DNA from: Pseudomonas sp. PDM18
GTDB taxonomy: Bacteria > Pseudomonadota > Gammaproteobacteria > Pseudomonadales > Pseudomonadaceae
Reading direction: 5' to 3'
Assembly (NCBI RefSeq): GCF_014852585.1
Contig: NZ_JACVBX010000011.1
Location: forward strand, 62,001 to 126,000
DNA: 64,000 nt
Positions within the stretch are counted from its first letter, which is position 1. Each line of letters opens with the position of its first letter. The position numbers and the translations under genes are program-made. Of the stretch, positions 1 to 64,000 are shown one piece after another. The notes beneath the pieces are model-generated. The model made no database searches. It was not told the origin of the DNA and was given only the letters and a program-made list of their open reading frames with translations.

Positions 1-8
1 CAGGCTGG

Positions 9-3000
9 ATGCGCGCGCTGCGCTGGAGCCTGGGCGGCCTGCTCGGGCTGATCCTGCTGCTGGTCATCGTGGTGGCCGCCTTGCTCTGCACGCCTGCGGG
101 CAGCCGCGCGGTGCTGAGCTGGGTGCCGGGCCTGAGCGTCGATGATTTTGACGGCCGCCTTGCCGGTGGTCTCAGCGCCAAACGTGTGGAGTGGACCGAC
201 GGAGCCACCCGCCTGGTGCTGGATCAGCCACAGATCGACTGGTCACCGGCCTGCCTGCTGCGCATGACCCTGTGCTTGCACAAGGTTGTGGCCAAGGAAG
301 TGCTGCTGACCCTGCCGCCGAGCGAGCCGAGCGAATCGTCCGGCCCCATTGAGCTGCCCGACCTGAGCCTGCCGCTGTCGCTGGAGCTGGGCGATATCCG
401 TATCGGTCGCTTCCTGCTCGATGGCCAGGAGCAACTGCGCGACGCCGAACTGGCCGCGCACTGGGACCAAGAAGGCCTGCACATTGACTCGGTGAAGCTC
501 GCCCGCGATGGCTTGAACCTGTCGCTCAAGGGCCTGCTGAAGCCGACCCAGGGCTGGCCGCTGGAGGCCGAGGGTACTCTTGGGCTGCCGGCGCCGGGCG
601 AGAAGCCCTGGAACCTGCAACTGCAGGCCAAGGGCGAGCTGATGGGCCACCTCAAATTGCAGGCGCAGAGCAATGGCTACCTGAACGGCAACCTGGAAGG
701 AGACCTGCAGCCACTGGCGGAGAACCTGCCGGCCACTGCGCTGGTCACCGCCGACGGCTTCAAGGCCGATGCTTCCTTACCCGACACCCTGACGCTGAAC
801 CAACTACGGCTGAATGCCAGCGGCAACCTCAAGGATGGCTACCAGCTTGCTGGCGCCGCCGTGCTGCCCGCCGAGGAAAGCCCGGTGGTGCTCACCCTGC
901 GCGGCCGCGTCGACGCCGAGGGTGCGGATATCGCCGCACTCGACCTGAGCGCCGCCAAGGACCAGCGCGTGGCGGTCACCGGCCGTCTGGACTGGAAGGA
1001 CGCATTTGCCGCCAACGCCCAGCTCGACTGGCTGGACTTCCCTTGGCGTCGGCTATACCCGGAGATCGATGAGCCTCCGGTGAGCGTGCACACCTTCAAG
1101 GCCGAAGTGAGCTACAGCGACGGCGCCTACCTGGGCAACTTCGACGGCGCCTTCAAGGGACCGGCCGGCGATTTCGCCCTGGCCAGCCCGGTGTCGGGCA
1201 ACCTCGCGGAAGTCTTCCTGCCATCGTTGAAACTGGTGGCGGGGCAGGGCAAGGCGGAAGGGCACCTGAAGGTCGGTTTCGCCGATGCAGTGACCTGGGA
1301 CGCGGCGCTCGACCTGTCCGATCTCGACCCGGCCTACTGGCTCGCCGAGATGCCCGGCCGCCTCGGCGGGCCGCTGCGCAGCAAGGGCTCGTTCAAGGGC
1401 GAGGCGCTGAACCTCGATGCCAACCTCGACCTGCAGGGCCGTCTGCGCGGCCAACCCGCTGCCTTCAAAGCGAATGCCATGGCGGCGGGGCAGGCGTGGA
1501 AACTCGACGGCCTGGTGCTGCAGTTGGGCGACAACCGCATCAGCGGACAGGCCGCGCTGGACCAGCGCCTTTCCGGCCGCCTGGACATCGCCTTGAATCG
1601 CCTCGGTCAACTGTGGCCACAGCTTTTTGGCCAAGTGAGTGGCCGTCTTGACCTGGCTGGCACACTGCAGGCGCCGCAAGGCCAACTGAAACTCGATGGC
1701 CAGCGCGTCGCCTACGCCGACCAGGGCCTGCGCACGCTGGACCTGACGGCTGCCCTCGACGCCGCCCAGCGTGGTCGCATCAACCTGACAGCCCAGGGTC
1801 TGCACAGCGGCGAAACGGACTTCGGCGTGCTAAAGCTCGATGGCAGCGGCGACCTGAAGCGTCAGCAACTCGCCCTCAACCTGACGGGTAAGCCGGTGGC
1901 GCTCGACCTCGGCCTGGACGGCAACTGGAACGGCAAGGACTGGCGCGGGCGATTGACCAAGGGTGACATCCAGAGCGGTGGCCAGGACTGGCGTCTGCAA
2001 CAGCCGGCACGCCTGGAACGCCTGGCGGACGGGCGAATCAATCTCGGCGCCCATTGCTGGGCTTCAGGCCCCGCCAGCCTGTGCATGGAAGACCAGCGGC
2101 TGATGCCCGACCCACGCCTGCGCATGCACCTGCGCGAGTTCCCGCTGGACAGCCTGGCGCGCTGGCTGCCCGAGGACTTCGCCTGGAGCGGCAAGCTCGA
2201 CGGCGACGTGCAGCTCGACCTGCCCGCCAGCGGACCCAACGGTTCGATCCTGATCAATGCCAACAACGGCACCCTGCGCATCAAGGAGCAGGAGGAGTGG
2301 GTCGACTTCCCCTACCAGCGACTGCAACTGGAGAGCCGCTTGATGCCCCGGCGTATAGACACCTCCCTGCAGTTCCAGGGCGACAAGCTCGGCAGCCTGC
2401 AGGCCCAGGTCCAGCTCGACCCGCGGCCGAAAGCCAAGCCGGTGAATGGCACCTTCAGCCTCAATGGTCTGGACATCTCCGTGGCGCGGCCTTTCGCGCC
2501 CATGGTGGAAACCCTGAAAGGCCACCTCAACGGCAGCGGGCAGATCTCCGGCGGCCTGCTGGCGCCACGAGTGGATGGCGAGCTGCGCCTGAGCGACGGG
2601 GAAATCTCCGGCGGTGACCTGCCGACCCGCTTCGAGCAGTTGCAGGTCGCCGCCCGCATCGCCGGCGAGCAGGTTGATCTGAGCGGCGACTGGAAGGCTG
2701 GAGAGCATGGCAACGGCAGCCTTTCCGGACGTATCGCCTGGTTCAGTGGCTTGGATGTCGACGTGAAGCTGCGTGGCAGCCGCCTGCCGGTAACAGTGGA
2801 GCCCTACGCCAACCTCGAGGTGGAGCCTGATCTCACCGTGCAGATGGCGGGTGAAAGGCTCGCCGTTTCGGGCTCGGTGCAGGTGCCGCGCGGCGCCATC
2901 ACTATTCGCCAGCTGCCGCCATCCACGGTCAAGGTATCCGACGACACCGTGATCGTCGGCGCGAAGCAGGAGCCGAAAAGCGCCCTGGCGGTGAACATGG

Positions 3001-3674
3001 ATATCGACGTCAGGGTCGGCAGCGACAAGCTGACCTTCAGCGGCTTCGGCCTGAATGCGGAGCTGGCCGGCCAGGTGCACATCGGCGACAACATGGATAC
3101 CCGTGGCGAACTGCGCCTGAACAACGGCCGCTACCGCGCCTACGGTCAGAAGCTGACCATCCGCCGCGCACGCCTGCTGTTCGCTGGGCCTATCGACCAG
3201 CCGTTCCTCGATGTCGAGGCGATCCGCAAAGTCGACGACGTGGTCGCCGGCCTGCGCCTGACCGGCAACGCAGAGCAGCCGCGCAGCGAGGTGTTCTCCG
3301 AGCCCGCCATGAGCCAGCAGCAGGCGCTGTCCTACCTGGTGCTGGGCCGACCGATGTCCAGCGGCGAGGACAGCAACATGCTCGGTGAGGCGGCCCTGGC
3401 GCTCGGCCTGGCAGGCAGCGCGCCGCTGACCGGTGAAGTCGCCCAGCGCCTGGGCATCCAGGACTTCCAACTGGACACCGAAGGCACCGGCAACAGCACC
3501 AGTGTGGTCGCCAGCGGCCAGCTTTCCGACCGCCTCAGCCTGCGTTACGGCGTGGGTGTGTTCGAGCCGGCCAACACCATCGCGCTGCGCTACCTGCTGA
3601 GCAAGAAGGTCTACCTGGAGGCCGCCAGCGGCCTGGCCAGTTCCCTGGACATCTTCTACAAGCGCGACTTCTGA
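9..3674 (+). CDS. tamB: TamB, inner-membrane subunit of the translocation and assembly module
   Basis: This is a 1221-residue TamB/DUF490-family protein, close to the usual length of about 1250. TamB is anchored in the inner membrane, spans the periplasm and works with the Omp85 protein TamA in outer-membrane protein and lipid homeostasis. The sequence shows an N-terminal hydrophobic anchor (about residues 9-28, LGGLLGLILLLVIVVAALL), a very long low-complexity beta-rich middle typical of the AsmA-like/TamB superfamily, and the conserved C-terminal TamB domain (about 880-1221). It ends in Phe (FYKRDF), as outer-membrane-associated partners often do. The ATG lies 9 bases from the window edge, so a slightly earlier start cannot be excluded; tamA is expected just outside. 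The family call is firm. Confidence 0.93.
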   Translation: MRALRWSLGGLLGLILLLVIVVAALLCTPAGSRAVLSWVPGLSVDDFDGRLAGGLSAKRVEWTDGATRLVLDQPQIDWSPACLLRMTLCLHKVVAKEVLLTLPPSEPSESSGPIELPDLSLPLSLELGDIRIGRFLLDGQEQLRDAELAAHWDQEGLHIDSVKLARDGLNLSLKGLLKPTQGWPLEAEGTLGLPAPGEKPWNLQLQAKGELMGHLKLQAQSNGYLNGNLEGDLQPLAENLPATALVTADGFKADASLPDTLTLNQLRLNASGNLKDGYQLAGAAVLPAEESPVVLTLRGRVDAEGADIAALDLSAAKDQRVAVTGRLDWKDAFAANAQLDWLDFPWRRLYPEIDEPPVSVHTFKAEVSYSDGAYLGNFDGAFKGPAGDFALASPVSGNLAEVFLPSLKLVAGQGKAEGHLKVGFADAVTWDAALDLSDLDPAYWLAEMPGRLGGPLRSKGSFKGEALNLDANLDLQGRLRGQPAAFKANAMAAGQAWKLDGLVLQLGDNRISGQAALDQRLSGRLDIALNRLGQLWPQLFGQVSGRLDLAGTLQAPQGQLKLDGQRVAYADQGLRTLDLTAALDAAQRGRINLTAQGLHSGETDFGVLKLDGSGDLKRQQLALNLTGKPVALDLGLDGNWNGKDWRGRLTKGDIQSGGQDWRLQQPARLERLADGRINLGAHCWASGPASLCMEDQRLMPDPRLRMHLREFPLDSLARWLPEDFAWSGKLDGDVQLDLPASGPNGSILINANNGTLRIKEQEEWVDFPYQRLQLESRLMPRRIDTSLQFQGDKLGSLQAQVQLDPRPKAKPVNGTFSLNGLDISVARPFAPMVETLKGHLNGSGQISGGLLAPRVDGELRLSDGEISGGDLPTRFEQLQVAARIAGEQVDLSGDWKAGEHGNGSLSGRIAWFSGLDVDVKLRGSRLPVTVEPYANLEVEPDLTVQMAGERLAVSGSVQVPRGAITIRQLPPSTVKVSDDTVIVGAKQEPKSALAVNMDIDVRVGSDKLTFSGFGLNAELAGQVHIGDNMDTRGELRLNNGRYRAYGQKLTIRRARLLFAGPIDQPFLDVEAIRKVDDVVAGLRLTGNAEQPRSEVFSEPAMSQQQALSYLVLGRPMSSGEDSNMLGEAALALGLAGSAPLTGEVAQRLGIQDFQLDTEGTGNSTSVVASGQLSDRLSLRYGVGVFEPANTIALRYLLSKKVYLEAASGLASSLDIFYKRDF

Positions 3675-3680
3675 GTGCTC

Positions 3681-3712
3681 GCTGTCAGCGGCGCATCCGC
3701 GCCGCTGACAGC
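3681..3712 (+). terminator. Perfect 14-bp stem hairpin after tamB
   Basis: gctgtcagcggcgc pairs perfectly with gcgccgctgacagc around an ATCC loop, seven bases after the tamB stop. No U-tract follows, so it may be a weak or Rho-assisted terminator or an mRNA 3' end stabiliser. It also forms the start of the untranslated region before the mgtA-like gene. Confidence 0.6.
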
Positions 3713-3788
3713 CTTCATAGCCCCTTAAGGTACTCGGCACAGACTCCCCACCGCCGCCGGACGATGTGCGCACAAGGGGAACGTCATC

Positions 3789-6506
3789 ATGCGCCTGGAC
3801 CTCATCAGGACCCACCTGCTCGAATTCATCAACAAGGGCTTCCCGGCCCGTCAACTGCGCCGGTTGGCCGCTCGCGACCTGCTGCGTGGTTCGGCGGCCG
3901 GGAGGCAGGCGCCCAATGCACTGACCTCGGGGTTGCTGGAGTGGTCCGCGCTGGAACCGACATCGGTGCTGGAGCGCCTTGCAAGTCGACGTGACGGCCT
4001 CAACGAGACCGAGGCGGGCGAACGCCGCCAGCGCGACGGGCTCAACGAAGTGGACCAGGACCGCCCCATCGGCGCCTGGATGCACCTGTGGTACTGCTAC
4101 TGCAATCCCTTCAACCTGCTGCTCACCGTACTGGCGACCATTTCCTGGCTCACCGAAGACGTCGAGGCCGCGGTGGTGATCGGCAGCATGGTGGGTATTT
4201 CCACGCTGCTGCGCTTCATCCAGGAGAAGCGCTCCAACCGTGCGGCCGAGAAGCTCAAGGCGATGGTCAGCAACACCGCCACGGTGTTCCGCAGTGCCGA
4301 AGGCGATGGCCCCGCGCTGCGGGTGGAAGTGCCGATCCGCGAGCTGGTTCCCGGCGACGTGCTGTGGTTGTCGGCGGGCGACATGGTCCCGGCAGACGTA
4401 CGCCTGCTCAGCGCCAAGGACCTGTTCGTCGGCCAGGCCGCGCTCACCGGCGAATCGCTGCCGGTGGAGAAGTTCGCCCAACTGCGCGACGCCCGCCAGG
4501 GCAATCCGCTGGAGCGTGACAGCCTGTGCTTCATGGGCACCACGGTGGTCAGCGGCTCGGCCCTTGCGGTGGTGATCGGTACCGGCCCGCGCACCTATTT
4601 CGGTTCCCTCGCCGAGCGGGTGATCGCCAGCGATCCGACGCCGACGGCCTTCCAAACCGGCGTCAACCGGGTCAGCTGGCTGCTCATCCGCTTCATGCTG
4701 GTGATGGCGCCGGTGGTCCTGCTGATCAACGGCTTCACCAAGGGCGACTGGCTGGAGGCCGCGCTGTTCGCGCTGTCCATCGCCGTCGGCTTGACCCCGG
4801 AAATGCTCCCGATGATCGTCACCTCGACCCTGGCCAAGGGCGCGGTGGTGCTCAGCCGGCGCAAGGTGATCGTCAAGCGCCTGGACGCCATCCAGAACTT
4901 CGGTGCCATGGACATCCTCTGCACCGACAAAACCGGCACCCTGACCCAGGACCGCATCGTCCTCGAGCGCCACACCGACGCCTTTGGCCAGGTGCAGGAC
5001 CGCGTGTTGCAGCTGGCCTTCCTCAACAGCCACTACCAGACCGGGCTGAAGAACCTGCTGGATGTCGCCGTCCTCGAGCACGTCGAACTGCGCCATGCGC
5101 TGAAGGTGGACAGCCGCTTCCGCAAGCTCGACGAGATTCCCTTCGACTTCGCCCGCCGGCGCATGTCGGTGGTGGTCAGCGAACGTGAGGACAACCACCT
5201 GCTGATCTGCAAGGGCGCGCTGGAGGAGGTGCTGTCGGTCTGCACCACGGTGGAGACCGCCGACGGCGTCGAGCCGCTCACCGGGGCGCGTCTGGAGAGC
5301 ATCCGCGCGGTGGCCGATGGGCTTAACCAGGAAGGCCTGCGGGTGGTCGCCGTGGCCACCCGTGAGCTGCCGCCCACCCGCGATGTCTATGGCGTGGCCG
5401 ACGAGAGTGATTTGTGCCTGGCCGGCTACATAGCCTTCCTCGACCCGCCCAAGGAAACCACCGCCCCGGCGCTCAGGGCGCTGGCGGAGAACGGCGTGGC
5501 GGTGAAAGTGCTGACCGGCGACAACGACCGCGTGAGCCTGAAGGTCTGCCGTGATGTGGGGCTGTTGGTCGAAGGCGTGCTGCTGGGCCCGCAACTGGAC
5601 GAATTCGACGACGCCGAGCTGGGCGAACTGGCCGAGCGCACCACGCTGTTCGCCAAGCTCACTCCCAGCCACAAGGAGCGCCTGGTGCGGGTGCTGCGCG
5701 AGCGCGGCCACGTGGTCGGTTTCCTCGGCGACGGCATCAACGATGCGCCGGCCCTGCGCACGGCGGATATCGGCATCTCGGTGGATTCGGCGGTGGACAT
5801 CGCCAAGGAAGCCGCCGACCTGATCCTCCTGGAAAAGAGCCTGATGGTCCTGGAGGAGGGCGTGATCGAAGGGCGCCGCACCTTCGCCAACATGCTCAAG
5901 TACATCCGCATGACCGCCAGTTCCAACTTCGGCAATGTGTTCAGCGTGCTGGTGGCCAGCGCCTTCATTCCGTTCCTGCCGATGCTCCCGCTGCAACTGC
6001 TGGTGCAGAACCTGCTCTACGACTTGTCGCAGATCGCCATTCCCTTCGACCATGTCGACGACGAACTGCTGCGCAAGCCGCAGCAGTGGAACCCGGATGG
6101 ACTGGGGCGCTTCATGGTGTTCTTCGGGCCGATCAGCTCGATCTTCGACATCGCCACTTTCCTTGTGCTCTGGCACGTGTTCGGTGCGAATTCACCGGCG
6201 CACCAGACGCTGTTCCAGTCCGGCTGGTTCGTCGAAGGTCTGATCTCGCAATTGCTGGTCGTGCACATGATCCGCACCCGGCGCATCCCTTTCCTGCAGA
6301 GCCGCGCCGCCTGGCCGCTGCTGGGCATGACCCTGGTGATAGTCGCGGTGGCGATCTCCCTGCCCATGGGGCCGCTGGCGCATTCCTTCCGCATGGAGAC
6401 GTTGCCGCTGGGCTACTGGCCGTGGCTGGCAGCGATCCTGCTGGGCTACATGGCGCTGACCCAGACGGTGAAGGGCTGGTTCGCCCGGCGCTATGGCTGG
6501 CAGTGA
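3789..6506 (+). CDS. mgtA: Magnesium-importing P-type ATPase (MgtA/MgtB family)
   Basis: A 905-residue P3B-type ATPase, the normal length for MgtA. It imports Mg2+ across the inner membrane at the expense of ATP. Visible motifs are TGES of the actuator domain at residues 220-223, the phosphorylated Asp380 in CTDKTGTLTQD, the hinge GDGINDAP starting at residue 647, and C-terminal hydrophobic helices from about 700. The ATG follows AAGGGG at good spacing. The gene stands alone, with the tamB hairpin upstream and a binding-protein gene downstream. In other bacteria mgtA is induced by low Mg2+ through PhoPQ and leader RNA. The 76-base leader here seems too short for a classic Mg2+ riboswitch, and I saw none. 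Confidence 0.95.
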   Translation: MRLDLIRTHLLEFINKGFPARQLRRLAARDLLRGSAAGRQAPNALTSGLLEWSALEPTSVLERLASRRDGLNETEAGERRQRDGLNEVDQDRPIGAWMHLWYCYCNPFNLLLTVLATISWLTEDVEAAVVIGSMVGISTLLRFIQEKRSNRAAEKLKAMVSNTATVFRSAEGDGPALRVEVPIRELVPGDVLWLSAGDMVPADVRLLSAKDLFVGQAALTGESLPVEKFAQLRDARQGNPLERDSLCFMGTTVVSGSALAVVIGTGPRTYFGSLAERVIASDPTPTAFQTGVNRVSWLLIRFMLVMAPVVLLINGFTKGDWLEAALFALSIAVGLTPEMLPMIVTSTLAKGAVVLSRRKVIVKRLDAIQNFGAMDILCTDKTGTLTQDRIVLERHTDAFGQVQDRVLQLAFLNSHYQTGLKNLLDVAVLEHVELRHALKVDSRFRKLDEIPFDFARRRMSVVVSEREDNHLLICKGALEEVLSVCTTVETADGVEPLTGARLESIRAVADGLNQEGLRVVAVATRELPPTRDVYGVADESDLCLAGYIAFLDPPKETTAPALRALAENGVAVKVLTGDNDRVSLKVCRDVGLLVEGVLLGPQLDEFDDAELGELAERTTLFAKLTPSHKERLVRVLRERGHVVGFLGDGINDAPALRTADIGISVDSAVDIAKEAADLILLEKSLMVLEEGVIEGRRTFANMLKYIRMTASSNFGNVFSVLVASAFIPFLPMLPLQLLVQNLLYDLSQIAIPFDHVDDELLRKPQQWNPDGLGRFMVFFGPISSIFDIATFLVLWHVFGANSPAHQTLFQSGWFVEGLISQLLVVHMIRTRRIPFLQSRAAWPLLGMTLVIVAVAISLPMGPLAHSFRMETLPLGYWPWLAAILLGYMALTQTVKGWFARRYGWQ

Positions 6507-6601
6507 GCGAAACGGAACCAACGTGCGAACCCGATCATCGCTGGTCACGCGAGTGCCGGGTTCACTACACTCACGGCATCCGTCTTCTCCTGCTGTGAGT
6601 C

Positions 6602-7408
6602 GTGATCTTGCCTTCGCAAGCCCATCGCCTGCCGTTGCCTCCGCATGCGCGCCTGAAGCGCCTGGTCCTGTTGGGTCTGGCACTGGCCAGCGTGCCGCTG
6701 GCCGCCTGCGAGAAGACCCTGCGCTGGGATGACGACCCGCCCTTCAGCATGCAACTGCCCGATGGCCGCGTCGGCGGGCTCTATGTCGATTTGAACCGTG
6801 CCGTGCTGGAGCGCCTGGGTTGCGAGGTGCGGATGATCAAGCTGCCCTGGGCGCGAGCGCTCAAGGAGCTGGAGCTGGGCCGCCTCGACGTGCTGCCCGG
6901 CGCCTTCCGCAAGCCCGAGCGCGAGGTCTACGCCTGGTTCTCCGGCACGGTGTTGCCACCCTCGCGCAACATCCTCTTCGTCCGTCGCGGTCTGCCCCAG
7001 CTCGACAGTCTGCGACAGCTTTCCGACCTGCCCGGCCGCGACTTTCGCCTCGGCGCGCAGATCGATGTGTCTTACGGCGAACCTTACCGTCAACTGATGG
7101 CCGACCCGGGCTACGCCGCGCGGGTGTTCTTCAACCCCAGCCGCAGCAACCTCTGGCACATGGTCGACAAGGGCCGCATCGACGGCATCATCGCCGACGA
7201 GCACAGTGGGCAGTACGAGCTGCAGCAGCTGGGGCTGGCCAGGCGTATCGAGCCCACCGGAGTGGTGGTGTCAGCGGAGTCGGCGGAAGTCGCTTTCAGC
7301 AAGCGCACCCAGGACGAGGACTTTGTCCGTCGCTATGCGCAGACGCTCAAGATGCTGGTGGAAGAGGGAGAGGACCGGCGCATCCTGCAGCACTACGTCA
7401 GCAATTGA
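6602..7408 (+). CDS. Periplasmic substrate-binding protein, family 3 type
   Basis: A 268-residue protein of the SBP_bac_3 fold (amino-acid-type solute binding or orphan sensor-like binding proteins). The start is GTG with a weak ribosome site; a TTG two codons on is an alternative. A basic N-terminus and hydrophobic segment (LKRLVLLGLALASVPLAAC) form a signal sequence. LAAC resembles a lipobox, but relatives often have Cys right after a normal signal-peptidase site, so lipidation is uncertain. The mature part begins EKTLRWDDDPPFSMQLPDG, typical of the ligand-binding lobe. No permease or ATPase gene is adjacent, so it is an orphan here and its ligand cannot be predicted. Confidence 0.8.
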   Translation: MILPSQAHRLPLPPHARLKRLVLLGLALASVPLAACEKTLRWDDDPPFSMQLPDGRVGGLYVDLNRAVLERLGCEVRMIKLPWARALKELELGRLDVLPGAFRKPEREVYAWFSGTVLPPSRNILFVRRGLPQLDSLRQLSDLPGRDFRLGAQIDVSYGEPYRQLMADPGYAARVFFNPSRSNLWHMVDKGRIDGIIADEHSGQYELQQLGLARRIEPTGVVVSAESAEVAFSKRTQDEDFVRRYAQTLKMLVEEGEDRRILQHYVSN

Positions 7409-7411
7409 CGC

Positions 7412-7879
7412 TCAGGGCTTGCGCCAGAGATTGGTGCGTCGCGCCTTGGCCTCGTGTTCCTCGAATTGGTACTGACCGACTTCCTCAGGTGTCTGCGCGT
7501 CGCTTTGCCGCCAGCGTGCGAGGCCGATGCTTAGCTGTGCCCGGCCGATATCCAGGGTGTGGCCGCAGTTCGGGCATTCCGCCGGGGTGACCCAGACCGC
7601 CGCGCGCAGACTGCCGTCGGGCAACTGCTCGGCGTGCTTGAGCGTGGCGCTTTTGCCCAGTGCGAGCTGCACCAGGGCCGCGCGGGAGCGCTGGCCAAAG
7701 GGCTGCTCCAGTTCGGGAGCGGTGACGCCGCGCAGGTGGATGGTGGTATCGCCGCCGTCCGCACGCTGGCAGGTCAGTTGATCGCCGCTGAACACGGCCG
7801 TCACCTGGCATTCCTCATCCGCGTAGGCGGCGAGGGGAAGGAAGGAAAATACGAGCAGTGCGGCGGGAACGAATCGCAT
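7412..7879 (-). CDS. Secreted staphylococcal-nuclease-like (SNase fold) protein
   Basis: A 155-residue protein with a signal peptide (MRFVPAALLVFSFLPLAAYA). The mature part has the thermonuclease-fold pattern: a GDQLTC strand, LRGVTAPELEQPFGQRSR, which matches the LxGIDAPExxQPFG signature of SNase proteins, then LRAAVWV. The Arg and Glu of the nuclease active-site loop appear to be kept, but the consensus DGDT is altered to SGDQ, so nuclease activity is unsure. A C-P-N-C pair (ECPNCGH) could bind metal or form a disulfide. The start is chosen by CCGGAGG five bases upstream; an in-frame start nine codons earlier has no such site. It converges on the binding-protein gene. Confidence 0.7.
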   Translation of the reverse strand: MRFVPAALLVFSFLPLAAYADEECQVTAVFSGDQLTCQRADGGDTTIHLRGVTAPELEQPFGQRSRAALVQLALGKSATLKHAEQLPDGSLRAAVWVTPAECPNCGHTLDIGRAQLSIGLARWRQSDAQTPEEVGQYQFEEHEAKARRTNLWRKP

Positions 7880-7946
7880 GGAGCCTCCGGTGGACCTCCC
7901 CAGCATAACCGCTGGGAGCGTCCATCGGAGCCCCGTTGCAGAGCTT

Positions 7947-8939
7947 TTACTGGATCAGCGCCAACACTTGTTCGCTGTAGCGACCGCCAGCGGCCGCACC
8001 GACCGGGAAGATCGCGTCCAGTTCCAGCAGTTCTGCCGGGGTCAGTGCCAGGTCCACGGCGGCGACGTTCTCTTCCAGGTACTTGCGCTGCTTGGTGCCG
8101 GGGATCGGTACCAGGTGCTCGCCCTGCGTCAGCACCCAGGCCAGCGCCAGTTGCGAGGGCCTCACCCCACGGGCGGCGGCCAGCTCGGCGACCTTGTCCA
8201 CCAGCAGCAGATTCTTCGCGAAGTTCTCGCCAGTGAAACGCGGGCTGGAGCGGCGGTAGTCGTCCTCGGCGAAATCATCCGGGCTCTTCAGCGCTCCGGT
8301 GAGGAAGCCGCGGCCCAATGGGCTGTAGGGGACGAAACCAACACCCAGTCGTTCGCAGGCGGCCAGCACGCCGTTCTCTTCCGGGTCGCGGGTCCACAGC
8401 GAGTATTCGCTCTGCAGCGCGGTGATCGGGTGGATCTTGTACGCGCGCTCCAGCGTTTCTGCCGAGGCTTCGCTCAGGCCCAGATAGCGCACCTTGCCCG
8501 CCTTCACCAACTCCGCCATGGCACCGACGGTTTCCTCGATGGGCACCTTGGGGTCGACGCGGTGCTGGTAGTAGAGGTCGATATGGTCGGTGCCCAGGCG
8601 CTTCAGGCTGCCTTCAACGGCCTGGCGGATGTATTCCGGGCTGCCGTTGGCGCCGCGCACCTGCGGCTGGTCCGGGGTACGCACGATACCGAACTTGGTG
8701 GCGAGGAAGACCTGCTCGCGCTTGCCTTTCAGGGCTCGGCCGAGCAGCTCCTCATTGGTGTGCGGGCCATAGATGTCGGCGGTGTCGAGCAAGGTGACGC
8801 CCAGCTCCAGCGCGCGGTGCAGGGTGGCGATGGATTCGGCTTCATCGCTGCCGGTTGTGTAGAAGTCGGACATGCCCATGCAGCCGAGGCCGATGGCGGA
8901 GACGACGGGGCCTTGCGAGCCCAGGCGGCGGGTCTTCAT
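7947..8939 (-). CDS. Aldo/keto reductase
   Basis: A 330-residue NADPH-dependent aldo/keto reductase of the AKR13/YakC-like type, reducing carbonyl compounds in the cytoplasm. The catalytic tetrad is visible: Asp and Tyr in [15 protein letters not shown], Lys in ATKFGI and His in [18 protein letters not shown] and the late [15 protein letters not shown] segment (cofactor phosphate binding) are also typical. The ATG follows GGAG. It is transcribed divergently from a LysR regulator across a 115-base gap containing an inverted repeat, a common arrangement in which the regulator controls the reductase. The physiological substrate is unknown. Confidence 0.92.
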
Positions 8940-8998
8940 GCGGGATTCTCCAGGGTGGGTCAGGGGTAGGACCATTCTTGTTGTTTGTCAGGCGTGGA

Positions 8999-9020
8999 TA
9001 AACCGGCGGATTGCGGTTTA
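8999..9020. promoter_or_regulatory. Inverted repeat in the reductase/LysR divergent region
   Basis: TAAACCG and CGGTTTA form a perfect 7-bp inverted repeat with an 8-base spacer, midway between the two divergent start codons. Its symmetry, spacing and place fit a LysR-type binding box; binding itself is inferred. Confidence 0.5.
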
Positions 9021-9054
9021 ACTATTCGGCCTGGATGAATAATCGGAGTGCACC

Positions 9055-9954
9055 ATGGACCGCTTGCAGGCCATGCAGGTCTACACCCGCATCGTCGAAC
9101 TCAAGGCCTTCGGCAAGGCGGCGGACAGTCTGCAGATGCCGCGCGCCAGCGTGACCCAGCTGATCCAGCAACTGGAGACGCACCTGGGCGTGCAACTGCT
9201 GCGCCGCACCACGCGGCAGGTCAGCGTCACCGCCGATGGCCAGGCTTACTACGAGCGCTGCGTGCGTCTGCTGGAGGACCTGGAGGAGGCGGAAAACTGC
9301 TTCTCCAATTCGTCCGACAACCCGCGCGGCAAGCTGCGTATCGACCTGCCCAGCTCGTTGGGGCGGCTGGTGGTTATCCCGGCGCTACCGGGGTTCTGCC
9401 GGCGCTATCCGCAGATCGAGCTCGAACTGAGCCTCAATGACCGCCAGGTGGACCTGGTGCGCGAGGGCGTGGATTGCGTGCTGCGCGCCGGCGAGCTGCC
9501 GGACTCCAGCCTGGTCGGTCGGCGCATCGCCGAGCTGGAGCAACTGACCTGCGTGAGCCGCGCCTACGTGCAGGAGTTCGGTTTGCCCGAGCATCCGGAC
9601 CGCCTCGAAGGACATCTCGCGGTCAATTACCAATCAGCCTCCAGCGGACGCATCTTCGACCTGGAGTTTCGCTTCGACGGCCGGTTGCGCACCCAGCGGT
9701 TGCCCAGTCGGATCGCGGTGAACAACGCCGATGCCTACATCGCCGCCTGCCGCGCCGGCTTCGGCCTGATCCAGGCGCCGCGCTATCACCTGAACGAGGG
9801 GTTGGCCAGCGGTGAGCTGGTGGAAGTGTTGCGCGCCTGGCAGCCGCCGCCGCTGCCGGTCAGCGTGCTGTACCCGGTGCGCCGGCAGATGTCGCGGCGT
9901 CTGCGGGTGTTCTCCGACTGGCTCGGCGGCTTGTTCGCGGCCGGCATCGGCTGA
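9055..9954 (+). CDS. LysR-family transcriptional regulator
   Basis: A 299-residue LysR-type regulator. The N-terminal winged helix-turn-helix is at about residues 1-60 (MDRLQAMQVYTRIVELKAF, then PRASVTQLIQQLE), and the effector-binding domain starts near residue 90 (KLRIDLPSSLGRLVVIPAL). DRLQAMQVYTRIVE is the opening of the subgroup that often regulates neighbouring oxidoreductases or quinone-stress genes. It is divergent from the aldo/keto reductase and followed by an alpha/beta hydrolase; either could be a target. The effector is unknown. Confidence 0.93.
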   Translation: MDRLQAMQVYTRIVELKAFGKAADSLQMPRASVTQLIQQLETHLGVQLLRRTTRQVSVTADGQAYYERCVRLLEDLEEAENCFSNSSDNPRGKLRIDLPSSLGRLVVIPALPGFCRRYPQIELELSLNDRQVDLVREGVDCVLRAGELPDSSLVGRRIAELEQLTCVSRAYVQEFGLPEHPDRLEGHLAVNYQSASSGRIFDLEFRFDGRLRTQRLPSRIAVNNADAYIAACRAGFGLIQAPRYHLNEGLASGELVEVLRAWQPPPLPVSVLYPVRRQMSRRLRVFSDWLGGLFAAGIG

Positions 9955-10092
9955 GCGGTCGCTCGTCGGAAAGCCGTCGGGCACAGCTGCCCGAGTCACT
10001 GCGCTGGCTATGCTAAAGGCCGCCGTAGAGCGGTCCGTAGTCGCTGAAATTGCGGCGTTTCTTTTCAACCATTCCCTGAAGGAAACGACCAA

Positions 10093-10914
10093 ATGAGCTT
10101 CGTCAAAGCGAAAGATGGCACTGAGATCTTCTACAAGGATTGGGGCAGCGGGCAGCCGGTGGTGTTCTCCCACGGCTGGCCGCTCAACGCCGATGCCTGG
10201 GACGCGCAGATGCTGTTCCTGGTGCAGAAGGGTTACCGGGTCATCGCCCATGATCGCCGCGGTCACGGCCGCTCGGGCCAGCCTGCCAAGGGCAATGACA
10301 TGGATACCTACGCCGACGACCTCGCGGCGGTGATCGAAGCGCTCGATCTCAAGTCTGCCACGCTGGTAGGCCATTCCACCGGCGGTGGCGAGGTAGCGCA
10401 TTACATTGGCCGTCATGGTACCAAGCGGCTTTCCGGCGCCGTGCTGATCGGAGCGGTGCCGCCGCTGATGCTCAAGACCGCCGCCAACCCGGGCGGGCTG
10501 CCGATCGATGTGTTCGACGGCATCCGCAAGGGCGTGAAGGAAGACCGCTCACAGTTCTTCAAGGACCTGGCAATACCGTTCTATGGCTACAACCGGCCGG
10601 GTGCGAAGCAGTCCCAGGGTGTGATCGACAACTTCTGGCTGCAGGGCATGACGGGCGGGCACCTGGGCCTTTACCTGTGCATCCGCGAATTCTCCGAAGT
10701 GGACTACACCGAGGACCTGAAGAAGATCGACGTGCCGGCGCTGATCCTCCACGGCGACGACGACCAGATTGTCCCCATCGGCGCTGCTGGCCAGCGTTCG
10801 GTGGAGCTGGTGCAGAAGGGCGAGCTCAAGGTCTACAAGGGCGGTTCGCACGGCATGTGCGTCACGATGGCCGACCAGGTGAACGAGGACCTGCTGGGTT
10901 TCCTCAATCGCTGA
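10093..10914 (+). CDS. Alpha/beta hydrolase, non-heme chloroperoxidase/arylesterase type
   Basis: A 273-residue alpha/beta hydrolase of the cofactor-free haloperoxidase subfamily, which mainly acts as an esterase and can form peracids. The nucleophile Ser95 sits in VGHSTGGG, the acid is Asp224 in GDDDQIVP, and His253 is in KGGSHGM. The oxyanion region [13 protein letters not shown] is present. Family members are normally 271-278 residues, so it is full length. The ATG follows GAAGGAAACG. The 138-base gap after the LysR gene suggests its own promoter. Confidence 0.93.
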
Positions 10915-10957
10915 AGCGAAGTCGCCGGGGCCGCCTGGCCCCGGCTTTCGCAAGGCT

Positions 10958-11887
10958 TCAGCGATCGCTGGACTGCCCGCCGACAGTCTTGTTGATGGCG
11001 CTCAACGCTGTGTTGAAGCGCACGGTCTCGTTGAAGCTGCGGACGATGGCGCTGAAGCGCTCCTTGGCGTCCACCAACTGCTTGAAGCGTTCGGTGAGCT
11101 CGTGGTCCTTCTGCTGCAGCATCGTCTCGCGACCATCGAGCTCGGTATGGCGGACACGCATCTGCGCCAGCTTCCTCTCCAGTTGCTCCTGCTCCGCCTG
11201 CAGTACCTCCGAACGCTTGGCGGTGGCGCGGTCGCGGCTGTCGACGGTCTCCGCCAGCGACTGCAGGGTGGCGCTGCGTTCGGCCAGCGTAGCGGCTTGT
11301 TGTTCGCCCAGTCGGGCCAGCGCGGCCTTCTCCTGCTGCAGGCGTTGCTCCCATTGGCGCAAGGCTTCCTCTCGCTCATTAAGCAGGCGCTCGCGCTCAT
11401 CGGCCTGTTCGTGGCGCGCGTCCAGCGTCTCGCGCTCTTTGATGGAATCCAGCCGCTGCTGTGACAACCCCTGGGCCATGCCGGCCAGGGAATCCAGGGT
11501 GCTCTGCACGTCCAGCAGGACGTTCTCGGTGTCGCTGGCCTGCGGTGACAGGGCTTCTGCCAGCAAATGATCTGCCGAGCCCAGCGAGCTGACGGGCGCG
11601 GTAACGGGCTCGCTGCTGGTCCGGCTCGCCTCCTGATGCAGGGTCTCGTTCAACTGGTTGAGCTGATCCAGGGTGTGCTGCGCGCTTTGTTGCTGTTTCA
11701 GGGCGTAGTCGGTGACGCCTGGCGAATAGCCGGAGGACTGGTCGGGGGCGGCACCGGGGAAGTCCGGCAACTGGCCGGGAGGCAGGTCGTAGAGTTGCGA
11801 CAGGTGATCATCCGGATTGGCGAATGGGCGCTGTGGATCGGGCTGGCCGGCGCCTTCAGCCGGTTCCTTGGAGTTGCGGATACTCAT
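10958..11887 (-). CDS. Coiled-coil protein of unknown function
   Basis: I do not recognise the family. From the preferred ATG it is 309 residues: a polar Pro/Gln-rich head (about 1-110), then a long alpha-helical coiled coil rich in Glu, Arg, Gln and Leu (about 120-275, for example ERERLLNEREEALRQWEQRL). It has no signal peptide or membrane segment. The start is chosen by AGGAGACCACC directly before the ATG. The frame stays open for another 75 codons to a GTG at 12112 with a weak ribosome site, giving a possible 384-residue form. A structural, scaffold or SMC-like role can be imagined, but nothing nearby supports one. Confidence 0.65.
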   Translation of the reverse strand: MSIRNSKEPAEGAGQPDPQRPFANPDDHLSQLYDLPPGQLPDFPGAAPDQSSGYSPGVTDYALKQQQSAQHTLDQLNQLNETLHQEASRTSSEPVTAPVSSLGSADHLLAEALSPQASDTENVLLDVQSTLDSLAGMAQGLSQQRLDSIKERETLDARHEQADERERLLNEREEALRQWEQRLQQEKAALARLGEQQAATLAERSATLQSLAETVDSRDRATAKRSEVLQAEQEQLERKLAQMRVRHTELDGRETMLQQKDHELTERFKQLVDAKERFSAIVRSFNETVRFNTALSAINKTVGGQSSDR

Positions 11888-12261
11888 GGTGGTCTCCTGG
11901 GGCTGTTGCTTCGAGTCGCCCGGCTGTATCAGGGGAGATGGACTGGGCCGCGGTGCAAGCAGGCTGCCCAGGCGCGCGGTGAACTGGCGAACCCGTGCCA
12001 TGGCGGGCAGCCGCTGCGGCAGGGCCGGAGCCTGGGTATTCATCTGTGCCTGCAAGGACACGGACGGCGCGGAGGAGGAGAATTCGAGCGGCTCTGACAT
12101 GGCGGTACTCACGCGGAATGCTTGCGCTGGCTCGGGCGTCGGACTGCCTGGCCCGCTCTCCCGTGGGTAGCTGACGAGCGCCCAGTAGCAGTTTAGGTCG
12201 TGGTCGATGTTTTGCTGGGCTGAGCGGATTTGTGGCGCCGTGGGTGACGAACGGTGGGCTG
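11888..12261. other. Gap upstream of the coiled-coil gene
   Basis: The first 225 bases keep the coiled-coil frame open and encode a Ser/Pro/Gln-rich extension if the distal GTG is used. Between 12113 and 12261 I see no gene, no clear promoter and no repeat. Confidence 0.5.
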
Positions 12262-12612
12262 TCAGCGGTGTTCCAGCACGTTTACCAGCGTCCCCAGCGG
12301 ATCACGCAGAAAGAACCGGCGCACGCCCCAGGGCTCGATAGTCAGCGGATAGGTGATTTCATGGCCGGCCACGACGGCGCGTTCGTGTACCTCCTCGAGA
12401 TTGTCCACCTCGATGGACAGGTCCGGCACTGGTGCGCCGGAGCCGCCTTCGCTGGCCAGGCTCATTTGTGCGAGCGCACTGTCGGCGCTGGCAAGGGTGA
12501 TCAGCCAGCCGTGGTCCATCACCACGTCCAGGTCGAACAGCTCGCGGTAGAAACGCGCGACGTCGGCAGGCTTGCCAGTGGCGAGGTTGGCGACGATGCG
12601 GCGGACGGTCAT
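12262..12612 (-). CDS. VOC-family (glyoxalase/bleomycin-resistance fold) protein
   Basis: A 116-residue single-domain VOC protein: MTVRRIVANLATGKPADVARFY at the first beta-alpha-beta-beta-beta unit, then DLSIEVDNLEEVHERA and FFLRDPLGTLVNVLEH. The terminal FFLRDPxGTLVNVLEH has the conserved Asp-Pro-x-Gly and a late Glu metal-ligand position, though the usual first ligand His is not evident. Such proteins can be lyases, isomerases, dioxygenases or binders, and the substrate is unknown. The ATG follows GGAG and overlaps the stop of the upstream remnant in an ATGA arrangement, a sign that the two were once co-translated. Confidence 0.8.
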   Translation of the reverse strand: MTVRRIVANLATGKPADVARFYRELFDLDVVMDHGWLITLASADSALAQMSLASEGGSGAPVPDLSIEVDNLEEVHERAVVAGHEITYPLTIEPWGVRRFFLRDPLGTLVNVLEHR

Positions 12613-12825
12613 GGCAGAACTCCGTGGCTGGAGTCCGCCAGCATAGCCGCTCTGTGTGCCGGGCGTGCCGGTGGCATGCGCCGACGGTGGATGCGGTAGA
12701 ACTGGTAGATCACGCCGACCACCAGTGCCAGCGACGCGACCATTGCTGCCATCTGCACTGGCGGCCAGTGGCACCAGGCTGATGGCGGCATGCACGATAC
12801 CCTGGGTGGAGAGGGGATTGGCCAT
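12609..12825 (-). pseudogene. Internally deleted remnant of a small membrane protein gene
   Basis: Read leftward, an ATG opens MANPLSTQGIVHAAISLVP, a typical membrane-protein N-terminus. After about 22 codons the reading jumps to the +1 frame, where AAMVASLALVVGVIYQFYR gives a transmembrane helix with a basic tail and a stop overlapping the VOC start codon by ATGA. The two pieces look like the first and last helices of one longer, multi-helix protein joined by an internal, frame-breaking deletion. Kept coupling to the next gene supports recent decay. I did not name the parent family. A short functional 60-residue protein from an internal start is the alternative. Confidence 0.45.
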
Positions 12826-12976
12826 GGGCAACATCTGCGCGGTGAGCGGACACTCTCTTACGAGCAGGGACGCCACGCATCCACAAGCCGTGCCGGGGCA
12901 TGGAGGGGCGGGTGTGTTGTCTGGTTAGACGCAACCCGCGTGGCAGCAGACTCGTGCGGATTTCAGCCGACGAACG

Positions 12977-13621
12977 TCACAGGCGCTTGTTGAGCCAGCG
13001 CGCCAGGCGGTCGCCGCCGAACTGGATCAGGGTCACCAGCGCTACCAACAGGATGATCACGGTGAGCATTACCTGGGTGTCGAAGCGCTGGTACCCATAG
13101 CGGTAGGCGAGGTCGCCGAGACCCCCGGCCCCGATAGCGCCTGCCATGGCGGAGGAGTTGATCATGGTCACCAGGGTGATGGTGAAGCCGGCGACGATGC
13201 CCGGCCGCGCCTCGGGCAACAGCACGTTCCAGATGATGTGCCGGGGCTGGCAGCCCATGGCCTGGGCTGCTTCGATCAGGCCGTGGTCGACCTCGCGCAG
13301 GCTGACTTCGGCGATGCGCGCGAAGAATGGCGTGGCAGCGATGGTCAGCGGCACTACCGCCGCCCACACGCCGTAGCTGGTGCCGACGATCAGCCGGGTG
13401 AAGGGGATCAATGCGACCATCAGGATCAGGAACGGGATCGAGCGCAGCACGTTGACCACGCTGCCCAGGCCCTGGTTGAGCAGGCGCGCCTGGAAGATCC
13501 CGCCGGGGCCGGTGGTGACCAACACCAGGGCCAGCGGGATGCCCACCAGCAGGACGATGGCCGAGGACGCGCCGATCATCAGCAGGGTATCGAGCAGGCC
13601 TTGCAGCAGGCGATCAGGCAT
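12977..13621 (-). CDS. ABC transporter permease, MetI type (system 1)
   Basis: A 214-residue inner-membrane permease of the MetI family (methionine and organosulfur importers), the usual length. Five hydrophobic segments are visible. The cytoplasmic EAA loop that contacts the ATPase reads [15 protein letters not shown]. The ATG overlaps the end of the ATPase gene by eight bases, so the two are co-translated. It is the last gene of the leftward organosulfur run. Given the SfnB and flavin monooxygenase genes upstream, the substrate is more likely a sulfone, sulfonate or methionine derivative than methionine alone (inference). Confidence 0.88.
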
Positions 13622-14675
13622 GGGTGAGCACCTCCAGGCGATCGGCGACATCGCGGGCACGTTCGAGCAGTTGCGGGGCACTGGAGGCAGGCGCGGCGAC
13701 GCTCAGCAGCAGGCGGCCGAGGGCGCGGCCCTGGATGCGCTCGATGCCGCCGTGCAGCAGGCTGATACGGCTGCCGAGGGCTTGGGCGATAGCCAGCAGG
13801 TCCGGCTCCTGTTCGCGCGCGCCGGTGTAGTGCAGGTCGAGGATGACTTCATTGTCCGAGGGATGCTCCAGCCGTGCCAGCAGGTCCGGCGGCAGGTGCT
13901 GTTGCAGCGAGCCGAGCAGGGTACGGCTGACCTCGTGCTGCGGGTTGCCGAAGACTTCCCAGACGTCGCCATGCTCGACGATGCGCCCGCGTTCGAGCAC
14001 CACCACGCGGTCGCAGATTTCGCGGATCACCGCCATCTCGTGGGTGATCAGCACGATAGTCAGGCCGAGGCGGCGGTTGATGTCGCGCAGCAGGGCGAGG
14101 ATGGCCTGGGTGCTCTCCGGGTCCAGCGCCGAGGTCGCCTCGTCGCAGAGCAGGATTTCCGGCTGGTGCACCAGCGCGCGGGCGATGCCGACGCGTTGCT
14201 TCTGCCCGCCGGAGAGTTGCGCCGGGTAGGCGTGGCGCTTGTCTTCCAGGCCCACGAGCTGCAGCAGCTCGTCCACTCGCTCGGCGATGCGCGCCTTGGG
14301 CACGCCGGCCACGCGCAGAGGCAGGGCGATGTTCTGCGCGACGGTCTTGGCCGACATCAGGTTGAAGTGCTGGAAGATCATGCCGACTCGGCGGCGCAGG
14401 CCGACCAGTTGCTGAGCGTCGAAGGCGCCGATGTCTTCGCCGTCGATCAGTACCTGGCCGACGCTGGGTTGCTCAAGGCGGTTGAGGGTGCGGATCAGCG
14501 AGCTCTTGCCGGCGCCGCTACGGCCGATGATGCCGAACACCTCGCCACGGCGGACGGAGAGTTCGATGTCGCTGAGTGCCTCCACCGGGCCGTGATGGCC
14601 GGCGTAGGTCTTGCCCAGCCCGCGCAGGGCGATGTGCTGGGTGGCGAGTTCGAGATTGCGGTTGAAGCTGACCAT
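13614..14675 (-). CDS. ABC transporter ATPase, MetN type
   Basis: A 353-residue MetN-like ATPase. It has Walker A GRSGAGKS at 51-58, Q-loop FQHFN, signature LSGGQ at 154-158, Walker B ILLCDE at 174-179 and the switch His in LITHE. A C-terminal NIL-type regulatory domain (about 265-350) lets MetN sense methionine in characterised systems. It is the only ATPase gene in the ten-gene organosulfur run, although that run carries two permeases and two binding proteins. It may therefore energise both systems. A 160-base spacer with a nested palindrome separates it from the upstream metQ-like gene. Confidence 0.93.
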
Positions 14676-14715
14676 GGTGGGGGCCTGTTCTGTTGGTGCA
14701 AAGGTGCGGTCAGAA

Positions 14716-14793
14716 CGTAGGGCGCATAACCTGGAACAGGTTATCCGCCGGCGGCTGCACGGCGGATAACGCTGGCGCGTTATGCGCCCTACG
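14716..14793. repeat. Nested palindromic intergenic repeat
   Basis: A perfect 15-bp outer inverted repeat (cgtagggcgcataac / gttatgcgccctacg) encloses a perfect 11-bp inner one (gttatccgccg / cggcggataac). Sequences of this GTAGGGCG-type are widespread intergenic elements in Pseudomonas. Here it sits between two co-directional genes, where the folded RNA could alter relative expression of the binding protein and ATPase. Confidence 0.75.
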
Positions 14794-14834
14794 AATGGGC
14801 GCGCGACCGTTGAGGGGGTGGACGCCGGCAGTGG

Positions 14835-15632
14835 TTACTGCCAGCCCGGCTGGTAGAGCGAGCCGTGGGCCTTGTCCAGCGCGGCGCGCACCTGCGGCGA
14901 GTGCTGGTAGAGATCGACGAACTTCTTCAGCTTGCCGTCCGGGTCCTTGTAGTCGTCACGGGTGACGAACTGGATGACGTATTCCTTGTTCTCGATGCCG
15001 TCGAACAGCAGCGCGCTGTTCGGATCGATGGTCCCGGCCAGGCGGATGTAGTGCGGGTAGCCCTGGGCGAGGTCCACATCGTCCAGCGCGCGCACCAGTT
15101 GCACGGCCTCCAGCTCGATGATCTGGATGTGCTTCGGATTGGCCACGATGTCGTCCAGCGTCGCCTTGTAACCCACGCCATCCTTGAGCTTGAGCAGCCC
15201 GGCCTTCTGCAGCAGCTGCAGGCCGCGGCCGCCATTGATCGGGTCATTGGCGATGGCGACCTTGGCGCCATCGGGCAGGTCGGCGATGGCCTTGTACTTG
15301 GTTGAGTACAGGCCGACGTTGTTGATGATCCCCGGTGCGAACGCCTTCAGGTGCAGGCCGCCCTCGCGATTGGCGTTTTCCAGGAAGGGCGTGTGCTGGA
15401 AGTAGTTGGCGTCGATGTCACCGTGGTCGAGGGTGATGTTCGGCGCGTTCCAGTCGGTGAATTCCACCAACTCGACCTTCAGGCCCTGCTGGGCGGCTTC
15501 CTTCACCGCCACTTCCAGCGGCGGGGCGAAGGCGGCGGTGGTGCCCAGTCGCAGGGTGTCGGCGGCCTGGGCGAGGCCGGCGGCGAGGAGGCCCAGGGAG
15601 AGGCCGAGGGAAAGCTTGAAGCGTGCATGCAT
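14835..15632 (-). CDS. MetQ/NlpA-family periplasmic binding protein (system 1)
   Basis: A 265-residue binding protein of the NlpA/MetQ family, which captures methionine or related sulfur compounds for a MetNI importer. The signal peptide is MHARFKLSLGLSLGLLAAGL ending AQA-ADTLRLG. There is no lipobox Cys, so unlike classical MetQ it is probably soluble in the periplasm. Typical motifs are ELVEFTDWNAPN, DANYFQHTPFL and a VAIANDPINGGRGL loop. AAGGA precedes the ATG. The gene follows the first flavin monooxygenase by 20 bases and precedes the MetN-like ATPase. Confidence 0.9.
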   Translation of the reverse strand: MHARFKLSLGLSLGLLAAGLAQAADTLRLGTTAAFAPPLEVAVKEAAQQGLKVELVEFTDWNAPNITLDHGDIDANYFQHTPFLENANREGGLHLKAFAPGIINNVGLYSTKYKAIADLPDGAKVAIANDPINGGRGLQLLQKAGLLKLKDGVGYKATLDDIVANPKHIQIIELEAVQLVRALDDVDLAQGYPHYIRLAGTIDPNSALLFDGIENKEYVIQFVTRDDYKDPDGKLKKFVDLYQHSPQVRAALDKAHGSLYQPGWQ

Positions 15633-15652
15633 GGCAACGAATCCTTATGGGT

Positions 15653-17050
15653 TTAAACGGAGAAGGCTGGAGTCGCTCCAGTGGCGGTTGCCTGGCGGAA
15701 GCTCGCGCCGACGTGCCGCGCGGGCAGTCGGGCGCGGTCGGCGCCGAAGAGTTTTTCCCGCAGGGTGCCGTGGGCGTAGGCGGTCTTGTAGGCGCCGCGG
15801 TTCTGCAGTTCGGGCACTACGAGGTCGATGAAGTCGGCGTAGCTTTCCGGCTCCACGGTGCGGGTCAGGTTGAAGCCGTCGAGGCCGGCCTCGTTGATCC
15901 AGCCCAGCAGCTCGTCGGCCACCTGCACGGAGTCGCCCACCAACGTGGTGTAGCGGCCGCCGAGGGTGAACTGCTCCAGCAGCTGGCGCACGGTGGCGTC
16001 GGTGCGGGCGACGGTCAGGGCCTTGGTAGCGGACTCGATGGCGTTGGTCTTCTCGTAGCGGATCGGCTCGTCCAGCGCGTAGCGCGAGAAGTCGATGCCG
16101 GTGGTGCTGGCGAAGTGCGCCAGACCCGCCTCGGCACTGGCGAAGCGGCGGTACTCGGCGAGCTTCTCGCGAGCCTCGGCCTCGGTCGGCGCGACGATGA
16201 CGTTGATGCCCATGAACACCTTGATATCGTCCGCGCGGCGACCGGCATCCACGGCTGCCTGGCGGATGCGGTCCACCAGCACGCGGGTGGCTTCGCGGGT
16301 CTGTGCCGAGACGAACACGCACTCGGCGTGCCGCGCAGCGAAGGCCAGCCCGCGATTGGACGCGCCGGCCTGGAACAGCAACGGCGTGCGTTGCGGCGAC
16401 GGCTGGCTGAGGTGGTAACCCTCGACATCGAAGAACTCGCCGTGGTGGCGGACCTTGTGCACCTTGCCTGGCTGCGCGTAGACGCGGCGCTGGCGGTCGG
16501 CGAGCACCGCATCGTCTTCCCAGCTGCCTTCCCAGAGCTTGTAGAGCACCTCCAGGTATTCGTCGGCGCGGTCGTAGCGGCGGTCGTGGTCGATCTGCCG
16601 CTCCTGGCCCATGGCGCGTGCGGTGCTCTCCAGGTAGCCGGTGACGATGTTCCAGCCGATGCGGCCATCGCTCAGGTGATCCAGCGTCGAGAGCCGCCGG
16701 GCGAACGGGTAGGGCGCCTCGTAGGTGAGGTTGGCGGTGACGCCGAAGCCCAGGTGCTCGGTTGCGCCAGCCATGGCCGAGACCAGCATCAGCGGGTCGT
16801 TCACCGGCAGCTGGATGGCCTCCTTGGCGGTGAGCTCGATGCCGTTCTGGTACACGTCGTAGACGCCGAGGATATCGGCCAGGAACAGGCCATCGAACAG
16901 GCCCTTTTCCAGCAGGCGGGCGAGGTCGGTCCAATGGCTGAGCTTGTTGAAGTCGCTGGAACGGTCGCGGGGGTGGGTCCACAGGCCGTGGTTGATGTGG
17001 CCGACGCAATTCATGCTGAAGGCGTTGAGGAGGATCTGCTTCTGGGTCAT
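15653..17050 (-). CDS. FMN-dependent monooxygenase, NtaA/SnaA/DszA family (copy 1)
   Basis: A 465-residue luciferase-fold (LLM class) flavin-dependent oxidoreductase of the NtaA/SnaA/DszA/DmoA subgroup. Members use reduced FMN and O2 to cleave C-S or C-N bonds of nitrilotriacetate, dibenzothiophene sulfone or dimethyl sulfide. MNCVGHINHGLWTHPRDRS at the start, GFGVTANLTYEAPYPFARR and GRIGWNIVTGY in the barrel are signature segments. The ATG overlaps the stop of the upstream SfnB gene by ATGA. No dedicated flavin reductase lies in the cluster. Its role is probably oxidative desulfurisation, but the substrate cannot be read from sequence. Confidence 0.9.
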   Translation of the reverse strand: MTQKQILLNAFSMNCVGHINHGLWTHPRDRSSDFNKLSHWTDLARLLEKGLFDGLFLADILGVYDVYQNGIELTAKEAIQLPVNDPLMLVSAMAGATEHLGFGVTANLTYEAPYPFARRLSTLDHLSDGRIGWNIVTGYLESTARAMGQERQIDHDRRYDRADEYLEVLYKLWEGSWEDDAVLADRQRRVYAQPGKVHKVRHHGEFFDVEGYHLSQPSPQRTPLLFQAGASNRGLAFAARHAECVFVSAQTREATRVLVDRIRQAAVDAGRRADDIKVFMGINVIVAPTEAEAREKLAEYRRFASAEAGLAHFASTTGIDFSRYALDEPIRYEKTNAIESATKALTVARTDATVRQLLEQFTLGGRYTTLVGDSVQVADELLGWINEAGLDGFNLTRTVEPESYADFIDLVVPELQNRGAYKTAYAHGTLREKLFGADRARLPARHVGASFRQATATGATPAFSV

Positions 17051-18246
17051 AGCGTCCCCCGACGAGGCGGCAACTGGTCGTTGAGGTAGTAGTTGCCCAC
17101 CGCGAAGTACTTCCAGCGCGCGGGGTCGTGCAGGGTGTGCACGCGGGCGTTGCGCCAGTGGCGGTCCAGGCCCAGTTCGGCGAGGCTGGCGCGGCTGCCG
17201 CCCAGTTCGATCAGTTTGGAGCCGGCCAGCAGCGAGACCTCGGTGGTGATCGCCCGTGCCTCGGCCACCGCGATGGACGCGGCGGCGACGCGCTCGGCGC
17301 TGGGCTCGACGGTGGCGGCATCGAGCACGCGGCCCGCGCGGTCCAGCAGCGCCTCGGCGGCGTGCAGGCGGATCGCCAGACGGCCGACTTCGTTGATCGC
17401 CAGCGGGTCGTCGCTGGCCCTGTCCACGCCCGCGTCGATCCATGGCCGGGCCTTCTCGCGCAGGAATACCCGCGCGTCTTCATAGGCGCCACGGGCGATG
17501 CCGACATCGATGGCGGCGTGCAGGATCTGCGCGAAGGGGCCGACCGTGGTCGGGCGTTCGAAGGCGCTCTGGAACGGCACGATGTCGTCCTCGCTGACCG
17601 GCGCGCCATCGAACACCACGCTGCCGCTGCCGGTAGTGCGCTGGCCGAAACCGGACCAGTCGTCGATCACTTCCACGCCCTGGCTGTCGCTGGCGATGAA
17701 GGCGAACTGCTGGACTCCGTCATCATCGATTACCAGGGTCGGAATGCGTTGCGCGTAGAGCGCGCCGGTGCAGTAGAACTTGCGCCCGTGAATGCGCAGT
17801 TGGCCGCCTTCGCGCTTGAGGCGGGTGGTGCGGTCGTGGGCGGTGCGCGTGCCGATTTCCGCCAGTGCGTTGCCGAAGCGCACGCCGGCCAGCACCTCGG
17901 CGAACAGGCGGGCTTTCTGCTCTTCGCTGCCGTTCACCCGCAGCAGTTCGACGGCATAGAAGTGGTTCTGCGGAATCTGCCCCAGCGAACCGTCGGCGGC
18001 AGAGATGATGGCGATCACGCGGGCCACCGTGACGCGGGAAACTCCCGCGCCGCCATGCTCGCGCGGCACGGTGATGCCCCACAGGCCGGAGCGGCTGAAA
18101 CGCTCCAGTTCGTCCCACGGCAGGCGCCGCTCGCGGTCACGGAGGATGGCGCCTTCGCGGAAATCGGCGGCGATAGCGCGGGCGACATCGAGGGCTTCGT
18201 CGTCGCTGCGGATGATGTGGACTGGTGGTTGTACGAGACTGTTCAT
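17047..18246 (-). CDS. SfnB-family acyl-CoA-dehydrogenase-like flavoprotein (copy 1)
   Basis: A 399-residue protein with the acyl-CoA dehydrogenase fold, of the sulfur-acquisition SfnB family. It opens with HIIRSDDEALDVARAIAADF, followed by GLWGITVPREHGGAGVS, SLGQIPQNHFYAVELLR and WSGFGQRTTGSGSVVFD. The C-terminal NARVHTLHDPARWKYFAVG is shared by all three copies here. These enzymes take part in use of dimethyl sulfone, alkanesulfonates and related compounds as sulfur sources, probably with FMNH2 or FAD. GAGGAG lies before the ATG. It is nine bases after copy 2 and overlaps the monooxygenase gene. Confidence 0.88.
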   Translation of the reverse strand: MNSLVQPPVHIIRSDDEALDVARAIAADFREGAILRDRERRLPWDELERFSRSGLWGITVPREHGGAGVSRVTVARVIAIISAADGSLGQIPQNHFYAVELLRVNGSEEQKARLFAEVLAGVRFGNALAEIGTRTAHDRTTRLKREGGQLRIHGRKFYCTGALYAQRIPTLVIDDDGVQQFAFIASDSQGVEVIDDWSGFGQRTTGSGSVVFDGAPVSEDDIVPFQSAFERPTTVGPFAQILHAAIDVGIARGAYEDARVFLREKARPWIDAGVDRASDDPLAINEVGRLAIRLHAAEALLDRAGRVLDAATVEPSAERVAAASIAVAEARAITTEVSLLAGSKLIELGGSRASLAELGLDRHWRNARVHTLHDPARWKYFAVGNYYLNDQLPPRRGTL

Positions 18247-18255
18247 TGGCGCTCC

Positions 18256-19491
18256 TCAGATCCAGGAATGACGCGCGGGGCGTGCGCCGTTGAGGTGGTA
18301 GGCGCCAACCGCCTGGACCTTCCAGCGGACCGGGTCGTGCAGGGTGTGCACGCGGGCGTTGCGCCAATGGCGGTCGAGGTTGAATTCGGCGAGGGTGGCG
18401 CGGCTGCCGGCCAGCTCGAAGAGCTTCTCGCTGGCGGCCAGGCTGATCTCGGTGGTCAGCACCTTGGCCTCGGCCACGGCGATGGACGCGCGGGCGGCGG
18501 ACTCGTCGTCGATGGGCCGTGCGCTGACCTCGTCGAGCACATGGCCAGCGCGCTCCAGCAGCGCCTCGGCGGCGTGGAGTTCGACCTGCAGGCGGCCGAT
18601 CTCGGCGATGGTGAAGGGCTCTTCGCTGGCCTGCTCGACGTTGGCGTCGATGAAGGGGCGCGTCCGTGTGCGGATGAAATCGATGGCATCTTCCAGGGCG
18701 TTCGCCGCGATGCCGGCATCGATGGCGGCCTGGATCAGTTGCGACACGGCGCCCTGGATGTTCGGCACATCGGCGAGGCGGCCATTGTGGATCACCAGCG
18801 AAGCCGCGACGGGGGCGTTGTCCAGCAGCACGGTGCCGCTGGCGGTGGTGCGCTGGCCAAAGCCGGACCAGTCGTCGACGATGCGCAGGCCTTCCACGCC
18901 GCGCTCGACGAAGCCCATCACCGCGCGGCCGTCCTCGTCGATAGCCTTCACCGCGACCCAGTGGGCGAACAGCGCGCCGGTGGAGTAGAACTTCTCGCCG
19001 CTGATGCGGAACTGCTCGCCATCGCGAACCAGCCGCGCCTTGAGTTCGAGGGTGTTGCGGGTGTTGCGTTCGGGGCCGGCATTGCCGATACGCCGGCCAT
19101 TGAGCACGCCGCCGAACAGCACGCGTTTCTGCGCGTCGCAGGCGACGTTGTCGATCACGTTGAGCAGGCCGAACTGGTTCTGCGGAATCTGACCCAATGC
19201 CGGGTCGGCGGCGCAGATCACGCGGAAGACTTCCGCCACAGTGGCGTAGGAGACCTGCGCGCCGCCGTACTCGCGGGGAATGCTGATACCGCCCAGGCCG
19301 AGGGCGGTGAAATGCTCCAGCTCGCGCCAGGGCAGGGCGCGCTCGCGGTCGCGGGCGGCGGCTCCGGGTTTCGCCAGGCGGGCCACTTCGTGGGCGGCGT
19401 CGATGGCCTGGGCGTCATTGTCGATGCGGCGCGCCGGGAGTTGCCGGGGCGCCTGGTCACGAAGGTCCTTGGGTGCGGATTCGTAGGTCAT
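18256..19491 (-). CDS. SfnB-family acyl-CoA-dehydrogenase-like flavoprotein (copy 2)
   Basis: A 411-residue paralogue of the neighbouring SfnB-like protein. It has GLGGISIPREYGGAQVSYA, ALGQIPQNQFGLLNVI, WSGFGQRTTASGTVLLD and the shared ending NARVHTLHDPVRWKVQAVG. A longer variable N-terminus (about residues 1-45) sets it apart. The ATG follows AGAAGG; an upstream in-frame extension lacks a ribosome site. A stem-loop-rich 175-base spacer separates it from the metQ-like gene upstream. The role is inferred from family and cluster: oxidation of an organosulfur substrate or intermediate. Confidence 0.87.
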   Translation of the reverse strand: MTYESAPKDLRDQAPRQLPARRIDNDAQAIDAAHEVARLAKPGAAARDRERALPWRELEHFTALGLGGISIPREYGGAQVSYATVAEVFRVICAADPALGQIPQNQFGLLNVIDNVACDAQKRVLFGGVLNGRRIGNAGPERNTRNTLELKARLVRDGEQFRISGEKFYSTGALFAHWVAVKAIDEDGRAVMGFVERGVEGLRIVDDWSGFGQRTTASGTVLLDNAPVAASLVIHNGRLADVPNIQGAVSQLIQAAIDAGIAANALEDAIDFIRTRTRPFIDANVEQASEEPFTIAEIGRLQVELHAAEALLERAGHVLDEVSARPIDDESAARASIAVAEAKVLTTEISLAASEKLFELAGSRATLAEFNLDRHWRNARVHTLHDPVRWKVQAVGAYHLNGARPARHSWI

Positions 19492-19539
19492 GCGTTGCCT
19501 TCTGTTTTTGCTTTTGTTGCCACCTGTGAGACCAAGGTC

Positions 19540-19652
19540 TTGCGAGCTAGAGCCAGGCAAGGCGGGCAGGGACTCGGAAGCGCAGTTCACTCCAGTGAAT
19601 GAGCATTACGAGTCCCTGCCCAACGCGGCATGGCCGACGCGCAGCAGACCGA
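19540..19652. repeat. Imperfect palindromic intergenic element, copy A
   Basis: It contains a perfect 13-bp inverted repeat (gggcagggactcg at 19564-19576, cgagtccctgccc at 19609-19621) with an inner hairpin ttcactccagtgaa. Its flanks (gcgag...gcaaggc, then gcccaacgc and cgcgcagcag) resemble those of the element at 22611-22752 in the same orientation. It lies between a metQ-like and an SfnB gene of one transcript. Confidence 0.6.
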
Positions 19653-19665
19653 TTCCGGAACTCGA

Positions 19666-20436
19666 TCAGAACGCCGGAGCAATCTCGCCCTTGTAACGGG
19701 TCAGGATGAACTGGCGAACTTCCGGCGAATTCAGCGCTTTGGCCAGCTTCTGGATGCCTGGGTCCTGGATGTTGTCCGGACGGGCGACGAGGAACTCGGC
19801 GTAGAGGTCCTTGCCTTTCTCCACGATCAGCGCGCTCTTGGTGTCGATGCCGGCCTCCAGCGCGTAGTTGGCGAAGATGAACGCCAGGTCTACCTGCTTC
19901 ACCGCGCGGGCCAGCAGGGCGCCCTCCAGCTCGCGGATCTTCAGGTGCTTGGGGTTTTCGGTGATGTCGCGCTCGGTGGACTGCGGGTTGGTCGGGTCCT
20001 TGAGCTTGATCAGGCCGCTTTCGGCGAGCAGCACCAGGGCGCGGCCGGTGTTCACCGGGTCGTTGGGGATGGCCACGCTGGCGCCGTCGGGCAGGTCGGC
20101 GAGGGATGTGTACTTGGTGGAGTAGGCGCCGAACGGCTCGATGTGGATGCCCACGACCGGCACCAGGTCGGTGTGGCGGGTCTTGTTGAAGTCATCGAGG
20201 AAGGGGCGGTACTGGTAGTAGTTGGCGTCGAGGTTCTTCTGCGCGAGCTGCAGGTTGGGCTGGATGAAGTCGGTGAAGACCTTGATGTCTAGGTCGACGC
20301 CTTCCTTGGCCAGTTCCGGTTTGACGAATTCGAGGATCTCGGCGTGGGGCACCGGGGTGGCGCCGACCACGAGTTTCTCCCCAGCGTGGGCGGAGAAGGC
20401 GACGACGGCTGCCAGGATGGCGATGGCCTTTTTCAT
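19666..20436 (-). CDS. MetQ/NlpA-family periplasmic binding protein (system 2)
   Basis: A 256-residue second MetQ-like binding protein. The signal peptide MKKAIAILAAVVAFSAHA is followed by GEKLVVGATPVPHAEIL. It lacks a lipobox Cys, so it should be a free periplasmic protein. Family segments include VFTDFIQPNLQLAQ, DANYYQYRPFLDDF and AIPNDPVNTGRAL. It differs clearly from the system 1 protein, so the two probably take different ligands. AAGGAG precedes the ATG. It lies just downstream of a MetI-like permease, but no ATPase gene accompanies the pair. Confidence 0.9.
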   Translation of the reverse strand: MKKAIAILAAVVAFSAHAGEKLVVGATPVPHAEILEFVKPELAKEGVDLDIKVFTDFIQPNLQLAQKNLDANYYQYRPFLDDFNKTRHTDLVPVVGIHIEPFGAYSTKYTSLADLPDGASVAIPNDPVNTGRALVLLAESGLIKLKDPTNPQSTERDITENPKHLKIRELEGALLARAVKQVDLAFIFANYALEAGIDTKSALIVEKGKDLYAEFLVARPDNIQDPGIQKLAKALNSPEVRQFILTRYKGEIAPAF

Positions 20437-20564
20437 GGGTGTTGCTCCTTGAACAGTAGTGGGTGGGCCGTCGTGGGGTGGACGTGGGGCCTTGATGGCA
20501 GCGGGGCCGGCTGCCGGCGGCTGGATCGTAAGTGCCGCTCCCGGGCGGGGAGTGGGCGGGGAAT

Positions 20565-21230
20565 TCAGCGCCTCGTGTAGCGCGCGACGAGGCGGTCGCC
20601 GCTCATCTGCAGGGCCTGCACCAGCAGAATCAGCAGAGCGACGGTGATGATCATCACGTCGGTCTGGAAGCGCTGGTAACCGAAGCGGATGGCCAGGTCG
20701 CCCAAGCCGCCGCCGCCGATCACGCCGGACATCGCGGTGTAGTCCACCAGCACGATGGCGGTGACGGTCACGGCGGCGATCAGCCCGGTGCGCGCTTCCG
20801 GCAGCAGGGTGTGCCAGATGATCTGCCAGGTGCTGGCGCCCATCGCCTGGGTAGCTTCCACCAGGCCGCGGTCGACTTCGCGCAGGGCGGTTTCCACCAG
20901 CCGCGCGAAGAACGGCGTGCAGCCCACCACCAGCGGCGGGATGGCCCCGGCGACGCCCAGCGACGTGCCAGTGATCAGCGTGGTGACCGGGATCAGCACG
21001 ATCAGCAGGATGATGAACGGCAGCGAGCGCAGCATGTTTACCACCACAGACAATGCGCGGTACAGGCCGGGTTTCGCGTGCAGCTGGCGCTTGCCGGTGA
21101 GGTACAGCAGCACGCCCAGCGGCAGACCCAGCAGCACGGTGAAGGCCAGCGCGCCGCCGAGCATGGCGAGGGTGTCCAGGCAAGCCTGGGCGAGGTCGTG
21201 CCAGTCGAGGTTGCGGAACCAACCGTCCAT
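20565..21230 (-). CDS. ABC transporter permease, MetI type (system 2)
   Basis: A 221-residue MetI-like inner-membrane permease. It has several hydrophobic helices and the ATPase-contact loop EATQAMGASTWQIIWHTLLP. Start and stop codons overlap with the upstream monooxygenase as TAATG, so translation is coupled. It pairs with the downstream metQ-like gene. No cognate ATPase is encoded in this half of the cluster. The MetN-like protein encoded seven kilobases further along the same transcript direction is the obvious partner. Its EAA loop is close to that of the system 1 permease, which supports sharing. Confidence 0.88.
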   Translation of the reverse strand: MDGWFRNLDWHDLAQACLDTLAMLGGALAFTVLLGLPLGVLLYLTGKRQLHAKPGLYRALSVVVNMLRSLPFIILLIVLIPVTTLITGTSLGVAGAIPPLVVGCTPFFARLVETALREVDRGLVEATQAMGASTWQIIWHTLLPEARTGLIAAVTVTAIVLVDYTAMSGVIGGGGLGDLAIRFGYQRFQTDVMIITVALLILLVQALQMSGDRLVARYTRR

Positions 21231-22600
21231 TACTGTTCACCTCGTCGCAGCTTCGCGGCGCGGTGCGGAGAGCGCAGGCGGTCGCCTTGGCCGAACAGCT
21301 TGTGGCGCAGGGTGCCTTGCTCGTACTCGCGCTTGAACAGCCCGCGCGCCTGCAGTTCGGGCACCAGCAGGTCGACGATGTCGACGAAGGTCTCCGGCGC
21401 CACCAGGCTGGAGAGGTTGAAGCCGTCGACGTCGGTCTCCTCGACCCAGGCCTGCAGTTGGTCCGCCACGGTCTGAGGCGAACCCACCAGCAGCGGGCCG
21501 TCGCCACCCAGGGCGCAGTAGTCGGCGATCTCAGCGGCGGTCCACTGGCGCTCCGGGTCGGCGGCGCTGAAGGCGTCCACCGCGGACTGGATGGCGTTGC
21601 TCTGTACGTGGCGCAGCACCTGGTCCGGCGCGTACTGGCCGAAGTCGATGCCGGTCCAGCCGGAGACCAGTGCCAGGGCGCCTTCGCGGTCGCTGTAGCG
21701 GCGGTAGTCGTCCAGTTTGGCCAGGGCCTCTGCGTCGGTCGGCGCGACGATCACAGTGAGCTGGTTCAGCACCAGTACGTCGCTGGCCTGGCGCCCGGAT
21801 TCCACGGCGAGGCGGCGCAGATCGGCGACCTGGTCGCGGAGGATGCGCTTGGTCGGCGCGGCGACGAACACACACTCAGCGTTACCGGCGGCGAACGCCT
21901 TGCCGCGACTCGATGCACCGGCCTGGTAGAGCACCGGGGTGCGCTGCGGCGACGGCTGGCTGAGGTGGAAGCCGGGCACCTCGAAGTGTTCGCCCTTGTG
22001 CTCGATGGGGTGCACCTTGCGCGGGTCGGCGTAGACCCCGGTATTGCGATCAGCGACCACCGCGTCATCGTCCCAGCTGGCTTCCCAGAGCTTGTAGCAG
22101 ACCTCCAGGTATTCCTCGGCCAACGCATAGCGCTGCTGGTGGTTGAGCTGCTGCTTCAACCCCAGGTTGCGCGCGCCGCTGTTCAGGTAGGAGGTGACGA
22201 TGTTCCAGCCGGCGCGGCCGCCGGTCAGGTGGTCAAGTGTGGAGATGCGCCGGGCGAAGGGGAACGGGTGCTCGAAAGACACCGAGGCGGTGATGCCGAA
22301 ACCCAGGTGCTCGGTGGCCGCGGCCATGGCCGGGACCAGTTGCAGCGGATCGTTGGCCGGCACCTGCGCGCCGGCGCTCAGGGCTGCGTCGGCGTTGCCG
22401 TGATAGACGTCATAGACGCCCAGCACGTCGGCGAGGAACAGCCCGTCGATCTTGCCCCGTTCGAGGGTTTTCGCCAGCTCGATCCAGTAGTGGATGTCGG
22501 TGTAGCGCGCGGCCTGCTGGTCGCGCGGGTGGCGCCAGAGGCCGGGCGACAGGTGGCCGACGCAGTTCATGGCGAAGGCGTTGAGGCGGATCTCTTTCAT
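21230..22600 (-). CDS. FMN-dependent monooxygenase, NtaA/SnaA/DszA family (copy 2)
   Basis: A 456-residue luciferase-fold monooxygenase paralogous to copy 1. It has LNAFAMNCVGHLSPGLWRHP at the N-terminus, GFGITASVSFEHPFPFARR, GRAGWNIVTSYLNSGARN and the C-terminal GLFKREYEQGTLRHKLFGQG. It is expected to use externally supplied FMNH2 and O2 to oxidise a sulfone, sulfonate or thioether. The chosen ATG aligns with copy 1; its ribosome site is poor, so expression may depend on coupling or on the repeat element upstream. It is co-translated with the permease downstream. Confidence 0.9.
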   Translation of the reverse strand: MKEIRLNAFAMNCVGHLSPGLWRHPRDQQAARYTDIHYWIELAKTLERGKIDGLFLADVLGVYDVYHGNADAALSAGAQVPANDPLQLVPAMAAATEHLGFGITASVSFEHPFPFARRISTLDHLTGGRAGWNIVTSYLNSGARNLGLKQQLNHQQRYALAEEYLEVCYKLWEASWDDDAVVADRNTGVYADPRKVHPIEHKGEHFEVPGFHLSQPSPQRTPVLYQAGASSRGKAFAAGNAECVFVAAPTKRILRDQVADLRRLAVESGRQASDVLVLNQLTVIVAPTDAEALAKLDDYRRYSDREGALALVSGWTGIDFGQYAPDQVLRHVQSNAIQSAVDAFSAADPERQWTAAEIADYCALGGDGPLLVGSPQTVADQLQAWVEETDVDGFNLSSLVAPETFVDIVDLLVPELQARGLFKREYEQGTLRHKLFGQGDRLRSPHRAAKLRRGEQ

Positions 22601-22610
22601 AGCGGGTACC

Positions 22611-22752
22611 AAAACGGTGAATAGGCCGTCGCGAGCGATCCGAGAGCAAGGCAGACGGAGCGCAGCGACGAGACATATCGAGTTTGATAGGCGAGGAGCG
22701 AGCACCGCCCAACGCAGCTATCGGTTCGCGCAGCAGGCGTATTCACCGTTTT
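22611..22752. repeat. Palindromic intergenic element with 13-bp terminal inverted repeats, copy B
   Basis: aaaacggtgaata and tattcaccgtttt form perfect 13-bp ends of a 142-base block between the third SfnB gene and monooxygenase copy 2; the last base touches the SfnB stop codon. Internal segments (gcgag, gagagcaaggc, gcccaacgc, cgcgcagcag) match the element at 19540-19652. No coding sequence lies inside, so it resembles a small non-autonomous or REP-like element. Confidence 0.6.
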
Positions 22753-23975
22753 CAGTTCCAGTCGTGGCGCGGCGGACGCTTTTCGTTCAACAGCCAGTTG
22801 CCGACCAGGTGGTACTTCCAGCGCACCGGGTCGTGCAGGGTGTGCACGCGGGCGTTGCGCCAGTGACGGTCGAAGCCATGGCGGGCAAGGGTGGAGCGGG
22901 TGCCGCCGAGTTCGAACAGCTTGTTCGTGGCGTCGATGGCGACTTCGGTGGTCAGCACCTTGGCCTTGGCCACGGCGACCGAGGCGCGGGCGACGCTGTC
23001 TTCGTCCGGCGCCGGGCGGGCCGCGTCCATTACCTTGCCGGCGCGTTCCAGCAGGGCATCGGCTGCTTCGATGCGGATGCCCAGCTCACCGACCTGGATG
23101 ATGGTCAGCGGGTCTTCGCTGGCCTTCTCCACGCCGGCGTCGATCCAGGGGCGCGCCTGCTCGCGGACGAAGGCGATGGTGTCGCGCAGCGCCGCGCGGG
23201 CGATGCCGGCATCGATGGCAGCGGTGGTGATCTGCGCGAACGGGCCGGCCAGGGTCGGCACGTCGTAGGAGCGGTGCGTGGGGAATACGTTGAACGCCGG
23301 CACGCGCAGGCCTTCCACCAGCACAGTGCCGCTGGAGGTGGTGCGCTGGCCGATGCTGGCCCAGTCGTCGACGATCACCAGCCCCGGCGTACCGCGCGGG
23401 ACGAAGGCGAGCTGGGCGTTGTTCTGCTCGTCCAGGCCGAGCACGCCGATCCAGTGGGCGTAGAGCGAGCCGGTGCAGTAGCCCTTGCGGCCGTCGATGA
23501 CAACGCTGTCGCCGTCCTGGCGCAGGCGGGTCTGGATGTCCTGGACGTTCTTGCCGCCAGTTTCCGAAAGCGCGTTGGCGAAGCGGTTGCCCTTGAGCGC
23601 GAGGTCGAAGAAGAAGCGCTTCTGCTCGTCGCTGCCCTGCAGGCGGATGTCTTCCAGCAGGCAGTAGTGGTTCTGCGGAATCTGCCCCAGCGACGGGTCG
23701 GCGGCGGAGATGATGGCGATGACTTCGGCGAGGGTGGCGTAGGACACCTCGGCGCCGCCGAATTCGCGGGGCACGGTGATGCCCCACAGGCCGCTGTTGG
23801 AGTAGACCTCGACAACCTCCGGGGGGACTTCGCGGTTGCGGTCGCGCTCGGCGGCGCCCTCGAGCAGGAAGGCGGCGACCTTGTGGGCGACGTCGATGGC
23901 CTCGGCGTCGGAGCCGATCCGGTGCGCGTTGGGTTCGCGGATGTCGTAATGGGCGGATTCGGGGAGTTGGGGCAT
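22752..23975 (-). CDS. SfnB-family acyl-CoA-dehydrogenase-like flavoprotein (copy 3)
   Basis: A 407-residue third SfnB paralogue and the first gene of the leftward organosulfur run. Motifs are GLWGITVPREFGGAEVSYA, SLGQIPQNHYCLLEDI, DWASIGQRTTSSGTVLV and NARVHTLHDPVRWKYHLVG. It has the best-conserved N-terminus of the three (AHRIGSDAEAIDVAHKVAAF). The ATG at MPQLPESAHYD is used because the 23-codon upstream extension looks untranslated; the ribosome site is GAGGT with long spacing. The promoter region 50-180 bases upstream holds a possible sigma-54 element and a palindrome. Confidence 0.88.
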   Translation of the reverse strand: MPQLPESAHYDIREPNAHRIGSDAEAIDVAHKVAAFLLEGAAERDRNREVPPEVVEVYSNSGLWGITVPREFGGAEVSYATLAEVIAIISAADPSLGQIPQNHYCLLEDIRLQGSDEQKRFFFDLALKGNRFANALSETGGKNVQDIQTRLRQDGDSVVIDGRKGYCTGSLYAHWIGVLGLDEQNNAQLAFVPRGTPGLVIVDDWASIGQRTTSSGTVLVEGLRVPAFNVFPTHRSYDVPTLAGPFAQITTAAIDAGIARAALRDTIAFVREQARPWIDAGVEKASEDPLTIIQVGELGIRIEAADALLERAGKVMDAARPAPDEDSVARASVAVAKAKVLTTEVAIDATNKLFELGGTRSTLARHGFDRHWRNARVHTLHDPVRWKYHLVGNWLLNEKRPPRHDWN

Positions 23976-24036
23976 GGCAGTACAGCGACCTCGGCAGATG
24001 AATCGACCCGGCGTTCGGGTCTGTCTGTTCAGGTCA

Positions 24037-24054
24037 TTGCACAAGCTGTGCCGA
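24037..24054 (-). promoter_or_regulatory. Possible sigma-54 (-24/-12) promoter of the organosulfur run
   Basis: On the minus strand cGGCACagcttgtGCAa carries the invariant GG-N10-GC spacing of RpoN promoters, with GGCAC intact and an imperfect -12 box. It would start transcription about 50 bases before the first SfnB codon. SfnR, the known activator of sulfone-use genes in Pseudomonas, is RpoN-dependent. The core gcacaagctgtgc is also a palindrome, so a protein-binding site is an alternative reading. Confidence 0.4.
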
Positions 24055-24137
24055 AAATATAAATCCTTTTAAATCAGTTGTTTGAGAGTTTTGTCCAACA
24101 GTTGCGGCGCTGGGCAGACAGCAAAGTGTTGGGCGGG

Positions 24138-24153
24138 TGTTGCTGTAGCAACA
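24138..24153. promoter_or_regulatory. 16-bp perfect palindrome, possible enhancer site
   Basis: TGTTGCTGTAGCAACA is a perfect inverted repeat lying about 110 bases upstream of the predicted -12 start point. That is the usual distance for an enhancer-binding activator of a sigma-54 promoter. Several TGTTGG/CCAACA half-sites surround it. Confidence 0.45.
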
Positions 24154-24250
24154 GTGTTGGAGCAGGGGCGTAATCGACAGGTCATGGATGGTCCGGCGGG
24201 TTCGGCGGTTTTTGCAGACAGACTTTGTTCCCGCAGGTGGACCGGCGATC

Positions 24251-24718
24251 TCAGGCCAATTCCTGACAAACATCGATCCAATCGGCCGCCACCAGCTGCG
24301 CCATGCGCTTTGGCTCGATCCTTACCGCGCTGTGCACCGCGCCGGCCGCCGGCAGCACCTCGTCGAATGCCTGCAGCGAGACATCGCAATACACCGGCAA
24401 CGGCGTCGCCAGGCCGAACGGGCAGACGCCCCCTACCGGGTGGCCGGTCAGGGCTACCACGTCCTCGGCGCCGAGCATCTTGGCCTTGCCGCCGAACGCT
24501 TCCTTGAGCTTGCGGTTGTCCAGCCGCGCATCGCCGCGCGCGACCACCAGCACAGTGCGTTCGCCGACGCGCAGGGACAGGGTCTTGGCGATGCGGCCCG
24601 GCTCAACGCCATGGGCCTCGGCGGCCAGGGCGACGGTGGCGGTGCTGGTTTCCAGCTCAATGATGGCGATGTCGGGGGCCTTTTCGGCGAAGAAGGCGCG
24701 AACCGATTCCAGGCTCAT
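24251..24718 (-). CDS. YbaK/EbsC-family aminoacyl-tRNA deacylase
   Basis: A 155-residue YbaK/ProX-family protein. Relatives hydrolyse mischarged Cys-tRNA(Pro) or Ala-tRNA(Pro) in trans and protect translation fidelity. It has GRIAKTLSLRVGERTVLVVARGD (conserved Lys in the core), NRKLKEAFGGKAKML and GGVCPFGLATPLPVY, where the GGxxPFG loop is the substrate-binding signature. Length is normal and no signal peptide is present. It is transcribed leftward toward the organosulfur promoter with an ordinary 200-base spacer and is probably monocistronic. Confidence 0.92.
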   Translation of the reverse strand: MSLESVRAFFAEKAPDIAIIELETSTATVALAAEAHGVEPGRIAKTLSLRVGERTVLVVARGDARLDNRKLKEAFGGKAKMLGAEDVVALTGHPVGGVCPFGLATPLPVYCDVSLQAFDEVLPAAGAVHSAVRIEPKRMAQLVAADWIDVCQELA

Positions 24719-24753
24719 GGGCGATGCTCCGTGTCGTGCGAAAAGGATTGAAT

Positions 24754-25440
24754 CTAGGGAGCGTGGGCGGAGCTGTCCAGAGCGGGCTTTCGGTGTCCGT
24801 GGATGAGCAGGGTCTCGATGTCAGGTATGCCCATAGCCTGGTTGGCGTTCAGCAGTTCCAGGCGGGCGGCGAAAATTCTCAGCTCGCGGTCGGCCGCCTG
24901 CACCGCGCGGGTCAGCGTGGACAGCGGCACCGTGACCGAGTGCAGGGGCGGCGGCGGTGTGAAGGCCTCGCCCGGTCCGTTGAAATCGAAGCTGGCAGAT
25001 TGGTTGTGGTGGTTGATATCGGGCGAGGGATGGCCGCTGTACAGGTATGCCCCTTTGCCGGCGGCGATGCGCTTCCAGCTGTGCAGGTCGCCCAGGTCGC
25101 TGCAGCATTGCGGGAACAGGACGTCGAGATCGCCGACCCTTAACACATAGCCGCCCGATAGCGGAGGAACCTGACGCCAGTCCCCGGAACCGTCCATGCC
25201 CTCGGCGCAATGCAACTGGATCAACCGCGAAATATCCATGTCGCTCAGCTCGGCAATACGATGGAACGCACTGCCCGGTAGATACGGCCGAAGTCGTGTG
25301 CTGAAGCCGTTGGCCCGCAGATTGCGCTCATGGTAATCACGCCAGCCTGCCACGTGCTCCCAGTACGGCCCGTGGGACGGCAGGGGAACGGAGTCGACCA
25401 GGTAGAACATTTCGATGACGGGGATGAGCTGGACGTGCAT
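24754..25440 (-). CDS. Hypothetical protein, unknown family
   Basis: I do not recognise this 228-residue protein. It begins MHVQLIPVIEMFYLVDSVPL and is soluble in appearance, rich in aromatic and His residues (WEHVAGWRDYHERNL, GHPSPDINHHNQSASFDF), with a PPPP run near residue 160 and a helical C-terminal third (TLTRAVQAADRELRIFAARL). It has no signal peptide or membrane helix. The frame is open for another 56 codons upstream to 25608, but that part looks non-coding and its base composition differs. The ribosome site of the chosen ATG is weak. It sits between ybaK and a divergent yciI-like gene, with no functional clue. Confidence 0.55.
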   Translation of the reverse strand: MHVQLIPVIEMFYLVDSVPLPSHGPYWEHVAGWRDYHERNLRANGFSTRLRPYLPGSAFHRIAELSDMDISRLIQLHCAEGMDGSGDWRQVPPLSGGYVLRVGDLDVLFPQCCSDLGDLHSWKRIAAGKGAYLYSGHPSPDINHHNQSASFDFNGPGEAFTPPPPLHSVTVPLSTLTRAVQAADRELRIFAARLELLNANQAMGIPDIETLLIHGHRKPALDSSAHAP

Positions 25441-25682
25441 GGGAATGCCGAGAATTTTCCGAGTGGCACGTTCTAAATGCGTGGGTTCTTGGCGTCCATT
25501 GCGAAATTTCCCATATCGCCGCCGATTAACCCCGACCCGACCTATGCTCAAAGCCCCCGTAAGTCCGCTCGAAAATTTTTTTCGCGAGGTCTGTCGATCT
25601 ACCGTCACGCCTTTCGACTACTAGTCAGGAACCGGAAGTAACCGGCCGCCACGCTGAAAATGACAACAAGAGGAGAAAGACC

Positions 25683-26108
25683 ATGCGTTTCATGGTGATC
25701 GTCAAAGCCACCGCCGACTCCGAAGCCGGTGTGATGCCCAAGGAAGAGCTGCTCGCTGCCATGGGAGCCTACAACGAGGAGTTGGTGAAAGCGGGTGTGA
25801 TGCTGGCCGGCGAAGGCCTGCATCCCAGCGCGAAAGGCGCGCGCGTGCACTTCGATGGCGCGTCGCGGCAGGTGCTCGACGGCCCATTCGCCGAGACCAA
25901 GGAGCTGATCGCCGGCTTCTGGATCATGCAGACCGCGTCGCTGCAGGAGTGCGTCGACTGGGTCAAGCGCTGTCCCAACCCCTTCGACGGCGAGTCCGAG
26001 ATCGAGATCCGGCAGATTTTCGAGGCCGAGGACTTCGGCGCCGAATTCACCCCTGAGCTGCGCGAGCAGGAAGAGCGCCTGCGCGCCGAAATCGCCAGCA
26101 AATCCTGA
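25683..26108 (+). CDS. YciI/DGPF-family protein
   Basis: A 141-residue protein of the YCII-related (DGPF) family: MRFMVIVKATADSEAG at the start, KGARVHFDGASRQVLDGPF with the DGPF signature, and GFWIMQTASLQECVDWVKRC. Such proteins share a ferredoxin-like fold with chlorodienelactone-type enzymes and often travel with ECF sigma factors or VOC proteins. Here a PhnB-like VOC gene follows after 17 bases, so the two form an operon. AGGAGAAAG is the ribosome site, and an ACAACAAG run just before it resembles a Crc/Hfq motif. The reaction is unknown. Confidence 0.9.
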   Translation: MRFMVIVKATADSEAGVMPKEELLAAMGAYNEELVKAGVMLAGEGLHPSAKGARVHFDGASRQVLDGPFAETKELIAGFWIMQTASLQECVDWVKRCPNPFDGESEIEIRQIFEAEDFGAEFTPELREQEERLRAEIASKS

Positions 26109-26125
26109 GCCTGGAGGGTACCGCC

Positions 26126-26542
26126 ATGTTGATGAATGCTTATCTGGTCTTCGACGGCAACTGTGAAGAAGCCTTCCGTTACTACGCCGAAGTGTTGCGC
26201 GCCGAGTTGCCGGCACTGATGCGTTTCTCCGATGCGCCGGGCTGCGAGGACATGCCCGAAGCGCTGAAGAACCGTGTGATCCACGTGCGCTTGGAGGTGG
26301 ACGGCCACGTGCTGATGGGCTCGGACGCCTCCCCGCAATGCGGTCAGTACGAAGGCGTGAAGGGCGTTTCGATCACCCTCAACGTTGACTCCAAGGCTGA
26401 GGCCCGGCGCCTCTTCGAGGCACTCGGCAAGGGCGGCAAAGTCACCATGCCGCTGGAGCAGACCTTCTGGGCCGAGCTGTTCGGTGCCGTAGAAGACCGC
26501 TTCGGGGTGCCGTGGATGATCAACTGCGAGAAAGAGGCCTGA
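26126..26542 (+). CDS. PhnB-like VOC-family protein
   Basis: A 138-residue protein of the PhnB/3-demethylubiquinone-methyltransferase-like VOC group. It starts MLMNAYLVFDGNCEEAFRYY and ends EDRFGVPWMINCEKEA; the FGVPWMIN motif is diagnostic. The TFWAELFGAVEDRFG segment carries the late metal-ligand region. Family members bind small molecules or divalent metal, and few have a proven reaction. It is co-transcribed with the DGPF gene, a pairing seen often in Proteobacteria. Confidence 0.9.
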   Translation: MLMNAYLVFDGNCEEAFRYYAEVLRAELPALMRFSDAPGCEDMPEALKNRVIHVRLEVDGHVLMGSDASPQCGQYEGVKGVSITLNVDSKAEARRLFEALGKGGKVTMPLEQTFWAELFGAVEDRFGVPWMINCEKEA

Positions 26543-26642
26543 GCGCGCTCCGGAGCTGATCGCGGACGTACTTCGATCCTGCGGAAGCCCATCCTGGCGT
26601 CGGAGCAGCTGTCTTTTTATGGATAGGTCTGTGTTTGTGCTT

Positions 26643-26682
26643 CCCCTCACCCCAACCCTCTCCCTAGGGAAAGGGTGAGGGG
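26643..26682. repeat. Palindromic intergenic repeat (CCCCTCACCC...GGGTGAGGGG)
   Basis: A perfect 10-bp inverted repeat with an inner CCCT/AGGG core, of the CCCTCACCCCAACCCTCTCCC type common between genes in gammaproteobacteria. It lies between the convergent PhnB-like and AraC genes and could act as a bidirectional terminator, although no U-tract is present. Confidence 0.6.
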
Positions 26683-26731
26683 CGATCCGAGCGCAGAGCT
26701 ATCCAATAAGCGGACTCTGTCCGTGATCGCT

Positions 26732-27778
26732 TCACTCAGACGAGATCCCACCCGCTACGCGAAACCGCTCCGGCGTCGTCCCGGTGAACCGCTGGAAAGC
26801 CCGGTGGAAACTGGTGACGTGTTCATAGCCAAGCAGGAAAGCGATCTCCTGCAGCGCCATCCGGCTGGCCAGCAGGTAACGCTGGGCCAGCGCCATCCGC
26901 ACTTCCAGCACGATTCCCTTGAAGGTCAGCCCGTGCTCGCGCAGTCGGCGCTGCAGCGTATGCGGCGGCAGGCGCAACCAGGCGGCTGTCTGCTCCAGGT
27001 CCGGCAGTGGGATGCGCGCATTCTGCAGCAGGTAGTAGCGCACATCGTCCGGCAACGCCGGGCCACGCTCGAAGCTGGCCAGCGTGGCCGCCCCCTGGGC
27101 CTGGCACAGCCGGCTCACTGACGGGTTGGCCGTGGAGAAGGGCTGGTCATGGAAGGACTTCGGCATCCACAGCTCGGCCTGCCCGGCATTGAAGTGGCAG
27201 GGGCCGGGGAAGAGCTCGCCATACAAGGCCGCGTGGACCGGCGGCGGGTAGGGCAGGTGCAGTTGCATGCCGGCGCAGTTCTCCAGGTCCGGCAGGCGTT
27301 GGCACAACCAGCGCCAGGTGCTGCTCAGCCATTCCTCGCAGAGGGCGATGCGCTCCACCTCGCCGAAGGGCGGCAGCTGCAGCGTCAGACGGATGTGCTC
27401 GCCGACTTCCTCGCGGTGGGTGTGGATTGGGTGTGGCATCAGGCTCGACGGCTGGCCGAGGGAGATGTCCCAGGAGCGCCGCAGGTTGGCCGCGCTGATC
27501 AGCGCGTAGCCGATCACCCCCAGGTCGTAGAGGTTGTAGCGCTGGCCCAGGCGCAGGAAGAAGTCGCTCGGGCCGAGCAGCCCGGCGGCCTGCTGCAGCA
27601 GCCGGTAATAGCGGGCGAAGTTCATCTCGGCGGCTGCCGCTTCGCTGCCAGTGGGCAAGCCGAGGCCGCCTAGCAGCGGCGCCAGGGCCGGCAGGGCGGG
27701 GCGGGCGCGCCATTCGTCGAGGAAGTGGCGAAACAGCTGGCGGGCGGCGTAATCGATGTCGAAGGACGCTGTGGGCAT
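26732..27778 (-). CDS. AraC-family transcriptional regulator
   Basis: A 348-residue AraC/XylS regulator of the subgroup with an N-terminal arabinose-operon-regulator-like domain (about 15-190) and a C-terminal double helix-turn-helix (about 245-340). The C-terminus shows TLQRRLREHGLTFKGIVLEV, MALQEIAFLLGYEHVTSFHR and FTGTTPERFR, all hallmark segments. An ATG at MPTASFDID is chosen over a TTG four codons upstream. It is divergent from an amidohydrolase-CobW operon, across a short region with TGCTAG direct repeats, and probably activates it. The effector is unknown. Confidence 0.92.
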   Translation of the reverse strand: MPTASFDIDYAARQLFRHFLDEWRARPALPALAPLLGGLGLPTGSEAAAAEMNFARYYRLLQQAAGLLGPSDFFLRLGQRYNLYDLGVIGYALISAANLRRSWDISLGQPSSLMPHPIHTHREEVGEHIRLTLQLPPFGEVERIALCEEWLSSTWRWLCQRLPDLENCAGMQLHLPYPPPVHAALYGELFPGPCHFNAGQAELWMPKSFHDQPFSTANPSVSRLCQAQGAATLASFERGPALPDDVRYYLLQNARIPLPDLEQTAAWLRLPPHTLQRRLREHGLTFKGIVLEVRMALAQRYLLASRMALQEIAFLLGYEHVTSFHRAFQRFTGTTPERFRVAGGISSE

Positions 27779-27802
27779 GGGCGGACTCAAGCTGTCGTCT
27801 AG

Positions 27803-27831
27803 TGCTAGCTAGTTGTCATCTTATGCTAGTC
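27803..27831. promoter_or_regulatory. Direct repeat TGCTAG in the AraC/amidohydrolase gap
   Basis: TGCTAGCT and TGCTAGTC recur 21 bases apart (two helical turns) between the divergent genes. Same-face direct repeats are the usual target of AraC-family proteins. Binding is inferred from layout. Confidence 0.5.
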
Positions 27832-27867
27832 AGTGGTTGAAAGCCGAGCCCTATACTGCCTTCACGG

Positions 27868-27881
27868 ACAAGAACAACAAG
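27868..27881 (+). promoter_or_regulatory. A-rich Crc/Hfq-type motif before the amidohydrolase start
   Basis: ACAAGAACAACAAG lies 9 bases before the ATG, overlapping the ribosome-binding region. AAnAAnAA runs at this place are the known Hfq/Crc target for catabolite repression in Pseudomonas. Confidence 0.5.
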
Positions 27882-27889
27882 GGCTTCCC

Positions 27890-29638
27890 ATGACCGCTCC
27901 GGACCGCTTCCGCTCCACCCATTCCCCTGCCGATCGCTTCGCCGAACTGCTGCTGCACAACGGCCGTTTCTACACCCTTGACCCAGCCCAGTCCTGGGCC
28001 GAGGCCGTGGCCATCCGTGATGGCCGGCTGCTGGCGGTGGGCCGCCGGGAGGACATGGAGCAGCTGATCGGCCCGGATACCCTGGTGCGCGACCTCGAAG
28101 GCGCGTTCTGCATGCCCGGCCTGCACGATATGCACACCCACCCGGACCTGGCGCTGAACCCGCGCTACGCCGACGACCTCGATGTCGGCATCGAGGACCC
28201 GACCCCGGAGCAGCTTGCCAAAGCCATCCGCGACTACGCTGACAGCCACCCCGGCGATGGCTGGGTCTACGGCCAGTACTGGGTGCGCTACACCTTCCGC
28301 GAAGCTGGGCTGAAGCCGGGCCGCGAGTGGCTCGACAGCATCCTGCCGGACCGCCCGGTGGCGCTGCTCGACCGCATGTGGGGCACCATGATGGTCAACT
28401 CCCGCGCGCTGGAGCTGGCCGGCATCGACGCCAGTACCCCTGACCCGCGCAACGGCTATCTGGAGCGCGACGAGCTGACCGGCGAGCCCAACGGCCTGAT
28501 GATCGACGGCGCCTACGCGCTGATCCACGCCGCCATGCCGCCCACCCCGGCGAAGGTGCTGCGCCAGTCTTATCGCGAGGGCGTGCACTTCCAGAGCTCG
28601 CGCGGCGTCACTGCGGCCAAGTACCTGCACGTCTGCGAGAATCGCCTGGACGCGCTCAAGTACCTCGACGATGCCGGGCAACTGACCCTGCGCGTGGAAG
28701 CGGCGATCAGCTGGCAGGACGACATCTTCCCGGTGCGTCGCCGCTGGGAGCTGCTAAGCGGCGAGCGTCACTACTATCGCAGCGCACGGTTGTCGGCGAA
28801 CGCTGTGAAGTTCCACTTCGACGGTACCGTCGAGCCGCGCTCCTCCTTCCTTATTACACCCTGGCCGGGCGAAGACGCCTGGCGCGGCAAGCTCAATCTG
28901 ACCCCCGAGCACATCACCGACATGGTGGTGGACATGGACAACCGTGGCATCCGCGTCATCGCCCACTGCACTGGCGATGCGGCGTCCGACGTGTTCCTCG
29001 ATGCGGTGGCCGAGGCGCGCCGGCGCAACGGTTTCAGTGGTGTGCGTCACCAGTGCGCGCACAGCACTATCCTGCATCCGGGCAATCTCAAGCGCTTCCG
29101 CGAGCTGGAAGTGATCGCCGAGTTCTCCCCGGCAGCCTGGTATCCGACGCCGTTTGCCAGCGGAGCGCGTTCGGGCTATGGCACGGATCGGCTGAAGCGC
29201 ATCTACGATTTCAAGGGCGTGCTGGCCGCCGGCGGTATCGCAGTGTTCGGCACCGACTGGCCGGTGGCGTCCATCGACCCCTGGCTGGCGCTGGAAACCC
29301 TGGTCACCCGGCAAAACCCGTGGAATGACGACCCGGCCTGCTTCGGCGAGCCGATCAGCCTGGAGCAGGCGATCCGCGTGGCGACCCTCAATGGCGCCTA
29401 TGCCATGGGCCTGGAGAAGCTCACCGGCAGCCTGGAGGCTGGCAAGTCGGCGGACTTCATCGTGCTCGACCGCAACCTGTTCGAGCAGCCGGCGCGCAAC
29501 TTTATCCACCGCACCCAGGTGCAACTGACCTTCGTCGAAGGCCGCCCGGTGTACGACCGCCTCGGCCAGTTCAGCGATACCGCCCTGGCGGCGGTGTGGC
29601 AGGGCGAGCCGCCGTGCATCGAAGGCGTCAACGCATGA
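27890..29638 (+). CDS. YtcJ-like metal-dependent amidohydrolase
   Basis: A 582-residue member of the amidohydrolase-3 (YtcJ) group of TIM-barrel hydrolases, which cleave amide-type bonds with one or two zinc ions. The N-terminal beta-sandwich holds LLLHNGRFYTLDPAQSWAEA. The metal site begins with GLHDMHTHPDL, and the later HCTGDAASDVFLDAV, HQCAHS and FGTDWPVASIDPW give the other His residues and the catalytic Asp. ALAAVWQGEPP closes the chain. The ATG follows AAGGG. The gene overlaps the CobW-type gene by ATGA, suggesting that a metallochaperone serves this enzyme. The AraC regulator is divergent. Confidence 0.92.
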   Translation: MTAPDRFRSTHSPADRFAELLLHNGRFYTLDPAQSWAEAVAIRDGRLLAVGRREDMEQLIGPDTLVRDLEGAFCMPGLHDMHTHPDLALNPRYADDLDVGIEDPTPEQLAKAIRDYADSHPGDGWVYGQYWVRYTFREAGLKPGREWLDSILPDRPVALLDRMWGTMMVNSRALELAGIDASTPDPRNGYLERDELTGEPNGLMIDGAYALIHAAMPPTPAKVLRQSYREGVHFQSSRGVTAAKYLHVCENRLDALKYLDDAGQLTLRVEAAISWQDDIFPVRRRWELLSGERHYYRSARLSANAVKFHFDGTVEPRSSFLITPWPGEDAWRGKLNLTPEHITDMVVDMDNRGIRVIAHCTGDAASDVFLDAVAEARRRNGFSGVRHQCAHSTILHPGNLKRFRELEVIAEFSPAAWYPTPFASGARSGYGTDRLKRIYDFKGVLAAGGIAVFGTDWPVASIDPWLALETLVTRQNPWNDDPACFGEPISLEQAIRVATLNGAYAMGLEKLTGSLEAGKSADFIVLDRNLFEQPARNFIHRTQVQLTFVEGRPVYDRLGQFSDTALAAVWQGEPPCIEGVNA

Positions 29639-30552
29639 ACGCCGCGAGCATCCCGGTGACGGTGGTCGCCGGCTTCCTCGGCGCGGGCAAGACCACGCTG
29701 CTGCGCAACCTGCTGGAGCGCTGCGAAGGCCGGCGCCTGGCGGTGATCGTCAATGATTTCGGCGAGCTGAATATCGATGCCGGGATGATCGCCGAGCAGA
29801 CCGAGGCGGTGTACAGCCTGGAGAACGGCTGCATCTGTTGCAGCGTGCAGGACGACCTGCTGGCGCAGCTGGAGCGATTGGCGACTATGCACCCGCCGCT
29901 GGAACAGGTGGTGATCGAGTGCAGCGGGGTGTCCGACCCGCAGCGCATCGTGCAGACGCTGGGTTATCCGAAGCTGCGCAAGCGCCTGCATCTGGATGCG
30001 GTGCTCACCGTGGTCGATGCTGCCCGCCGGGAACCGCTGGAGGGCGAGTACGCGCGACTGGAGCGCATGCAGGCGGCAGCCGCCGATCTGCTGCTGCTGA
30101 ACAAGTGCGACCTGCTGGCCGCTGACGAACGCGCCCGCCAGCGAGAGCGCTTTGGCCGCGGCGCGCGGGTACTGGAGACCATCCAGGCGCAGGTTCCCGA
30201 TGAGCTGCTGCTCGGTGAACCGTCACGCAAGCTGCGGCCCCGCGGACAGGACGGTATCGACCATGGCGACCTGTTCGACAGCTGGAGCTGGCAGGGCGAC
30301 GCGACCTTCGATGGCACGCGGCTGAAGCACTGGCTGGAGACGCTGCCGCGAGGCCTGCTGCGCCTGAAGGGGCTGATTCGCCTGGCGGGGCAGGGCGAGG
30401 CGGTCTGGCTGCAATATGTGGGCGGGCGTTATCAGTTACGCACAGCGACGGCAGGCGAGGCTGAGCAGGGTTCGCGGCTGGTGTTCATTGCGGAGAAGGA
30501 TGCTGGGTTGCGGGCGGATCTCGAGGTCGGCCTGCGTAGCTGCTCTTCGTAG
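29635..30552 (+). CDS. CobW/COG0523-family GTP-dependent metallochaperone
   Basis: A 305-residue P-loop GTPase of the COG0523 group. Walker A GFLGAGKT is at 13-20, the metal-binding CICC at 66-69 (ENGCICCSVQDD), the base-specificity loop LLLLNKCD is near 160, and the CobW C-terminal domain (about 235-300) has LPRGLLRLKGLIRL. These proteins deliver Zn, Co or other metals to client enzymes. Start codon overlap with the amidohydrolase makes that enzyme the probable client. The gene lacks the His-rich insert of zinc-storage homologues. No Zur site was obvious, so regulation is probably through the shared AraC-controlled promoter. Confidence 0.9.
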   Translation: MNAASIPVTVVAGFLGAGKTTLLRNLLERCEGRRLAVIVNDFGELNIDAGMIAEQTEAVYSLENGCICCSVQDDLLAQLERLATMHPPLEQVVIECSGVSDPQRIVQTLGYPKLRKRLHLDAVLTVVDAARREPLEGEYARLERMQAAAADLLLLNKCDLLAADERARQRERFGRGARVLETIQAQVPDELLLGEPSRKLRPRGQDGIDHGDLFDSWSWQGDATFDGTRLKHWLETLPRGLLRLKGLIRLAGQGEAVWLQYVGGRYQLRTATAGEAEQGSRLVFIAEKDAGLRADLEVGLRSCSS

Positions 30553-30608
30553 GATCGAGGGGGACGCCTAGTTCTTGCTCGCGAACCGCCCAGCGCCGGA
30601 GTTGCCTG

Positions 30609-30641
30609 TGAGGAGTTCGCGAGCTAGCTCGCTCCTACAAG
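30609..30641. repeat. REP-like palindrome
   Basis: aggag and ctcct flank the 12-bp perfect palindrome cgagctagctcg, giving the TTCGCGAGCTAGCTCGCTCCTAC pattern of Pseudomonas REP sequences. It lies downstream of the CobW gene, in the convergent gap. Confidence 0.7.
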
Positions 30642-30664
30642 GTCAGCTCCCAAGCAGCAGACAA

Positions 30665-30692
30665 TAAAAAACCGGCCACTAGGGCCGGTTTC
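30665..30692 (-). terminator. Rho-independent terminator of ppnP
   Basis: aaccggcc / ggccggtt forms the stem, with a run of U on the minus-strand side (plus-strand aaaaaa). It lies 17 bases after the ppnP stop and can also act for the convergent CobW transcript. Confidence 0.85.
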
Positions 30693-30708
30693 TCATCACG
30701 CCCCGAAC

Positions 30709-30990
30709 TCAGCGGTATTCGCAGAGGTAGGCGGTATCCTGGGCGACTTTCAGCTGGAACTTGCTATTGGCCGGCACGGTGAAGTTGCTGCCGCCTTCGA
30801 AGGTTTCCCAGCTGTCGCTGCCCGGCAGCTTGACGGTCAGCGCGCCGGCGACGACGTGCATCACCTCCAGCTGGCTGGTGCCGAATTCGTATTCGCCGGG
30901 AGCCATCACGCCAATGGTGGCGGGGCCTGCGGCCATGTCGAAGGCGATGGATTTGACAGTGCCGTCGAAGTACTCGTTGACCTTGAACAT
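30709..30990 (-). CDS. ppnP: Pyrimidine/purine nucleoside phosphorylase PpnP
   Basis: A 93-residue single-domain cupin of the PpnP (formerly YaiE/DUF1255) family, the exact usual size. It catalyses phosphorolysis of several nucleosides to base plus ribose 1-phosphate. The sequence [36 protein letters not shown] and [15 protein letters not shown] contains the conserved cupin strands. GGAGAAG precedes the ATG. It is monocistronic with its own strong terminator. Confidence 0.93.
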
Positions 30991-31120
30991 GGGCTTCTCC
31001 TGCTAGAGGGGTGAAAAATGGCCCGCCAGTATGCCCAAGGCCGCAGGCCCCGTCACTAGAGCGGCGCAGGCGACCGTGCAGTCAGTGCCAGGTTGGTGCT
31101 GAATCGATGGATCGGTGCTT

Positions 31121-31672
31121 TCAGCCGGCAACGGGCAGGGTCAGCGGCAGTAGGCGGGCGGTATTGCGGGCGTCTTCCAAGGCACGGTGCGGCTGCCCCT
31201 GGAAATGCAGGCCGGCCAGATGCAGCGCGGCGTTCAGGCCCACCGGGCGCTTGAGTTGGCGGGCCTGGGCGAAGCGCTGCTTGAGGTTGACGTGGGGGAC
31301 GCGGGACAGGTGGCTGTCCAGGTGCTGGCGGCGCCACTCCAATTCCAGCTGGTGGCGGTCGTAGTCGCCCCAGCTGGTCCAGCCGGCCAGGCGCGGGCTG
31401 TGCTGGGCGAGCCAGCGCTCAAACTGCGGCCAGACCTCGTGCAGCGGCGCGGCGGCATCGACGTTGGCCTGGGTGATGTGGGTGAGTTCGCGACAGAAGG
31501 TCGTCAGTAGCGGGCGCCGCTGCGGGCGGACGAAACGCTGGAAATGGTCCAGCTCGCGGCCGTCGGCCTCGGCCACCAGGCTTGCGCCGATCTCGATGAT
31601 CTCCATTTCCTCGACCGGCCAGCCGCCTTCCTCGGTGGTGGCTTCCAGGTCGATCACCAGCCAGTGGGGCAT
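31121..31672 (-). CDS. DEDD-superfamily 3'-5' exonuclease
   Basis: A 183-residue exonuclease of the DEDDh (RNase T/KapD/ERI-1-like) type. The four acidic residues and His are visible: VIDLEATT (Asp, Glu), AGWTSWGDYDRHQL (Asp) and HRALEDARNTARL (His, Asp). ELTHITQANVDAA is the conserved exonuclease II region. The start is set at MPHWLVIDLEATT, where homologues begin; the longer frame has no ribosome site. It is divergent from the dehydrogenase gene. It probably degrades RNA or short oligonucleotides; its real substrate is unknown. Confidence 0.88.
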   Translation of the reverse strand: MPHWLVIDLEATTEEGGWPVEEMEIIEIGASLVAEADGRELDHFQRFVRPQRRPLLTTFCRELTHITQANVDAAAPLHEVWPQFERWLAQHSPRLAGWTSWGDYDRHQLELEWRRQHLDSHLSRVPHVNLKQRFAQARQLKRPVGLNAALHLAGLHFQGQPHRALEDARNTARLLPLTLPVAG

Positions 31673-31775
31673 AGTCGGTGCTCTTGGTTGGGTTCGAATC
31701 GAGTATGGAAGGCGTTTGCGGGACCGGCAAACCGCTGTGCTAGGCTGAGCGACTCGATCGGACAAGGGGACTGCG

Positions 31776-32654
31776 ATGGCGAAAGTGGCTTTCATTGGCC
31801 TGGGCGTGATGGGTTATCCCATGGCCGGGCATCTGGCGCGTGAAGGGCATGATGTGTGCGTCTACAACCGCACCGCTAGTCGCGCCGTCCAGTGGGTCAA
31901 GCAGTTCGGCGGCCGCTCGGCCGAGACCCCGCGTGACGCCGCGCAGTGGGCCGACTTTGTGATGTGCTGCGTGGGTAATGATGACGATCTGCGCAGCGTG
32001 GTGCTGGGCGCGGACGGGGCGCTGGCCGGCATGCAGCCCGGCGCTGTGCTGGTGGACCACACTACTGCCTCGGCCGAAGTGGCGCGCGAGCTGGCGGTGG
32101 CGGCGGCCGAGCGCGAGCTGGGCTTCCTCGATGCGCCGGTGTCCGGCGGCCAGGCCGGCGCCGAGAATGGCGCGCTGACGGTGATGGTCGGCGGCGACGA
32201 GAACCTCTACACGCGCGCGGAGCCGGTGATTGCCACCTATTCGCGAATGGTGCGGCGCATGGGTCCGGTGGGCAGCGGGCAACTGACCAAGATGGTCAAC
32301 CAGATCTGTGTCGGCGGCCTGCTTCAAGGTTTGTCCGAGGCGCTGCACTTCGCCCAGTGCGCCGGCCTCGATGGCATGGCCGCGATGGAGGTGATCAGCA
32401 AGGGCGCCGCGCAGTCCTGGCAGCTGGAGAATCGTCACCAGAGCATGCTGGAAGGGCGTTTCGACTTCGGCTTTGCGGTGGACTGGATGCGCAAGGACCT
32501 GGGCATCGTCCTCGATGAAGCCCGCCGCAACGGCGCGCAACTGCCGGTCACGGCGCTGGTCGACCAGTTCTACGCCGAGGTGCAGGCCGCCGGTGGCGGA
32601 CGCTGGGACACCTCCAGCCTGATCACCCGCCTTCAGGACTCACCCAAGGCCTGA
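31776..32654 (+). CDS. 3-hydroxyisobutyrate-dehydrogenase-family NAD(P)-dependent reductase
   Basis: A 292-residue beta-hydroxyacid dehydrogenase. It has the Rossmann motif AFIGLGVMGYPMAGHLAREG, the substrate loop FLDAPVSGGQAGAENGALTV and the catalytic Lys in GQLTKMVNQICVGG. The helical C-terminus ends with DTSSLITRL. Relatives oxidise 3-hydroxyisobutyrate, tartronate semialdehyde, succinic semialdehyde or related acids. From memory, P. aeruginosa has its counterpart a few genes upstream of gltA as here. The exact substrate is undecided. Confidence 0.9.
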   Translation: MAKVAFIGLGVMGYPMAGHLAREGHDVCVYNRTASRAVQWVKQFGGRSAETPRDAAQWADFVMCCVGNDDDLRSVVLGADGALAGMQPGAVLVDHTTASAEVARELAVAAAERELGFLDAPVSGGQAGAENGALTVMVGGDENLYTRAEPVIATYSRMVRRMGPVGSGQLTKMVNQICVGGLLQGLSEALHFAQCAGLDGMAAMEVISKGAAQSWQLENRHQSMLEGRFDFGFAVDWMRKDLGIVLDEARRNGAQLPVTALVDQFYAEVQAAGGGRWDTSSLITRLQDSPKA

Positions 32655-32709
32655 TCCATTTTCCTCCCCCTCAGGTGGCGCCATCGGTCGCGCGCCACTC
32701 CTGATCGCT

Positions 32710-33051
32710 TCAGGCGCGGAAGATAAAGTACACCGCGCCCAGCAGGCACAAGCCGGCCCATAGATAGTCGAGCTTCAGTGGCTGTTGCATGAAGTACACG
32801 CTGAATGGCACGAAGACCGCCAGCGTGATGACCTCCTGCATGATCTTCAGCTGCCCCACCGACATCACCGTGTACCCGATGCGGTTGGCCGGCACCTGCA
32901 GCAAATACTCGAACAGTGCGATGCCCCAGCTGACCAGCGCCGCGATGATCCATGGCTTGCTGCTCAGGGTTTTTAGGTGGCCGTACCAGGCGAAGGTCAT
33001 GAACAGGTTTGAGAGCGACAGAAGAAACGCGGTTTGCAGCCAGACCGGCAT
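32710..33051 (-). CDS. DUF486 family membrane protein
   Basis: A 113-residue integral membrane protein of the DUF486 (small multidrug/DMT-like) family. Four hydrophobic helices are visible: LQTAFLLSLSNLFMTFAWYG, PWIIAALVSWGIALFEYLL, IMQEVITLAVFVPFSVYFM and LDYLWAGLCLLGAVYFIF. VPANRIG and LKIMQEVITL are conserved family segments. Function is unknown; the fold resembles one half of a drug/metabolite transporter. It converges on the dehydrogenase gene. Confidence 0.92.
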   Translation of the reverse strand: MPVWLQTAFLLSLSNLFMTFAWYGHLKTLSSKPWIIAALVSWGIALFEYLLQVPANRIGYTVMSVGQLKIMQEVITLAVFVPFSVYFMQQPLKLDYLWAGLCLLGAVYFIFRA

Positions 33052-33120
33052 GACAGCGACTCCAGTGAGGGACTGCGCCAGAGCCTAGTGGATGCGCGAC
33101 GTGACAGCCAAGGGGGGGAA

Positions 33121-33625
33121 TTGATCAGGTTCCTATTGCGGGGAGCAGCAATGGTACCGGCCATGGCGGCCGAGCAGACCTGGCGTCCGGGTGACTATCG
33201 CCTGGAGTGGGATAGTGCGTCCTTCGCTCTGCGCGCGTGTCGCGTGCAGACGCTGTGGCAAACCCGTTGCGGCGCGATGTTTGTCCACGAACACCATGAG
33301 CTTCTGTGTCGTCAGCGACAGTTGGACTCCGTGTGCGCTGATCCGGCCAGCTTGGCGGAAACGCCGACGAGCTATATGCTCGGCGACCAATTTCTGGTGG
33401 CCCCGGTGCTGGAACCCGGGTGTCTAGCGCCTGAGCGCGACTTTGTCCGAGGGCCGCTGGGTGCACCTTTGGGGCGGTAGCGCCTTCGAGGTGGCTTCCG
33501 GTGGTGCAGTCGAAGTCGCTGTACCCATTGGTGAGCCGGCGGTGTTCTAACGTGCTGGCTCCGCCAAAGGCGAGCACCTGGTAGCGGCGCTGCGCGAGCA
33601 GGGGCTGCTGCGCTCCAATCCTTGA
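33121..33625 (+). pseudogene. Decayed remnant of a GH31 alpha-glucosidase
   Basis: Two frames must be joined to read it. The first gives YMLGDQFLVAPVLEPG, the well-known late segment of family 31 glucosidases, then breaks near 33445. The next frame gives EGRWVHLWGGSAFEV, then GEPAVF, a TAA where Tyr is expected (33548), and RAGSAKGEHLVAALREQ to a TGA. The N-terminal part (WRPGDYRLEWDSASFALRAC) may be the start of the N-terminal sandwich domain. Only about 165 of an expected 650 or more codons remain, so most of the catalytic barrel, including the catalytic Asp region, is missing. It has at least one frameshift, one nonsense change and a large internal deletion. Confidence 0.7.
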
Positions 33626-33647
33626 CGTCGAGTAGAGAATTCATCCC

Positions 33648-33902
33648 ATGCAATGCCGTATCGGCTGTGGCGCCTGCTGCATAGCGCCGTCGATTTCCTC
33701 GCCCATCCCCGGCATGCCTGACGGCAAGCCGGCGGGCGTGCGCTGCGTGCAACTGGATGAGCGTAATCTGTGCAAACTATTCGGCGACTCGCGGCGTCCA
33801 AAGGTCTGTGCGGCCTTCGAGGCGGACGCGGACGCCTGCGGCAGCAGCAACGAGCAGGCCCTGCAGATCCTCACCGAGTGGGAACGCATCACCGCCGCCT
33901 GA
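33648..33902 (+). CDS. YkgJ-family cysteine-cluster protein
   Basis: An 84-residue member of the YkgJ/CxxCxxCC family, which probably binds zinc or an iron-sulfur cluster. [20 protein letters not shown] holds Cys3, Cys7, Cys10 and Cys11, and [15 protein letters not shown] and [15 protein letters not shown] add further Cys ligands. The [12 protein letters not shown] segment is typical of this short subtype. Function is unknown. It starts 22 bases after the GH31 remnant and lies ahead of the START-domain gene. Confidence 0.9.
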
Positions 33903-34026
33903 TGTGACTTGGAAGTCACGTTTTCGCGGTCCATACTGACGCCCCGACCCGCTCAAGACCGCGGATTGCGACGGGGCGGCGGCTTTTGCTGCCCCCACAA
34001 GATCAAGAATAAAGAGAGGTAAGACG

Positions 34027-34632
34027 ATGCGTGGTGTATTGCGTATGACCCTGCTGGCCACTGCCGTGATGGGCTTTGCCGGTACTGTCCTGGCGGAAGA
34101 CTGGAAGCTGGAGAAGGAAGACGACGGCGTGAAGGTCTTCCTCAGCCCTGTGGCAGGCTCCAAGTACAAGGCTTACCGTGGCGTCGTCGACATCAAGGCC
34201 GATGTGGCCAAGATCAACGCCCTGCAGGAAGACGTGACCGGGTCCTGCAAGTGGATCCACGCCTGCGCCGAAATGCGCCTGCTGAAAACCGAAGGCGACA
34301 ATTCCTGGACCTACTCGAAGATCGACATGCCCTGGCCGGTGACCGGCCGCGACGTGGTGATCCACGTGACCACCGAGAAGACCGCAGACGGCGGCCTGAT
34401 TCGTCATCTCAAGGCCGAGCCGACCTACATCCCGGAAGAGAAGGGCGAAATTCGCGTGCCGAAGCTGATCGGCGAGTGGAAGCTGGTGCCCAAGGGCGCC
34501 GGCGTGACCGAAGTGACCTACCAGGTACAGACCGAGCCGGGTGGCAGCATCCCATCCTGGCTGGCCAACAGCTTCGTGGTGGATGCGCCGATGAACACCC
34601 TGAAGGGCCTGCGCAGCGCTGCCGAGAAATAA
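34027..34632 (+). CDS. Secreted START-domain protein
   Basis: A 201-residue START/Bet v1-like lipid-binding-fold protein with signal peptide MRGVLRMTLLATAVMGFAGT cleaved near VLA-EDWKLEKE. The mature chain has YKAYRGVVDIKADVAKINAL, WTYSKIDMPWPVTGRDVVI, VPKLIGEWKLVPKGAGVTEV and SWLANSFVVDAPMNTLKGL, following the START pattern to the end. It probably binds a hydrophobic ligand in the periplasm; no ligand is known. It is well expressed by codon use and has AGAGAGG before the ATG. It is followed by a strong terminator. Confidence 0.88.
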   Translation: MRGVLRMTLLATAVMGFAGTVLAEDWKLEKEDDGVKVFLSPVAGSKYKAYRGVVDIKADVAKINALQEDVTGSCKWIHACAEMRLLKTEGDNSWTYSKIDMPWPVTGRDVVIHVTTEKTADGGLIRHLKAEPTYIPEEKGEIRVPKLIGEWKLVPKGAGVTEVTYQVQTEPGGSIPSWLANSFVVDAPMNTLKGLRSAAEK

Positions 34633-34658
34633 CAGGCGCTGACGTTCCCCCCTCATGA

Positions 34659-34682
34659 AAAGCCGCCTTCGGGCGGCTTTTT
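34659..34682 (+). terminator. Rho-independent terminator after the START-domain gene
   Basis: aaagccgcc, TTCG tetraloop and ggcggcttt form a stable stem with a U-run (ttttt) behind it. It lies 26 bases after the stop codon. Confidence 0.9.
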
Positions 34683-34746
34683 CGTTCCTGTCGTGGCGCG
34701 TCGGTGAGGCTCGCTCCTACTGGAAGGCGAAGCCTTGTCCATGGCA

Positions 34747-34777
34747 ATAAAAAAAGGCCGCCCGAAGGCGGCCTTTT
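34747..34777 (-). terminator. Rho-independent terminator of gltA
   Basis: On the minus strand aaaaggccgcc, TTCG and ggcggcctttt form the stem, followed by further U residues. It is 17 bases past the gltA stop, facing the START-gene terminator. Confidence 0.9.
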
Positions 34778-34794
34778 CTCGTACGCCGTAGCGC

Positions 34795-36078
34795 TTAGCG
34801 GGCTTTGAGGTCCACGAAGTCGCGCTGGGTGGCGCCGGTGTAGAGCTGACGCGGACGGCCGATCTTGTACGGACCGGAGAGCATTTCCTGCCAGTGCGAG
34901 ATCCAGCCCACGGTACGTGCCAGGGCGAAGATCACGGTGAACATGCTGGTCGGAATGCCGATGGCCTTCAGGATGATGCCGGAGTAGAAGTCCACGTTCG
35001 GGTAGAGGTTGCGCTCCACGAAGTAGGGATCGTGGCGGGCGATTTCTTCCAGCTTCATGGCCAGTTCCAGTTGCGGGTCGTTGATGCCCAGTTCCTGGAG
35101 AACCTCGTCGCAGGTCTGTTTCATGACCTTGGCGCGCGGGTCGAAGTTCTTGTACACGCGGTGGCCGAAGCCCATCAGCTTGAACGGATCGTTCTTGTCC
35201 TTGGCCTTGGCCACGAACTTCTCGATGTTCGATACGTCGCCGATCTCGTCAAGCATGCGCAGAACGGCTTCGTTCGCGCCGCCGTGAGCCGGACCCCACA
35301 GGGCGGCGATGCCCGAGGCGATACAGGCGAACGGGTTGGCACCCGAGGAGCCCGCCAGACGCACGGTGGAGGTGGAGGCATTCTGCTCGTGGTCGGCGTG
35401 CAGGATGAAGATGCGGTCCATGGCCTTGGCCAGCACAGGGCTGATCGGCTTGGTCTCGCAAGGTGTGTTGAACATCATATGCAGGAAGTTTTCTGCATAG
35501 TTCAGATCGTTGCGCGGGTACATCATCGGCTCGCCCTTGGAGTACTTGTACACCATGGCGGCGATGGTCGGCATCTTGGCGATCAGACGATGCGCCGAGA
35601 CTTCCCGGTGCTTCGGATTATTGATGTCCAGGGAGTCGTGATAGAAGGCGGAGAGGGCACCGATCACGCCGCACATCACGGCCATCGGGTGCGCATCACG
35701 GCGGAAGCCGTTAAAGAAGGTCTTCAGCTGTTCATGAACCATGGTGTGGTTCTTGATGGTGCCGACGAACTTTTCCTTCTGCTCGGCAGTGGGCAGTTCG
35801 CCGTTGAGCAGCAGGAAGCAGGTTTCCAGGTAGTCGGACTTCTCGGCGAGCTGTTCGATCGGGTAGCCGCGGTGCAGCAGTACGCCATTATCACCATCGA
35901 TGTAGGTGATCTTCGACTCGCAGGAGGCGGTGGACATGAAGCCGGGGTCGAAAGTGAAGTGACCCGTGGAGGTCAGGCCACGCACGTCGACTACATCGGG
36001 ACCCAGCGTGCCGGAGAGGACAGGCAGTTCGACGGGGGCAGCGCCCTCGATGATCAACTGCGCTTTTTTGTCAGCCAT
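34795..36078 (-). CDS. gltA: Citrate synthase (type II, hexameric)
   Basis: A 427-residue citrate synthase, condensing oxaloacetate and acetyl-CoA to start the TCA cycle. The catalytic residues lie in [15 protein letters not shown] and [15 protein letters not shown] (His), [16 protein letters not shown] (His, and the Asp region) and [14 protein letters not shown]. The length and N-terminal beta domain ([20 protein letters not shown]) are those of the NADH-inhibited Gram-negative type. AGGAGG precedes the ATG. It is transcribed away from the sdh-suc operon from its own sigma-70 promoter and has a clear terminator. Confidence 0.98.
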
Positions 36079-36137
36079 GATGGCCTCCTATTTATGCTTG
36101 AAATCATCTGTACGACCCCCCACGCAGGGCCCGCACC

Positions 36138-36165
36138 ACTATAGAGAGATAAATCCGAATGTCAA
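36138..36165 (-). promoter_or_regulatory. Sigma-70 promoter of gltA
   Basis: Minus-strand TTGACA (36160-36165) and TATAGT (36138-36143) are separated by 16 bases. This near-consensus promoter lies 60 bases before the gltA start codon. Confidence 0.75.
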
Positions 36166-36279
36166 TTTGCACAATCGGAGAAGTTTGGCTCCTCCAAGCC
36201 CCTGTTTTGCCGGAAAAATTTGCCTGTTTACGCCTTTTCGGGGGGTGCGGCAATTAGTCCTTAGGTGGAGGTCTTTCCG

Positions 36280-36308
36280 TTGTCATTAGGAGCCTAACTG
36301 TCTATACT
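36280..36308 (+). promoter_or_regulatory. Sigma-70 promoter of the sdh-suc operon
   Basis: TTGTCA and TATACT are spaced by exactly 17 bases. The start point would be near 36315, giving a leader of roughly 118 bases before sdhC. The leader has a ggttgtcactcccgaaggtgatgggtacc segment able to fold, but no known riboswitch was recognised. Confidence 0.75.
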
Positions 36309-36432
36309 CGGCGACCAGCCGCCAAGGGCCGTCCGGCCTAGCTTGATTGGTGGTTGTCACTCCCGAAGGTGATGGGTACCTGACAAGTGCACCTCCCGAC
36401 AACTAGCCCCGATTCATAGAAGGGCTCTCAGT

Positions 36433-36819
36433 GTGAAAAAAGCCGTGAATAGCAAACGACCCGTAAACCTAGACCTAAGGACCATCCAACTCCCTATCAC
36501 TGCTTACACGTCGATTCTCCACCGTATCTCTGGCGTCATTCTGTTCGTGGGCATCGCAGTGCTGCTGTTCGCACTGGATCGTTCCCTCGCTTCGGAAGAA
36601 AGCTTCGAGCAGGTGAAGGCGTGTCTGACCCATCCGTTGGTCAAGCTTGTGATCTGGGGCCTGCTGTCTGCGCTCCTGTACCACCTGGTAGCCGGTATTC
36701 GTCACCTCGTCATGGACGCAGGTATTGGCGAAACGCTGGAAGGCGGTAAGCGTGGTTCGAAAATCGTCATCGCTGTCGCAGTGGTGCTGATCGTTCTGGC
36801 GGGGGTATGGGTATGGTAA
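36433..36819 (+). CDS. sdhC: Succinate dehydrogenase cytochrome b556 subunit
   Basis: A 128-residue membrane anchor of complex II. It has NSKRPVNLDLRTIQLPITAY and the family signature SILHRISGVILFVG, with the quinone-site Ser and Arg, then three transmembrane helices; AGIRHLVMDAG carries the haem-ligand His. The start is GTG (GTGAAAAAAGCC), preceded by GGGCTCTCA, a modest ribosome site. It heads the sdhCDAB-suc operon and overlaps sdhD. Confidence 0.96.
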   Translation: MKKAVNSKRPVNLDLRTIQLPITAYTSILHRISGVILFVGIAVLLFALDRSLASEESFEQVKACLTHPLVKLVIWGLLSALLYHLVAGIRHLVMDAGIGETLEGGKRGSKIVIAVAVVLIVLAGVWVW

Positions 36820-37181
36820 CTAACGTCACAAACTTGTCGCGTTCGGGTCTCTATGACTGGATGGTCCAGCGCGTCTCCGCGGTCGTTCTCGCGGCTTATG
36901 TTCTCTTCCTGCTGGGCTTCCTGATCGCTCACCCGGGTGTTACCTACACCGAGTGGCATGGTCTGTTCTCCCACAGCCTGATGAAGATTTTCAGCCTGTT
37001 GACGCTGGTTTCCCTGAGCGTGCACGCGTGGGTTGGTATGTGGACCATCACTACTGACTACCTGACTCCGATGGCGCTGGGCAAGTCCGCGACCGTCGTG
37101 CGTTTCCTCGTCCAGGCGGTATGCGGCATGGCCATGTTCGCATTCTTCGTCTGGGGTGTGCAGATTCTCTGGGGTAACTGA
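36813..37181 (+). CDS. sdhD: Succinate dehydrogenase hydrophobic membrane anchor
   Basis: A 122-residue anchor subunit with three helices. It begins MVTNVTNLSRSGLYDWMVQR and contains SLSVHAWVGMWTITTDYLTP, where the His is a haem/quinone-site residue. The ATG overlaps the sdhC end by seven bases; another ATG two codons earlier is less likely by comparison with homologues as I remember them. With SdhC it holds the catalytic SdhAB pair at the inner membrane. Confidence 0.95.
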   Translation: MVTNVTNLSRSGLYDWMVQRVSAVVLAAYVLFLLGFLIAHPGVTYTEWHGLFSHSLMKIFSLLTLVSLSVHAWVGMWTITTDYLTPMALGKSATVVRFLVQAVCGMAMFAFFVWGVQILWGN

Positions 37182-37184
37182 TCC

Positions 37185-38957
37185 ATGGCTAGCATTCGTA
37201 CTCTTTCCTTCGACGCCATCATCGTTGGTGGTGGCGGCGCCGGCATGCGCGCTGCGCTGCAACTGGCCCAAGGCGGTCACAAGACTGCCGTGGTGACCAA
37301 GGTCTTCCCGACCCGTTCGCACACCGTGTCCGCCCAGGGCGGCATCACCTGCGCCATCGCTTCGGCTGACCCGAACGACGATTGGCGCTGGCACATGTAC
37401 GACACCGTCAAGGGCTCCGACTACATCGGTGACCAGGACGCTATCGAATACATGTGCTCCGTCGGCCCGGAAGCCGTGTTCGAGCTCGAACACATGGGGC
37501 TGCCGTTCTCCCGTACCGAGCAGGGCCGCATCTACCAGCGTCCATTCGGTGGCCAGTCCAAGGACTTCGGCAAGGGTGGCCAGGCTGCCCGTACCTGCGC
37601 CGCGGCTGACCGTACCGGTCACGCCCTGCTGCACACTCTCTATCAGGCCAACCTGAAGAGCGGTACTTCTTTCCTTAATGAGTGGTACGCGGTTGACCTG
37701 GTGAAGAACCAGGACGGTCATGTGGTTGGCGTCATCGCCATCGACATCGAAACCGGCGACACCGTTTATATCCGCTCCAAAGCCGTGGTCCTGGCCACTG
37801 GCGGTGCCGGCCGTATCTACGCCTCCACCACCAACGCCCTGATCAACACCGGTGACGGCATCGGTATGGCCCTGCGTGCTGGCGTGCCGGTGCAGGACAT
37901 CGAGATGTGGCAGTTCCACCCGACCGGCATCGCCGGCGCAGGTGTACTGGTTACCGAAGGCTGCCGCGGTGAAGGTGGCTACCTGATCAACGCCCATGGC
38001 GAGCGTTTCATGGAGCGTTACGCTCCGAACGCGAAAGACCTGGCAGGCCGCGACGTGGTTGCCCGCTCCATGGTCAAGGAAGTGATCGCCGGCAACGGCG
38101 TTGGCCCGAACAAGGACCACGTACTGCTGAAGCTCGACCACCTCGGCGAAGAAGTTCTGCACAGCCGCCTGCCCGGCATCTGCGAACTGTCCAAGACCTT
38201 CGCCCATGTTGACCCGGTCGTCGCTCCGATCCCGGTTATCCCGACCTGCCACTACATGATGGGCGGCGTTGCCACCAACATCCATGGACAGGCCCTGACC
38301 ATGGACTCCAACGGCAACGAGCAGATCATCGAAGGCCTGTTCGCCGTCGGCGAAGTGGCTTGCGTATCGGTTCACGGCGCCAACCGCCTGGGGGGCAACT
38401 CGCTGCTCGACCTGGTTGTGTTCGGTCGTGCCACCGGCCTGCACCTGGAGAAGGCGCTCAAGGATGGTATCGAGCACCGCCAGGCTTCCGAGTCCGACCT
38501 GGAATCCGCTTTCAAGCGTCTGAACGGCGTGAACGAGCGCACCAGTGGCGAAGAAGTCGCTCCGCTCAAGCGCGAACTGCAATCCTGCATGCAGAACTAC
38601 TTCGGTGTATTCCGTACCGGCGAATACATGCAGAAAGGTATCGCTCAGCTGGCTGATCTGCGTGAGCGCATCGCTGCGGTCAAGATCAACGACAAGAGCC
38701 AGGCATTCAACACGGCGCGTATCGAAGCGCTGGAACTGCAGAACCTCCTCGAAGTGGCCGAAGCCACTGCGATTGCGGCTGAAGCCCGCAAAGAGTCCCG
38801 CGGCGCGCATGCCCGTGAAGATTTCGAGGAGCGCGACGACGAGAACTGGCTGTGCCACACCCTGTACTTCCCGGGTGAGAAGCGTGTAGCCAAGCGTGCC
38901 GTCAACTTCGCGCCGAAAACTGTTCCGGCATTCGAACCCAAGGTTCGTACTTACTAA
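37185..38957 (+). CDS. sdhA: Succinate dehydrogenase flavoprotein subunit
   Basis: A 590-residue catalytic subunit that oxidises succinate to fumarate. The FAD-binding motif [14 protein letters not shown] starts near residue 12, and His46 in [11 protein letters not shown] is the covalent flavin attachment site. [20 protein letters not shown] and [15 protein letters not shown] are active-site and FAD regions. The C-terminus [11 protein letters not shown] is the normal end. It begins three bases after sdhD. Confidence 0.98.
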
Positions 38958-38968
38958 GGGTGCCCGCC

Positions 38969-39676
38969 ATGTTGCAAGTGAGTGTTTACCGCTACAACCC
39001 TGAGAAGGACGCTGCACCTTACATGCAGGACTTCCAGGTCGATACCGACGGCAAGGACATCATGGTCCTGGACGTGCTGGCGCTGATCAAGGAACAGGAC
39101 GAGGGCTTCTCCTACCGTCGTTCCTGCCGTGAAGGCGTGTGCGGTTCCGATGGTATGAACATGAATGGCAAGAACGGCCTGGCCTGCATCACGCCTCTGT
39201 CGGCCGTTGGCCTGAAGGGCGGCAAGCTGGTCATTCGCCCGCTGCCCGGCCTGCCGGTCATCCGTGACCTGGTCGTCGACATGCGCATCTTCTACAAGCA
39301 GTACGAGAGCGTGAAGCCGTTCCTGCAGAACAAATATGCAGCGCCGGCCATCGAACGTCTGCAAAGCCCGGAAGAGCGCGAGAAGCTGGACGGTCTGTAC
39401 GAGTGCATCCTGTGCGCCTGCTGCTCGACCTCCTGCCCGTCGTTCTGGTGGAACCCCGACAAGTTCCTGGGTCCCGCCGCACTGCTGCAAGCCTATCGCT
39501 TCCTGGCCGACAGCCGTGACACCGAAACTCAGGCGCGCCTGGCGAGCCTGGATGACCCGTTCAGCGTCTTCCGCTGCCGCGGGATCATGAACTGCGTGAA
39601 CGTCTGCCCGAAGGGTCTGAACCCCACCAAGGCAATCGGTCACATCCGTAACATGCTGCTGCAGAGCGGCACTTGA
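38969..39676 (+). CDS. sdhB: Succinate dehydrogenase iron-sulfur subunit
   Basis: A 235-residue subunit passing electrons from FAD to quinone. It has the 2Fe-2S ligands in SCREGVCGSDGMNMNGKNGL and the following AC, and the 4Fe-4S and 3Fe-4S ligands in CILCACCSTSCPSFWW and CRGIMNCVNVCPKGLNP. The ATG chosen gives MLQVSVYRYNPEKD, three codons inside a slightly longer frame, with AAGGG upstream. A hairpin and a partial terminator follow before sucA. Confidence 0.97.
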   Translation: MLQVSVYRYNPEKDAAPYMQDFQVDTDGKDIMVLDVLALIKEQDEGFSYRRSCREGVCGSDGMNMNGKNGLACITPLSAVGLKGGKLVIRPLPGLPVIRDLVVDMRIFYKQYESVKPFLQNKYAAPAIERLQSPEEREKLDGLYECILCACCSTSCPSFWWNPDKFLGPAALLQAYRFLADSRDTETQARLASLDDPFSVFRCRGIMNCVNVCPKGLNPTKAIGHIRNMLLQSGT

Positions 39677-39717
39677 TCCGAGGGCCGCGCGCCCAAAGAT
39701 CATTGCAAGAGCGACAC

Positions 39718-39749
39718 CTGTACCGCCGGAACATTTTCCGGCGGTACAG
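39718..39749 (+). terminator. Perfect 14-bp hairpin in the sdhB-sucA gap
   Basis: ctgtaccgccggaa and ttccggcggtacag pair perfectly around CATT. No U-run follows, so it probably protects the sdh mRNA 3' end or slows polymerase rather than ending transcription. Confidence 0.65.
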
Positions 39750-39754
39750 TCCCT

Positions 39755-39788
39755 AGGACCCAAGCCCACAAAGCGGGGGTCCTGTTTT
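39755..39788 (+). terminator. Weak intrinsic terminator/attenuator before sucA
   Basis: aggaccc and gggtcct pair around a 15-base loop and are followed by GTTTTG. With the preceding hairpin it makes a likely site where part of the sdh transcript ends, so sucA may be read at a lower level or have its own promoter in the 140 bases that follow. Confidence 0.55.
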
Positions 39789-39926
39789 GAAAACGTATAT
39801 ATGACCAGCAGGGGCATCCGGGCTGGTACCCGGACTATCTGCGGGGATCGGTGGCTTGAAGTCGCTGTGTATGACTTCGCGCCAGAGATTCCACAGGTGG
39901 AGTCCCCTTACCGAGGGTGACCAAGC

Positions 39927-42758
39927 ATGCACGAAAGCGTAATGCAGCGGATGTGGAACAGTGCCCATCTATCCGGTGGAAACGCTGCCTACGTCGAAGA
40001 GCTCTACGAGCTCTACCTGCACGACCCGAACGCTGTGCCAGAAGAGTGGCGCACGTACTTCCAGAAGCTCCCCGCCGACGGCAATCCTGCCCCCGACGTC
40101 TCGCATTCCTCTATCCGTGATCATTTCGTACTCCTGGCCAAGAATCAGCGCCGCGCCGCGCCTGTTTCCGCTGGCAGCGTAAGCACCGAGCACGAGAAAA
40201 AGCAGGTTGAAGTCCTGCGTCTGATCCTGGCATACCGTCTGCGTGGACATCAGGCAGCATCGCTCGATCCGCTGGGTCTCTGGGTGCGTACCGCTCCCTC
40301 CGATCTGTCGCTCGAACACTACGGGCTCACCGCTGCAGACCTCGACACTACTTTCCGTACCGGTGAGCTCTACATCGGCAAGGAAGAGGCGACCCTGCGT
40401 GAAATCATCGATGCGCTGAAGCAGACCTACTGCAGCACTATCGGCGCCGAATTCATGCACATCGTCGATTCCGAGCAACGCCACTGGTTCGCCCAGCGCC
40501 TGGAAAGCGTGCGCGGCCGTCCGACGTACTCTGTCGACGCCCGTTCCCACCTGCTCGAGCGCCTCACCGCCGCCGAAGGTCTGGAAAAGTACCTGGGCAC
40601 CAAGTATCCAGGCACCAAGCGTTTCGGCCTGGAAGGTGGCGAGAGCCTCATCCCGATGGTTGACGAGATCATCCAGCGCTCCGGTTCCTACGGCGTCAAG
40701 GAAATCGTCATCGGTATGGCCCACCGTGGCCGTCTGAACGTCCTGGTCAACACCCTGGGCAAGAACCCGCGCGAGCTGTTCGACGAGTTCGAAGGCAAGA
40801 AGCTGGTAGAGATGGGCTCGGGTGACGTGAAGTACCATCAGGGCTTCTCCTCCAACGTCATGACCACCGGCGGCGAAGTCCACCTGGCACTGGCGTTCAA
40901 CCCCTCGCACCTGGAAATCGTTTCCCCGGTGGTCGAGGGCTCGGTACGTGCCCGCCAGGACCGTCGTAAAGATGGCAGCGGCGACAAGGTCGTACCGATC
41001 TCCATCCACGGCGATGCTGCTTTCGCGGGGCAGGGCGTGGTCATGGAAACCTTCCAGATGTCGCAGACCCGTGCTTACAAGACGGGCGGCACCATCCACA
41101 TCGTGATCAACAACCAGGTCGGCTTCACCACCAGCCGTCAGGACGATGCTCGTTCCACCGAGTACGCGACCGACGTGGCGAAGATGATCCAGGCGCCGAT
41201 CTTCCATGTGAATGGCGACGATCCGGAAGCGGTCCTGTTCGTGACCCAGCTGGCCATAGATTACCGCATGCAGTTCAAGCGTGACGTGGTCATCGACCTG
41301 GTCTGCTACCGCCGTCGCGGCCACAACGAGGCCGACGAGCCGAGCGGCACCCAGCCGCTGATGTACCAGCAGATCGCCAAGCAGCGCACCACCCGCGAAA
41401 TCTATGCCGATGCATTGATCGCCGCTGGCGTGCAGACTGCCGAGCAGGCCCAGGAGAAAGTCGACGAATACCGCGACGCTCTCGACAACGGCCTGCACGT
41501 GGTGAAAAGCCTGGTGAAGGAGCCCAACAAGGAGCTCTTCGTCGACTGGCGTCCGTACATCGGCCACGGCTGGACCGCGCGTCACGACACCCGTTGCGAC
41601 CTGAAGACCCTGCAGGACCTGTCCAACAAGCTGCTGGAAACCCCGGACGGCTTCGTCATGCAGCGTCAGGTCCAGAAGATCTACGAAGACCGCGCCAAGA
41701 TGGCTGCCGGTGGCTTCCCGATCAACTGGGGCTTCGCCGAGAACCTGGCCTACGCCACCCTGCTGTTCGAAGGTCACCCGGTCCGCATGACCGGTCAGGA
41801 CGTCGGCCGCGGCACCTTCTCGCACCGCCACGCGGCGCTGCACAACCAGAAGGACGACTCGGTCTACATCCCGCTGGCCAACCTGTTCGACGGCCAGCCG
41901 CGCGTCAGCCTGTACGACTCCTACCTCTCGGAAGAAGCTGTACTGGCGTTCGAATACGGCTACGCCACCACCACCCCGGATGCACTCGTGGTGTGGGAAG
42001 CGCAGTTCGGTGACTTCGCCAACGGTGCGCAGGTCGTGATCGACCAGTTCATCACCAGCGGCGAAACCAAGTGGCAACGCCTGTGTGGTCTGACCATGCT
42101 GCTGCCGCACGGTTACGAAGGCCAGGGCCCGGAGCACTCCTCCGCGCGTCTGGAGCGTTACCTGCAGCTGTGCGCCGAGCAGAACATCCAGGTCTGCGTG
42201 CCGACTACTCCGGCCCAGGTCTACCACATGCTGCGCCGTCAGGTGATCCGTCCGCTGCGCAAGCCGCTGATCGTGATGACTCCGAAGTCGCTGCTGCGTC
42301 ACAAGCTGGCCATCTCGACCCTGGAAGATCTGGCCGACGGTTCGTTCCAGACTGTGATCAACGAGATCGACAGCCTGGATCCGAAGAAGGTCGACCGCAT
42401 CGTGCTGTGCAGCGGCAAGGTCTACTACGACCTGCTGGAGAAGCGTCGTGCCGAAGGTCTCGAGAACATCGCGATCGTTCGTCTCGAGCAGCTGTATCCG
42501 TTCCCGGAAGACGATCTGGCGGAGGTCCTGTCGCAGTACAAGAACCTCAAGCACATCGTCTGGTGCCAGGAAGAGCCGATGAACCAGGGCGCCTGGTACT
42601 GCTCGCAGCACCACATGCGTCGTGTCATCGCCGCGCACAAGAAAGGTCTCAACCTGGAGTACGCGGGCCGCGAAGGCTCGGCAGCTCCGGCTTGCGGCTA
42701 CGCTTCGATGCACGCCGAGCAGCAGGAAAAACTGCTGCAGGACGCCTTCACCGTTTAA
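39927..42758 (+). CDS. sucA: 2-oxoglutarate dehydrogenase E1 component
   Basis: A 943-residue thiamine-diphosphate enzyme that decarboxylates 2-oxoglutarate and passes succinyl to the SucB lipoyl group. It opens with MQRMWNSAHLSGGNAAYVEE, the SucB-binding region. IGMAHRGRLNVLVN, FNPSHLEIVSPVVEGSVRA, GDAAFAGQGVVMET and YRRRGHNEADEPSGTQPLMY are standard active-site segments, and VWCQEEPMNQGAW lies near the end. It is full length and uses an ATG with an AGGG region upstream. Confidence 0.98.
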   Translation: MHESVMQRMWNSAHLSGGNAAYVEELYELYLHDPNAVPEEWRTYFQKLPADGNPAPDVSHSSIRDHFVLLAKNQRRAAPVSAGSVSTEHEKKQVEVLRLILAYRLRGHQAASLDPLGLWVRTAPSDLSLEHYGLTAADLDTTFRTGELYIGKEEATLREIIDALKQTYCSTIGAEFMHIVDSEQRHWFAQRLESVRGRPTYSVDARSHLLERLTAAEGLEKYLGTKYPGTKRFGLEGGESLIPMVDEIIQRSGSYGVKEIVIGMAHRGRLNVLVNTLGKNPRELFDEFEGKKLVEMGSGDVKYHQGFSSNVMTTGGEVHLALAFNPSHLEIVSPVVEGSVRARQDRRKDGSGDKVVPISIHGDAAFAGQGVVMETFQMSQTRAYKTGGTIHIVINNQVGFTTSRQDDARSTEYATDVAKMIQAPIFHVNGDDPEAVLFVTQLAIDYRMQFKRDVVIDLVCYRRRGHNEADEPSGTQPLMYQQIAKQRTTREIYADALIAAGVQTAEQAQEKVDEYRDALDNGLHVVKSLVKEPNKELFVDWRPYIGHGWTARHDTRCDLKTLQDLSNKLLETPDGFVMQRQVQKIYEDRAKMAAGGFPINWGFAENLAYATLLFEGHPVRMTGQDVGRGTFSHRHAALHNQKDDSVYIPLANLFDGQPRVSLYDSYLSEEAVLAFEYGYATTTPDALVVWEAQFGDFANGAQVVIDQFITSGETKWQRLCGLTMLLPHGYEGQGPEHSSARLERYLQLCAEQNIQVCVPTTPAQVYHMLRRQVIRPLRKPLIVMTPKSLLRHKLAISTLEDLADGSFQTVINEIDSLDPKKVDRIVLCSGKVYYDLLEKRRAEGLENIAIVRLEQLYPFPEDDLAEVLSQYKNLKHIVWCQEEPMNQGAWYCSQHHMRRVIAAHKKGLNLEYAGREGSAAPACGYASMHAEQQEKLLQDAFTV

Positions 42759-42800
42759 CGCCAACGCGCAGTTGATACCGAATTTAAGGAAACACACATA

Positions 42801-44033
42801 ATGGCTATCGAAATCAAAGCCCCAACCTTCCCGGAATCGGTTGCCGACGGTACCGTCGCAACCTGGCACAAGAAGGTCGGTGAAGCTGTCAAGCGTGACG
42901 AGCTGATCGTCGACATCGAAACCGACAAGGTCGTGATCGAAGTACTGGCCGAGGCCGACGGTGTCCTGGCTGAGATCGTCAAGAACGAAGGCGACACCGT
43001 TCTCTCCAACGAACTGCTGGGCAAGCTGAGTGAAGGCGGTGCTGCCGCTGCCGCTCCGGCTGCTGCCTCGGCTGCGGCTGCCGCGCCGGCCGCTGCTGCC
43101 CCGGCTGCCGCCGCTGGTGACGACAACATCCTCTCGCCGGCCGCCCGCAAGCTGGCCGAAGAGAACGGCATCGACCCGAACAGCCTGGCCGGCACCGGCA
43201 AGGGCGGTCGCGTGACCAAGGAAGACGTCGTAGCTGCTGTTGAAGCCAAGAAGAACGCCCCGGCTGCCGCTCCGGCCGCCAAGGCTGCCGCTCCGGCTGC
43301 TGCCGCCGCTCCCGTGTTCGCCGCTGGCGACCGCGTCGAGAAGCGCGTTCCGATGACCCGCCTGCGCGCCAAGGTTGCCGAGCGGCTGGTCGAAGCCCAG
43401 TCCTCCATGGCCATGCTGACCACCTTCAACGAAGTCAACATGAAGCCGATCATGGACCTGCGCAACAAGTACAAGGACCTGTTCGAGAAGAAGCATAACG
43501 GCGTTCGCCTGGGCTTCATGTCCTTCTTTGTCAAGGCCGCCACCGAAGCCCTGAAGCGCTTCCCGGGTGTCAACGCCTCGATCGACGGCAACGACATCGT
43601 CTACCACGGCTACCAGGACATCGGTGTGGCAGTTTCCAGCGACCGCGGTCTGGTCGTACCGGTACTGCGTAACGCCGAGTTCATGAGCCTGGCCGAGATC
43701 GAGAACGGCATCGCCACCTTCGGCAAGAAAGCCAAAGACGGCAAGCTGTCCATCGAAGACATGACCGGTGGTACTTTCACCATTTCCAACGGTGGCGTAT
43801 TCGGTTCTCTTCTGTCGACTCCGATCGTCAACCCGCCGCAGACCGCGATCCTCGGCATGCACAAGATCCAGGAGCGCCCGATGGCCGTTAATGGCCAGGT
43901 CGTGATCCTGCCGATGATGTACCTGGCGCTGTCCTACGATCACCGCATGATCGATGGCAAGGAAGCGGTCAGCTTCCTGGTCACCATGAAGGATCTGCTG
44001 GAAGATCCGGCTCGCCTGCTGCTCGACGTCTGA
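42801..44033 (+). CDS. sucB: 2-oxoglutarate dehydrogenase E2 (dihydrolipoyl succinyltransferase)
   Basis: A 410-residue acyltransferase core. The lipoyl domain has Lys43 in [10 protein letters not shown]; a long Ala/Pro linker follows, then the E1/E3-binding domain (about 112-145, [15 protein letters not shown]), a second Ala/Pro linker and the catalytic domain ending [16 protein letters not shown] with His380 and Asp384. GGAAA precedes the ATG. Only one lipoyl domain is present, as usual for SucB. Confidence 0.98.
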
Positions 44034-44044
44034 TACGTCAGTTC

Positions 44045-44089
44045 ACACGACGGCCCCGTACTACACGACGGCCCCGAAAGGGGCCGTCC
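44045..44089 (+). promoter_or_regulatory. Tandem 14-mer and hairpin between sucB and lpd
   Basis: acacgacggccccg occurs twice, 18 bases apart, and the shared 3' arm ggggccgtc can pair with either copy; the proximal hairpin with a GAAA loop is the more stable. With no U-tract after it, this is more an mRNA-stability or attenuation element than a terminator. Confidence 0.5.
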
Positions 44090-44111
44090 GCTTCACCGGA
44101 ATAAGGATTGA

Positions 44112-45551
<1,440 letters not shown>

Positions 45552-45711
45552 GGAACGGGACCACGGCGGGGAGGGCGGCAGTCTTTTGCGAGGGGCTGCC
45601 GTCCATCCCGCCGGATCGTTTCTCCCCCGAGGGGGACTCGGTCACAGGTGGCGTGGTGCCACGAGCGCCGCGCCGAATGCGCAATACCCAAGACGAAAAC
45701 GGTAGACAAGC

Positions 45712-46878
45712 ATGAATCTCCACGAATATCAGGGTAAGCAGCTGTTCGCTGAGTACGGCCTGCCCGTATCCAAGGGCTTCGCCGTCGACACACCCGAAGA
45801 GGCCGCAGAAGCCTGTGAAAAAATCGGTGGTACCGAGTGGGTCGTTAAAGCCCAGGTACACGCCGGTGGCCGCGGTAAAGCGGGCGGTGTGAAGCTGGTC
45901 AAGAGCAAAGAGGACGCCAAGGCGTTCGCCGCCAACTGGCTGGGCAAGCGTCTGGTGACTTACCAGACTGACGCCAACGGCCAGCCGGTCAGCAAGATCC
46001 TGGTGGAATCCTGCACCGATATCGACAAGGAGCTGTACCTCGGCGCCGTTGTCGACCGTTCCAGCCGTCGCATCGTCTTCATGGCCTCCACCGAAGGTGG
46101 CGTGGACATCGAGAAAGTTGCGCACGAGACTCCCGAGAAGATTCTGAAGGCCACCATCGATCCGCTGGTTGGCGCTCAGCCCTACCAGGGTCGCGAGCTG
46201 GCCTTCCAGCTGGGCCTGAAAGGCGACCAGATCAAGCAGTTCACCCACATCTTCGTTGGCCTGGCCAAGCTGTTCCAGGACTACGACCTGGCGCTGCTGG
46301 AAGTGAACCCGCTGGTGATCAAGAAAGACGGCAACCTGCACTGCCTGGACGCCAAGATCAACATCGACTCCAACGCCATGTACCGTCAGCCCAAGCTGCG
46401 CGCCATGCACGACCCGTCCCAGGACGACGCTCGTGAAGCCCATGCGCAGAAGTGGGAACTGAACTACGTTGCGCTGGAAGGCAACATCGGCTGCATGGTC
46501 AACGGCGCTGGCCTGGCCATGGGCACCATGGACATCGTCAACCTGCACGGCGGCAAGCCGGCCAACTTCCTCGACGTTGGCGGCGGTGCTACCAAAGAGC
46601 GCGTGACCGAAGCGTTCAAGATCATCCTGTCCGACAGCAACGTCGCTGCCGTTCTGGTGAACATCTTCGGCGGCATCGTTCGCTGCGACATGATTGCCGA
46701 AGGCATCATCGGCGCCGTGAAAGAAGTCGGCGTGAAAATCCCGGTTGTCGTTCGTCTGGAAGGCAACAACGCCGACCTCGGCGCCAAGGTCCTGGCCGAA
46801 AGCGGTCTGAACATCATCGCGGCGACCAGCCTGACCGACGCTGCCCAGCAAGTCGTCAAGGCCGCGGAGGGTAAGTAA
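45712..46878 (+). CDS. sucC: Succinyl-CoA synthetase beta subunit
   Basis: A 388-residue ATP-grasp subunit converting succinyl-CoA to succinate with nucleotide triphosphate formation. It starts [20 protein letters not shown] and has [20 protein letters not shown] (nucleotide site), [17 protein letters not shown] and [17 protein letters not shown]. Length is the family standard. A 160-base spacer without obvious terminator separates it from lpd. Its stop overlaps the sucD start as TAATG. Confidence 0.98.
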
Positions 46879-47759
46879 TGAGCGTCCTGATCAATAAAGA
46901 CACCAAAGTCATCTGCCAGGGCTTCACCGGCTCGCAGGGTACCTTCCACTCCGAACAAGCCATCGCCTACGGCACCAAGATGGTTGGCGGCGTGACCCCC
47001 GGCAAGGGCGGCACCACCCACCTCGGCCTGCCGGTGTTCAACACCGTCAAGGAAGCCGTGGAAGCCACCGGCGCTGACGCTTCGGTCATCTACGTTCCGG
47101 CTCCGTTCTGCAAGGACTCGATCCTGGAAGCTGCCTTCGGCGGCATCAAGCTGATCGTCTGCATCACCGAAGGCATTCCGACCATCGACATGCTGGAAGC
47201 CAAGGTCAAGTGCGACGAGCTGGGCGTACGCCTGATCGGCCCGAACTGCCCGGGCGTGATCACTCCCGGCGAGTGCAAGATCGGCATCATGCCGGGTCAC
47301 ATCCACCTGCCGGGCAAGGTAGGCATCGTGTCGCGTTCCGGCACGCTGACCTACGAAGCCGTGAAGCAGACCACCGACGCCGGCTTCGGCCAGTCCACCT
47401 GCGTGGGCATCGGTGGTGACCCGATCCCGGGTTCCAACTTCATCGACATCCTGAAGCTGTTCCAGGAAGACCCGAAAACCGAAGCCATCGTCATGATCGG
47501 CGAAATCGGTGGTTCGGCCGAAGAAGAAGCGGCTGCCTACATCAAGGCCAGCGTGACCAAGCCGGTGGTGTCCTACATTGCTGGTGTCACCGCACCGCCC
47601 GGCAAGCGCATGGGCCACGCGGGCGCCATCATTTCCGGCGGCAAGGGCACTGCGGACGAGAAGTTCGCTGCCCTGCAGGACGCTGGTGTGAAAACCGTGC
47701 GTTCCCTGGCTGACATCGGCAAGGCCCTGGCCGAGCTGACCGGCTGGCCGGTCAAGTAA
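46878..47759 (+). CDS. sucD: Succinyl-CoA synthetase alpha subunit
   Basis: A 293-residue subunit carrying the phosphorylated His247 in [14 protein letters not shown] and the CoA-binding [40 protein letters not shown] is a conserved central segment. It is slightly longer than the E. coli protein, as in other pseudomonads. It ends the sdh-suc operon and is followed by a strong stem-loop. Confidence 0.98.
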
Positions 47760-47787
47760 GCGCCTCGCTTATTTAACCGTCCGTCAA

Positions 47788-47813
47788 CAGAGGCCACCTT
47801 GGGGTGGCCTCTG
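47788..47813 (+). terminator. Stem-loop terminator after sucD
   Basis: cagaggccacc and ggtggcctctg form a perfect 11-bp stem with a TTGG loop, 28 bases after the sucD stop. The trailing TCGTTAT has few U residues, so efficiency is uncertain, but its place marks the operon end. Confidence 0.75.
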
Positions 47814-48241
47814 TCGTTATGGCCACGTCTACAAAGTGTCGTTCAGGCGACACCCGCTTTCATTCCGCGGACGATCTGACGTATGTCAGTGCAGTTCATC
47901 GGAATAGATCGTTAGGCTAGCAACTATATGAAGCGTCGCGTTCCCCACAAGGGAAGGCTCGCTCACCGTCCATTCCTACCCGGAAGCGACGGCGATTCCT
48001 GACCGGCACGGATGCCGGGATAACCAGAATGCAGGAGCAACCGGGCCACGAGCCCATGGAAAACCTCTGCTATCGGACTTCCAAGAACAAATCACCGTAC
48101 CGATGACAGCAGCATCACAGGATGCGCAGGCTCACCCGCCGTGAGTTGGCCAATCCCGTTCGATGCGGCTTTGTCACGTCTGTACGGGCGAGGTGCCTTG
48201 GGAGACCACGAAACCGTTTCAGCACTGTGGTATTTCCCTTC
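47814..48241 (+). other. 428-base region before braB, no gene seen
   Basis: No open frame here has coding character. The last 120 bases keep the braB frame open but begin without a ribosome site and read as Arg-rich junk. Repeated short complements around gaagcgtcgcgttccc and agggaaggctcgctcac could fold. The length suggests a long leader or a small RNA, but I recognise neither. Confidence 0.4.
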
Positions 48242-49555
48242 ATGAAAGTCTTGAAAGGCCAGGACATCCTGGCACTTGGTTTTATGACCTTCGCGCTGTT
48301 CGTCGGCGCGGGCAACATCATCTTCCCGCCGATCGTGGGCCTGCAGTCGGGGCCGCACGTGTGGATGGCCGCGCTGGGCTTCCTGATCACCGCAGTCGGC
48401 CTGCCGGTGATCACCGTCGTCGCGCTGGCCAAGGTTGGTGGTGCGATGGACACCCTCAGCCATCCTATCGGCAAGGTCGCCGGCGGGTTGCTGGCGGCTG
48501 TCTGCTACCTCTCGGTCGGGCCGCTGTTCGCCACCCCGCGTACCGCCACCGTCTCCTTCGAAGTCGGCATGGCGCCGCTGACCGGGGAGGGCGCGCTGCC
48601 GCTGTTCCTTTACAGCCTGGTGTACTTCGCGGTGGTGCTGGTGATCTCGCTGTATCCGGGCAAGCTGCTCGATACCGTCGGCCGCTTCCTCGCGCCGCTG
48701 AAGATCATCGCCCTGGCCGCACTGGGCATCGCTGCCTTCATGCTGCCGGCCGGTCCCATTGGTGTCGCCGAACCGGCCTACCAGGCCGCAGCGTTCTCCC
48801 AGGGCTTCGTCAATGGCTACCTGACCATGGATACCCTCGGCGCGCTGGTCTTCGGCATCGTCATCGTCAATGCGATCCGCTCGCGTGGCGTGCAGTCGCC
48901 GCGCCTGATCACCCGCTACGCCATCATCGCCGGCCTGATCGCCGGGGTCGGCCTGGCGCTGGTGTACATCAGTCTGTTCCGCCTGGGCGCTGGCAGCCAC
49001 GACATCGCCGCTGGTGCCGCCAACGGCGCAGCCGTCCTGCACGCCTATGTGCAGCACACCTTCGGCTCGCTGGGCAGCACCTTCCTCGCCGTACTCATCG
49101 CGCTGGCCTGCCTGGTGACCGCCGTCGGCCTGACCTGCGCCTGCGCCGAGTACTTCTGCCGCATCCTGCCGCTGTCGTACCGCAGCCTGGTGGTCATCCT
49201 GGCCGGCTTCTCGCTGCTGGTATCGAACCTGGGCCTGACCAAGCTCATCCAGTTCTCGATCCCGGTGCTGACCGCCATCTACCCGCCGTGCATCGTGCTG
49301 GTGGCGCTGAGCTTCTGCGCCAGCCTGTGGCGTTCGCAGACCCGCATCGTCGCCCCGGTGATGGTGATCTCCTTCGTCTTCGGTCTCATCGATGCCCTGA
49401 AGGGCGCCAAGCTCGACGCCTGGATGCCGGCGTGGATGGAACACCTGCCGCTGGCCGAGCAGGGCCTCGCCTGGCTGATCCCCTCGGTGGTCATGCTGGC
49501 CGTGATGGTGCTCATCGACCGCCTTCTGGGCAAACCCCAGGAAGCGATGGCCTGA
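48242..49555 (+). CDS. braB: Branched-chain amino acid/cation symporter (BraB/BrnQ family)
   Basis: A 437-residue LIVCS-family carrier importing Leu, Ile and Val with Na+. This length equals BraB of P. aeruginosa as I recall it, which also follows suc[21 protein letters not shown] and [20 protein letters not shown] are diagnostic; about 12 hydrophobic helices are present and [20 protein letters not shown] is a core motif. The ribosome site before the ATG is poor, which may mean control through the long leader. A strong terminator follows. Confidence 0.94.
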
Positions 49556-49571
49556 TATCCCGCGATCCACG

Positions 49572-49600
49572 AAAAAGGCCGCCCACAAGGCGGCCTTTTT
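49572..49600 (+). terminator. Rho-independent terminator of braB
   Basis: aaaaaggccgcc and ggcggccttttt pair around CACAA. A-run on one side and U-run on the other make it bidirectional, serving also the convergent DUF1329 transcript. Confidence 0.92.
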
Positions 49601-49632
49601 CATTCAGGTCGGTTTATCCCATTCACTGAAGG

Positions 49633-50988
49633 TCAGCGTATGCCCTGGTTCCTCAGCGCCGTCGGCGTGTAGTCGACGCTGCTGGCCTTGAAGCCGAACT
49701 CCACCTGGGACTTCTCCTGGTTGGTCAGGCCGGACACCAGGTAGCGACCATTGATGAGGTCATAGATGGCCTCCACGCCCAGCCAGGGAATCTGCTTGTC
49801 GTACAGCTGGGTCATGAAGCTCTCGCCGACGCGCCAGAGGGTGCCGCGGCCGTCATAGTGGTCGGCGAGCACGGCCTGCCAGGTGTCCTCGTCGAGGAAC
49901 AGCACGCGGCGTGCATAGATGTGTCGCTCGCCGGCGCGCAGGGTGCCTTCGACCTGCCAGACGCGGTGCTTCTCGTAGCGGACCAGGTCCTGATTGAGAT
50001 GGCCGGGTTTGACGAGATCGTCATAGCGGTGGGCGGTGGAGTCGAGGGCGAAGCTGTTGTAGGGCACATAGATTTCCTTTTTGCCCACCAGCTTCCAGTC
50101 GTAGCGGTCCGGCGCGCCGTTGAACATGTCCAGGTTGTCCGCGACACGCAGGCCATCGGAGGCCGGGTAGGGGCCGTCGTAGGCGATCTGCGGGGCGCGG
50201 CGCACGCGGCGCTGGCCAGCGTTGTAGACCCAGGCCATGCGTGGCTCGCGGACCTGGTCGAGGGTTTCGTGGACCAGCACCACATCGCCCGCCAGGCGCG
50301 CCGGCGCGGTGACCAGCTGCTTGTAGTAGAAGAGGACGTTGTTGTCCTTGTCCGGGCTGTAATCGGTGAGCTGGTCGCGATAGCTGAACTGCTGCTGGAA
50401 GTAGGTGGGCGTGTAGGTGCCGCTGGCGGTGGGCGTCGCCTGCACGTGCAGACGCTGGGCGCTGCCGCCGCGGTAGCGGGTGATGTGGTTCCACAACGCC
50501 TCGACGCCGCTCTGCGGAATGGGGAAGGGAATCGCCGTCTGGAAGTCCTTCAGGCCATTGCCGCCCTCGACCAGGCTGGCATGGCGCGCATTCGCGGACA
50601 CAGCTTGCAGTACCGCTGCCGGGTAGGTCGCCGAGCGATGCGCGGGATAGACGTTGAGGTGGTAATCCGGGTAGCGCTGCAGCATCGCCTGCTGGCCCGG
50701 CGTGAGGTTCGCCTCGTACTGCGCCATATTCTTCGCGGTGATGGTGAACAGCGGTTTTTCCGCGGCGAAGGGGTCGCTCAGGCGGCCGTCAGCGCCGCGA
50801 CTGCCTGCGTTGGCTGGCAGGCCGCCGTCCCAGGCGGGAATGCTGCCGTCGGCATTGCCGGCGCGCTCCGCACCCAGGGGCGTGAGGGTGTTGCCCAGTT
50901 TCGCCGCTTCCGTTTCGGGAACGGCAGCCTGGAGGTTGAAGGGCAGGGCCAGGAACAGCAGTGAAGCGCACGCAAGTTTCTTGTTCAT
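49633..50988 (-). CDS. DUF1329 family periplasmic/outer-membrane-associated protein
   Basis: A 451-residue DUF1329 protein, full length. Signal peptide MNKKLACASLLFLALPFNLQ ends near AA-VPETEAAKLG. LGNTLTPLGAERAGNADGSIPAW is the N-terminal hallmark, and WVYNAGQRRVRRAPQIAYDG and FNGAPDRYDWKLVGKKEIYV are core segments resembling the LolA/LolB-like fold. It nearly always pairs with DUF1302, as here with a 14-base gap. The pair is suspected to help move hydrophobic substrates through the outer membrane. It ends the leftward catabolic operon. Function unproven. Confidence 0.92.
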   Translation of the reverse strand: MNKKLACASLLFLALPFNLQAAVPETEAAKLGNTLTPLGAERAGNADGSIPAWDGGLPANAGSRGADGRLSDPFAAEKPLFTITAKNMAQYEANLTPGQQAMLQRYPDYHLNVYPAHRSATYPAAVLQAVSANARHASLVEGGNGLKDFQTAIPFPIPQSGVEALWNHITRYRGGSAQRLHVQATPTASGTYTPTYFQQQFSYRDQLTDYSPDKDNNVLFYYKQLVTAPARLAGDVVLVHETLDQVREPRMAWVYNAGQRRVRRAPQIAYDGPYPASDGLRVADNLDMFNGAPDRYDWKLVGKKEIYVPYNSFALDSTAHRYDDLVKPGHLNQDLVRYEKHRVWQVEGTLRAGERHIYARRVLFLDEDTWQAVLADHYDGRGTLWRVGESFMTQLYDKQIPWLGVEAIYDLINGRYLVSGLTNQEKSQVEFGFKASSVDYTPTALRNQGIR

Positions 50989-51002
50989 CGGTTTTTCTCC
51001 GC

Positions 51003-52853
51003 TTAGAACGACACGCCAAAGCTCAGGGCAAGGAAGTCCCGGTCGGTATTCACGTTGTACTTACCGCCGAAGAAGTTGGTGTAGGAAAGGCTCATGTTGT
51101 AGGTGTTGAGGTAGGTGCCATCGACGCCGATGCTGATCGCCCGCGCGCCCTGGTTGAAGCCCGGCTCCGGGGCGTAGCCGTGGACGTCGTGGGACCAGGC
51201 CAGGTTGGGTCGCACCGTGGCGCCGTCGATGAGGTCGGCGTATTCCCAGATCGCCCGCGTCTGGTAGCCCCAGGCGGTGCTGGTGACGAAGCCGGAGTCG
51301 TTGCAGTACTGCGGCGTGACGCTGTTGCCGCTGCACAAGCTGTTATCGGGGTACAACGCGCCCTGGCCGAACACCGGGCTGCGGCCATAGCGCAGCTCGT
51401 CATCGCCACCCAGGCCGCCGACGTGGGTGACGCCGATCTCGCCGATCAGGGTCAGGCGGTCGGCGCCCATCACCTGGTCGAAGAAGTGCGTGGCGGTGAC
51501 CTGCGCCTGGGTCACTTCCTTGCGCCGGTAGCCCTTGAGGACTGCGTCGTTGGCCGGTGCCGGCGCAGCGCCGTAGACCGGTGTGAGCGCCGGTACGCCC
51601 AGGGTCGAGGTGACCAGGTCGACCGGGTTGATCTGCACCGGCATGTTCGGCCGGTAGCTGATCTCGCCGGCCAGGGTGGTGCCGGTGGGCAGGCTGGTGC
51701 TGAAGCTCAGCCCGTAGAGCTGGATGTCCTCGGGGTAGTCGGCGAAGTATTGCGCGCTGCCTAGGCGGTAGGCCTGGGTGAGCTGCTGGCCAGCGCTGCT
51801 GCCGATCACTGCGCTGCAGAGCGTATTGGGGATGCCGAGGTTGCCGCACAGCTGCGGGGCGAAGCCCAGGTCGGCCGCGTGCGGGCCGCTGCGCACGCTG
51901 AGGTAGGGCTGGCGGCTGTGGTAGTTGATGAAGTAGCCGGCGAATTCGCTGTCCAGTTCCGGGGCGAACCAGCGCAGCGCCGCGCCCCACTGGCCGTTGT
52001 CGCGCGCTTCGTTGTCCTTGCCGCGAGGGATGACGATGCCTTCGTCGGTCAGGTTGATTCCGGCCGGCGCCAGGGCCTGTACCGCCAGCGGGTTCTGGTT
52101 GATTACCGGGCCGGCGGCGAGACCGTTGCAGCCGTCGGCCATCACGTCGGTGGTGGAGAAGAAGGTGCCGCAGTTGTCGATCACCGTCTTCTGCCACTGC
52201 AACTGGTAGAAGGCCTCGGCGGACAGGTGCTCGCTGAAGTTCTGCGAGACGTAGAACATGTTCACCGGGATCAGGCCTTCCTTGATCTCCGAGCCAGGCC
52301 GGCGGAAGGCGGCGACGTCGATCGGGTTGATGGCGTTGATGCCGCCCTGGATGAAGGTGCTCTCGCCCCAGCTCACCACCTGTTTGCCCAGACGCACGGT
52401 GCCGGGCAGGTCGCCGATGCTGTAGTTGTGGTAGAGGAAGGCATCGAGGAACTCGGCGCCCGACGCCTTGGCGCCTTCCTCGCGGCCGTGGTCGTCGATG
52501 TTCTTGAAGTGCAGGTCGTCGTCCTTGAGCTTGAAGTCGTACCAGTACTTGCCGCGGACGAAGGCGCCGGAGTCGCCGTACTTGAGTTCCAGGTCGTGGA
52601 TGCCCTTGAACACCTTGGAGAAGGTGTCGCCCTCGCGGAAGTTGCGCTTGCCGTCATCCGAGCTGTGGCTGTGCAACAGTGCGGCGTCGGCGTTGCGCAT
52701 GGCCCAGCTGGCGCCGACTGACAGGCTGGAGTCGAACTGCCCTTCGATTTCGCCAAGGGAGAAGGTGAAGGCCTGCGCGCCATTGCCGTAGAGGGCCAGG
52801 CCGATGGCGGTAGGTAGCGCGAGCAGGTGCAAGGCGGGTGATCTGCGGTTCAT
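51003..52853 (-). CDS. DUF1302 family outer-membrane protein
   Basis: A 616-residue DUF1302 protein with a signal peptide (MNRRSPALHLLALPTAIGLA ending AQA). The mature chain FTFSLGEIEGQFDSSLSVGA, many alternating beta strands and a final Phe (FLALSFGVSF) indicate an outer-membrane beta barrel. LPGTVRLGKQVVSWGESTFI and GGINAINPIDVAAFRRPGSE are the family signature. It may be the uptake channel for the compound degraded by this cluster. An AACAACAACAAG run lies 12 bases before the ATG, a likely Crc/Hfq site. Confidence 0.92.
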   Translation of the reverse strand: MNRRSPALHLLALPTAIGLALYGNGAQAFTFSLGEIEGQFDSSLSVGASWAMRNADAALLHSHSSDDGKRNFREGDTFSKVFKGIHDLELKYGDSGAFVRGKYWYDFKLKDDDLHFKNIDDHGREEGAKASGAEFLDAFLYHNYSIGDLPGTVRLGKQVVSWGESTFIQGGINAINPIDVAAFRRPGSEIKEGLIPVNMFYVSQNFSEHLSAEAFYQLQWQKTVIDNCGTFFSTTDVMADGCNGLAAGPVINQNPLAVQALAPAGINLTDEGIVIPRGKDNEARDNGQWGAALRWFAPELDSEFAGYFINYHSRQPYLSVRSGPHAADLGFAPQLCGNLGIPNTLCSAVIGSSAGQQLTQAYRLGSAQYFADYPEDIQLYGLSFSTSLPTGTTLAGEISYRPNMPVQINPVDLVTSTLGVPALTPVYGAAPAPANDAVLKGYRRKEVTQAQVTATHFFDQVMGADRLTLIGEIGVTHVGGLGGDDELRYGRSPVFGQGALYPDNSLCSGNSVTPQYCNDSGFVTSTAWGYQTRAIWEYADLIDGATVRPNLAWSHDVHGYAPEPGFNQGARAISIGVDGTYLNTYNMSLSYTNFFGGKYNVNTDRDFLALSFGVSF

Positions 52854-52865
52854 CTGAAACGACCT

Positions 52866-52880
52866 CTTGTTGTTGTTCTG
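52866..52880 (-). promoter_or_regulatory. Crc/Hfq-type motif before the DUF1302 gene
   Basis: Minus strand CAGAACAACAACAAG fits AAnAAnAA repeats and lies within 30 bases of the start codon, the position used for Hfq/Crc translational repression. Confidence 0.5.
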
Positions 52881-52967
52881 TCGTTTGCCGGCCCTTTTTC
52901 GGGCGCAGCGGTTCCTCTCTGGCCCGCGATCTGCGGGTCAGTTGATGAAGGTGGGGAGGTGGAGGCG

Positions 52968-53984
52968 CTAGAGGTTCAGGTCGAGGGCATCCTCCCCGAG
53001 CGTGATCTCGCCCGAATACTCATCGGCCATGCCGCTGACGAATATTCGCCGCGCGACGAAGTTATCCGGGGCGGGGATCAGGTGGGTCAGCAGCAGGTGG
53101 CGGACGCCCGCGCGCTGGGCCATGCGCGCCAGCTCCAGGGTGTCGGCGTGGTAGTCGAGCACGCGCACGGCCTGCGCGCCGCGATCTGGCTGCCCGGTGC
53201 GTTCCAGCGCGGCGGCGCCTTCGCGTACCAGATGGGCGTTGATCGCCTCGTGTACTACCAGGTCGGCATCGCGCATGGCTTCGAGGTAGCGCTCGCTGAC
53301 GCGGGTGTCGCCGCTGATGAACAGCTTCTTGCCCTGGTAACGCAGCACATAGCCATAGGCGGGTTCCACCGGGTGGTGATCGACACGGTAGGCGTCGATG
53401 GTCACGCCGCCCTGGTCATAGACGCGCACCGACTCCTGCCCCTCGGTGATATCCACCCGGCGCGGCTCGGCGAACGCCAGCTGCTTGTCGGTGGGCGGCA
53501 GGGCGTGGGCGCTGCGGTAGCCGGCGTCCTGGGCGTAGGCCATGGCCAGACCCTCGACGACCTGCTCGACGCCGGGCGGGCCGTAAACCAGAAAAGGCGT
53601 CTGCCGGCCGTAGATCCAGCTGTGGTTGATCAGCGCGCCGAGCCCATTGAAATGATCGGAATGCCAGTGGGTGATGAACACCTGGTTCAGCGCCTGCACT
53701 GGCACGTGGTTGGTCTCCAGGTTGCGCATGGCGTTCTCGCCGGCATCGAAGAGGAACAGCCGGCCGCCGGCAGCCACCAGGGTGCAGGCCTGGCCGCGGG
53801 TGGCGTTGGCCTGCGGTGTGCCGGTGCCGCAGAGGATGACGCGGATGGCGTTGCCGCCGTGGATCAGGGAATGGTCGGTGTGGTCCTTGACCATCGTATC
53901 CAGAGCCGCGTGCTGGATACGTTCGCAGCCGGGCAGGGCGAGGACGAGCAGCAGGGCAAGGGCTCGGGGCAGTCGGGGGCGCAT
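52968..53984 (-). CDS. Metallo-beta-lactamase-fold lipoprotein hydrolase
   Basis: A 338-residue protein with lipoprotein signal MRPRLPRALALLLVLALPGC (lipobox LPGC, Cys20). The hydrolase fold follows: ILCGTGTPQANATRGQAC, FLFDAGENAMRNL, the zinc motif HWHSDH at 106-111 (HxHxDH), ISGDTRVSERYLEAM and LLLTHLIPAPDN. It resembles the RNase Z/arylsulfatase (AtsA-like) branch, so a periplasmic sulfatase, lactonase or phosphodiesterase activity is possible. Sitting with DUF1302/DUF1329 it could process the substrate before or during uptake. AGGAAG precedes the ATG. Confidence 0.85.
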   Translation of the reverse strand: MRPRLPRALALLLVLALPGCERIQHAALDTMVKDHTDHSLIHGGNAIRVILCGTGTPQANATRGQACTLVAAGGRLFLFDAGENAMRNLETNHVPVQALNQVFITHWHSDHFNGLGALINHSWIYGRQTPFLVYGPPGVEQVVEGLAMAYAQDAGYRSAHALPPTDKQLAFAEPRRVDITEGQESVRVYDQGGVTIDAYRVDHHPVEPAYGYVLRYQGKKLFISGDTRVSERYLEAMRDADLVVHEAINAHLVREGAAALERTGQPDRGAQAVRVLDYHADTLELARMAQRAGVRHLLLTHLIPAPDNFVARRIFVSGMADEYSGEITLGEDALDLNL

Positions 53985-54001
53985 GGCACTTCCTTCGTTT
54001 T

Positions 54002-54011
54002 ATTGTTGTTT
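54002..54011 (-). promoter_or_regulatory. Crc/Hfq-type motif before the lipoprotein hydrolase gene
   Basis: Minus strand AAACAACAAT, 17 bases upstream of the start codon, matches the A-rich repeat pattern seen before several other genes of the cluster. Confidence 0.4.
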
Positions 54012-54043
54012 CGGGTGCGCGCGAGGCGGTGGTGCGATTGGTC

Positions 54044-55945
54044 TTAGCCGTGCCAGTCCACCGCGAAGCTGTAGCGGCCCAGCGCGCGGGCAAGTTCATC
54101 GCGTCCGGTGCCGGCGCGAACCTGCGCCACCAGCCCGCGGCGGGCATCCTGCACCACCTCCACGGCGATGCCGGCCAGACCCTGGTTGTCCGCTTCCTGA
54201 TGGATTACCCGGGCGATTTCGCGTTGCTGCAGCGCGGGCTTGAAGATCTTGCCCACCGGCGTGACCGGTAGGGCGTCGAGAATCTCGATGCGCTTGGGCA
54301 CCGCGGCGCGTTCGCTGATTCGCTGGTTGGCGAAGTCCAGCAGCGCGGCGCTGTCGGCACGCTGGCCGGCGGCGAGCTGCACGTAGGCCACGGGAATCTC
54401 GCCGGCATGCGGGTCGGGGCTGCCCACCGCGGCTACCAGAGCAACTGCCGGGTGCGCCTGCAGTGCCTCCTCGATCTGCTTCGGGTCGATGTTGTGGCCA
54501 CCGCGGATGATCAGTTCCTTCTTACGCCCGGTGAGCCAGAAGTAGCCCTGGGCGTCCTGTCGCCCGAGGTCGCCAGTGTTCAGCCAGCGCTGTCCGCCGA
54601 TGTCGATCCACAGGCCCTTGTTGTGGCTGTGGTCGAGGTAGCCGAGGAACACGTTCGGGCCGTGGATGGCGATCACCCCGACTTCGTCGGCTTCGGCGTC
54701 GCGCAGATAGTCGCCGTGGTCATCGAGGATCACCGCACGCATGCCCTGGTAGGCCAGGCGCAGCCCGATGGAGCCGATCGGGCGTTCGCCGGCGGGCGGG
54801 TTGCTCGATGAGACGCAGGCGCCTTCGGTGAGGCCGTAGCCTTCGAGGATGCGCACGCCTACCACGCGCTCGAACTCGCGGAACAGCTCCACCGGCATAG
54901 GCGCGGCGCCGCACAGCGCGTACTGCAGGCTGGACAGGTCATGCCCGGCAGTGGGTTGCTGCAGTAGCGCCGAATAGACGGTCGGCACGCCGGAAAAGAA
55001 GTTGATGCCAAAGTGCTGGACCATCGCCCAGAAGGACGCAATCACCCCCTCGCCGCGATAACCCTGGGGCGTGCCGATGATCACCCGGTCGCCGTGGGTC
55101 CAGGGCATAAGCCCGGTGACCAGCTGGCCGTTGACGTGGAACAGCGGCAGCCCGCAGAAGATCACTTGGCCGCTCTGGCGCGGCTGCAGGTTGGCTGCCA
55201 TGGCCCAGGCGTTGAAGACTTCCGAGCCGTGGCTGCGCTTGGCGATCTTCGGCAGACCGGTGGTGCCGCCGGTGCAGAAATAGGAAGAGGGCTCCTCCGC
55301 GCGGATCAACCGACCGCTGCTGAGCTGCTTGCCGTTCTCGCGGCGCATCAGGCGGCGCAGGTCGTGGATGCGCAGGCGCGGGTGGCGAGTGCGTTCGCGC
55401 CGGGCCATCCAGCGCAGCGCCAGGGACGCCACGCTGCCGACGTAGGGCGCCATGCTCACCCACAGCACATCGCGCACGCCGGGCAGGCTGTCGAGCTGGC
55501 TGGCCAGCTTGGGCCACAGGTCGCTGCCGGGTGTCGGCGCCAGGGTCACCACCAGCCGCGCGTTGGCGGCGCGCAACAGGTCGCCGATCTGCGCGGCCTC
55601 CAGCAGCGGGTTGATCGCCAGGACGATGCCCGCGGCCTCGCCACCCCAGATCACGAAGTGAGTCTCCGGCAGGTTCGGCAGCAGGAAGGCGACCACGTCC
55701 TTCGACCCGATGCCGAGCCGGTGGAAGGCGTTGGCGGCGCGGGTGATGTCGGCGAACAGCTCGGCGTAGGTCCAGTCGTGGGTGCGGCGGAAGTCATTCG
55801 CTTCGAGAAAGAAGCTCAGCGCCGTTGCCTGGCCGTGTTGCAGGGCGCAGCGCCGCAGCGCCTCGTAGGTGCTGGCGGGCAGTTCGCGGCGGGCCAGCGG
55901 GACGCCCTCCAGCGCCTGGATGTCGGCGAGGGTCTTCACGGCCAT
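54044..55945 (-). CDS. AMP-dependent acyl-CoA synthetase
   Basis: A 633-residue adenylate-forming ligase that activates a carboxylic acid to its CoA thioester. The P-loop is YFCTGGTTGLPKIAKRSH, followed by ILEGYGLTEGACVSSSNPP, the GDLGRQDAQGYFWLTGRKKE hinge and the catalytic Lys in VTPVGKIFKPAL. The long N-terminal part and low similarity to short benzoate ligases suggest a bulky aliphatic, alicyclic or aryl-alkanoic acid. The ATG overlaps the upstream FAH gene stop as TGATG. It is central to the operon and implies that at least one pathway intermediate is a CoA ester. Confidence 0.92.
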   Translation of the reverse strand: MAVKTLADIQALEGVPLARRELPASTYEALRRCALQHGQATALSFFLEANDFRRTHDWTYAELFADITRAANAFHRLGIGSKDVVAFLLPNLPETHFVIWGGEAAGIVLAINPLLEAAQIGDLLRAANARLVVTLAPTPGSDLWPKLASQLDSLPGVRDVLWVSMAPYVGSVASLALRWMARRERTRHPRLRIHDLRRLMRRENGKQLSSGRLIRAEEPSSYFCTGGTTGLPKIAKRSHGSEVFNAWAMAANLQPRQSGQVIFCGLPLFHVNGQLVTGLMPWTHGDRVIIGTPQGYRGEGVIASFWAMVQHFGINFFSGVPTVYSALLQQPTAGHDLSSLQYALCGAAPMPVELFREFERVVGVRILEGYGLTEGACVSSSNPPAGERPIGSIGLRLAYQGMRAVILDDHGDYLRDAEADEVGVIAIHGPNVFLGYLDHSHNKGLWIDIGGQRWLNTGDLGRQDAQGYFWLTGRKKELIIRGGHNIDPKQIEEALQAHPAVALVAAVGSPDPHAGEIPVAYVQLAAGQRADSAALLDFANQRISERAAVPKRIEILDALPVTPVGKIFKPALQQREIARVIHQEADNQGLAGIAVEVVQDARRGLVAQVRAGTGRDELARALGRYSFAVDWHG

Positions 55946-56898
55946 CAGGCTTGCTCCACCACGCGGTTGCGCTGCACGCCCAGGTCGATCACGCCGTCGG
56001 CGCTGCGGATGCTGGCTTCCACCACGTCACCCGCCTTCAGGTACTGGCTGCGACCTTCCTGGGTCTTCATGAAGGCCTGCCACTTGACTCGCTCCGGCAG
56101 CAGCGCGGCGATGCGCTGCTTGGCCGGGGAGGGAATCGACAGCGCGCAGCCGGCCGGCGTGCCGGTGGCGATCAGGTCGCCGGCGGCGAAGTCCTGCACG
56201 CCGGACAGCTCGCTCAGGGTCTCTGCCGGGCCGTGTACCAGGTTGGCGGTGCTGTCGCTCTGGCGCACTTCGCCGTTGACCGTCAGGCGCAGCTGCAGCT
56301 CCTTCAGGTAGCGCATGTCGCTCTTCTGCAACAGGCATAGGTACGGGCCGACCGGGCCGAAGGTGCGGAAGCTCTTGCCCTTGTAGAACTGCATCTGCGG
56401 AATCTGGATATCCCGCGCCGAGTAGTCGTTGACGATCACCACGCCGGCGATGAACTCGTGCAGATTGGCGTCGGTCACCGCGACCTTGCCGGTGATCTCG
56501 CGGCGCAGCACCAGGCCCAGCTCGATCTCGTAGTCGAGGAAGCGCACCTGGCGCGGTTTGATCAGGTCGCTGTCGGCGGCGACGATGCAGCTCTGCGCTT
56601 TGGTGAATATCATGTTGAAGTGCTTGGCGTCCGGGTCCACGCCCGACTCGATCATGTGCTGGCGGTAGTTGGCGCCCTGGCAGACGAACTGCTGGTCGCG
56701 GGTGATCGGCGAGAGCAGCCTGACCGAATCCAGTGCCAGTTCTTCGCCCTGCACTTGCGCCAGTTCCTCGACCGGAACCTGGCGGATCAGCTCGCCGGTG
56801 CTGGCGTAGCGGCCGGGCAGGGGGCTGATGCGCCCCTGGCGCAGCACGCCCCAGCGGGATTCGTTCTGGTGTTCGAAGTGGACAAGGTGCACGGGCAT
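55945..56898 (-). CDS. Fumarylacetoacetate-hydrolase-family protein
   Basis: A 317-residue FAH-fold enzyme. The metal ligands are seen in FLDYEIELGLVLRREITGKV (two Glu) and VIVNDYSARDIQIPQMQFYK (Asp). GKSFRTFGPVGPYLC and LIATGTPAGCALSIP form the active-site lid. Family members hydrolyse C-C bonds of acylpyruvates or decarboxylate/isomerise ring-cleavage products. Next to an extradiol dioxygenase it is the best candidate to cleave or process the ring-opened product. AGGAG precedes the ATG and CACAACAACG lies upstream. Confidence 0.92.
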   Translation of the reverse strand: MPVHLVHFEHQNESRWGVLRQGRISPLPGRYASTGELIRQVPVEELAQVQGEELALDSVRLLSPITRDQQFVCQGANYRQHMIESGVDPDAKHFNMIFTKAQSCIVAADSDLIKPRQVRFLDYEIELGLVLRREITGKVAVTDANLHEFIAGVVIVNDYSARDIQIPQMQFYKGKSFRTFGPVGPYLCLLQKSDMRYLKELQLRLTVNGEVRQSDSTANLVHGPAETLSELSGVQDFAAGDLIATGTPAGCALSIPSPAKQRIAALLPERVKWQAFMKTQEGRSQYLKAGDVVEASIRSADGVIDLGVQRNRVVEQA

Positions 56899-56942
56899 GG
56901 GAGCGACTCCTGGTACTGCGGTGGGCCGCGTCGGGCGGCGAT

Positions 56943-56957
56943 CGTTGTTGTGCTTTC
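56943..56957 (-). promoter_or_regulatory. Crc/Hfq-type motif before the FAH-family gene
   Basis: Minus strand GAAAGCACAACAACG, about 45 bases from the start, weakly matches AAnAAnAA. It lies just downstream of the dioxygenase stop. Confidence 0.35.
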
Positions 56958-56975
56958 TGTGGTGCTGCGGCGGGC

Positions 56976-58067
56976 CTAGCCGAACATCCGCGCCAGCGTG
57001 ATCAGCTTGCGCAGCGTCAGGTCCGGGCTGTGCCGCAGGTTGTGCAGCAGGATGCGCAGCTTCTGCAGGTTCATCGCCGGCTTGGTGAAGCTCTTGGGCA
57101 TGCGCTGGCCCCATTGCGACATGACTTCGGGGCTGACTTCGTGTACCCCGGTGGGGCGTTCGGCGGTGAACAGGTCGCCGTCGCAGTAGTGCTCGTGCTT
57201 GTCGCCCCACGGGTCCTGCCAGTAGTCGAAGATCTGGCTGCCGAGGATGTGCCGGCCCATGCCCCAGGCATGCTTCCAGCCGCGCTCGCGCAGCACCCGC
57301 TGGCCCATGCCGACGGCGTCGGCATCCACCACTTCGTAGGCGCTGTGGCTGTAGGCGGCCATGAAGCCCTGGGCGAGTGCGAGGGTGTGGTGGTCGGCCG
57401 GCGTGTCGCCCAGGTCCAGGCGCAGGAAGGTCACTGCCGGGGAACCGTCGGGCAGCACCTGCACGTCGCTGGGAATGAGACCGAAATGCTCGGTGTACCA
57501 GGCGCAGGTGGCCTGGTAGTCGGCCACTTCGAGCACCAAGTGGCCGAGCTTGATGATGTCCGGCGGTGCCACGGGCGGGCGCTGGGTGGCGTTGATCCGG
57601 GGTGCCTCGTCGACCTGGTTCAGCGGCAGCGCCGGACGATGTGCCCGTTCGCTGGCCGGCTGCTGGCCATGGATCGCCTCGACGACGAAGCCGGAAGGGT
57701 CGCGCAGGCTCACGCTTTCGCCGCCGCCGGGAGTGCTGAGTTTGTGGATTGGCGAGGCCCCCGGCAGGCGCGCCAGTTTTTGCAGGTCCTCGCGTGATTC
57801 CACGGCCAGGCCAAGGCCGACGAAGCGCGCCTGCGCCGCCTGCTGCACCCGATAGCAGTAGGGCGCAGGGCCAGTGCCGCGCAGGTACAGGCAGTCGGCA
57901 TCGCGACGCGCCAGGGTCAGGCCGAAGTCACCGAGAAAGCGTTCGGCTTGCTCCAGGTCCGGGCGTTCGAAGATCAGGTGGGCCAGGGCCCGAGCCTTGA
58001 CCGTCGGCTGCGGATGGCGAGCCGGTTGCGGCGTTGCCAGGGAAATAGAGGAGTGCTGACGGCTCAT
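56976..58067 (-). CDS. Extradiol (catechol 2,3-type) dioxygenase, VOC family
   Basis: A 363-residue two-domain type I extradiol dioxygenase. Fe(II) ligands can be assigned as His176 (KLGHLVLEV), His241 (SHSAYEVVD) and Glu292 (DKHEHYCDG), and second-sphere His273 is in GMGRHILGSQIFDYW. The N-terminal domain (about 25-135) is the inactive half. This places it with meta-cleavage enzymes acting on substituted catechols, but the substrate loops differ from those I know in BphC, HpaD or XylE. A basic C-terminal extension of about 60 residues ending LRKLITLARMFG is unusual. It follows the TetR gene by 79 bases. Confidence 0.85.
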   Translation of the reverse strand: MSRQHSSISLATPQPARHPQPTVKARALAHLIFERPDLEQAERFLGDFGLTLARRDADCLYLRGTGPAPYCYRVQQAAQARFVGLGLAVESREDLQKLARLPGASPIHKLSTPGGGESVSLRDPSGFVVEAIHGQQPASERAHRPALPLNQVDEAPRINATQRPPVAPPDIIKLGHLVLEVADYQATCAWYTEHFGLIPSDVQVLPDGSPAVTFLRLDLGDTPADHHTLALAQGFMAAYSHSAYEVVDADAVGMGQRVLRERGWKHAWGMGRHILGSQIFDYWQDPWGDKHEHYCDGDLFTAERPTGVHEVSPEVMSQWGQRMPKSFTKPAMNLQKLRILLHNLRHSPDLTLRKLITLARMFG

Positions 58068-58080
58068 GTTTGTTGTTCTC
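58068..58080 (-). promoter_or_regulatory. Crc/Hfq-type motif at the dioxygenase start
   Basis: Minus strand GAGAACAACAAAC directly abuts the ATG of the dioxygenase gene and overlaps its ribosome site (GGAG), the classic position for Crc/Hfq repression. Confidence 0.55.
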
Positions 58081-58146
58081 CGCGGCTTTCGTCAGGCAAG
58101 GCTTCGCCATCGCCCCTGAGTAGGAGCGTTGGCAGGTTCGGTTGGA

Positions 58147-58761
58147 TCAGTCCGCGGGTGGCAGCGGTGGCAACTCACCGGTGGACAGGCTGCGCGCTTC
58201 TTCCGACGCCACGCCGAGCGCGCGCAGGGTCAACTCCGCGGCGTCGCTGCCGGCCTGGCGCCAGGTCCGGTGGCCCTCCAGGACCAGGAAGATGGAGCTG
58301 AGCACGGAGCCGGCGATCATCGAGATCACCGACGGCAGCTGCTCCTGGCGGAAGCTGTAGCGGCCACCCGCGAGCCCGCTGAGCAGGTCGGCAGTGGGCG
58401 GGCCGAACCACATGCCGCGCAGCGATTCCTCGCTCATCGAGAAGCGGCTGATGAAGGCGCCCCAGTGCGGTTCCTCGTGGGCCCGGCGTATGAAGAAGCG
58501 GATGCCGTTGGCCAGGCGCAGGGCCGGGTCCGACGTCTCGCCGAAGCTCTTCACCACGCGCTGGTGCATCTCCGCCGACAGGTGGCTGGCCACATGCTGG
58601 AAGAGGTCGTCGATGGACTGCAGGTTGTTGTAGATGGTGCCCCGGGCCACACCGGCCTCCTGCGCCAGGTCGCTGATATTCACCTGGCTGGCGCCCTTCT
58701 CGGCGAACAGGCGCAGGGCGGCCTGGTGGATACGGCGTTGTACGGGGTTGAGGGTTTCCAT
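58147..58761 (-). CDS. TetR-family transcriptional regulator
   Basis: A 204-residue TetR-type repressor. The N-terminal helix-turn-helix domain is at about residues 5-55: VQRRIHQAALRLFAEKGASQ, VNISDLAQEAGVARGTIYNN. The C-terminal ligand domain is divergent. It is the first gene of the leftward catabolic operon and divergent from the two flavoprotein hydroxylases. Two 18-bp palindromes in the intervening region are its likely operators, so it probably controls both operons and itself. The inducer may be the substrate or an early intermediate. Confidence 0.93.
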   Translation of the reverse strand: METLNPVQRRIHQAALRLFAEKGASQVNISDLAQEAGVARGTIYNNLQSIDDLFQHVASHLSAEMHQRVVKSFGETSDPALRLANGIRFFIRRAHEEPHWGAFISRFSMSEESLRGMWFGPPTADLLSGLAGGRYSFRQEQLPSVISMIAGSVLSSIFLVLEGHRTWRQAGSDAAELTLRALGVASEEARSLSTGELPPLPPAD

Positions 58762-58794
58762 GAAGAAATGGCTCCAAGGTCAAGCTTGAAGCGA

Positions 58795-58812
58795 TTGAAC
58801 ACGTGCGTTCAA
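58795..58812. promoter_or_regulatory. TetR operator candidate O1
   Basis: TTGAACACGTGCGTTCAA is an 18-bp palindrome with one mismatched pair, 34 bases upstream of the TetR start codon. It shares all but three bases with O2. Confidence 0.75.
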
Positions 58813-58972
58813 AATAAGTCAACAGGGTCTATTGATCGTTATTTTCTCAAATTTCTTCCCGGCTTCTCCCGTCTTTCGTGCCCTCCCGGCCCTTGGACGG
58901 TTCTTCGGAAAGGCTCTGGCTGGCGGCTTTGGCTAGGAAAATCGAAGCAAAATTGATCTCCAGTTGACTGAA

Positions 58973-58990
58973 TTGAACACTGGTGTTCAA
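58973..58990. promoter_or_regulatory. TetR operator candidate O2
   Basis: TTGAACACTGGTGTTCAA is a perfect 18-bp palindrome 34 bases upstream of the first hydroxylase start. Its match to O1 on the other side of the divergent region is the strongest regulatory signal in the window. Confidence 0.8.
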
Positions 58991-59024
58991 AATATTTCGG
59001 CGATGTCTTCCCCTGGAGCAAGCA

Positions 59025-60650
59025 ATGCAACAGTCCACAACAACAACGACAACTTGTGACGTGATCATCGTCGGACTCGGCCCCACCGGGGCGGTGCTGG
59101 CCAACCTGCTGGGCCGCTATGGCTGGTCGGTGGTCGGCCTGGAGCGCGACGAGGACCTTTACTATGCCCCGCGTGCCGTGCATTTCGACGACGAGATCAT
59201 GCGCATCTTCCAGTTCGCCGGCCTGGCCGACGACATCGGCCGCACCAGCGAATCCTTCACCGACATGGAGATCATTCTGCGTCCCGGACGCAAGCCGGTG
59301 ACCCGCTCGCGCATCGGCAGCCAGGACCGGCGCTACGGCCATCCTGGCGCCTGGTGGTTCCATCAGCCGACCCTGGAGCGGCATTTCCACGACGGCCTCA
59401 AGCGCTACCCCAATATCACCCCGGTGTACGGCTGCCGTGTCACCGGCGTCGAGCAGGATGCCGAAGGCGTGCGCGCCACCGCCGTGCAGCGGGACGGCAG
59501 CGAACGGGTGTTCCAGGGGCGCTACCTGATCGGCTGTGATGGCGGCAAGAGTTTCGTCCGCCGCGAGGCTGGGCTGCGCCTGGAGTCAGCGGATTTCGAC
59601 GAGGCCTGGGTGGTGGTCGATACCAAGACCCGCTCCGGTGAGAAGGATGCGCTGCTGCCGGCCAACCACTCGCAGGTGTGCAACCCGGCGCAGCCAGTGA
59701 CTTACGTGCCGATGGCCGGCCCGTACTACGAATGGCAGTTCATGGTCACCGGCGGCAAGTCCGAGCGCGAGGCCACCGATCCCTACCTGGTGCGCCAGCA
59801 ACTGCGCGACTTCGTCGACCTCGACAAGATCGAGATCACCCGCATCGCCTACTACAAGTTCCATGGCCTGTGGGCCAATGACTGGCGCAATGGCCGGATC
59901 ATTCTCGCTGGCGACTCGGCGCACCAGATGCCGCCGTTCCTCGGCCAGGGCATGTGCTCGGGCGTGCGCGATGCCAACAGCCTGTGCTGGCGGCTGGACA
60001 TGGTGCTGCGCGGCGCCGCGCGGGAGAAACTGTTCGACGACTATGAGGCCGAACGCTCGGCCCATGTGCGCGAAATCATCAATGGCGCGATGTTCCTCGG
60101 CAACGTTATCCAGACTCGCCACCGCGGCGTGGCCTTCCTGCGCGACTGGCTGCTGTTCCGTATCGCCGGGATGCTGCCTTTCGCCAACAAGGCGTTCGCC
60201 GACAAGGCCAACCGCAAGAAACCGTTGGCTGCCGGTTTCTGCGGCTGGGGGCACCGGCTGTCCGGTCACCTGGCCCTGCAGCCGAAAGTGCTGCGCGAGG
60301 AGGAGAGCGAGCGCGTGCTGCTCGACGAAGCCTTGGGCCACGGCTTTGCCTTGCTCGCCCGGCGCGGTTGCCTCGATAGCCAGCGCGCGCAATTGGAGCG
60401 ACTGGCGCAACAGGTGGACCTGCGCGTGCTGGAGTTCGCCGAAGATCCGGCCGGCCCGGTGCTGGGCGACCCCACCGGCGCGCTGCAGGACTGGTTCGAC
60501 GAAGCCGACATGGACTTCGTGCTGATCCGTCCTGATCGCTACGTCTTCGACGCTGGCCGCGCTGACCAGCTGGGCCGCGTCGCCGAGCGCTTCCTCGCCG
60601 GCCTGTCGCTGGTAAGCCAGAGCCATCAACCCCAAGGAGTGGCGGCATGA
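59025..60650 (+). CDS. FAD-dependent aromatic hydroxylase, MhpA/PheA type
   Basis: A 541-residue class A flavoprotein monooxygenase. FAD motif DVIIVGLGPTGAVLANLLGR is at residues 11-30, YLIGCDGGKSFVRREAG is the DG motif, and LAGDSAHQMPPFLGQGMCSG the FAD-ribityl site. Similarity in layout is to MhpA (3-(3-hydroxyphenyl)propionate hydroxylase), with a C-terminal thioredoxin-like domain from about 440. It would hydroxylate a phenolic ring next to an existing OH and prepare it for the dioxygenase. GGAG lies before the ATG, and a CAACAACAACGACAAC run is inside its first codons. It overlaps the next gene by ATGA. Confidence 0.92.
   Translation: MQQSTTTTTTCDVIIVGLGPTGAVLANLLGRYGWSVVGLERDEDLYYAPRAVHFDDEIMRIFQFAGLADDIGRTSESFTDMEIILRPGRKPVTRSRIGSQDRRYGHPGAWWFHQPTLERHFHDGLKRYPNITPVYGCRVTGVEQDAEGVRATAVQRDGSERVFQGRYLIGCDGGKSFVRREAGLRLESADFDEAWVVVDTKTRSGEKDALLPANHSQVCNPAQPVTYVPMAGPYYEWQFMVTGGKSEREATDPYLVRQQLRDFVDLDKIEITRIAYYKFHGLWANDWRNGRIILAGDSAHQMPPFLGQGMCSGVRDANSLCWRLDMVLRGAAREKLFDDYEAERSAHVREIINGAMFLGNVIQTRHRGVAFLRDWLLFRIAGMLPFANKAFADKANRKKPLAAGFCGWGHRLSGHLALQPKVLREEESERVLLDEALGHGFALLARRGCLDSQRAQLERLAQQVDLRVLEFAEDPAGPVLGDPTGALQDWFDEADMDFVLIRPDRYVFDAGRADQLGRVAERFLAGLSLVSQSHQPQGVAA
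59036..59053 (+). promoter_or_regulatory. Crc/Hfq-type motif in the first hydroxylase codons
   Basis: CCACAACAACAACGACAA encodes a Thr run (codons 5-10) while giving five AAC repeats close behind the start codon, a position also used by Crc/Hfq targets. Confidence 0.45.
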
Positions 60651-62293
60651 TCGACACCCCCGTTCTCATCAGCGGCGCCGGCCCGGTAGGCCTAACCCTG
60701 GCGCTGAACCTCAGCCGCCTGGGCATTCGCTCGGTGCTGCTCAACGACCGTCGGCAGACCACCACGCACCCCAAGCTGGACGTAGTGAACTGCCGCTCGA
60801 TGGAAATCTTCCGCCAGCTGGGCCTGGCCGAGCGCATCCGTACCGCCGGCAACCCGACCGATGCCAACCAGTACTCGGCAATGGCGGCAAGTGCCAGCGG
60901 GCCGTTCTACAGCGTGATGTCCGACCGCCACCTGATCTACCAGCCGGTCAACCAGGCCGCGCAGGCCATCCGTGCCTGCCGCGACGGCAGCCTGCCCCTG
61001 GAGTCGATGCAGCGCATCGCGCAGATGCATCTGGAACCGGTGTTGATGGCCGAAGTGGAGGCCGACCCGAACATCGAGTTGCGCATGGGCTGGCGCCTGT
61101 ATGGCTTCGAACAGAGCTCCACCGGCGTGGTGGCGATGGCCCACGAAGTGGATAGCGGCGAAGCGCAGCAGTTCTTCGCCCAATACCTGGTCGGCTGCGA
61201 CGGTCCCAACAGCCGCGTGCGCAATTTCCTCAATATCGATTACGACGGCACCCGCGACCTGGTCGGCGAGCTGTTCATCATCCACCTGCGCTCCGACGAG
61301 ATCGCCGGGCTGTTCCCGAACAACCAGCCCTATTGGCACACCTGGCTGACACGGCCGGGATTCGCCGGCCTGCTGGTCTCGCCCGACGCCAGCCGCAACG
61401 ACTACGTGCTGCACCGGCCCTTCGCGCCGCGCCCCGGCGAGTCGCTGGAGAGCGTGGTGGACGCCGCTCTGGGCTGCAAGCTGCGCTATGAAATCGTCCA
61501 GTCCGGTCCCTGGCGTCCACAGTTCTTGGTGGCTCGCTCGTTCGGCCGGCAGCGGGCATTCATTGCCGGCGACGCTACCCACCAGTTCATGCCCACTGGC
61601 GGCCTGGGGATGAACACCGGCGTGGCCGAGGCGCATAACCTGGCCTGGAAGCTGGCGGCCTGCCTGGCCGGCTGGGGCGGCCCGCGCCTGCTGGAGAGCT
61701 ACGAGGCGGAGCGCCTACCCGTTGCCCGGCGCAACCGCGACCACGTGAAGAAATGTGCGGCGGCGACCTTTGAGGCGCAGATGCGGCGTGACGAGGCGCT
61801 GCTCGCCCAGGGGGCGGGCGGCGATGCGGCGCGCGAGGCAGCCGGGCGTGAGTTCGAGCGCAAGGTCTCGCGGCTCTACGAGTCGCTTGGCGTGGAGATC
61901 GGCTACCGCTACCACGGCTCGCCGGCCATCGAGACGGACACCGCCAGCGAGCCGGCTTACGAGGAGATTCGCTACACGCCCACCACCTGGGCCGGTGCGC
62001 GTCTGCCCAGCGCGTTCCGCGAGGATGGCACGGCGGTCTTCGACCAGTTGGCGCTGGGCGGCTATACCCTGCTGGCCTTCGATATGGACACCAAGAGTTA
62101 CGCACCGCTGCAGGAGGCCGCCGAGGAATGCCGCGTGCCGCTGAGCGTTCTGCCGATCCATGAGAAGTACCTGGCCAACCTGTACGAGCGGCGCTTCGTG
62201 CTGGTGCGCCCGGACCAGCATGTGTGCTGGCGCGGCGACAGCCTGCCGGTCGATTGCTATTCGCTGTTCAACCGTCTGCGCGGAGCCCGCTGA
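60647..62293 (+). CDS. FAD-dependent monooxygenase (second flavoprotein hydroxylase)
   Basis: A 548-residue class A flavoprotein monooxygenase. VLISGAGPVGLTLALNLSRL is the FAD Rossmann motif, YLVGCDGPNSRVRNFL the DG motif, and AGDATHQFMPTGGLGMNTGV the second FAD site. It is clearly different from its neighbour, so the two are not a recent duplication and likely act on different steps or positions. The GGLGMNTG form is shared with phenol, resorcinol and polyketide hydroxylases. The C-terminal domain (about 420-540) has a thioredoxin-like look. Translation is coupled to the first hydroxylase by ATGA. Confidence 0.92.
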   Translation: MIDTPVLISGAGPVGLTLALNLSRLGIRSVLLNDRRQTTTHPKLDVVNCRSMEIFRQLGLAERIRTAGNPTDANQYSAMAASASGPFYSVMSDRHLIYQPVNQAAQAIRACRDGSLPLESMQRIAQMHLEPVLMAEVEADPNIELRMGWRLYGFEQSSTGVVAMAHEVDSGEAQQFFAQYLVGCDGPNSRVRNFLNIDYDGTRDLVGELFIIHLRSDEIAGLFPNNQPYWHTWLTRPGFAGLLVSPDASRNDYVLHRPFAPRPGESLESVVDAALGCKLRYEIVQSGPWRPQFLVARSFGRQRAFIAGDATHQFMPTGGLGMNTGVAEAHNLAWKLAACLAGWGGPRLLESYEAERLPVARRNRDHVKKCAAATFEAQMRRDEALLAQGAGGDAAREAAGREFERKVSRLYESLGVEIGYRYHGSPAIETDTASEPAYEEIRYTPTTWAGARLPSAFREDGTAVFDQLALGGYTLLAFDMDTKSYAPLQEAAEECRVPLSVLPIHEKYLANLYERRFVLVRPDQHVCWRGDSLPVDCYSLFNRLRGAR

Positions 62294-62295
62294 CC

Positions 62296-62676
62296 ATGAG
62301 CCTGTTCATCGATTCGCTGAAACTGCGCCTGCTCCTGCTGGCGTCCATCCCGCTGCTGCGCCGGGCGGAACGCCGCTCGGCGCGCCTGCGCGAACTGCTT
62401 CACGAGGACTCCTTCGTGCTGCAGATCCGCACCGGCGATGGTGTCGGCGGCTATTACCAGCTGCGCGGCGGCGTGTTCAGCCTGCACCGTGGCGAGCACC
62501 GCCGGCCAGACTTCATCCAGCACTGGCAACGCAGCGCAGATGCGCTGCGGGTGATGCTCAGCCGCGACGAAACCGACATGCTGCGCGCCGTCGAAGGCGG
62601 GCAGTGCCAGCTGCAGGGACGCTTCGCGGTGGCCCTGTGGTTCAACGAAGCCATGAAGATCGCCCGGGCTGCCTAG
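62296..62676 (+). CDS. Small SCP2-like (sterol-carrier-fold) protein
   Basis: A 126-residue protein. The segment YYQLRGGVFSLHRGEHRRPD, QRSADALRVMLSRDETDMLR and QLQGRFAVALWFNEAMKIAR follow the SCP2 pattern (a strand pair, then helix, then a hydrophobic C-terminal helix). An N-terminal amphipathic helix (LKLRLLLLASIPLLRRAERR) could touch the membrane. It may bind a lipophilic pathway intermediate and present it to the hydroxylases. It begins two bases after the second hydroxylase stop. The family call rests on pattern only. Confidence 0.65.
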   Translation: MSLFIDSLKLRLLLLASIPLLRRAERRSARLRELLHEDSFVLQIRTGDGVGGYYQLRGGVFSLHRGEHRRPDFIQHWQRSADALRVMLSRDETDMLRAVEGGQCQLQGRFAVALWFNEAMKIARAA

Positions 62677-62689
62677 CCCCTCACGGATC

Positions 62690-62705
62690 ACAAGGACAAC
62701 AAGAA
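62690..62705 (+). promoter_or_regulatory. Crc/Hfq-type motif before the ACMSD-like gene
   Basis: ACAAGGACAACAAGAA merges into the ATG of the amidohydrolase and combines its ribosome site (AAGGA) with AAnAAnAA repeats. Confidence 0.55.
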
Positions 62706-63778
62706 TGACGATCCTACAAGGTCGAGTCGACGTGCACCATCACATCATCCCGCCGGCCTTCGTCGAGGTCATGGCGAAAAAAGGCCTGGACATGGTCGCC
62801 GGCGCGCCGCTGCCGAAATGGTCGCCGCAGAAGTCCATCGAGGTGATGGACCTCAACGGCATCCAGACCGCCATCACCTCTCTGTCGGCGCCGGGCGTGC
62901 ATTTCGGCGGGGGAGTAGGGCAGGCCCGCGAGCTGGCGATGCGCTGCAACGACTTCGCCGCGCAGATGCGGGGCGATTATCCGGGGCGCTTCGGCAACTT
63001 CGCCGTGCTGCCCACGCCCTTCACCGAGGCTGCCTGCCGCGAAGCGATCCGCGCGCTGGACGAGCTGAAGGCCGAGGGCGTGGTGCTGCTGGGCAGCACC
63101 GACGGGGTGTTCCTTGGCGACGAGCGTTTCGACGAGCTGATGGCCGAGCTGAACCGCCGCGCCGCCATCGTCTTCGTCCACCCGAACATGCACGAAAGCA
63201 GCGAGAAACTCGGCATCGCCGCGCCGGGCTTCCTGGTCGAATTCCTCTGCGACACCACCCGTGCGGCAGTGAACCTGATCCTCACCGGCACCCTGGAGAA
63301 GTACCCGCGCATCCGCTGGATTCTCGCCCACGGCGGAGGCTTCCTGCCCTACGTGGCCTGGCGCGTGTCCCTGGCCAACGCCTTGCCGCAGTTCCAGGAC
63401 AAGGCCCCGCAGGGAGTGATGACCTACCTCAAGCGTTTCTACTTCGACACGGCGCTGTCGCCTTCGCGCTACTCCATGGCGGCGCTCAAGGAGTTGGTGG
63501 AGCCCTCGCAGATCCTCTTCGGCAGCGACTTCCCCTTCGCGCCGGCGCCGGTCACCACCCTGACCTGCCAGACTCTGGAGCAGAACACCTTGTGGACCGA
63601 TGCACAGCGCTATGGGATCAATCGTGGGCACGCGCTGAGCCTGTTCCCGCAGTATCGCGATGCCCACGAGCAGGTGGTGGCCGCGCCGATCCATAGTGGT
63701 GAGTCGTTCGCCAGCCGGCTGAAGCGCAGCCTTACCCGTCCGCTGGGCGCCTACGTCGAGCGCGTACGCAGCCGCTGA
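62705..63778 (+). CDS. ACMSD-like amidohydrolase-2 family decarboxylase/hydrolase
   Basis: A 357-residue metal-dependent enzyme of the amidohydrolase-2 group. The metal motif HxH is in VDVHHHIIPPAF (His11, His13), further ligands are in FVHPNMHESSEKL and ILAHGGGFLPYVAWR, and the catalytic Asp is in LFGSDFPFAPAPVTT. This group includes aminocarboxymuconate semialdehyde decarboxylase and gamma-resorcylate-type decarboxylases. In a ring-cleavage cluster, decarboxylation of a hydroxybenzoate or of a cleavage product is likely. The last about 30 residues form a basic tail. Confidence 0.9.
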   Translation: MTILQGRVDVHHHIIPPAFVEVMAKKGLDMVAGAPLPKWSPQKSIEVMDLNGIQTAITSLSAPGVHFGGGVGQARELAMRCNDFAAQMRGDYPGRFGNFAVLPTPFTEAACREAIRALDELKAEGVVLLGSTDGVFLGDERFDELMAELNRRAAIVFVHPNMHESSEKLGIAAPGFLVEFLCDTTRAAVNLILTGTLEKYPRIRWILAHGGGFLPYVAWRVSLANALPQFQDKAPQGVMTYLKRFYFDTALSPSRYSMAALKELVEPSQILFGSDFPFAPAPVTTLTCQTLEQNTLWTDAQRYGINRGHALSLFPQYRDAHEQVVAAPIHSGESFASRLKRSLTRPLGAYVERVRSR

Positions 63779-63807
63779 GTCAGGACCATTCCCGGAGACG
63801 CGAATCC

Positions 63808-64000
63808 ATGAGCACCCTGTTCGAACCCTTGCGCCTGCCCAACGGGCAGGTGATCCGCAACCGCATCGCCAAGGCGGCGATGGAAGAAAACCTCGCCGAT
63901 GCCGACCACGCGCCCGGCGATACGCTGCTGAGTCTCTACCAGCGCTGGGCCGAGGGCGGTGCCGGGCTGATCATCACCGGCAACGTGATGGTCGACCGCC
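63808..64000 (+). CDS. NADH:flavin oxidoreductase/Old Yellow Enzyme family, 5' part only
   Basis: The first 64 codons are present before the window ends. MSTLFEPLRLPNGQVIRNRI and AAMEENLADADHAPGD, then AEGGAGLIITGNVMVDR, are the start of an Old Yellow Enzyme barrel (FMN-binding, reduces activated C=C bonds). GGAGACGCGAATCC precedes the ATG, 29 bases after the amidohydrolase stop, so it belongs to the rightward operon. It may reduce an enone or dienoate intermediate. Confidence 0.88.
   Translation, partial: MSTLFEPLRLPNGQVIRNRIAKAAMEENLADADHAPGDTLLSLYQRWAEGGAGLIITGNVMVDR

Follow-up and report, generated by a model that had tools for sequence, protein, structure and literature searches.

A cluster of catabolic genes around a TetR regulator at the right-hand end of the analyzed DNA of Pseudomonas sp. 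PDM18—a stretch of 64,000 nucleotides, here called the window—raises the question of which compound it breaks down. The original prediction proposed a bulky lipophilic substrate, aromatic or alicyclic, and held that the gene set matches no standard pathway. From the sequence comparisons described below we infer, with a probability of roughly 0.6, that the cluster degrades resorcinols with a lipophilic alkyl chain, that is, 5-alkylresorcinols, the phenolic lipids of plants and microbes.

All twelve genes expected around the regulator TetR1—seven leftward and five rightward—were found approximately where they had been placed, and the families assigned to them were borne out by Pfam and NCBIfam, with the exception of an SCP2-like carrier. 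Following the sequence past position 64000 shows that the cluster continues: the Old Yellow Enzyme gene is followed by a second regulator gene, TetR2, and by a third flavoprotein hydroxylase gene, HYD3, beyond which lie a DUF599 gene and, farther on, htpG. The features are:

49633..50988, minus strand: DUF1329 protein, partner of DUF1302 (Pfam, 508.5 bits; adjoins DUF1302 in relatives)
51003..52853, minus strand: DUF1302 outer-membrane barrel in the channel slot behind FadD (Pfam, 570.9 bits; slot counts below)
52968..53984, minus strand: MBL-fold metallohydrolase with a lipoprotein-like signal, accessory (Pfam; HWHSDH motif; 10 of 97 loci)
54044..55945, minus strand: acyl-CoA synthetase (FadD), AMP-binding, PRK07529 subfamily (NCBIfam, 932.8 bits, cut-off 632)
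55945..56898, minus strand: FAA-hydrolase-family C-C hydrolase, FAH (Pfam, 162 bits; E124/E126 and D158 motifs)
56976..58067, minus strand: type I extradiol ring-cleavage dioxygenase, EDO, an extradiol/VOC protein (H176, H241, E292, H226/227, H273, Y282)
58147..58761, minus strand: predicted repressor TetR1 (Pfam TetR_N and TetR_C_40)
58795..58812, no strand: putative TetR1 operator copy 1, TTGAACACGTGCGTTCAA, upstream of the TetR1-EDO operon
58973..58990, no strand: putative TetR1 operator copy 2, TTGAACACTGGTGTTCAA, upstream of the HYD1 operon
59025..60650, plus strand: HYD1, MhpA-like FAD hydroxylase, FAD_binding_3, accessory (Pfam, 210 bits; FAD motifs)
60647..62293, plus strand: HYD2, PRK06126-type FAD hydroxylase, FAD_binding_3, accessory (Pfam, NCBIfam)
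62296..62676, plus strand: conserved protein of 126 amino acids, possibly SCP2-like (weak)
62705..63778, plus strand: Amidohydro_2 protein, similar to ACMSD and gamma-resorcylate decarboxylase (Pfam, 99 bits; PDB matches)
63808..65037, plus strand (window ends at 64000): Old Yellow Enzyme, Oxidored_FMN (Pfam)
65045-65701 (locus L006, 1045-1701), minus strand, outside the window: TetR2
65757-67337 (locus L006, 1757-3337), minus strand, outside the window: HYD3, third flavoprotein hydroxylase

FAH probably starts near 56898 and not at 57210, where the longest frame begins, and an in-frame GTG at 58983 offers an alternative start for HYD1. On inspection, the MBL-fold protein carries a lipobox-like LPGC near its N-terminus that departs from the strict consensus. 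The 126-amino-acid protein has no Pfam hit and is not among the five SCP2 (PF02036) matches of its own genome. In hhalign its probability is 19% when the five are taken jointly and 46% with the highest-scoring of them—in a control, genuine members compared with the rest span 6.6–83%—so that an SCP2-like nature is weakly supported.

Which of these genes belong together is seen from the relatives. Variants of the core were found at 97 distinct loci, and hence the gene set is not a product of chance; these counts exclude paralogous EDO/FAH pairs (L053–L057) and eight duplicate loci, and the EDO tree holds 96 rows, as L052 lacks an intact EDO. Conserved across the loci, and found in Burkholderia as well as Pseudomonas, are HYD3, EDO, the FAA hydrolase, the acyl-CoA synthetase—missing from view in 12 of the 97 loci—and an outer-membrane channel. 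Within this core, the FAD hydroxylase, the type I extradiol enzyme, and the FAA-family hydrolase form one conserved unit, although a minority of genomes have another enzyme in place of the hydroxylase. The rightward operon, by contrast, is accessory and confined to close relatives. The two hydroxylases that the original prediction considered are present but accessory (HYD1 and HYD2), whereas the conserved one, HYD3, lies outside the window beside TetR2. Among 198 genomes of the family, EDO orthologues (at least 72% identity) occur in 25 and HYD3 in 24, with 23 genomes carrying both (Fisher p = 1e-26, uncorrected for relatedness). Two genomes have EDO without HYD3 (G060 and G146), one has HYD3 and EDO only as a fragment (G141), and all 11 genomes with HYD2 also bear an EDO orthologue.

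A conserved palindrome stands in front of both operons of the window, and this operator is kept in 53 of 58 loci, which supports the view that one TetR very probably governs both: TetR1 would repress the EDO operon together with the divergent accessory operon. In its own genome no TetR1 operator was found before HYD3; in many relatives the stretch before this gene shows CAATATTGA...TCAATATTG, which is degenerate here, and TetR2, encoded next to it, probably controls HYD3. A third TetR1-like site with one mismatch (G000:C55:115064), preceding a 5-formyltetrahydrofolate cyclo-ligase-like gene on ORF inspection, was set aside as chance.

The ring-cleavage enzyme is a type I extradiol dioxygenase with a 2-His-1-Glu iron site and second-sphere His, His, and Tyr: H176, H226/227, H241, H273, Y282, and E292—which we take to be the iron ligands and second-sphere residues—align with the BphC/HsaC-type chain 2zi8, and none of them varies among 18 orthologues. 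Characterized sequences in the libraries used are all remote from EDO (60 bits for its best PDB match), FAH (best match 117 bits, with an acylpyruvase among its PDB relatives), and HYD3 (112 bits to 2-hydroxybiphenyl 3-monooxygenases, its best PDB matches), and AlphaFold predicts the structure of EDO poorly (mean pLDDT 59.8). As for uptake, in 75 of the 85 loci with FadD this gene is followed within 1.7 kb by a channel gene of the same orientation—FadL in 29, DUF1302 in 27, and OmpW in 19—and no channel was seen in this slot in the other 10. Interchangeable outer-membrane channels behind a CoA ligase point to a lipophilic chain and, at the level of sequence, favor the lipophilic substrate proposed originally. 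In P. putida, a DUF1302/DUF1329 pair is reported to be indispensable on Tween 20 (PMC10866462).

For the ring, an indication comes from loci in which HYD3 is replaced by a molybdenum enzyme. Its large and small subunits, present in relatives only, belong to the RhL/PgtL molybdenum hydroxylases with a PF21423 domain, and the one large and one small subunit compared are nearest to pyrogallol hydroxytransferase (902 and 199 bits; next-best 234 and 62). In loci of about 21 kb, 56 of 80 have HYD3 only, 17 the molybdenum enzyme only, 1 both, and 6 neither. A strict exclusion was considered and dropped, as this count overstates it: whole-genome searches place HYD3 just beyond the locus in several Pseudomonas and found genomes carrying both enzymes. 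Of the genomes behind the 17 loci that show the molybdenum large subunit but not HYD3, 16 were searchable, and replacement is claimed for 12 of these 16 only—7 without any match at E 1e-60 and 5 with relatives of just 36–39%—while 4 bear both enzymes. Both are likewise present in G582 and G593 and in all four molybdenum-bearing genomes of the 198-genome sample, one of them the strain of L080. Among the loci with neither, L072 and L079 come from genomes that carry HYD3 (64%) elsewhere, whereas for L060, L098, L103, and L108 the genome yields nothing closer than relatives of 35–40%.

The replacement has left traces: in 6 of 14 molybdenum-bearing Burkholderiales loci, the 281 bases before EDO hold a remnant of HYD3, each scoring above all 60 shuffles, and none was found there in the other 8. 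Clusters can be set side by side in B. multivorans (TetR-HYD-EDO-FAH-FadD-OmpW) and B. stagnalis (TetR-hypothetical-EDO-FAH-FadD-OmpW-MoL-MoS). Excerpts of the literature describe RhL, of the same Ser-ligand group, as hydroxylating resorcinol (PMC10100899). A molybdenum enzyme of the pyrogallol/resorcinol-hydroxylase kind in the place of HYD3 hence suggests that the substrate of the core carries a resorcinol ring; the ring could be a pyrogallol instead, since this enzyme class includes transhydroxylases of trihydroxybenzenes.

Taken as a pathway, a 5-alkylresorcinol would enter through the hydrophobic outer-membrane channel—here DUF1302/DUF1329—and receive a third hydroxyl group from the ring hydroxylase (the FAD enzyme HYD3, or the molybdenum enzyme in some relatives), giving a 2,3,5-trihydroxyalkylbenzene. 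EDO would open this ring adjacent to the alkyl-bearing carbon, and the resulting 2,4,6-trioxoalkanoate would be split by the FAA hydrolase, the proposed trioxoalkanoate hydrolase, yielding acetylpyruvate and a fatty acid, which the acyl-CoA synthetase would then activate to acyl-CoA for β-oxidation. The comparisons themselves show the gene set, its conservation, the operators, the co-occurrence, and the replacement of HYD3; the substrate, the sequence of steps with their products, and the signals to which TetR1 and TetR2 answer are inferred. The accessory operon probably broadens the intake, for example, by Amidohydro_2 decarboxylating alkylresorcylic acids, or by extra hydroxylation or reduction.

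Such chemistry has precedents. The orcinol pathway of Pseudomonas, reportedly worked out by Chapman and Ribbons, is said to share the resorcinol ring with its 5-alkyl group, a trihydroxy intermediate, ring cleavage, and acyl-pyruvate hydrolases; it reportedly differs in its methyl side chain, which yields acetate, and in doing without lipid uptake and a CoA ligase. An orcinol hydroxylase group is included in AromaDeg, according to the portion of its description at hand (PMC4656828). A further precedent is HcdABC, by which Pseudomonas mandelii 7HK4 degrades 3-(2,4-dihydroxyphenyl)propionate, likened here by description and not by sequence: an FAD hydroxylase forms a 2,3,5-trihydroxyphenyl compound, followed by an extradiol dioxygenase and an FAA-family hydrolase proposed to yield acetylpyruvate (2-hydroxy-4-oxopentenoate). 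It differs in consisting of three genes and in a short polar side chain thought to yield succinate, and the accessible text mentions no acyl-CoA synthetase, channel, molybdenum enzyme, or TetR (PMC6222606). The core thus appears to fit known chemistry after all, with an FAA hydrolase in the place of MhpC. The known RhLS and pyrogallol hydroxytransferase enzymes, of the same family as the molybdenum enzyme, are placed by the available excerpts in anaerobic respiration or fermentation and differ in not being tied to an extradiol-dioxygenase pathway there (PMC10100899). The homoprotocatechuate pathway (HpaD, HpaG/HpcE) shares a distant type I extradiol enzyme and an FAA-family hydrolase, and scores remain far under the curated cut-offs (HpaD 52 versus 321, HpaG-C 103 versus 276). 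No MhpC-type α/β hydrolase of the Mhp/catechol meta pathway was seen among the cluster genes of the window or 20 annotated neighbor families.

Other substrates have to be weighed against alkylresorcinols. FadD families also activate aryl alkanoates, so FadD might act first, on a resorcinol whose side chain is an alkanoic acid and is β-oxidized before ring cleavage, the FAA hydrolase then freeing no tail. That HcdABC acts on a dihydroxyphenyl propionate, as the consulted part of its report has it (PMC6222606), speaks for such an order; however, FadD lies directly behind the hydrolase gene and the channels behind FadD, an arrangement that fits lipophilic uptake followed by activation of the fatty acid set free no less well, and we regard a FadD-first route as unlikely. 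The same core might instead serve lipid benzoquinones or hydroquinones, sorgoleone for example, which would undergo reduction and demethylation ahead of ring cleavage. A preprint is said to describe sorgoleone-consuming Acinetobacter, Burkholderia, and Pseudomonas, and the core occurs in the latter two; but no catabolic gene cluster for sorgoleone was found in the literature searched (preprints lay outside its scope), and neither the cluster genes nor the 20 neighbor families include a recognizable demethylase, which makes this substrate quite improbable. A PhyH-type oxygenase lies nearby in 10 of 80 loci.

The wider class of steroid, alicyclic, or terpenoid compounds, around whose pathways Old Yellow Enzymes, MBL proteins, and DUF1302/DUF1329 occur, is very improbable: these genes are accessory or replaceable, the core hydroxylase is swapped in some relatives for a resorcinol/pyrogallol-type molybdenum enzyme, and no α/β-fold meta-cleavage hydrolase was seen in the window's part of the cluster or in the 20 neighbor families. 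A flavonoid, the substrate class of the fde operon, was considered as a further candidate. As slight as those of the steroid class are the chances of a 3-alkylphenol such as cardanol, whose hydroxylation would give a 3-alkylcatechol for ring cleavage of the usual catechol type. The kinship of HYD3 to 2-hydroxybiphenyl 3-monooxygenases would suit it, but the product of catechol-type cleavage normally requires an MhpC-type hydrolase, and the one conserved here belongs to the FAA family. Moreover, known relatives of the molybdenum enzyme act on di- and trihydroxybenzenes, as far as the excerpts go (PMC10100899).

Cereal bran, roots, and soil microbes are rich in alkylresorcinols and related phenolic lipids. 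In the literature searched, no genes were found to be assigned to the degradation of these compounds by bacteria, and the set described here is widely shared and apparently uncharacterized. More tentatively, at somewhat less than even odds, it might represent an unnamed, widespread phenolic-lipid pathway with exchangeable slots around a core of EDO, FAA hydrolase, and CoA ligase. The hydroxylase slot would accept either a flavoenzyme that uses oxygen or a molybdenum enzyme that uses water, the displaced gene persisting in places as a fossil remnant, and the channel slot would take FadL, DUF1302, or OmpW. In that case, a pathway with an oxygen-requiring dioxygenase would start with an enzyme type of anaerobes, sparing oxygen and NADH. 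If the alkylresorcinol reading is true, the copies labeled 'VOC family protein' and 'hydroxyphenylpropionate hydroxylase' in many genomes would gain a testable function, DUF1302/DUF1329 would acquire a substrate class, and the swap from a flavin to a molybdenum hydroxylase within one operon would be a clean functional replacement.

All twelve genes that the original prediction had assigned to the cluster were confirmed in the window. Reading the sequence of this 6.43 Mb, 65-contig genome on past window position 64000 revealed the end of the Old Yellow Enzyme (OYE) gene, a second TetR gene and a third FAD_binding_3 hydroxylase:

ends at 65037, plus strand: OYE (locus L006, past the window edge)
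65045-65701, minus strand: TetR2, the second TetR, after OYE
65757-67337, minus strand: HYD3, the third FAD_binding_3 hydroxylase, after TetR2
beyond HYD3: a DUF599 gene, then htpG at greater distance

The gene order was sought in other genomes using 30 loci from Pseudomonadaceae genomes and the best 80 of at least 574 stretches encoding a relative (at least 594 pattern matches) in named genomes; subtraction of 5 paralogous loci and 8 duplicates left 97 loci. The core recurs across this set—best 80 of at least 574 included—with HYD3, the extradiol dioxygenase EDO, the FAA-family hydrolase FAH, the acyl-CoA synthetase FadD and a TetR as the recurrent unit. Among 198 family genomes, EDO orthologues (at least 72% identity) occur in 25, HYD3 in 24 and both together in 23 (Fisher p = 1e-26, kinship ignored). 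Some EDO relative at E 0.001 is found in 86 of the 198; in a wider sample, which takes in 390 genomes from the whole order, 29 have one at E 1e-60 or better. The window's rightward operon is, in its first genes, shared by close relatives only: its second hydroxylase, HYD2, is confined to 11 of the 198 genomes, each of them one of the 25 that have an EDO orthologue, and hence this operon is regarded as a part of the pathway outside its core. In the PDB, its Amidohydro_2 protein matches 2f6k at 136 bits, gamma-resorcylate decarboxylase at 82 and ACMSD at 75, and our guess is that it decarboxylates alkylresorcylic acids.

The cluster is a mosaic. In L037, TetR1 and HYD1-HYD2-ACMSD are 95-97% like the window, EDO, FAH and FadD just 76-88%; in L031, the core reaches 90+%, yet DUF1302 only 36% and DUF1329 48%. 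Five loci elsewhere in Pseudomonas-family genomes (L053-L057) bear another pair made up of an EDO (38-46% identity) and an FAH (31-36%), and their fetched stretches contain no relative of HYD3, FadD or the channel. In L052 (G141), EDO is reduced to a 29-residue fragment next to FAH, FadD and DUF1302, possibly an effect of assembly or decay.

The view that the gene set matches no standard named pathway is not supported; the core fits chemistry of the orcinol/HcdABC kind. In the passages of PMC6222606 describing HcdABC—the 3-(2,4-dihydroxyphenyl)propionate pathway of Pseudomonas mandelii 7HK4—the hydroxylase yields 3-(2,3,5-trihydroxyphenyl)propionate, extradiol cleavage follows, and an FAA-family hydrolase is proposed to release succinate and 2-hydroxy-4-oxopentenoate, the final products not being identified there. 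HcdABC is a direct precedent for the cluster's hydroxylase/EDO/FAA-hydrolase chemistry. EDO keeps its full catalytic residue set; FAH carries the motifs ExE and NDYSARD and has acylpyruvase among its PDB relatives. The expected substrate of FAH is a beta-diketo acid, in line with a ring that bears a third hydroxyl. If the ring carried a long alkyl chain, an HcdABC-like cut would free a fatty acid, which would account for the adjacent acyl-CoA synthetase. Both the substrate and the sequence of the reactions are inferred.

The hydroxylase position is variable. With 20 neighbour families of the 80 loci (best 80 of at least 574) annotated, two proteins stand out near the core, each at 18 loci: a molybdopterin protein, whose PF21423 domain is like that of the pyrogallol hydroxytransferase large subunit, and a 4Fe-4S protein. 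The one large subunit of this molybdenum (Mo) hydroxylase compared with the PDB matches pyrogallol hydroxytransferase at 902 bits (next DMSO reductase, 234), the one small subunit at 199 bits (next 62). According to PMC10100899, the resorcinol hydroxylase RhL, which converts resorcinol to hydroxyhydroquinone, and PgtL fall into one and the same Ser-ligand group of this superfamily.

The fetched stretches of these best 80 of at least 574 loci hold HYD3 only (56), the Mo enzyme only (17), both (1) or neither (6). Since HYD3 can sit beyond the fetched stretch, 16 of the 17 Mo-only genomes (all but that of L132) were searched entirely: four bear a HYD3 orthologue (57-68% identity), and it is absent genome-wide from 12, seven having no match at E 1e-60 and five only 36-39% relatives. 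Eleven of these 12 belong to the Burkholderiaceae; the remaining one, L064, is a Pseudomonas. HYD3 also accompanies the Mo enzyme in all four Mo-bearing genomes of the 198, and a Mo subunit search of 22 genomes (20 with HYD3-bearing loci, two without) gave two positives, both HYD3-bearing. When the Mo-only state of 13 rows (including L132, its genome unsearched) is mapped on a 96-row EDO tree, five state changes are required, all forced by well-supported branches; hence, several gains or losses took place, at least once in Pseudomonas and otherwise in Burkholderiaceae.

Some Pseudomonas bear additions such as that of L048 (12632-18670; same strain as L080), where a Mo hydroxylase, a second EDO (43%) and a second FAH (47%) accompany HYD3 and the core and may form another branch of ring cleavage. 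In G582 and G593, one TGA lies inside the matched Mo large subunit span, maybe a start-site artefact or decay.

Traces of a former hydroxylase might persist before EDO. B. multivorans has the order TetR-hydroxylase-EDO-FAH-FadD-OmpW; in B. stagnalis, TetR is followed by a 79-aa hypothetical protein and EDO-FAH-FadD-OmpW-MoL-MoS (MoL and MoS, large and small Mo subunits), and 21 residues of this protein resemble the hydroxylase's FAD-binding start (48%, E 0.002 pairwise). At 14 Mo-bearing loci, seven hydroxylases served as queries against the 900 bases preceding the EDO match, with 60 dinucleotide shuffles for comparison. Six loci (L115, L123, L128, L131, L138, L144) matched a hydroxylase on the forward strand at 30.8 to 73.6 bits, always inside the last 281 bases before EDO and always above 60/60 shuffles; the other eight showed no remnant in these 900 bases. 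The clearest, L128, is a 69-residue C-terminal hydroxylase stretch directly before EDO (E 2e-19). Judged by sequence, the six matches read as leftovers of HYD3 orthologues ousted by the Mo enzyme.

FadL/TodX, DUF1302 and OmpW are barrels of the outer membrane associated with hydrophobic compounds. In the 1.7 kb that follow FadD on its own strand, the 97 loci (best 80 of at least 574 included) carry FadL/TodX in 29, DUF1302 in 27 and OmpW in 19; none of the three is present in 10, FadD itself is missing in 12, and no locus combines two types in this slot. One slot is common to three unrelated barrels. An MBL gene separates FadD and channel in a few loci, the window included (10/105 before duplicate removal, same sampling). 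For P. putida, PMC10866462 describes a DUF1302/DUF1329 pair as essential on Tween 20.

Upstream of the divergent operons, TTGAAC-N6-GTTCAA occurs at 58795-58812 (before TetR1) and 58973-58990 (before HYD1), and these are the only two exact TTGAACACNNGNGTTCAA matches genome-wide. Among the 58 loci with a TetR1 of at least 55% identity, a candidate operator with no more than one mismatch lies in the 100 bases upstream in 53, and 34 show two such sites less than or equal to 260 bases apart in reach of each other; all 97 loci yield 99 operator-like sites vs one for the reversed pattern (both sets drawing on the best 80 of at least 574). The gene that the second copy faces is HYD1, OYE or an amidohydrolase, or else HYD3 itself, as in Aquabacterium among others. 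In many Pseudomonas, HYD3 adjoins TetR2 and is preceded by a CAATATTGA-type palindrome, which is degenerate in the window genome. At about 14-17 kb in L044 and L103, another TetR1-like gene is found with two amidohydrolases and an operator-like palindrome pair of its own.

Among the papers listed by full-text searches on alkylresorcinol, orcinol, sorgoleone and resorcinol hydroxylase with extradiol enzymes, none was recognised as reporting such a gene cluster, a scope covering few subscription papers and no preprints; a preprint on sorgoleone-degrading bacteria reportedly exists, possibly with a related cluster. Taken together, the cluster is probably a conserved, modular resorcinol-lipid pathway of the orcinol/HcdABC kind, probably undescribed so far, for which resorcinol as the ring is the firmer inference and the alkyl chain ranks next.
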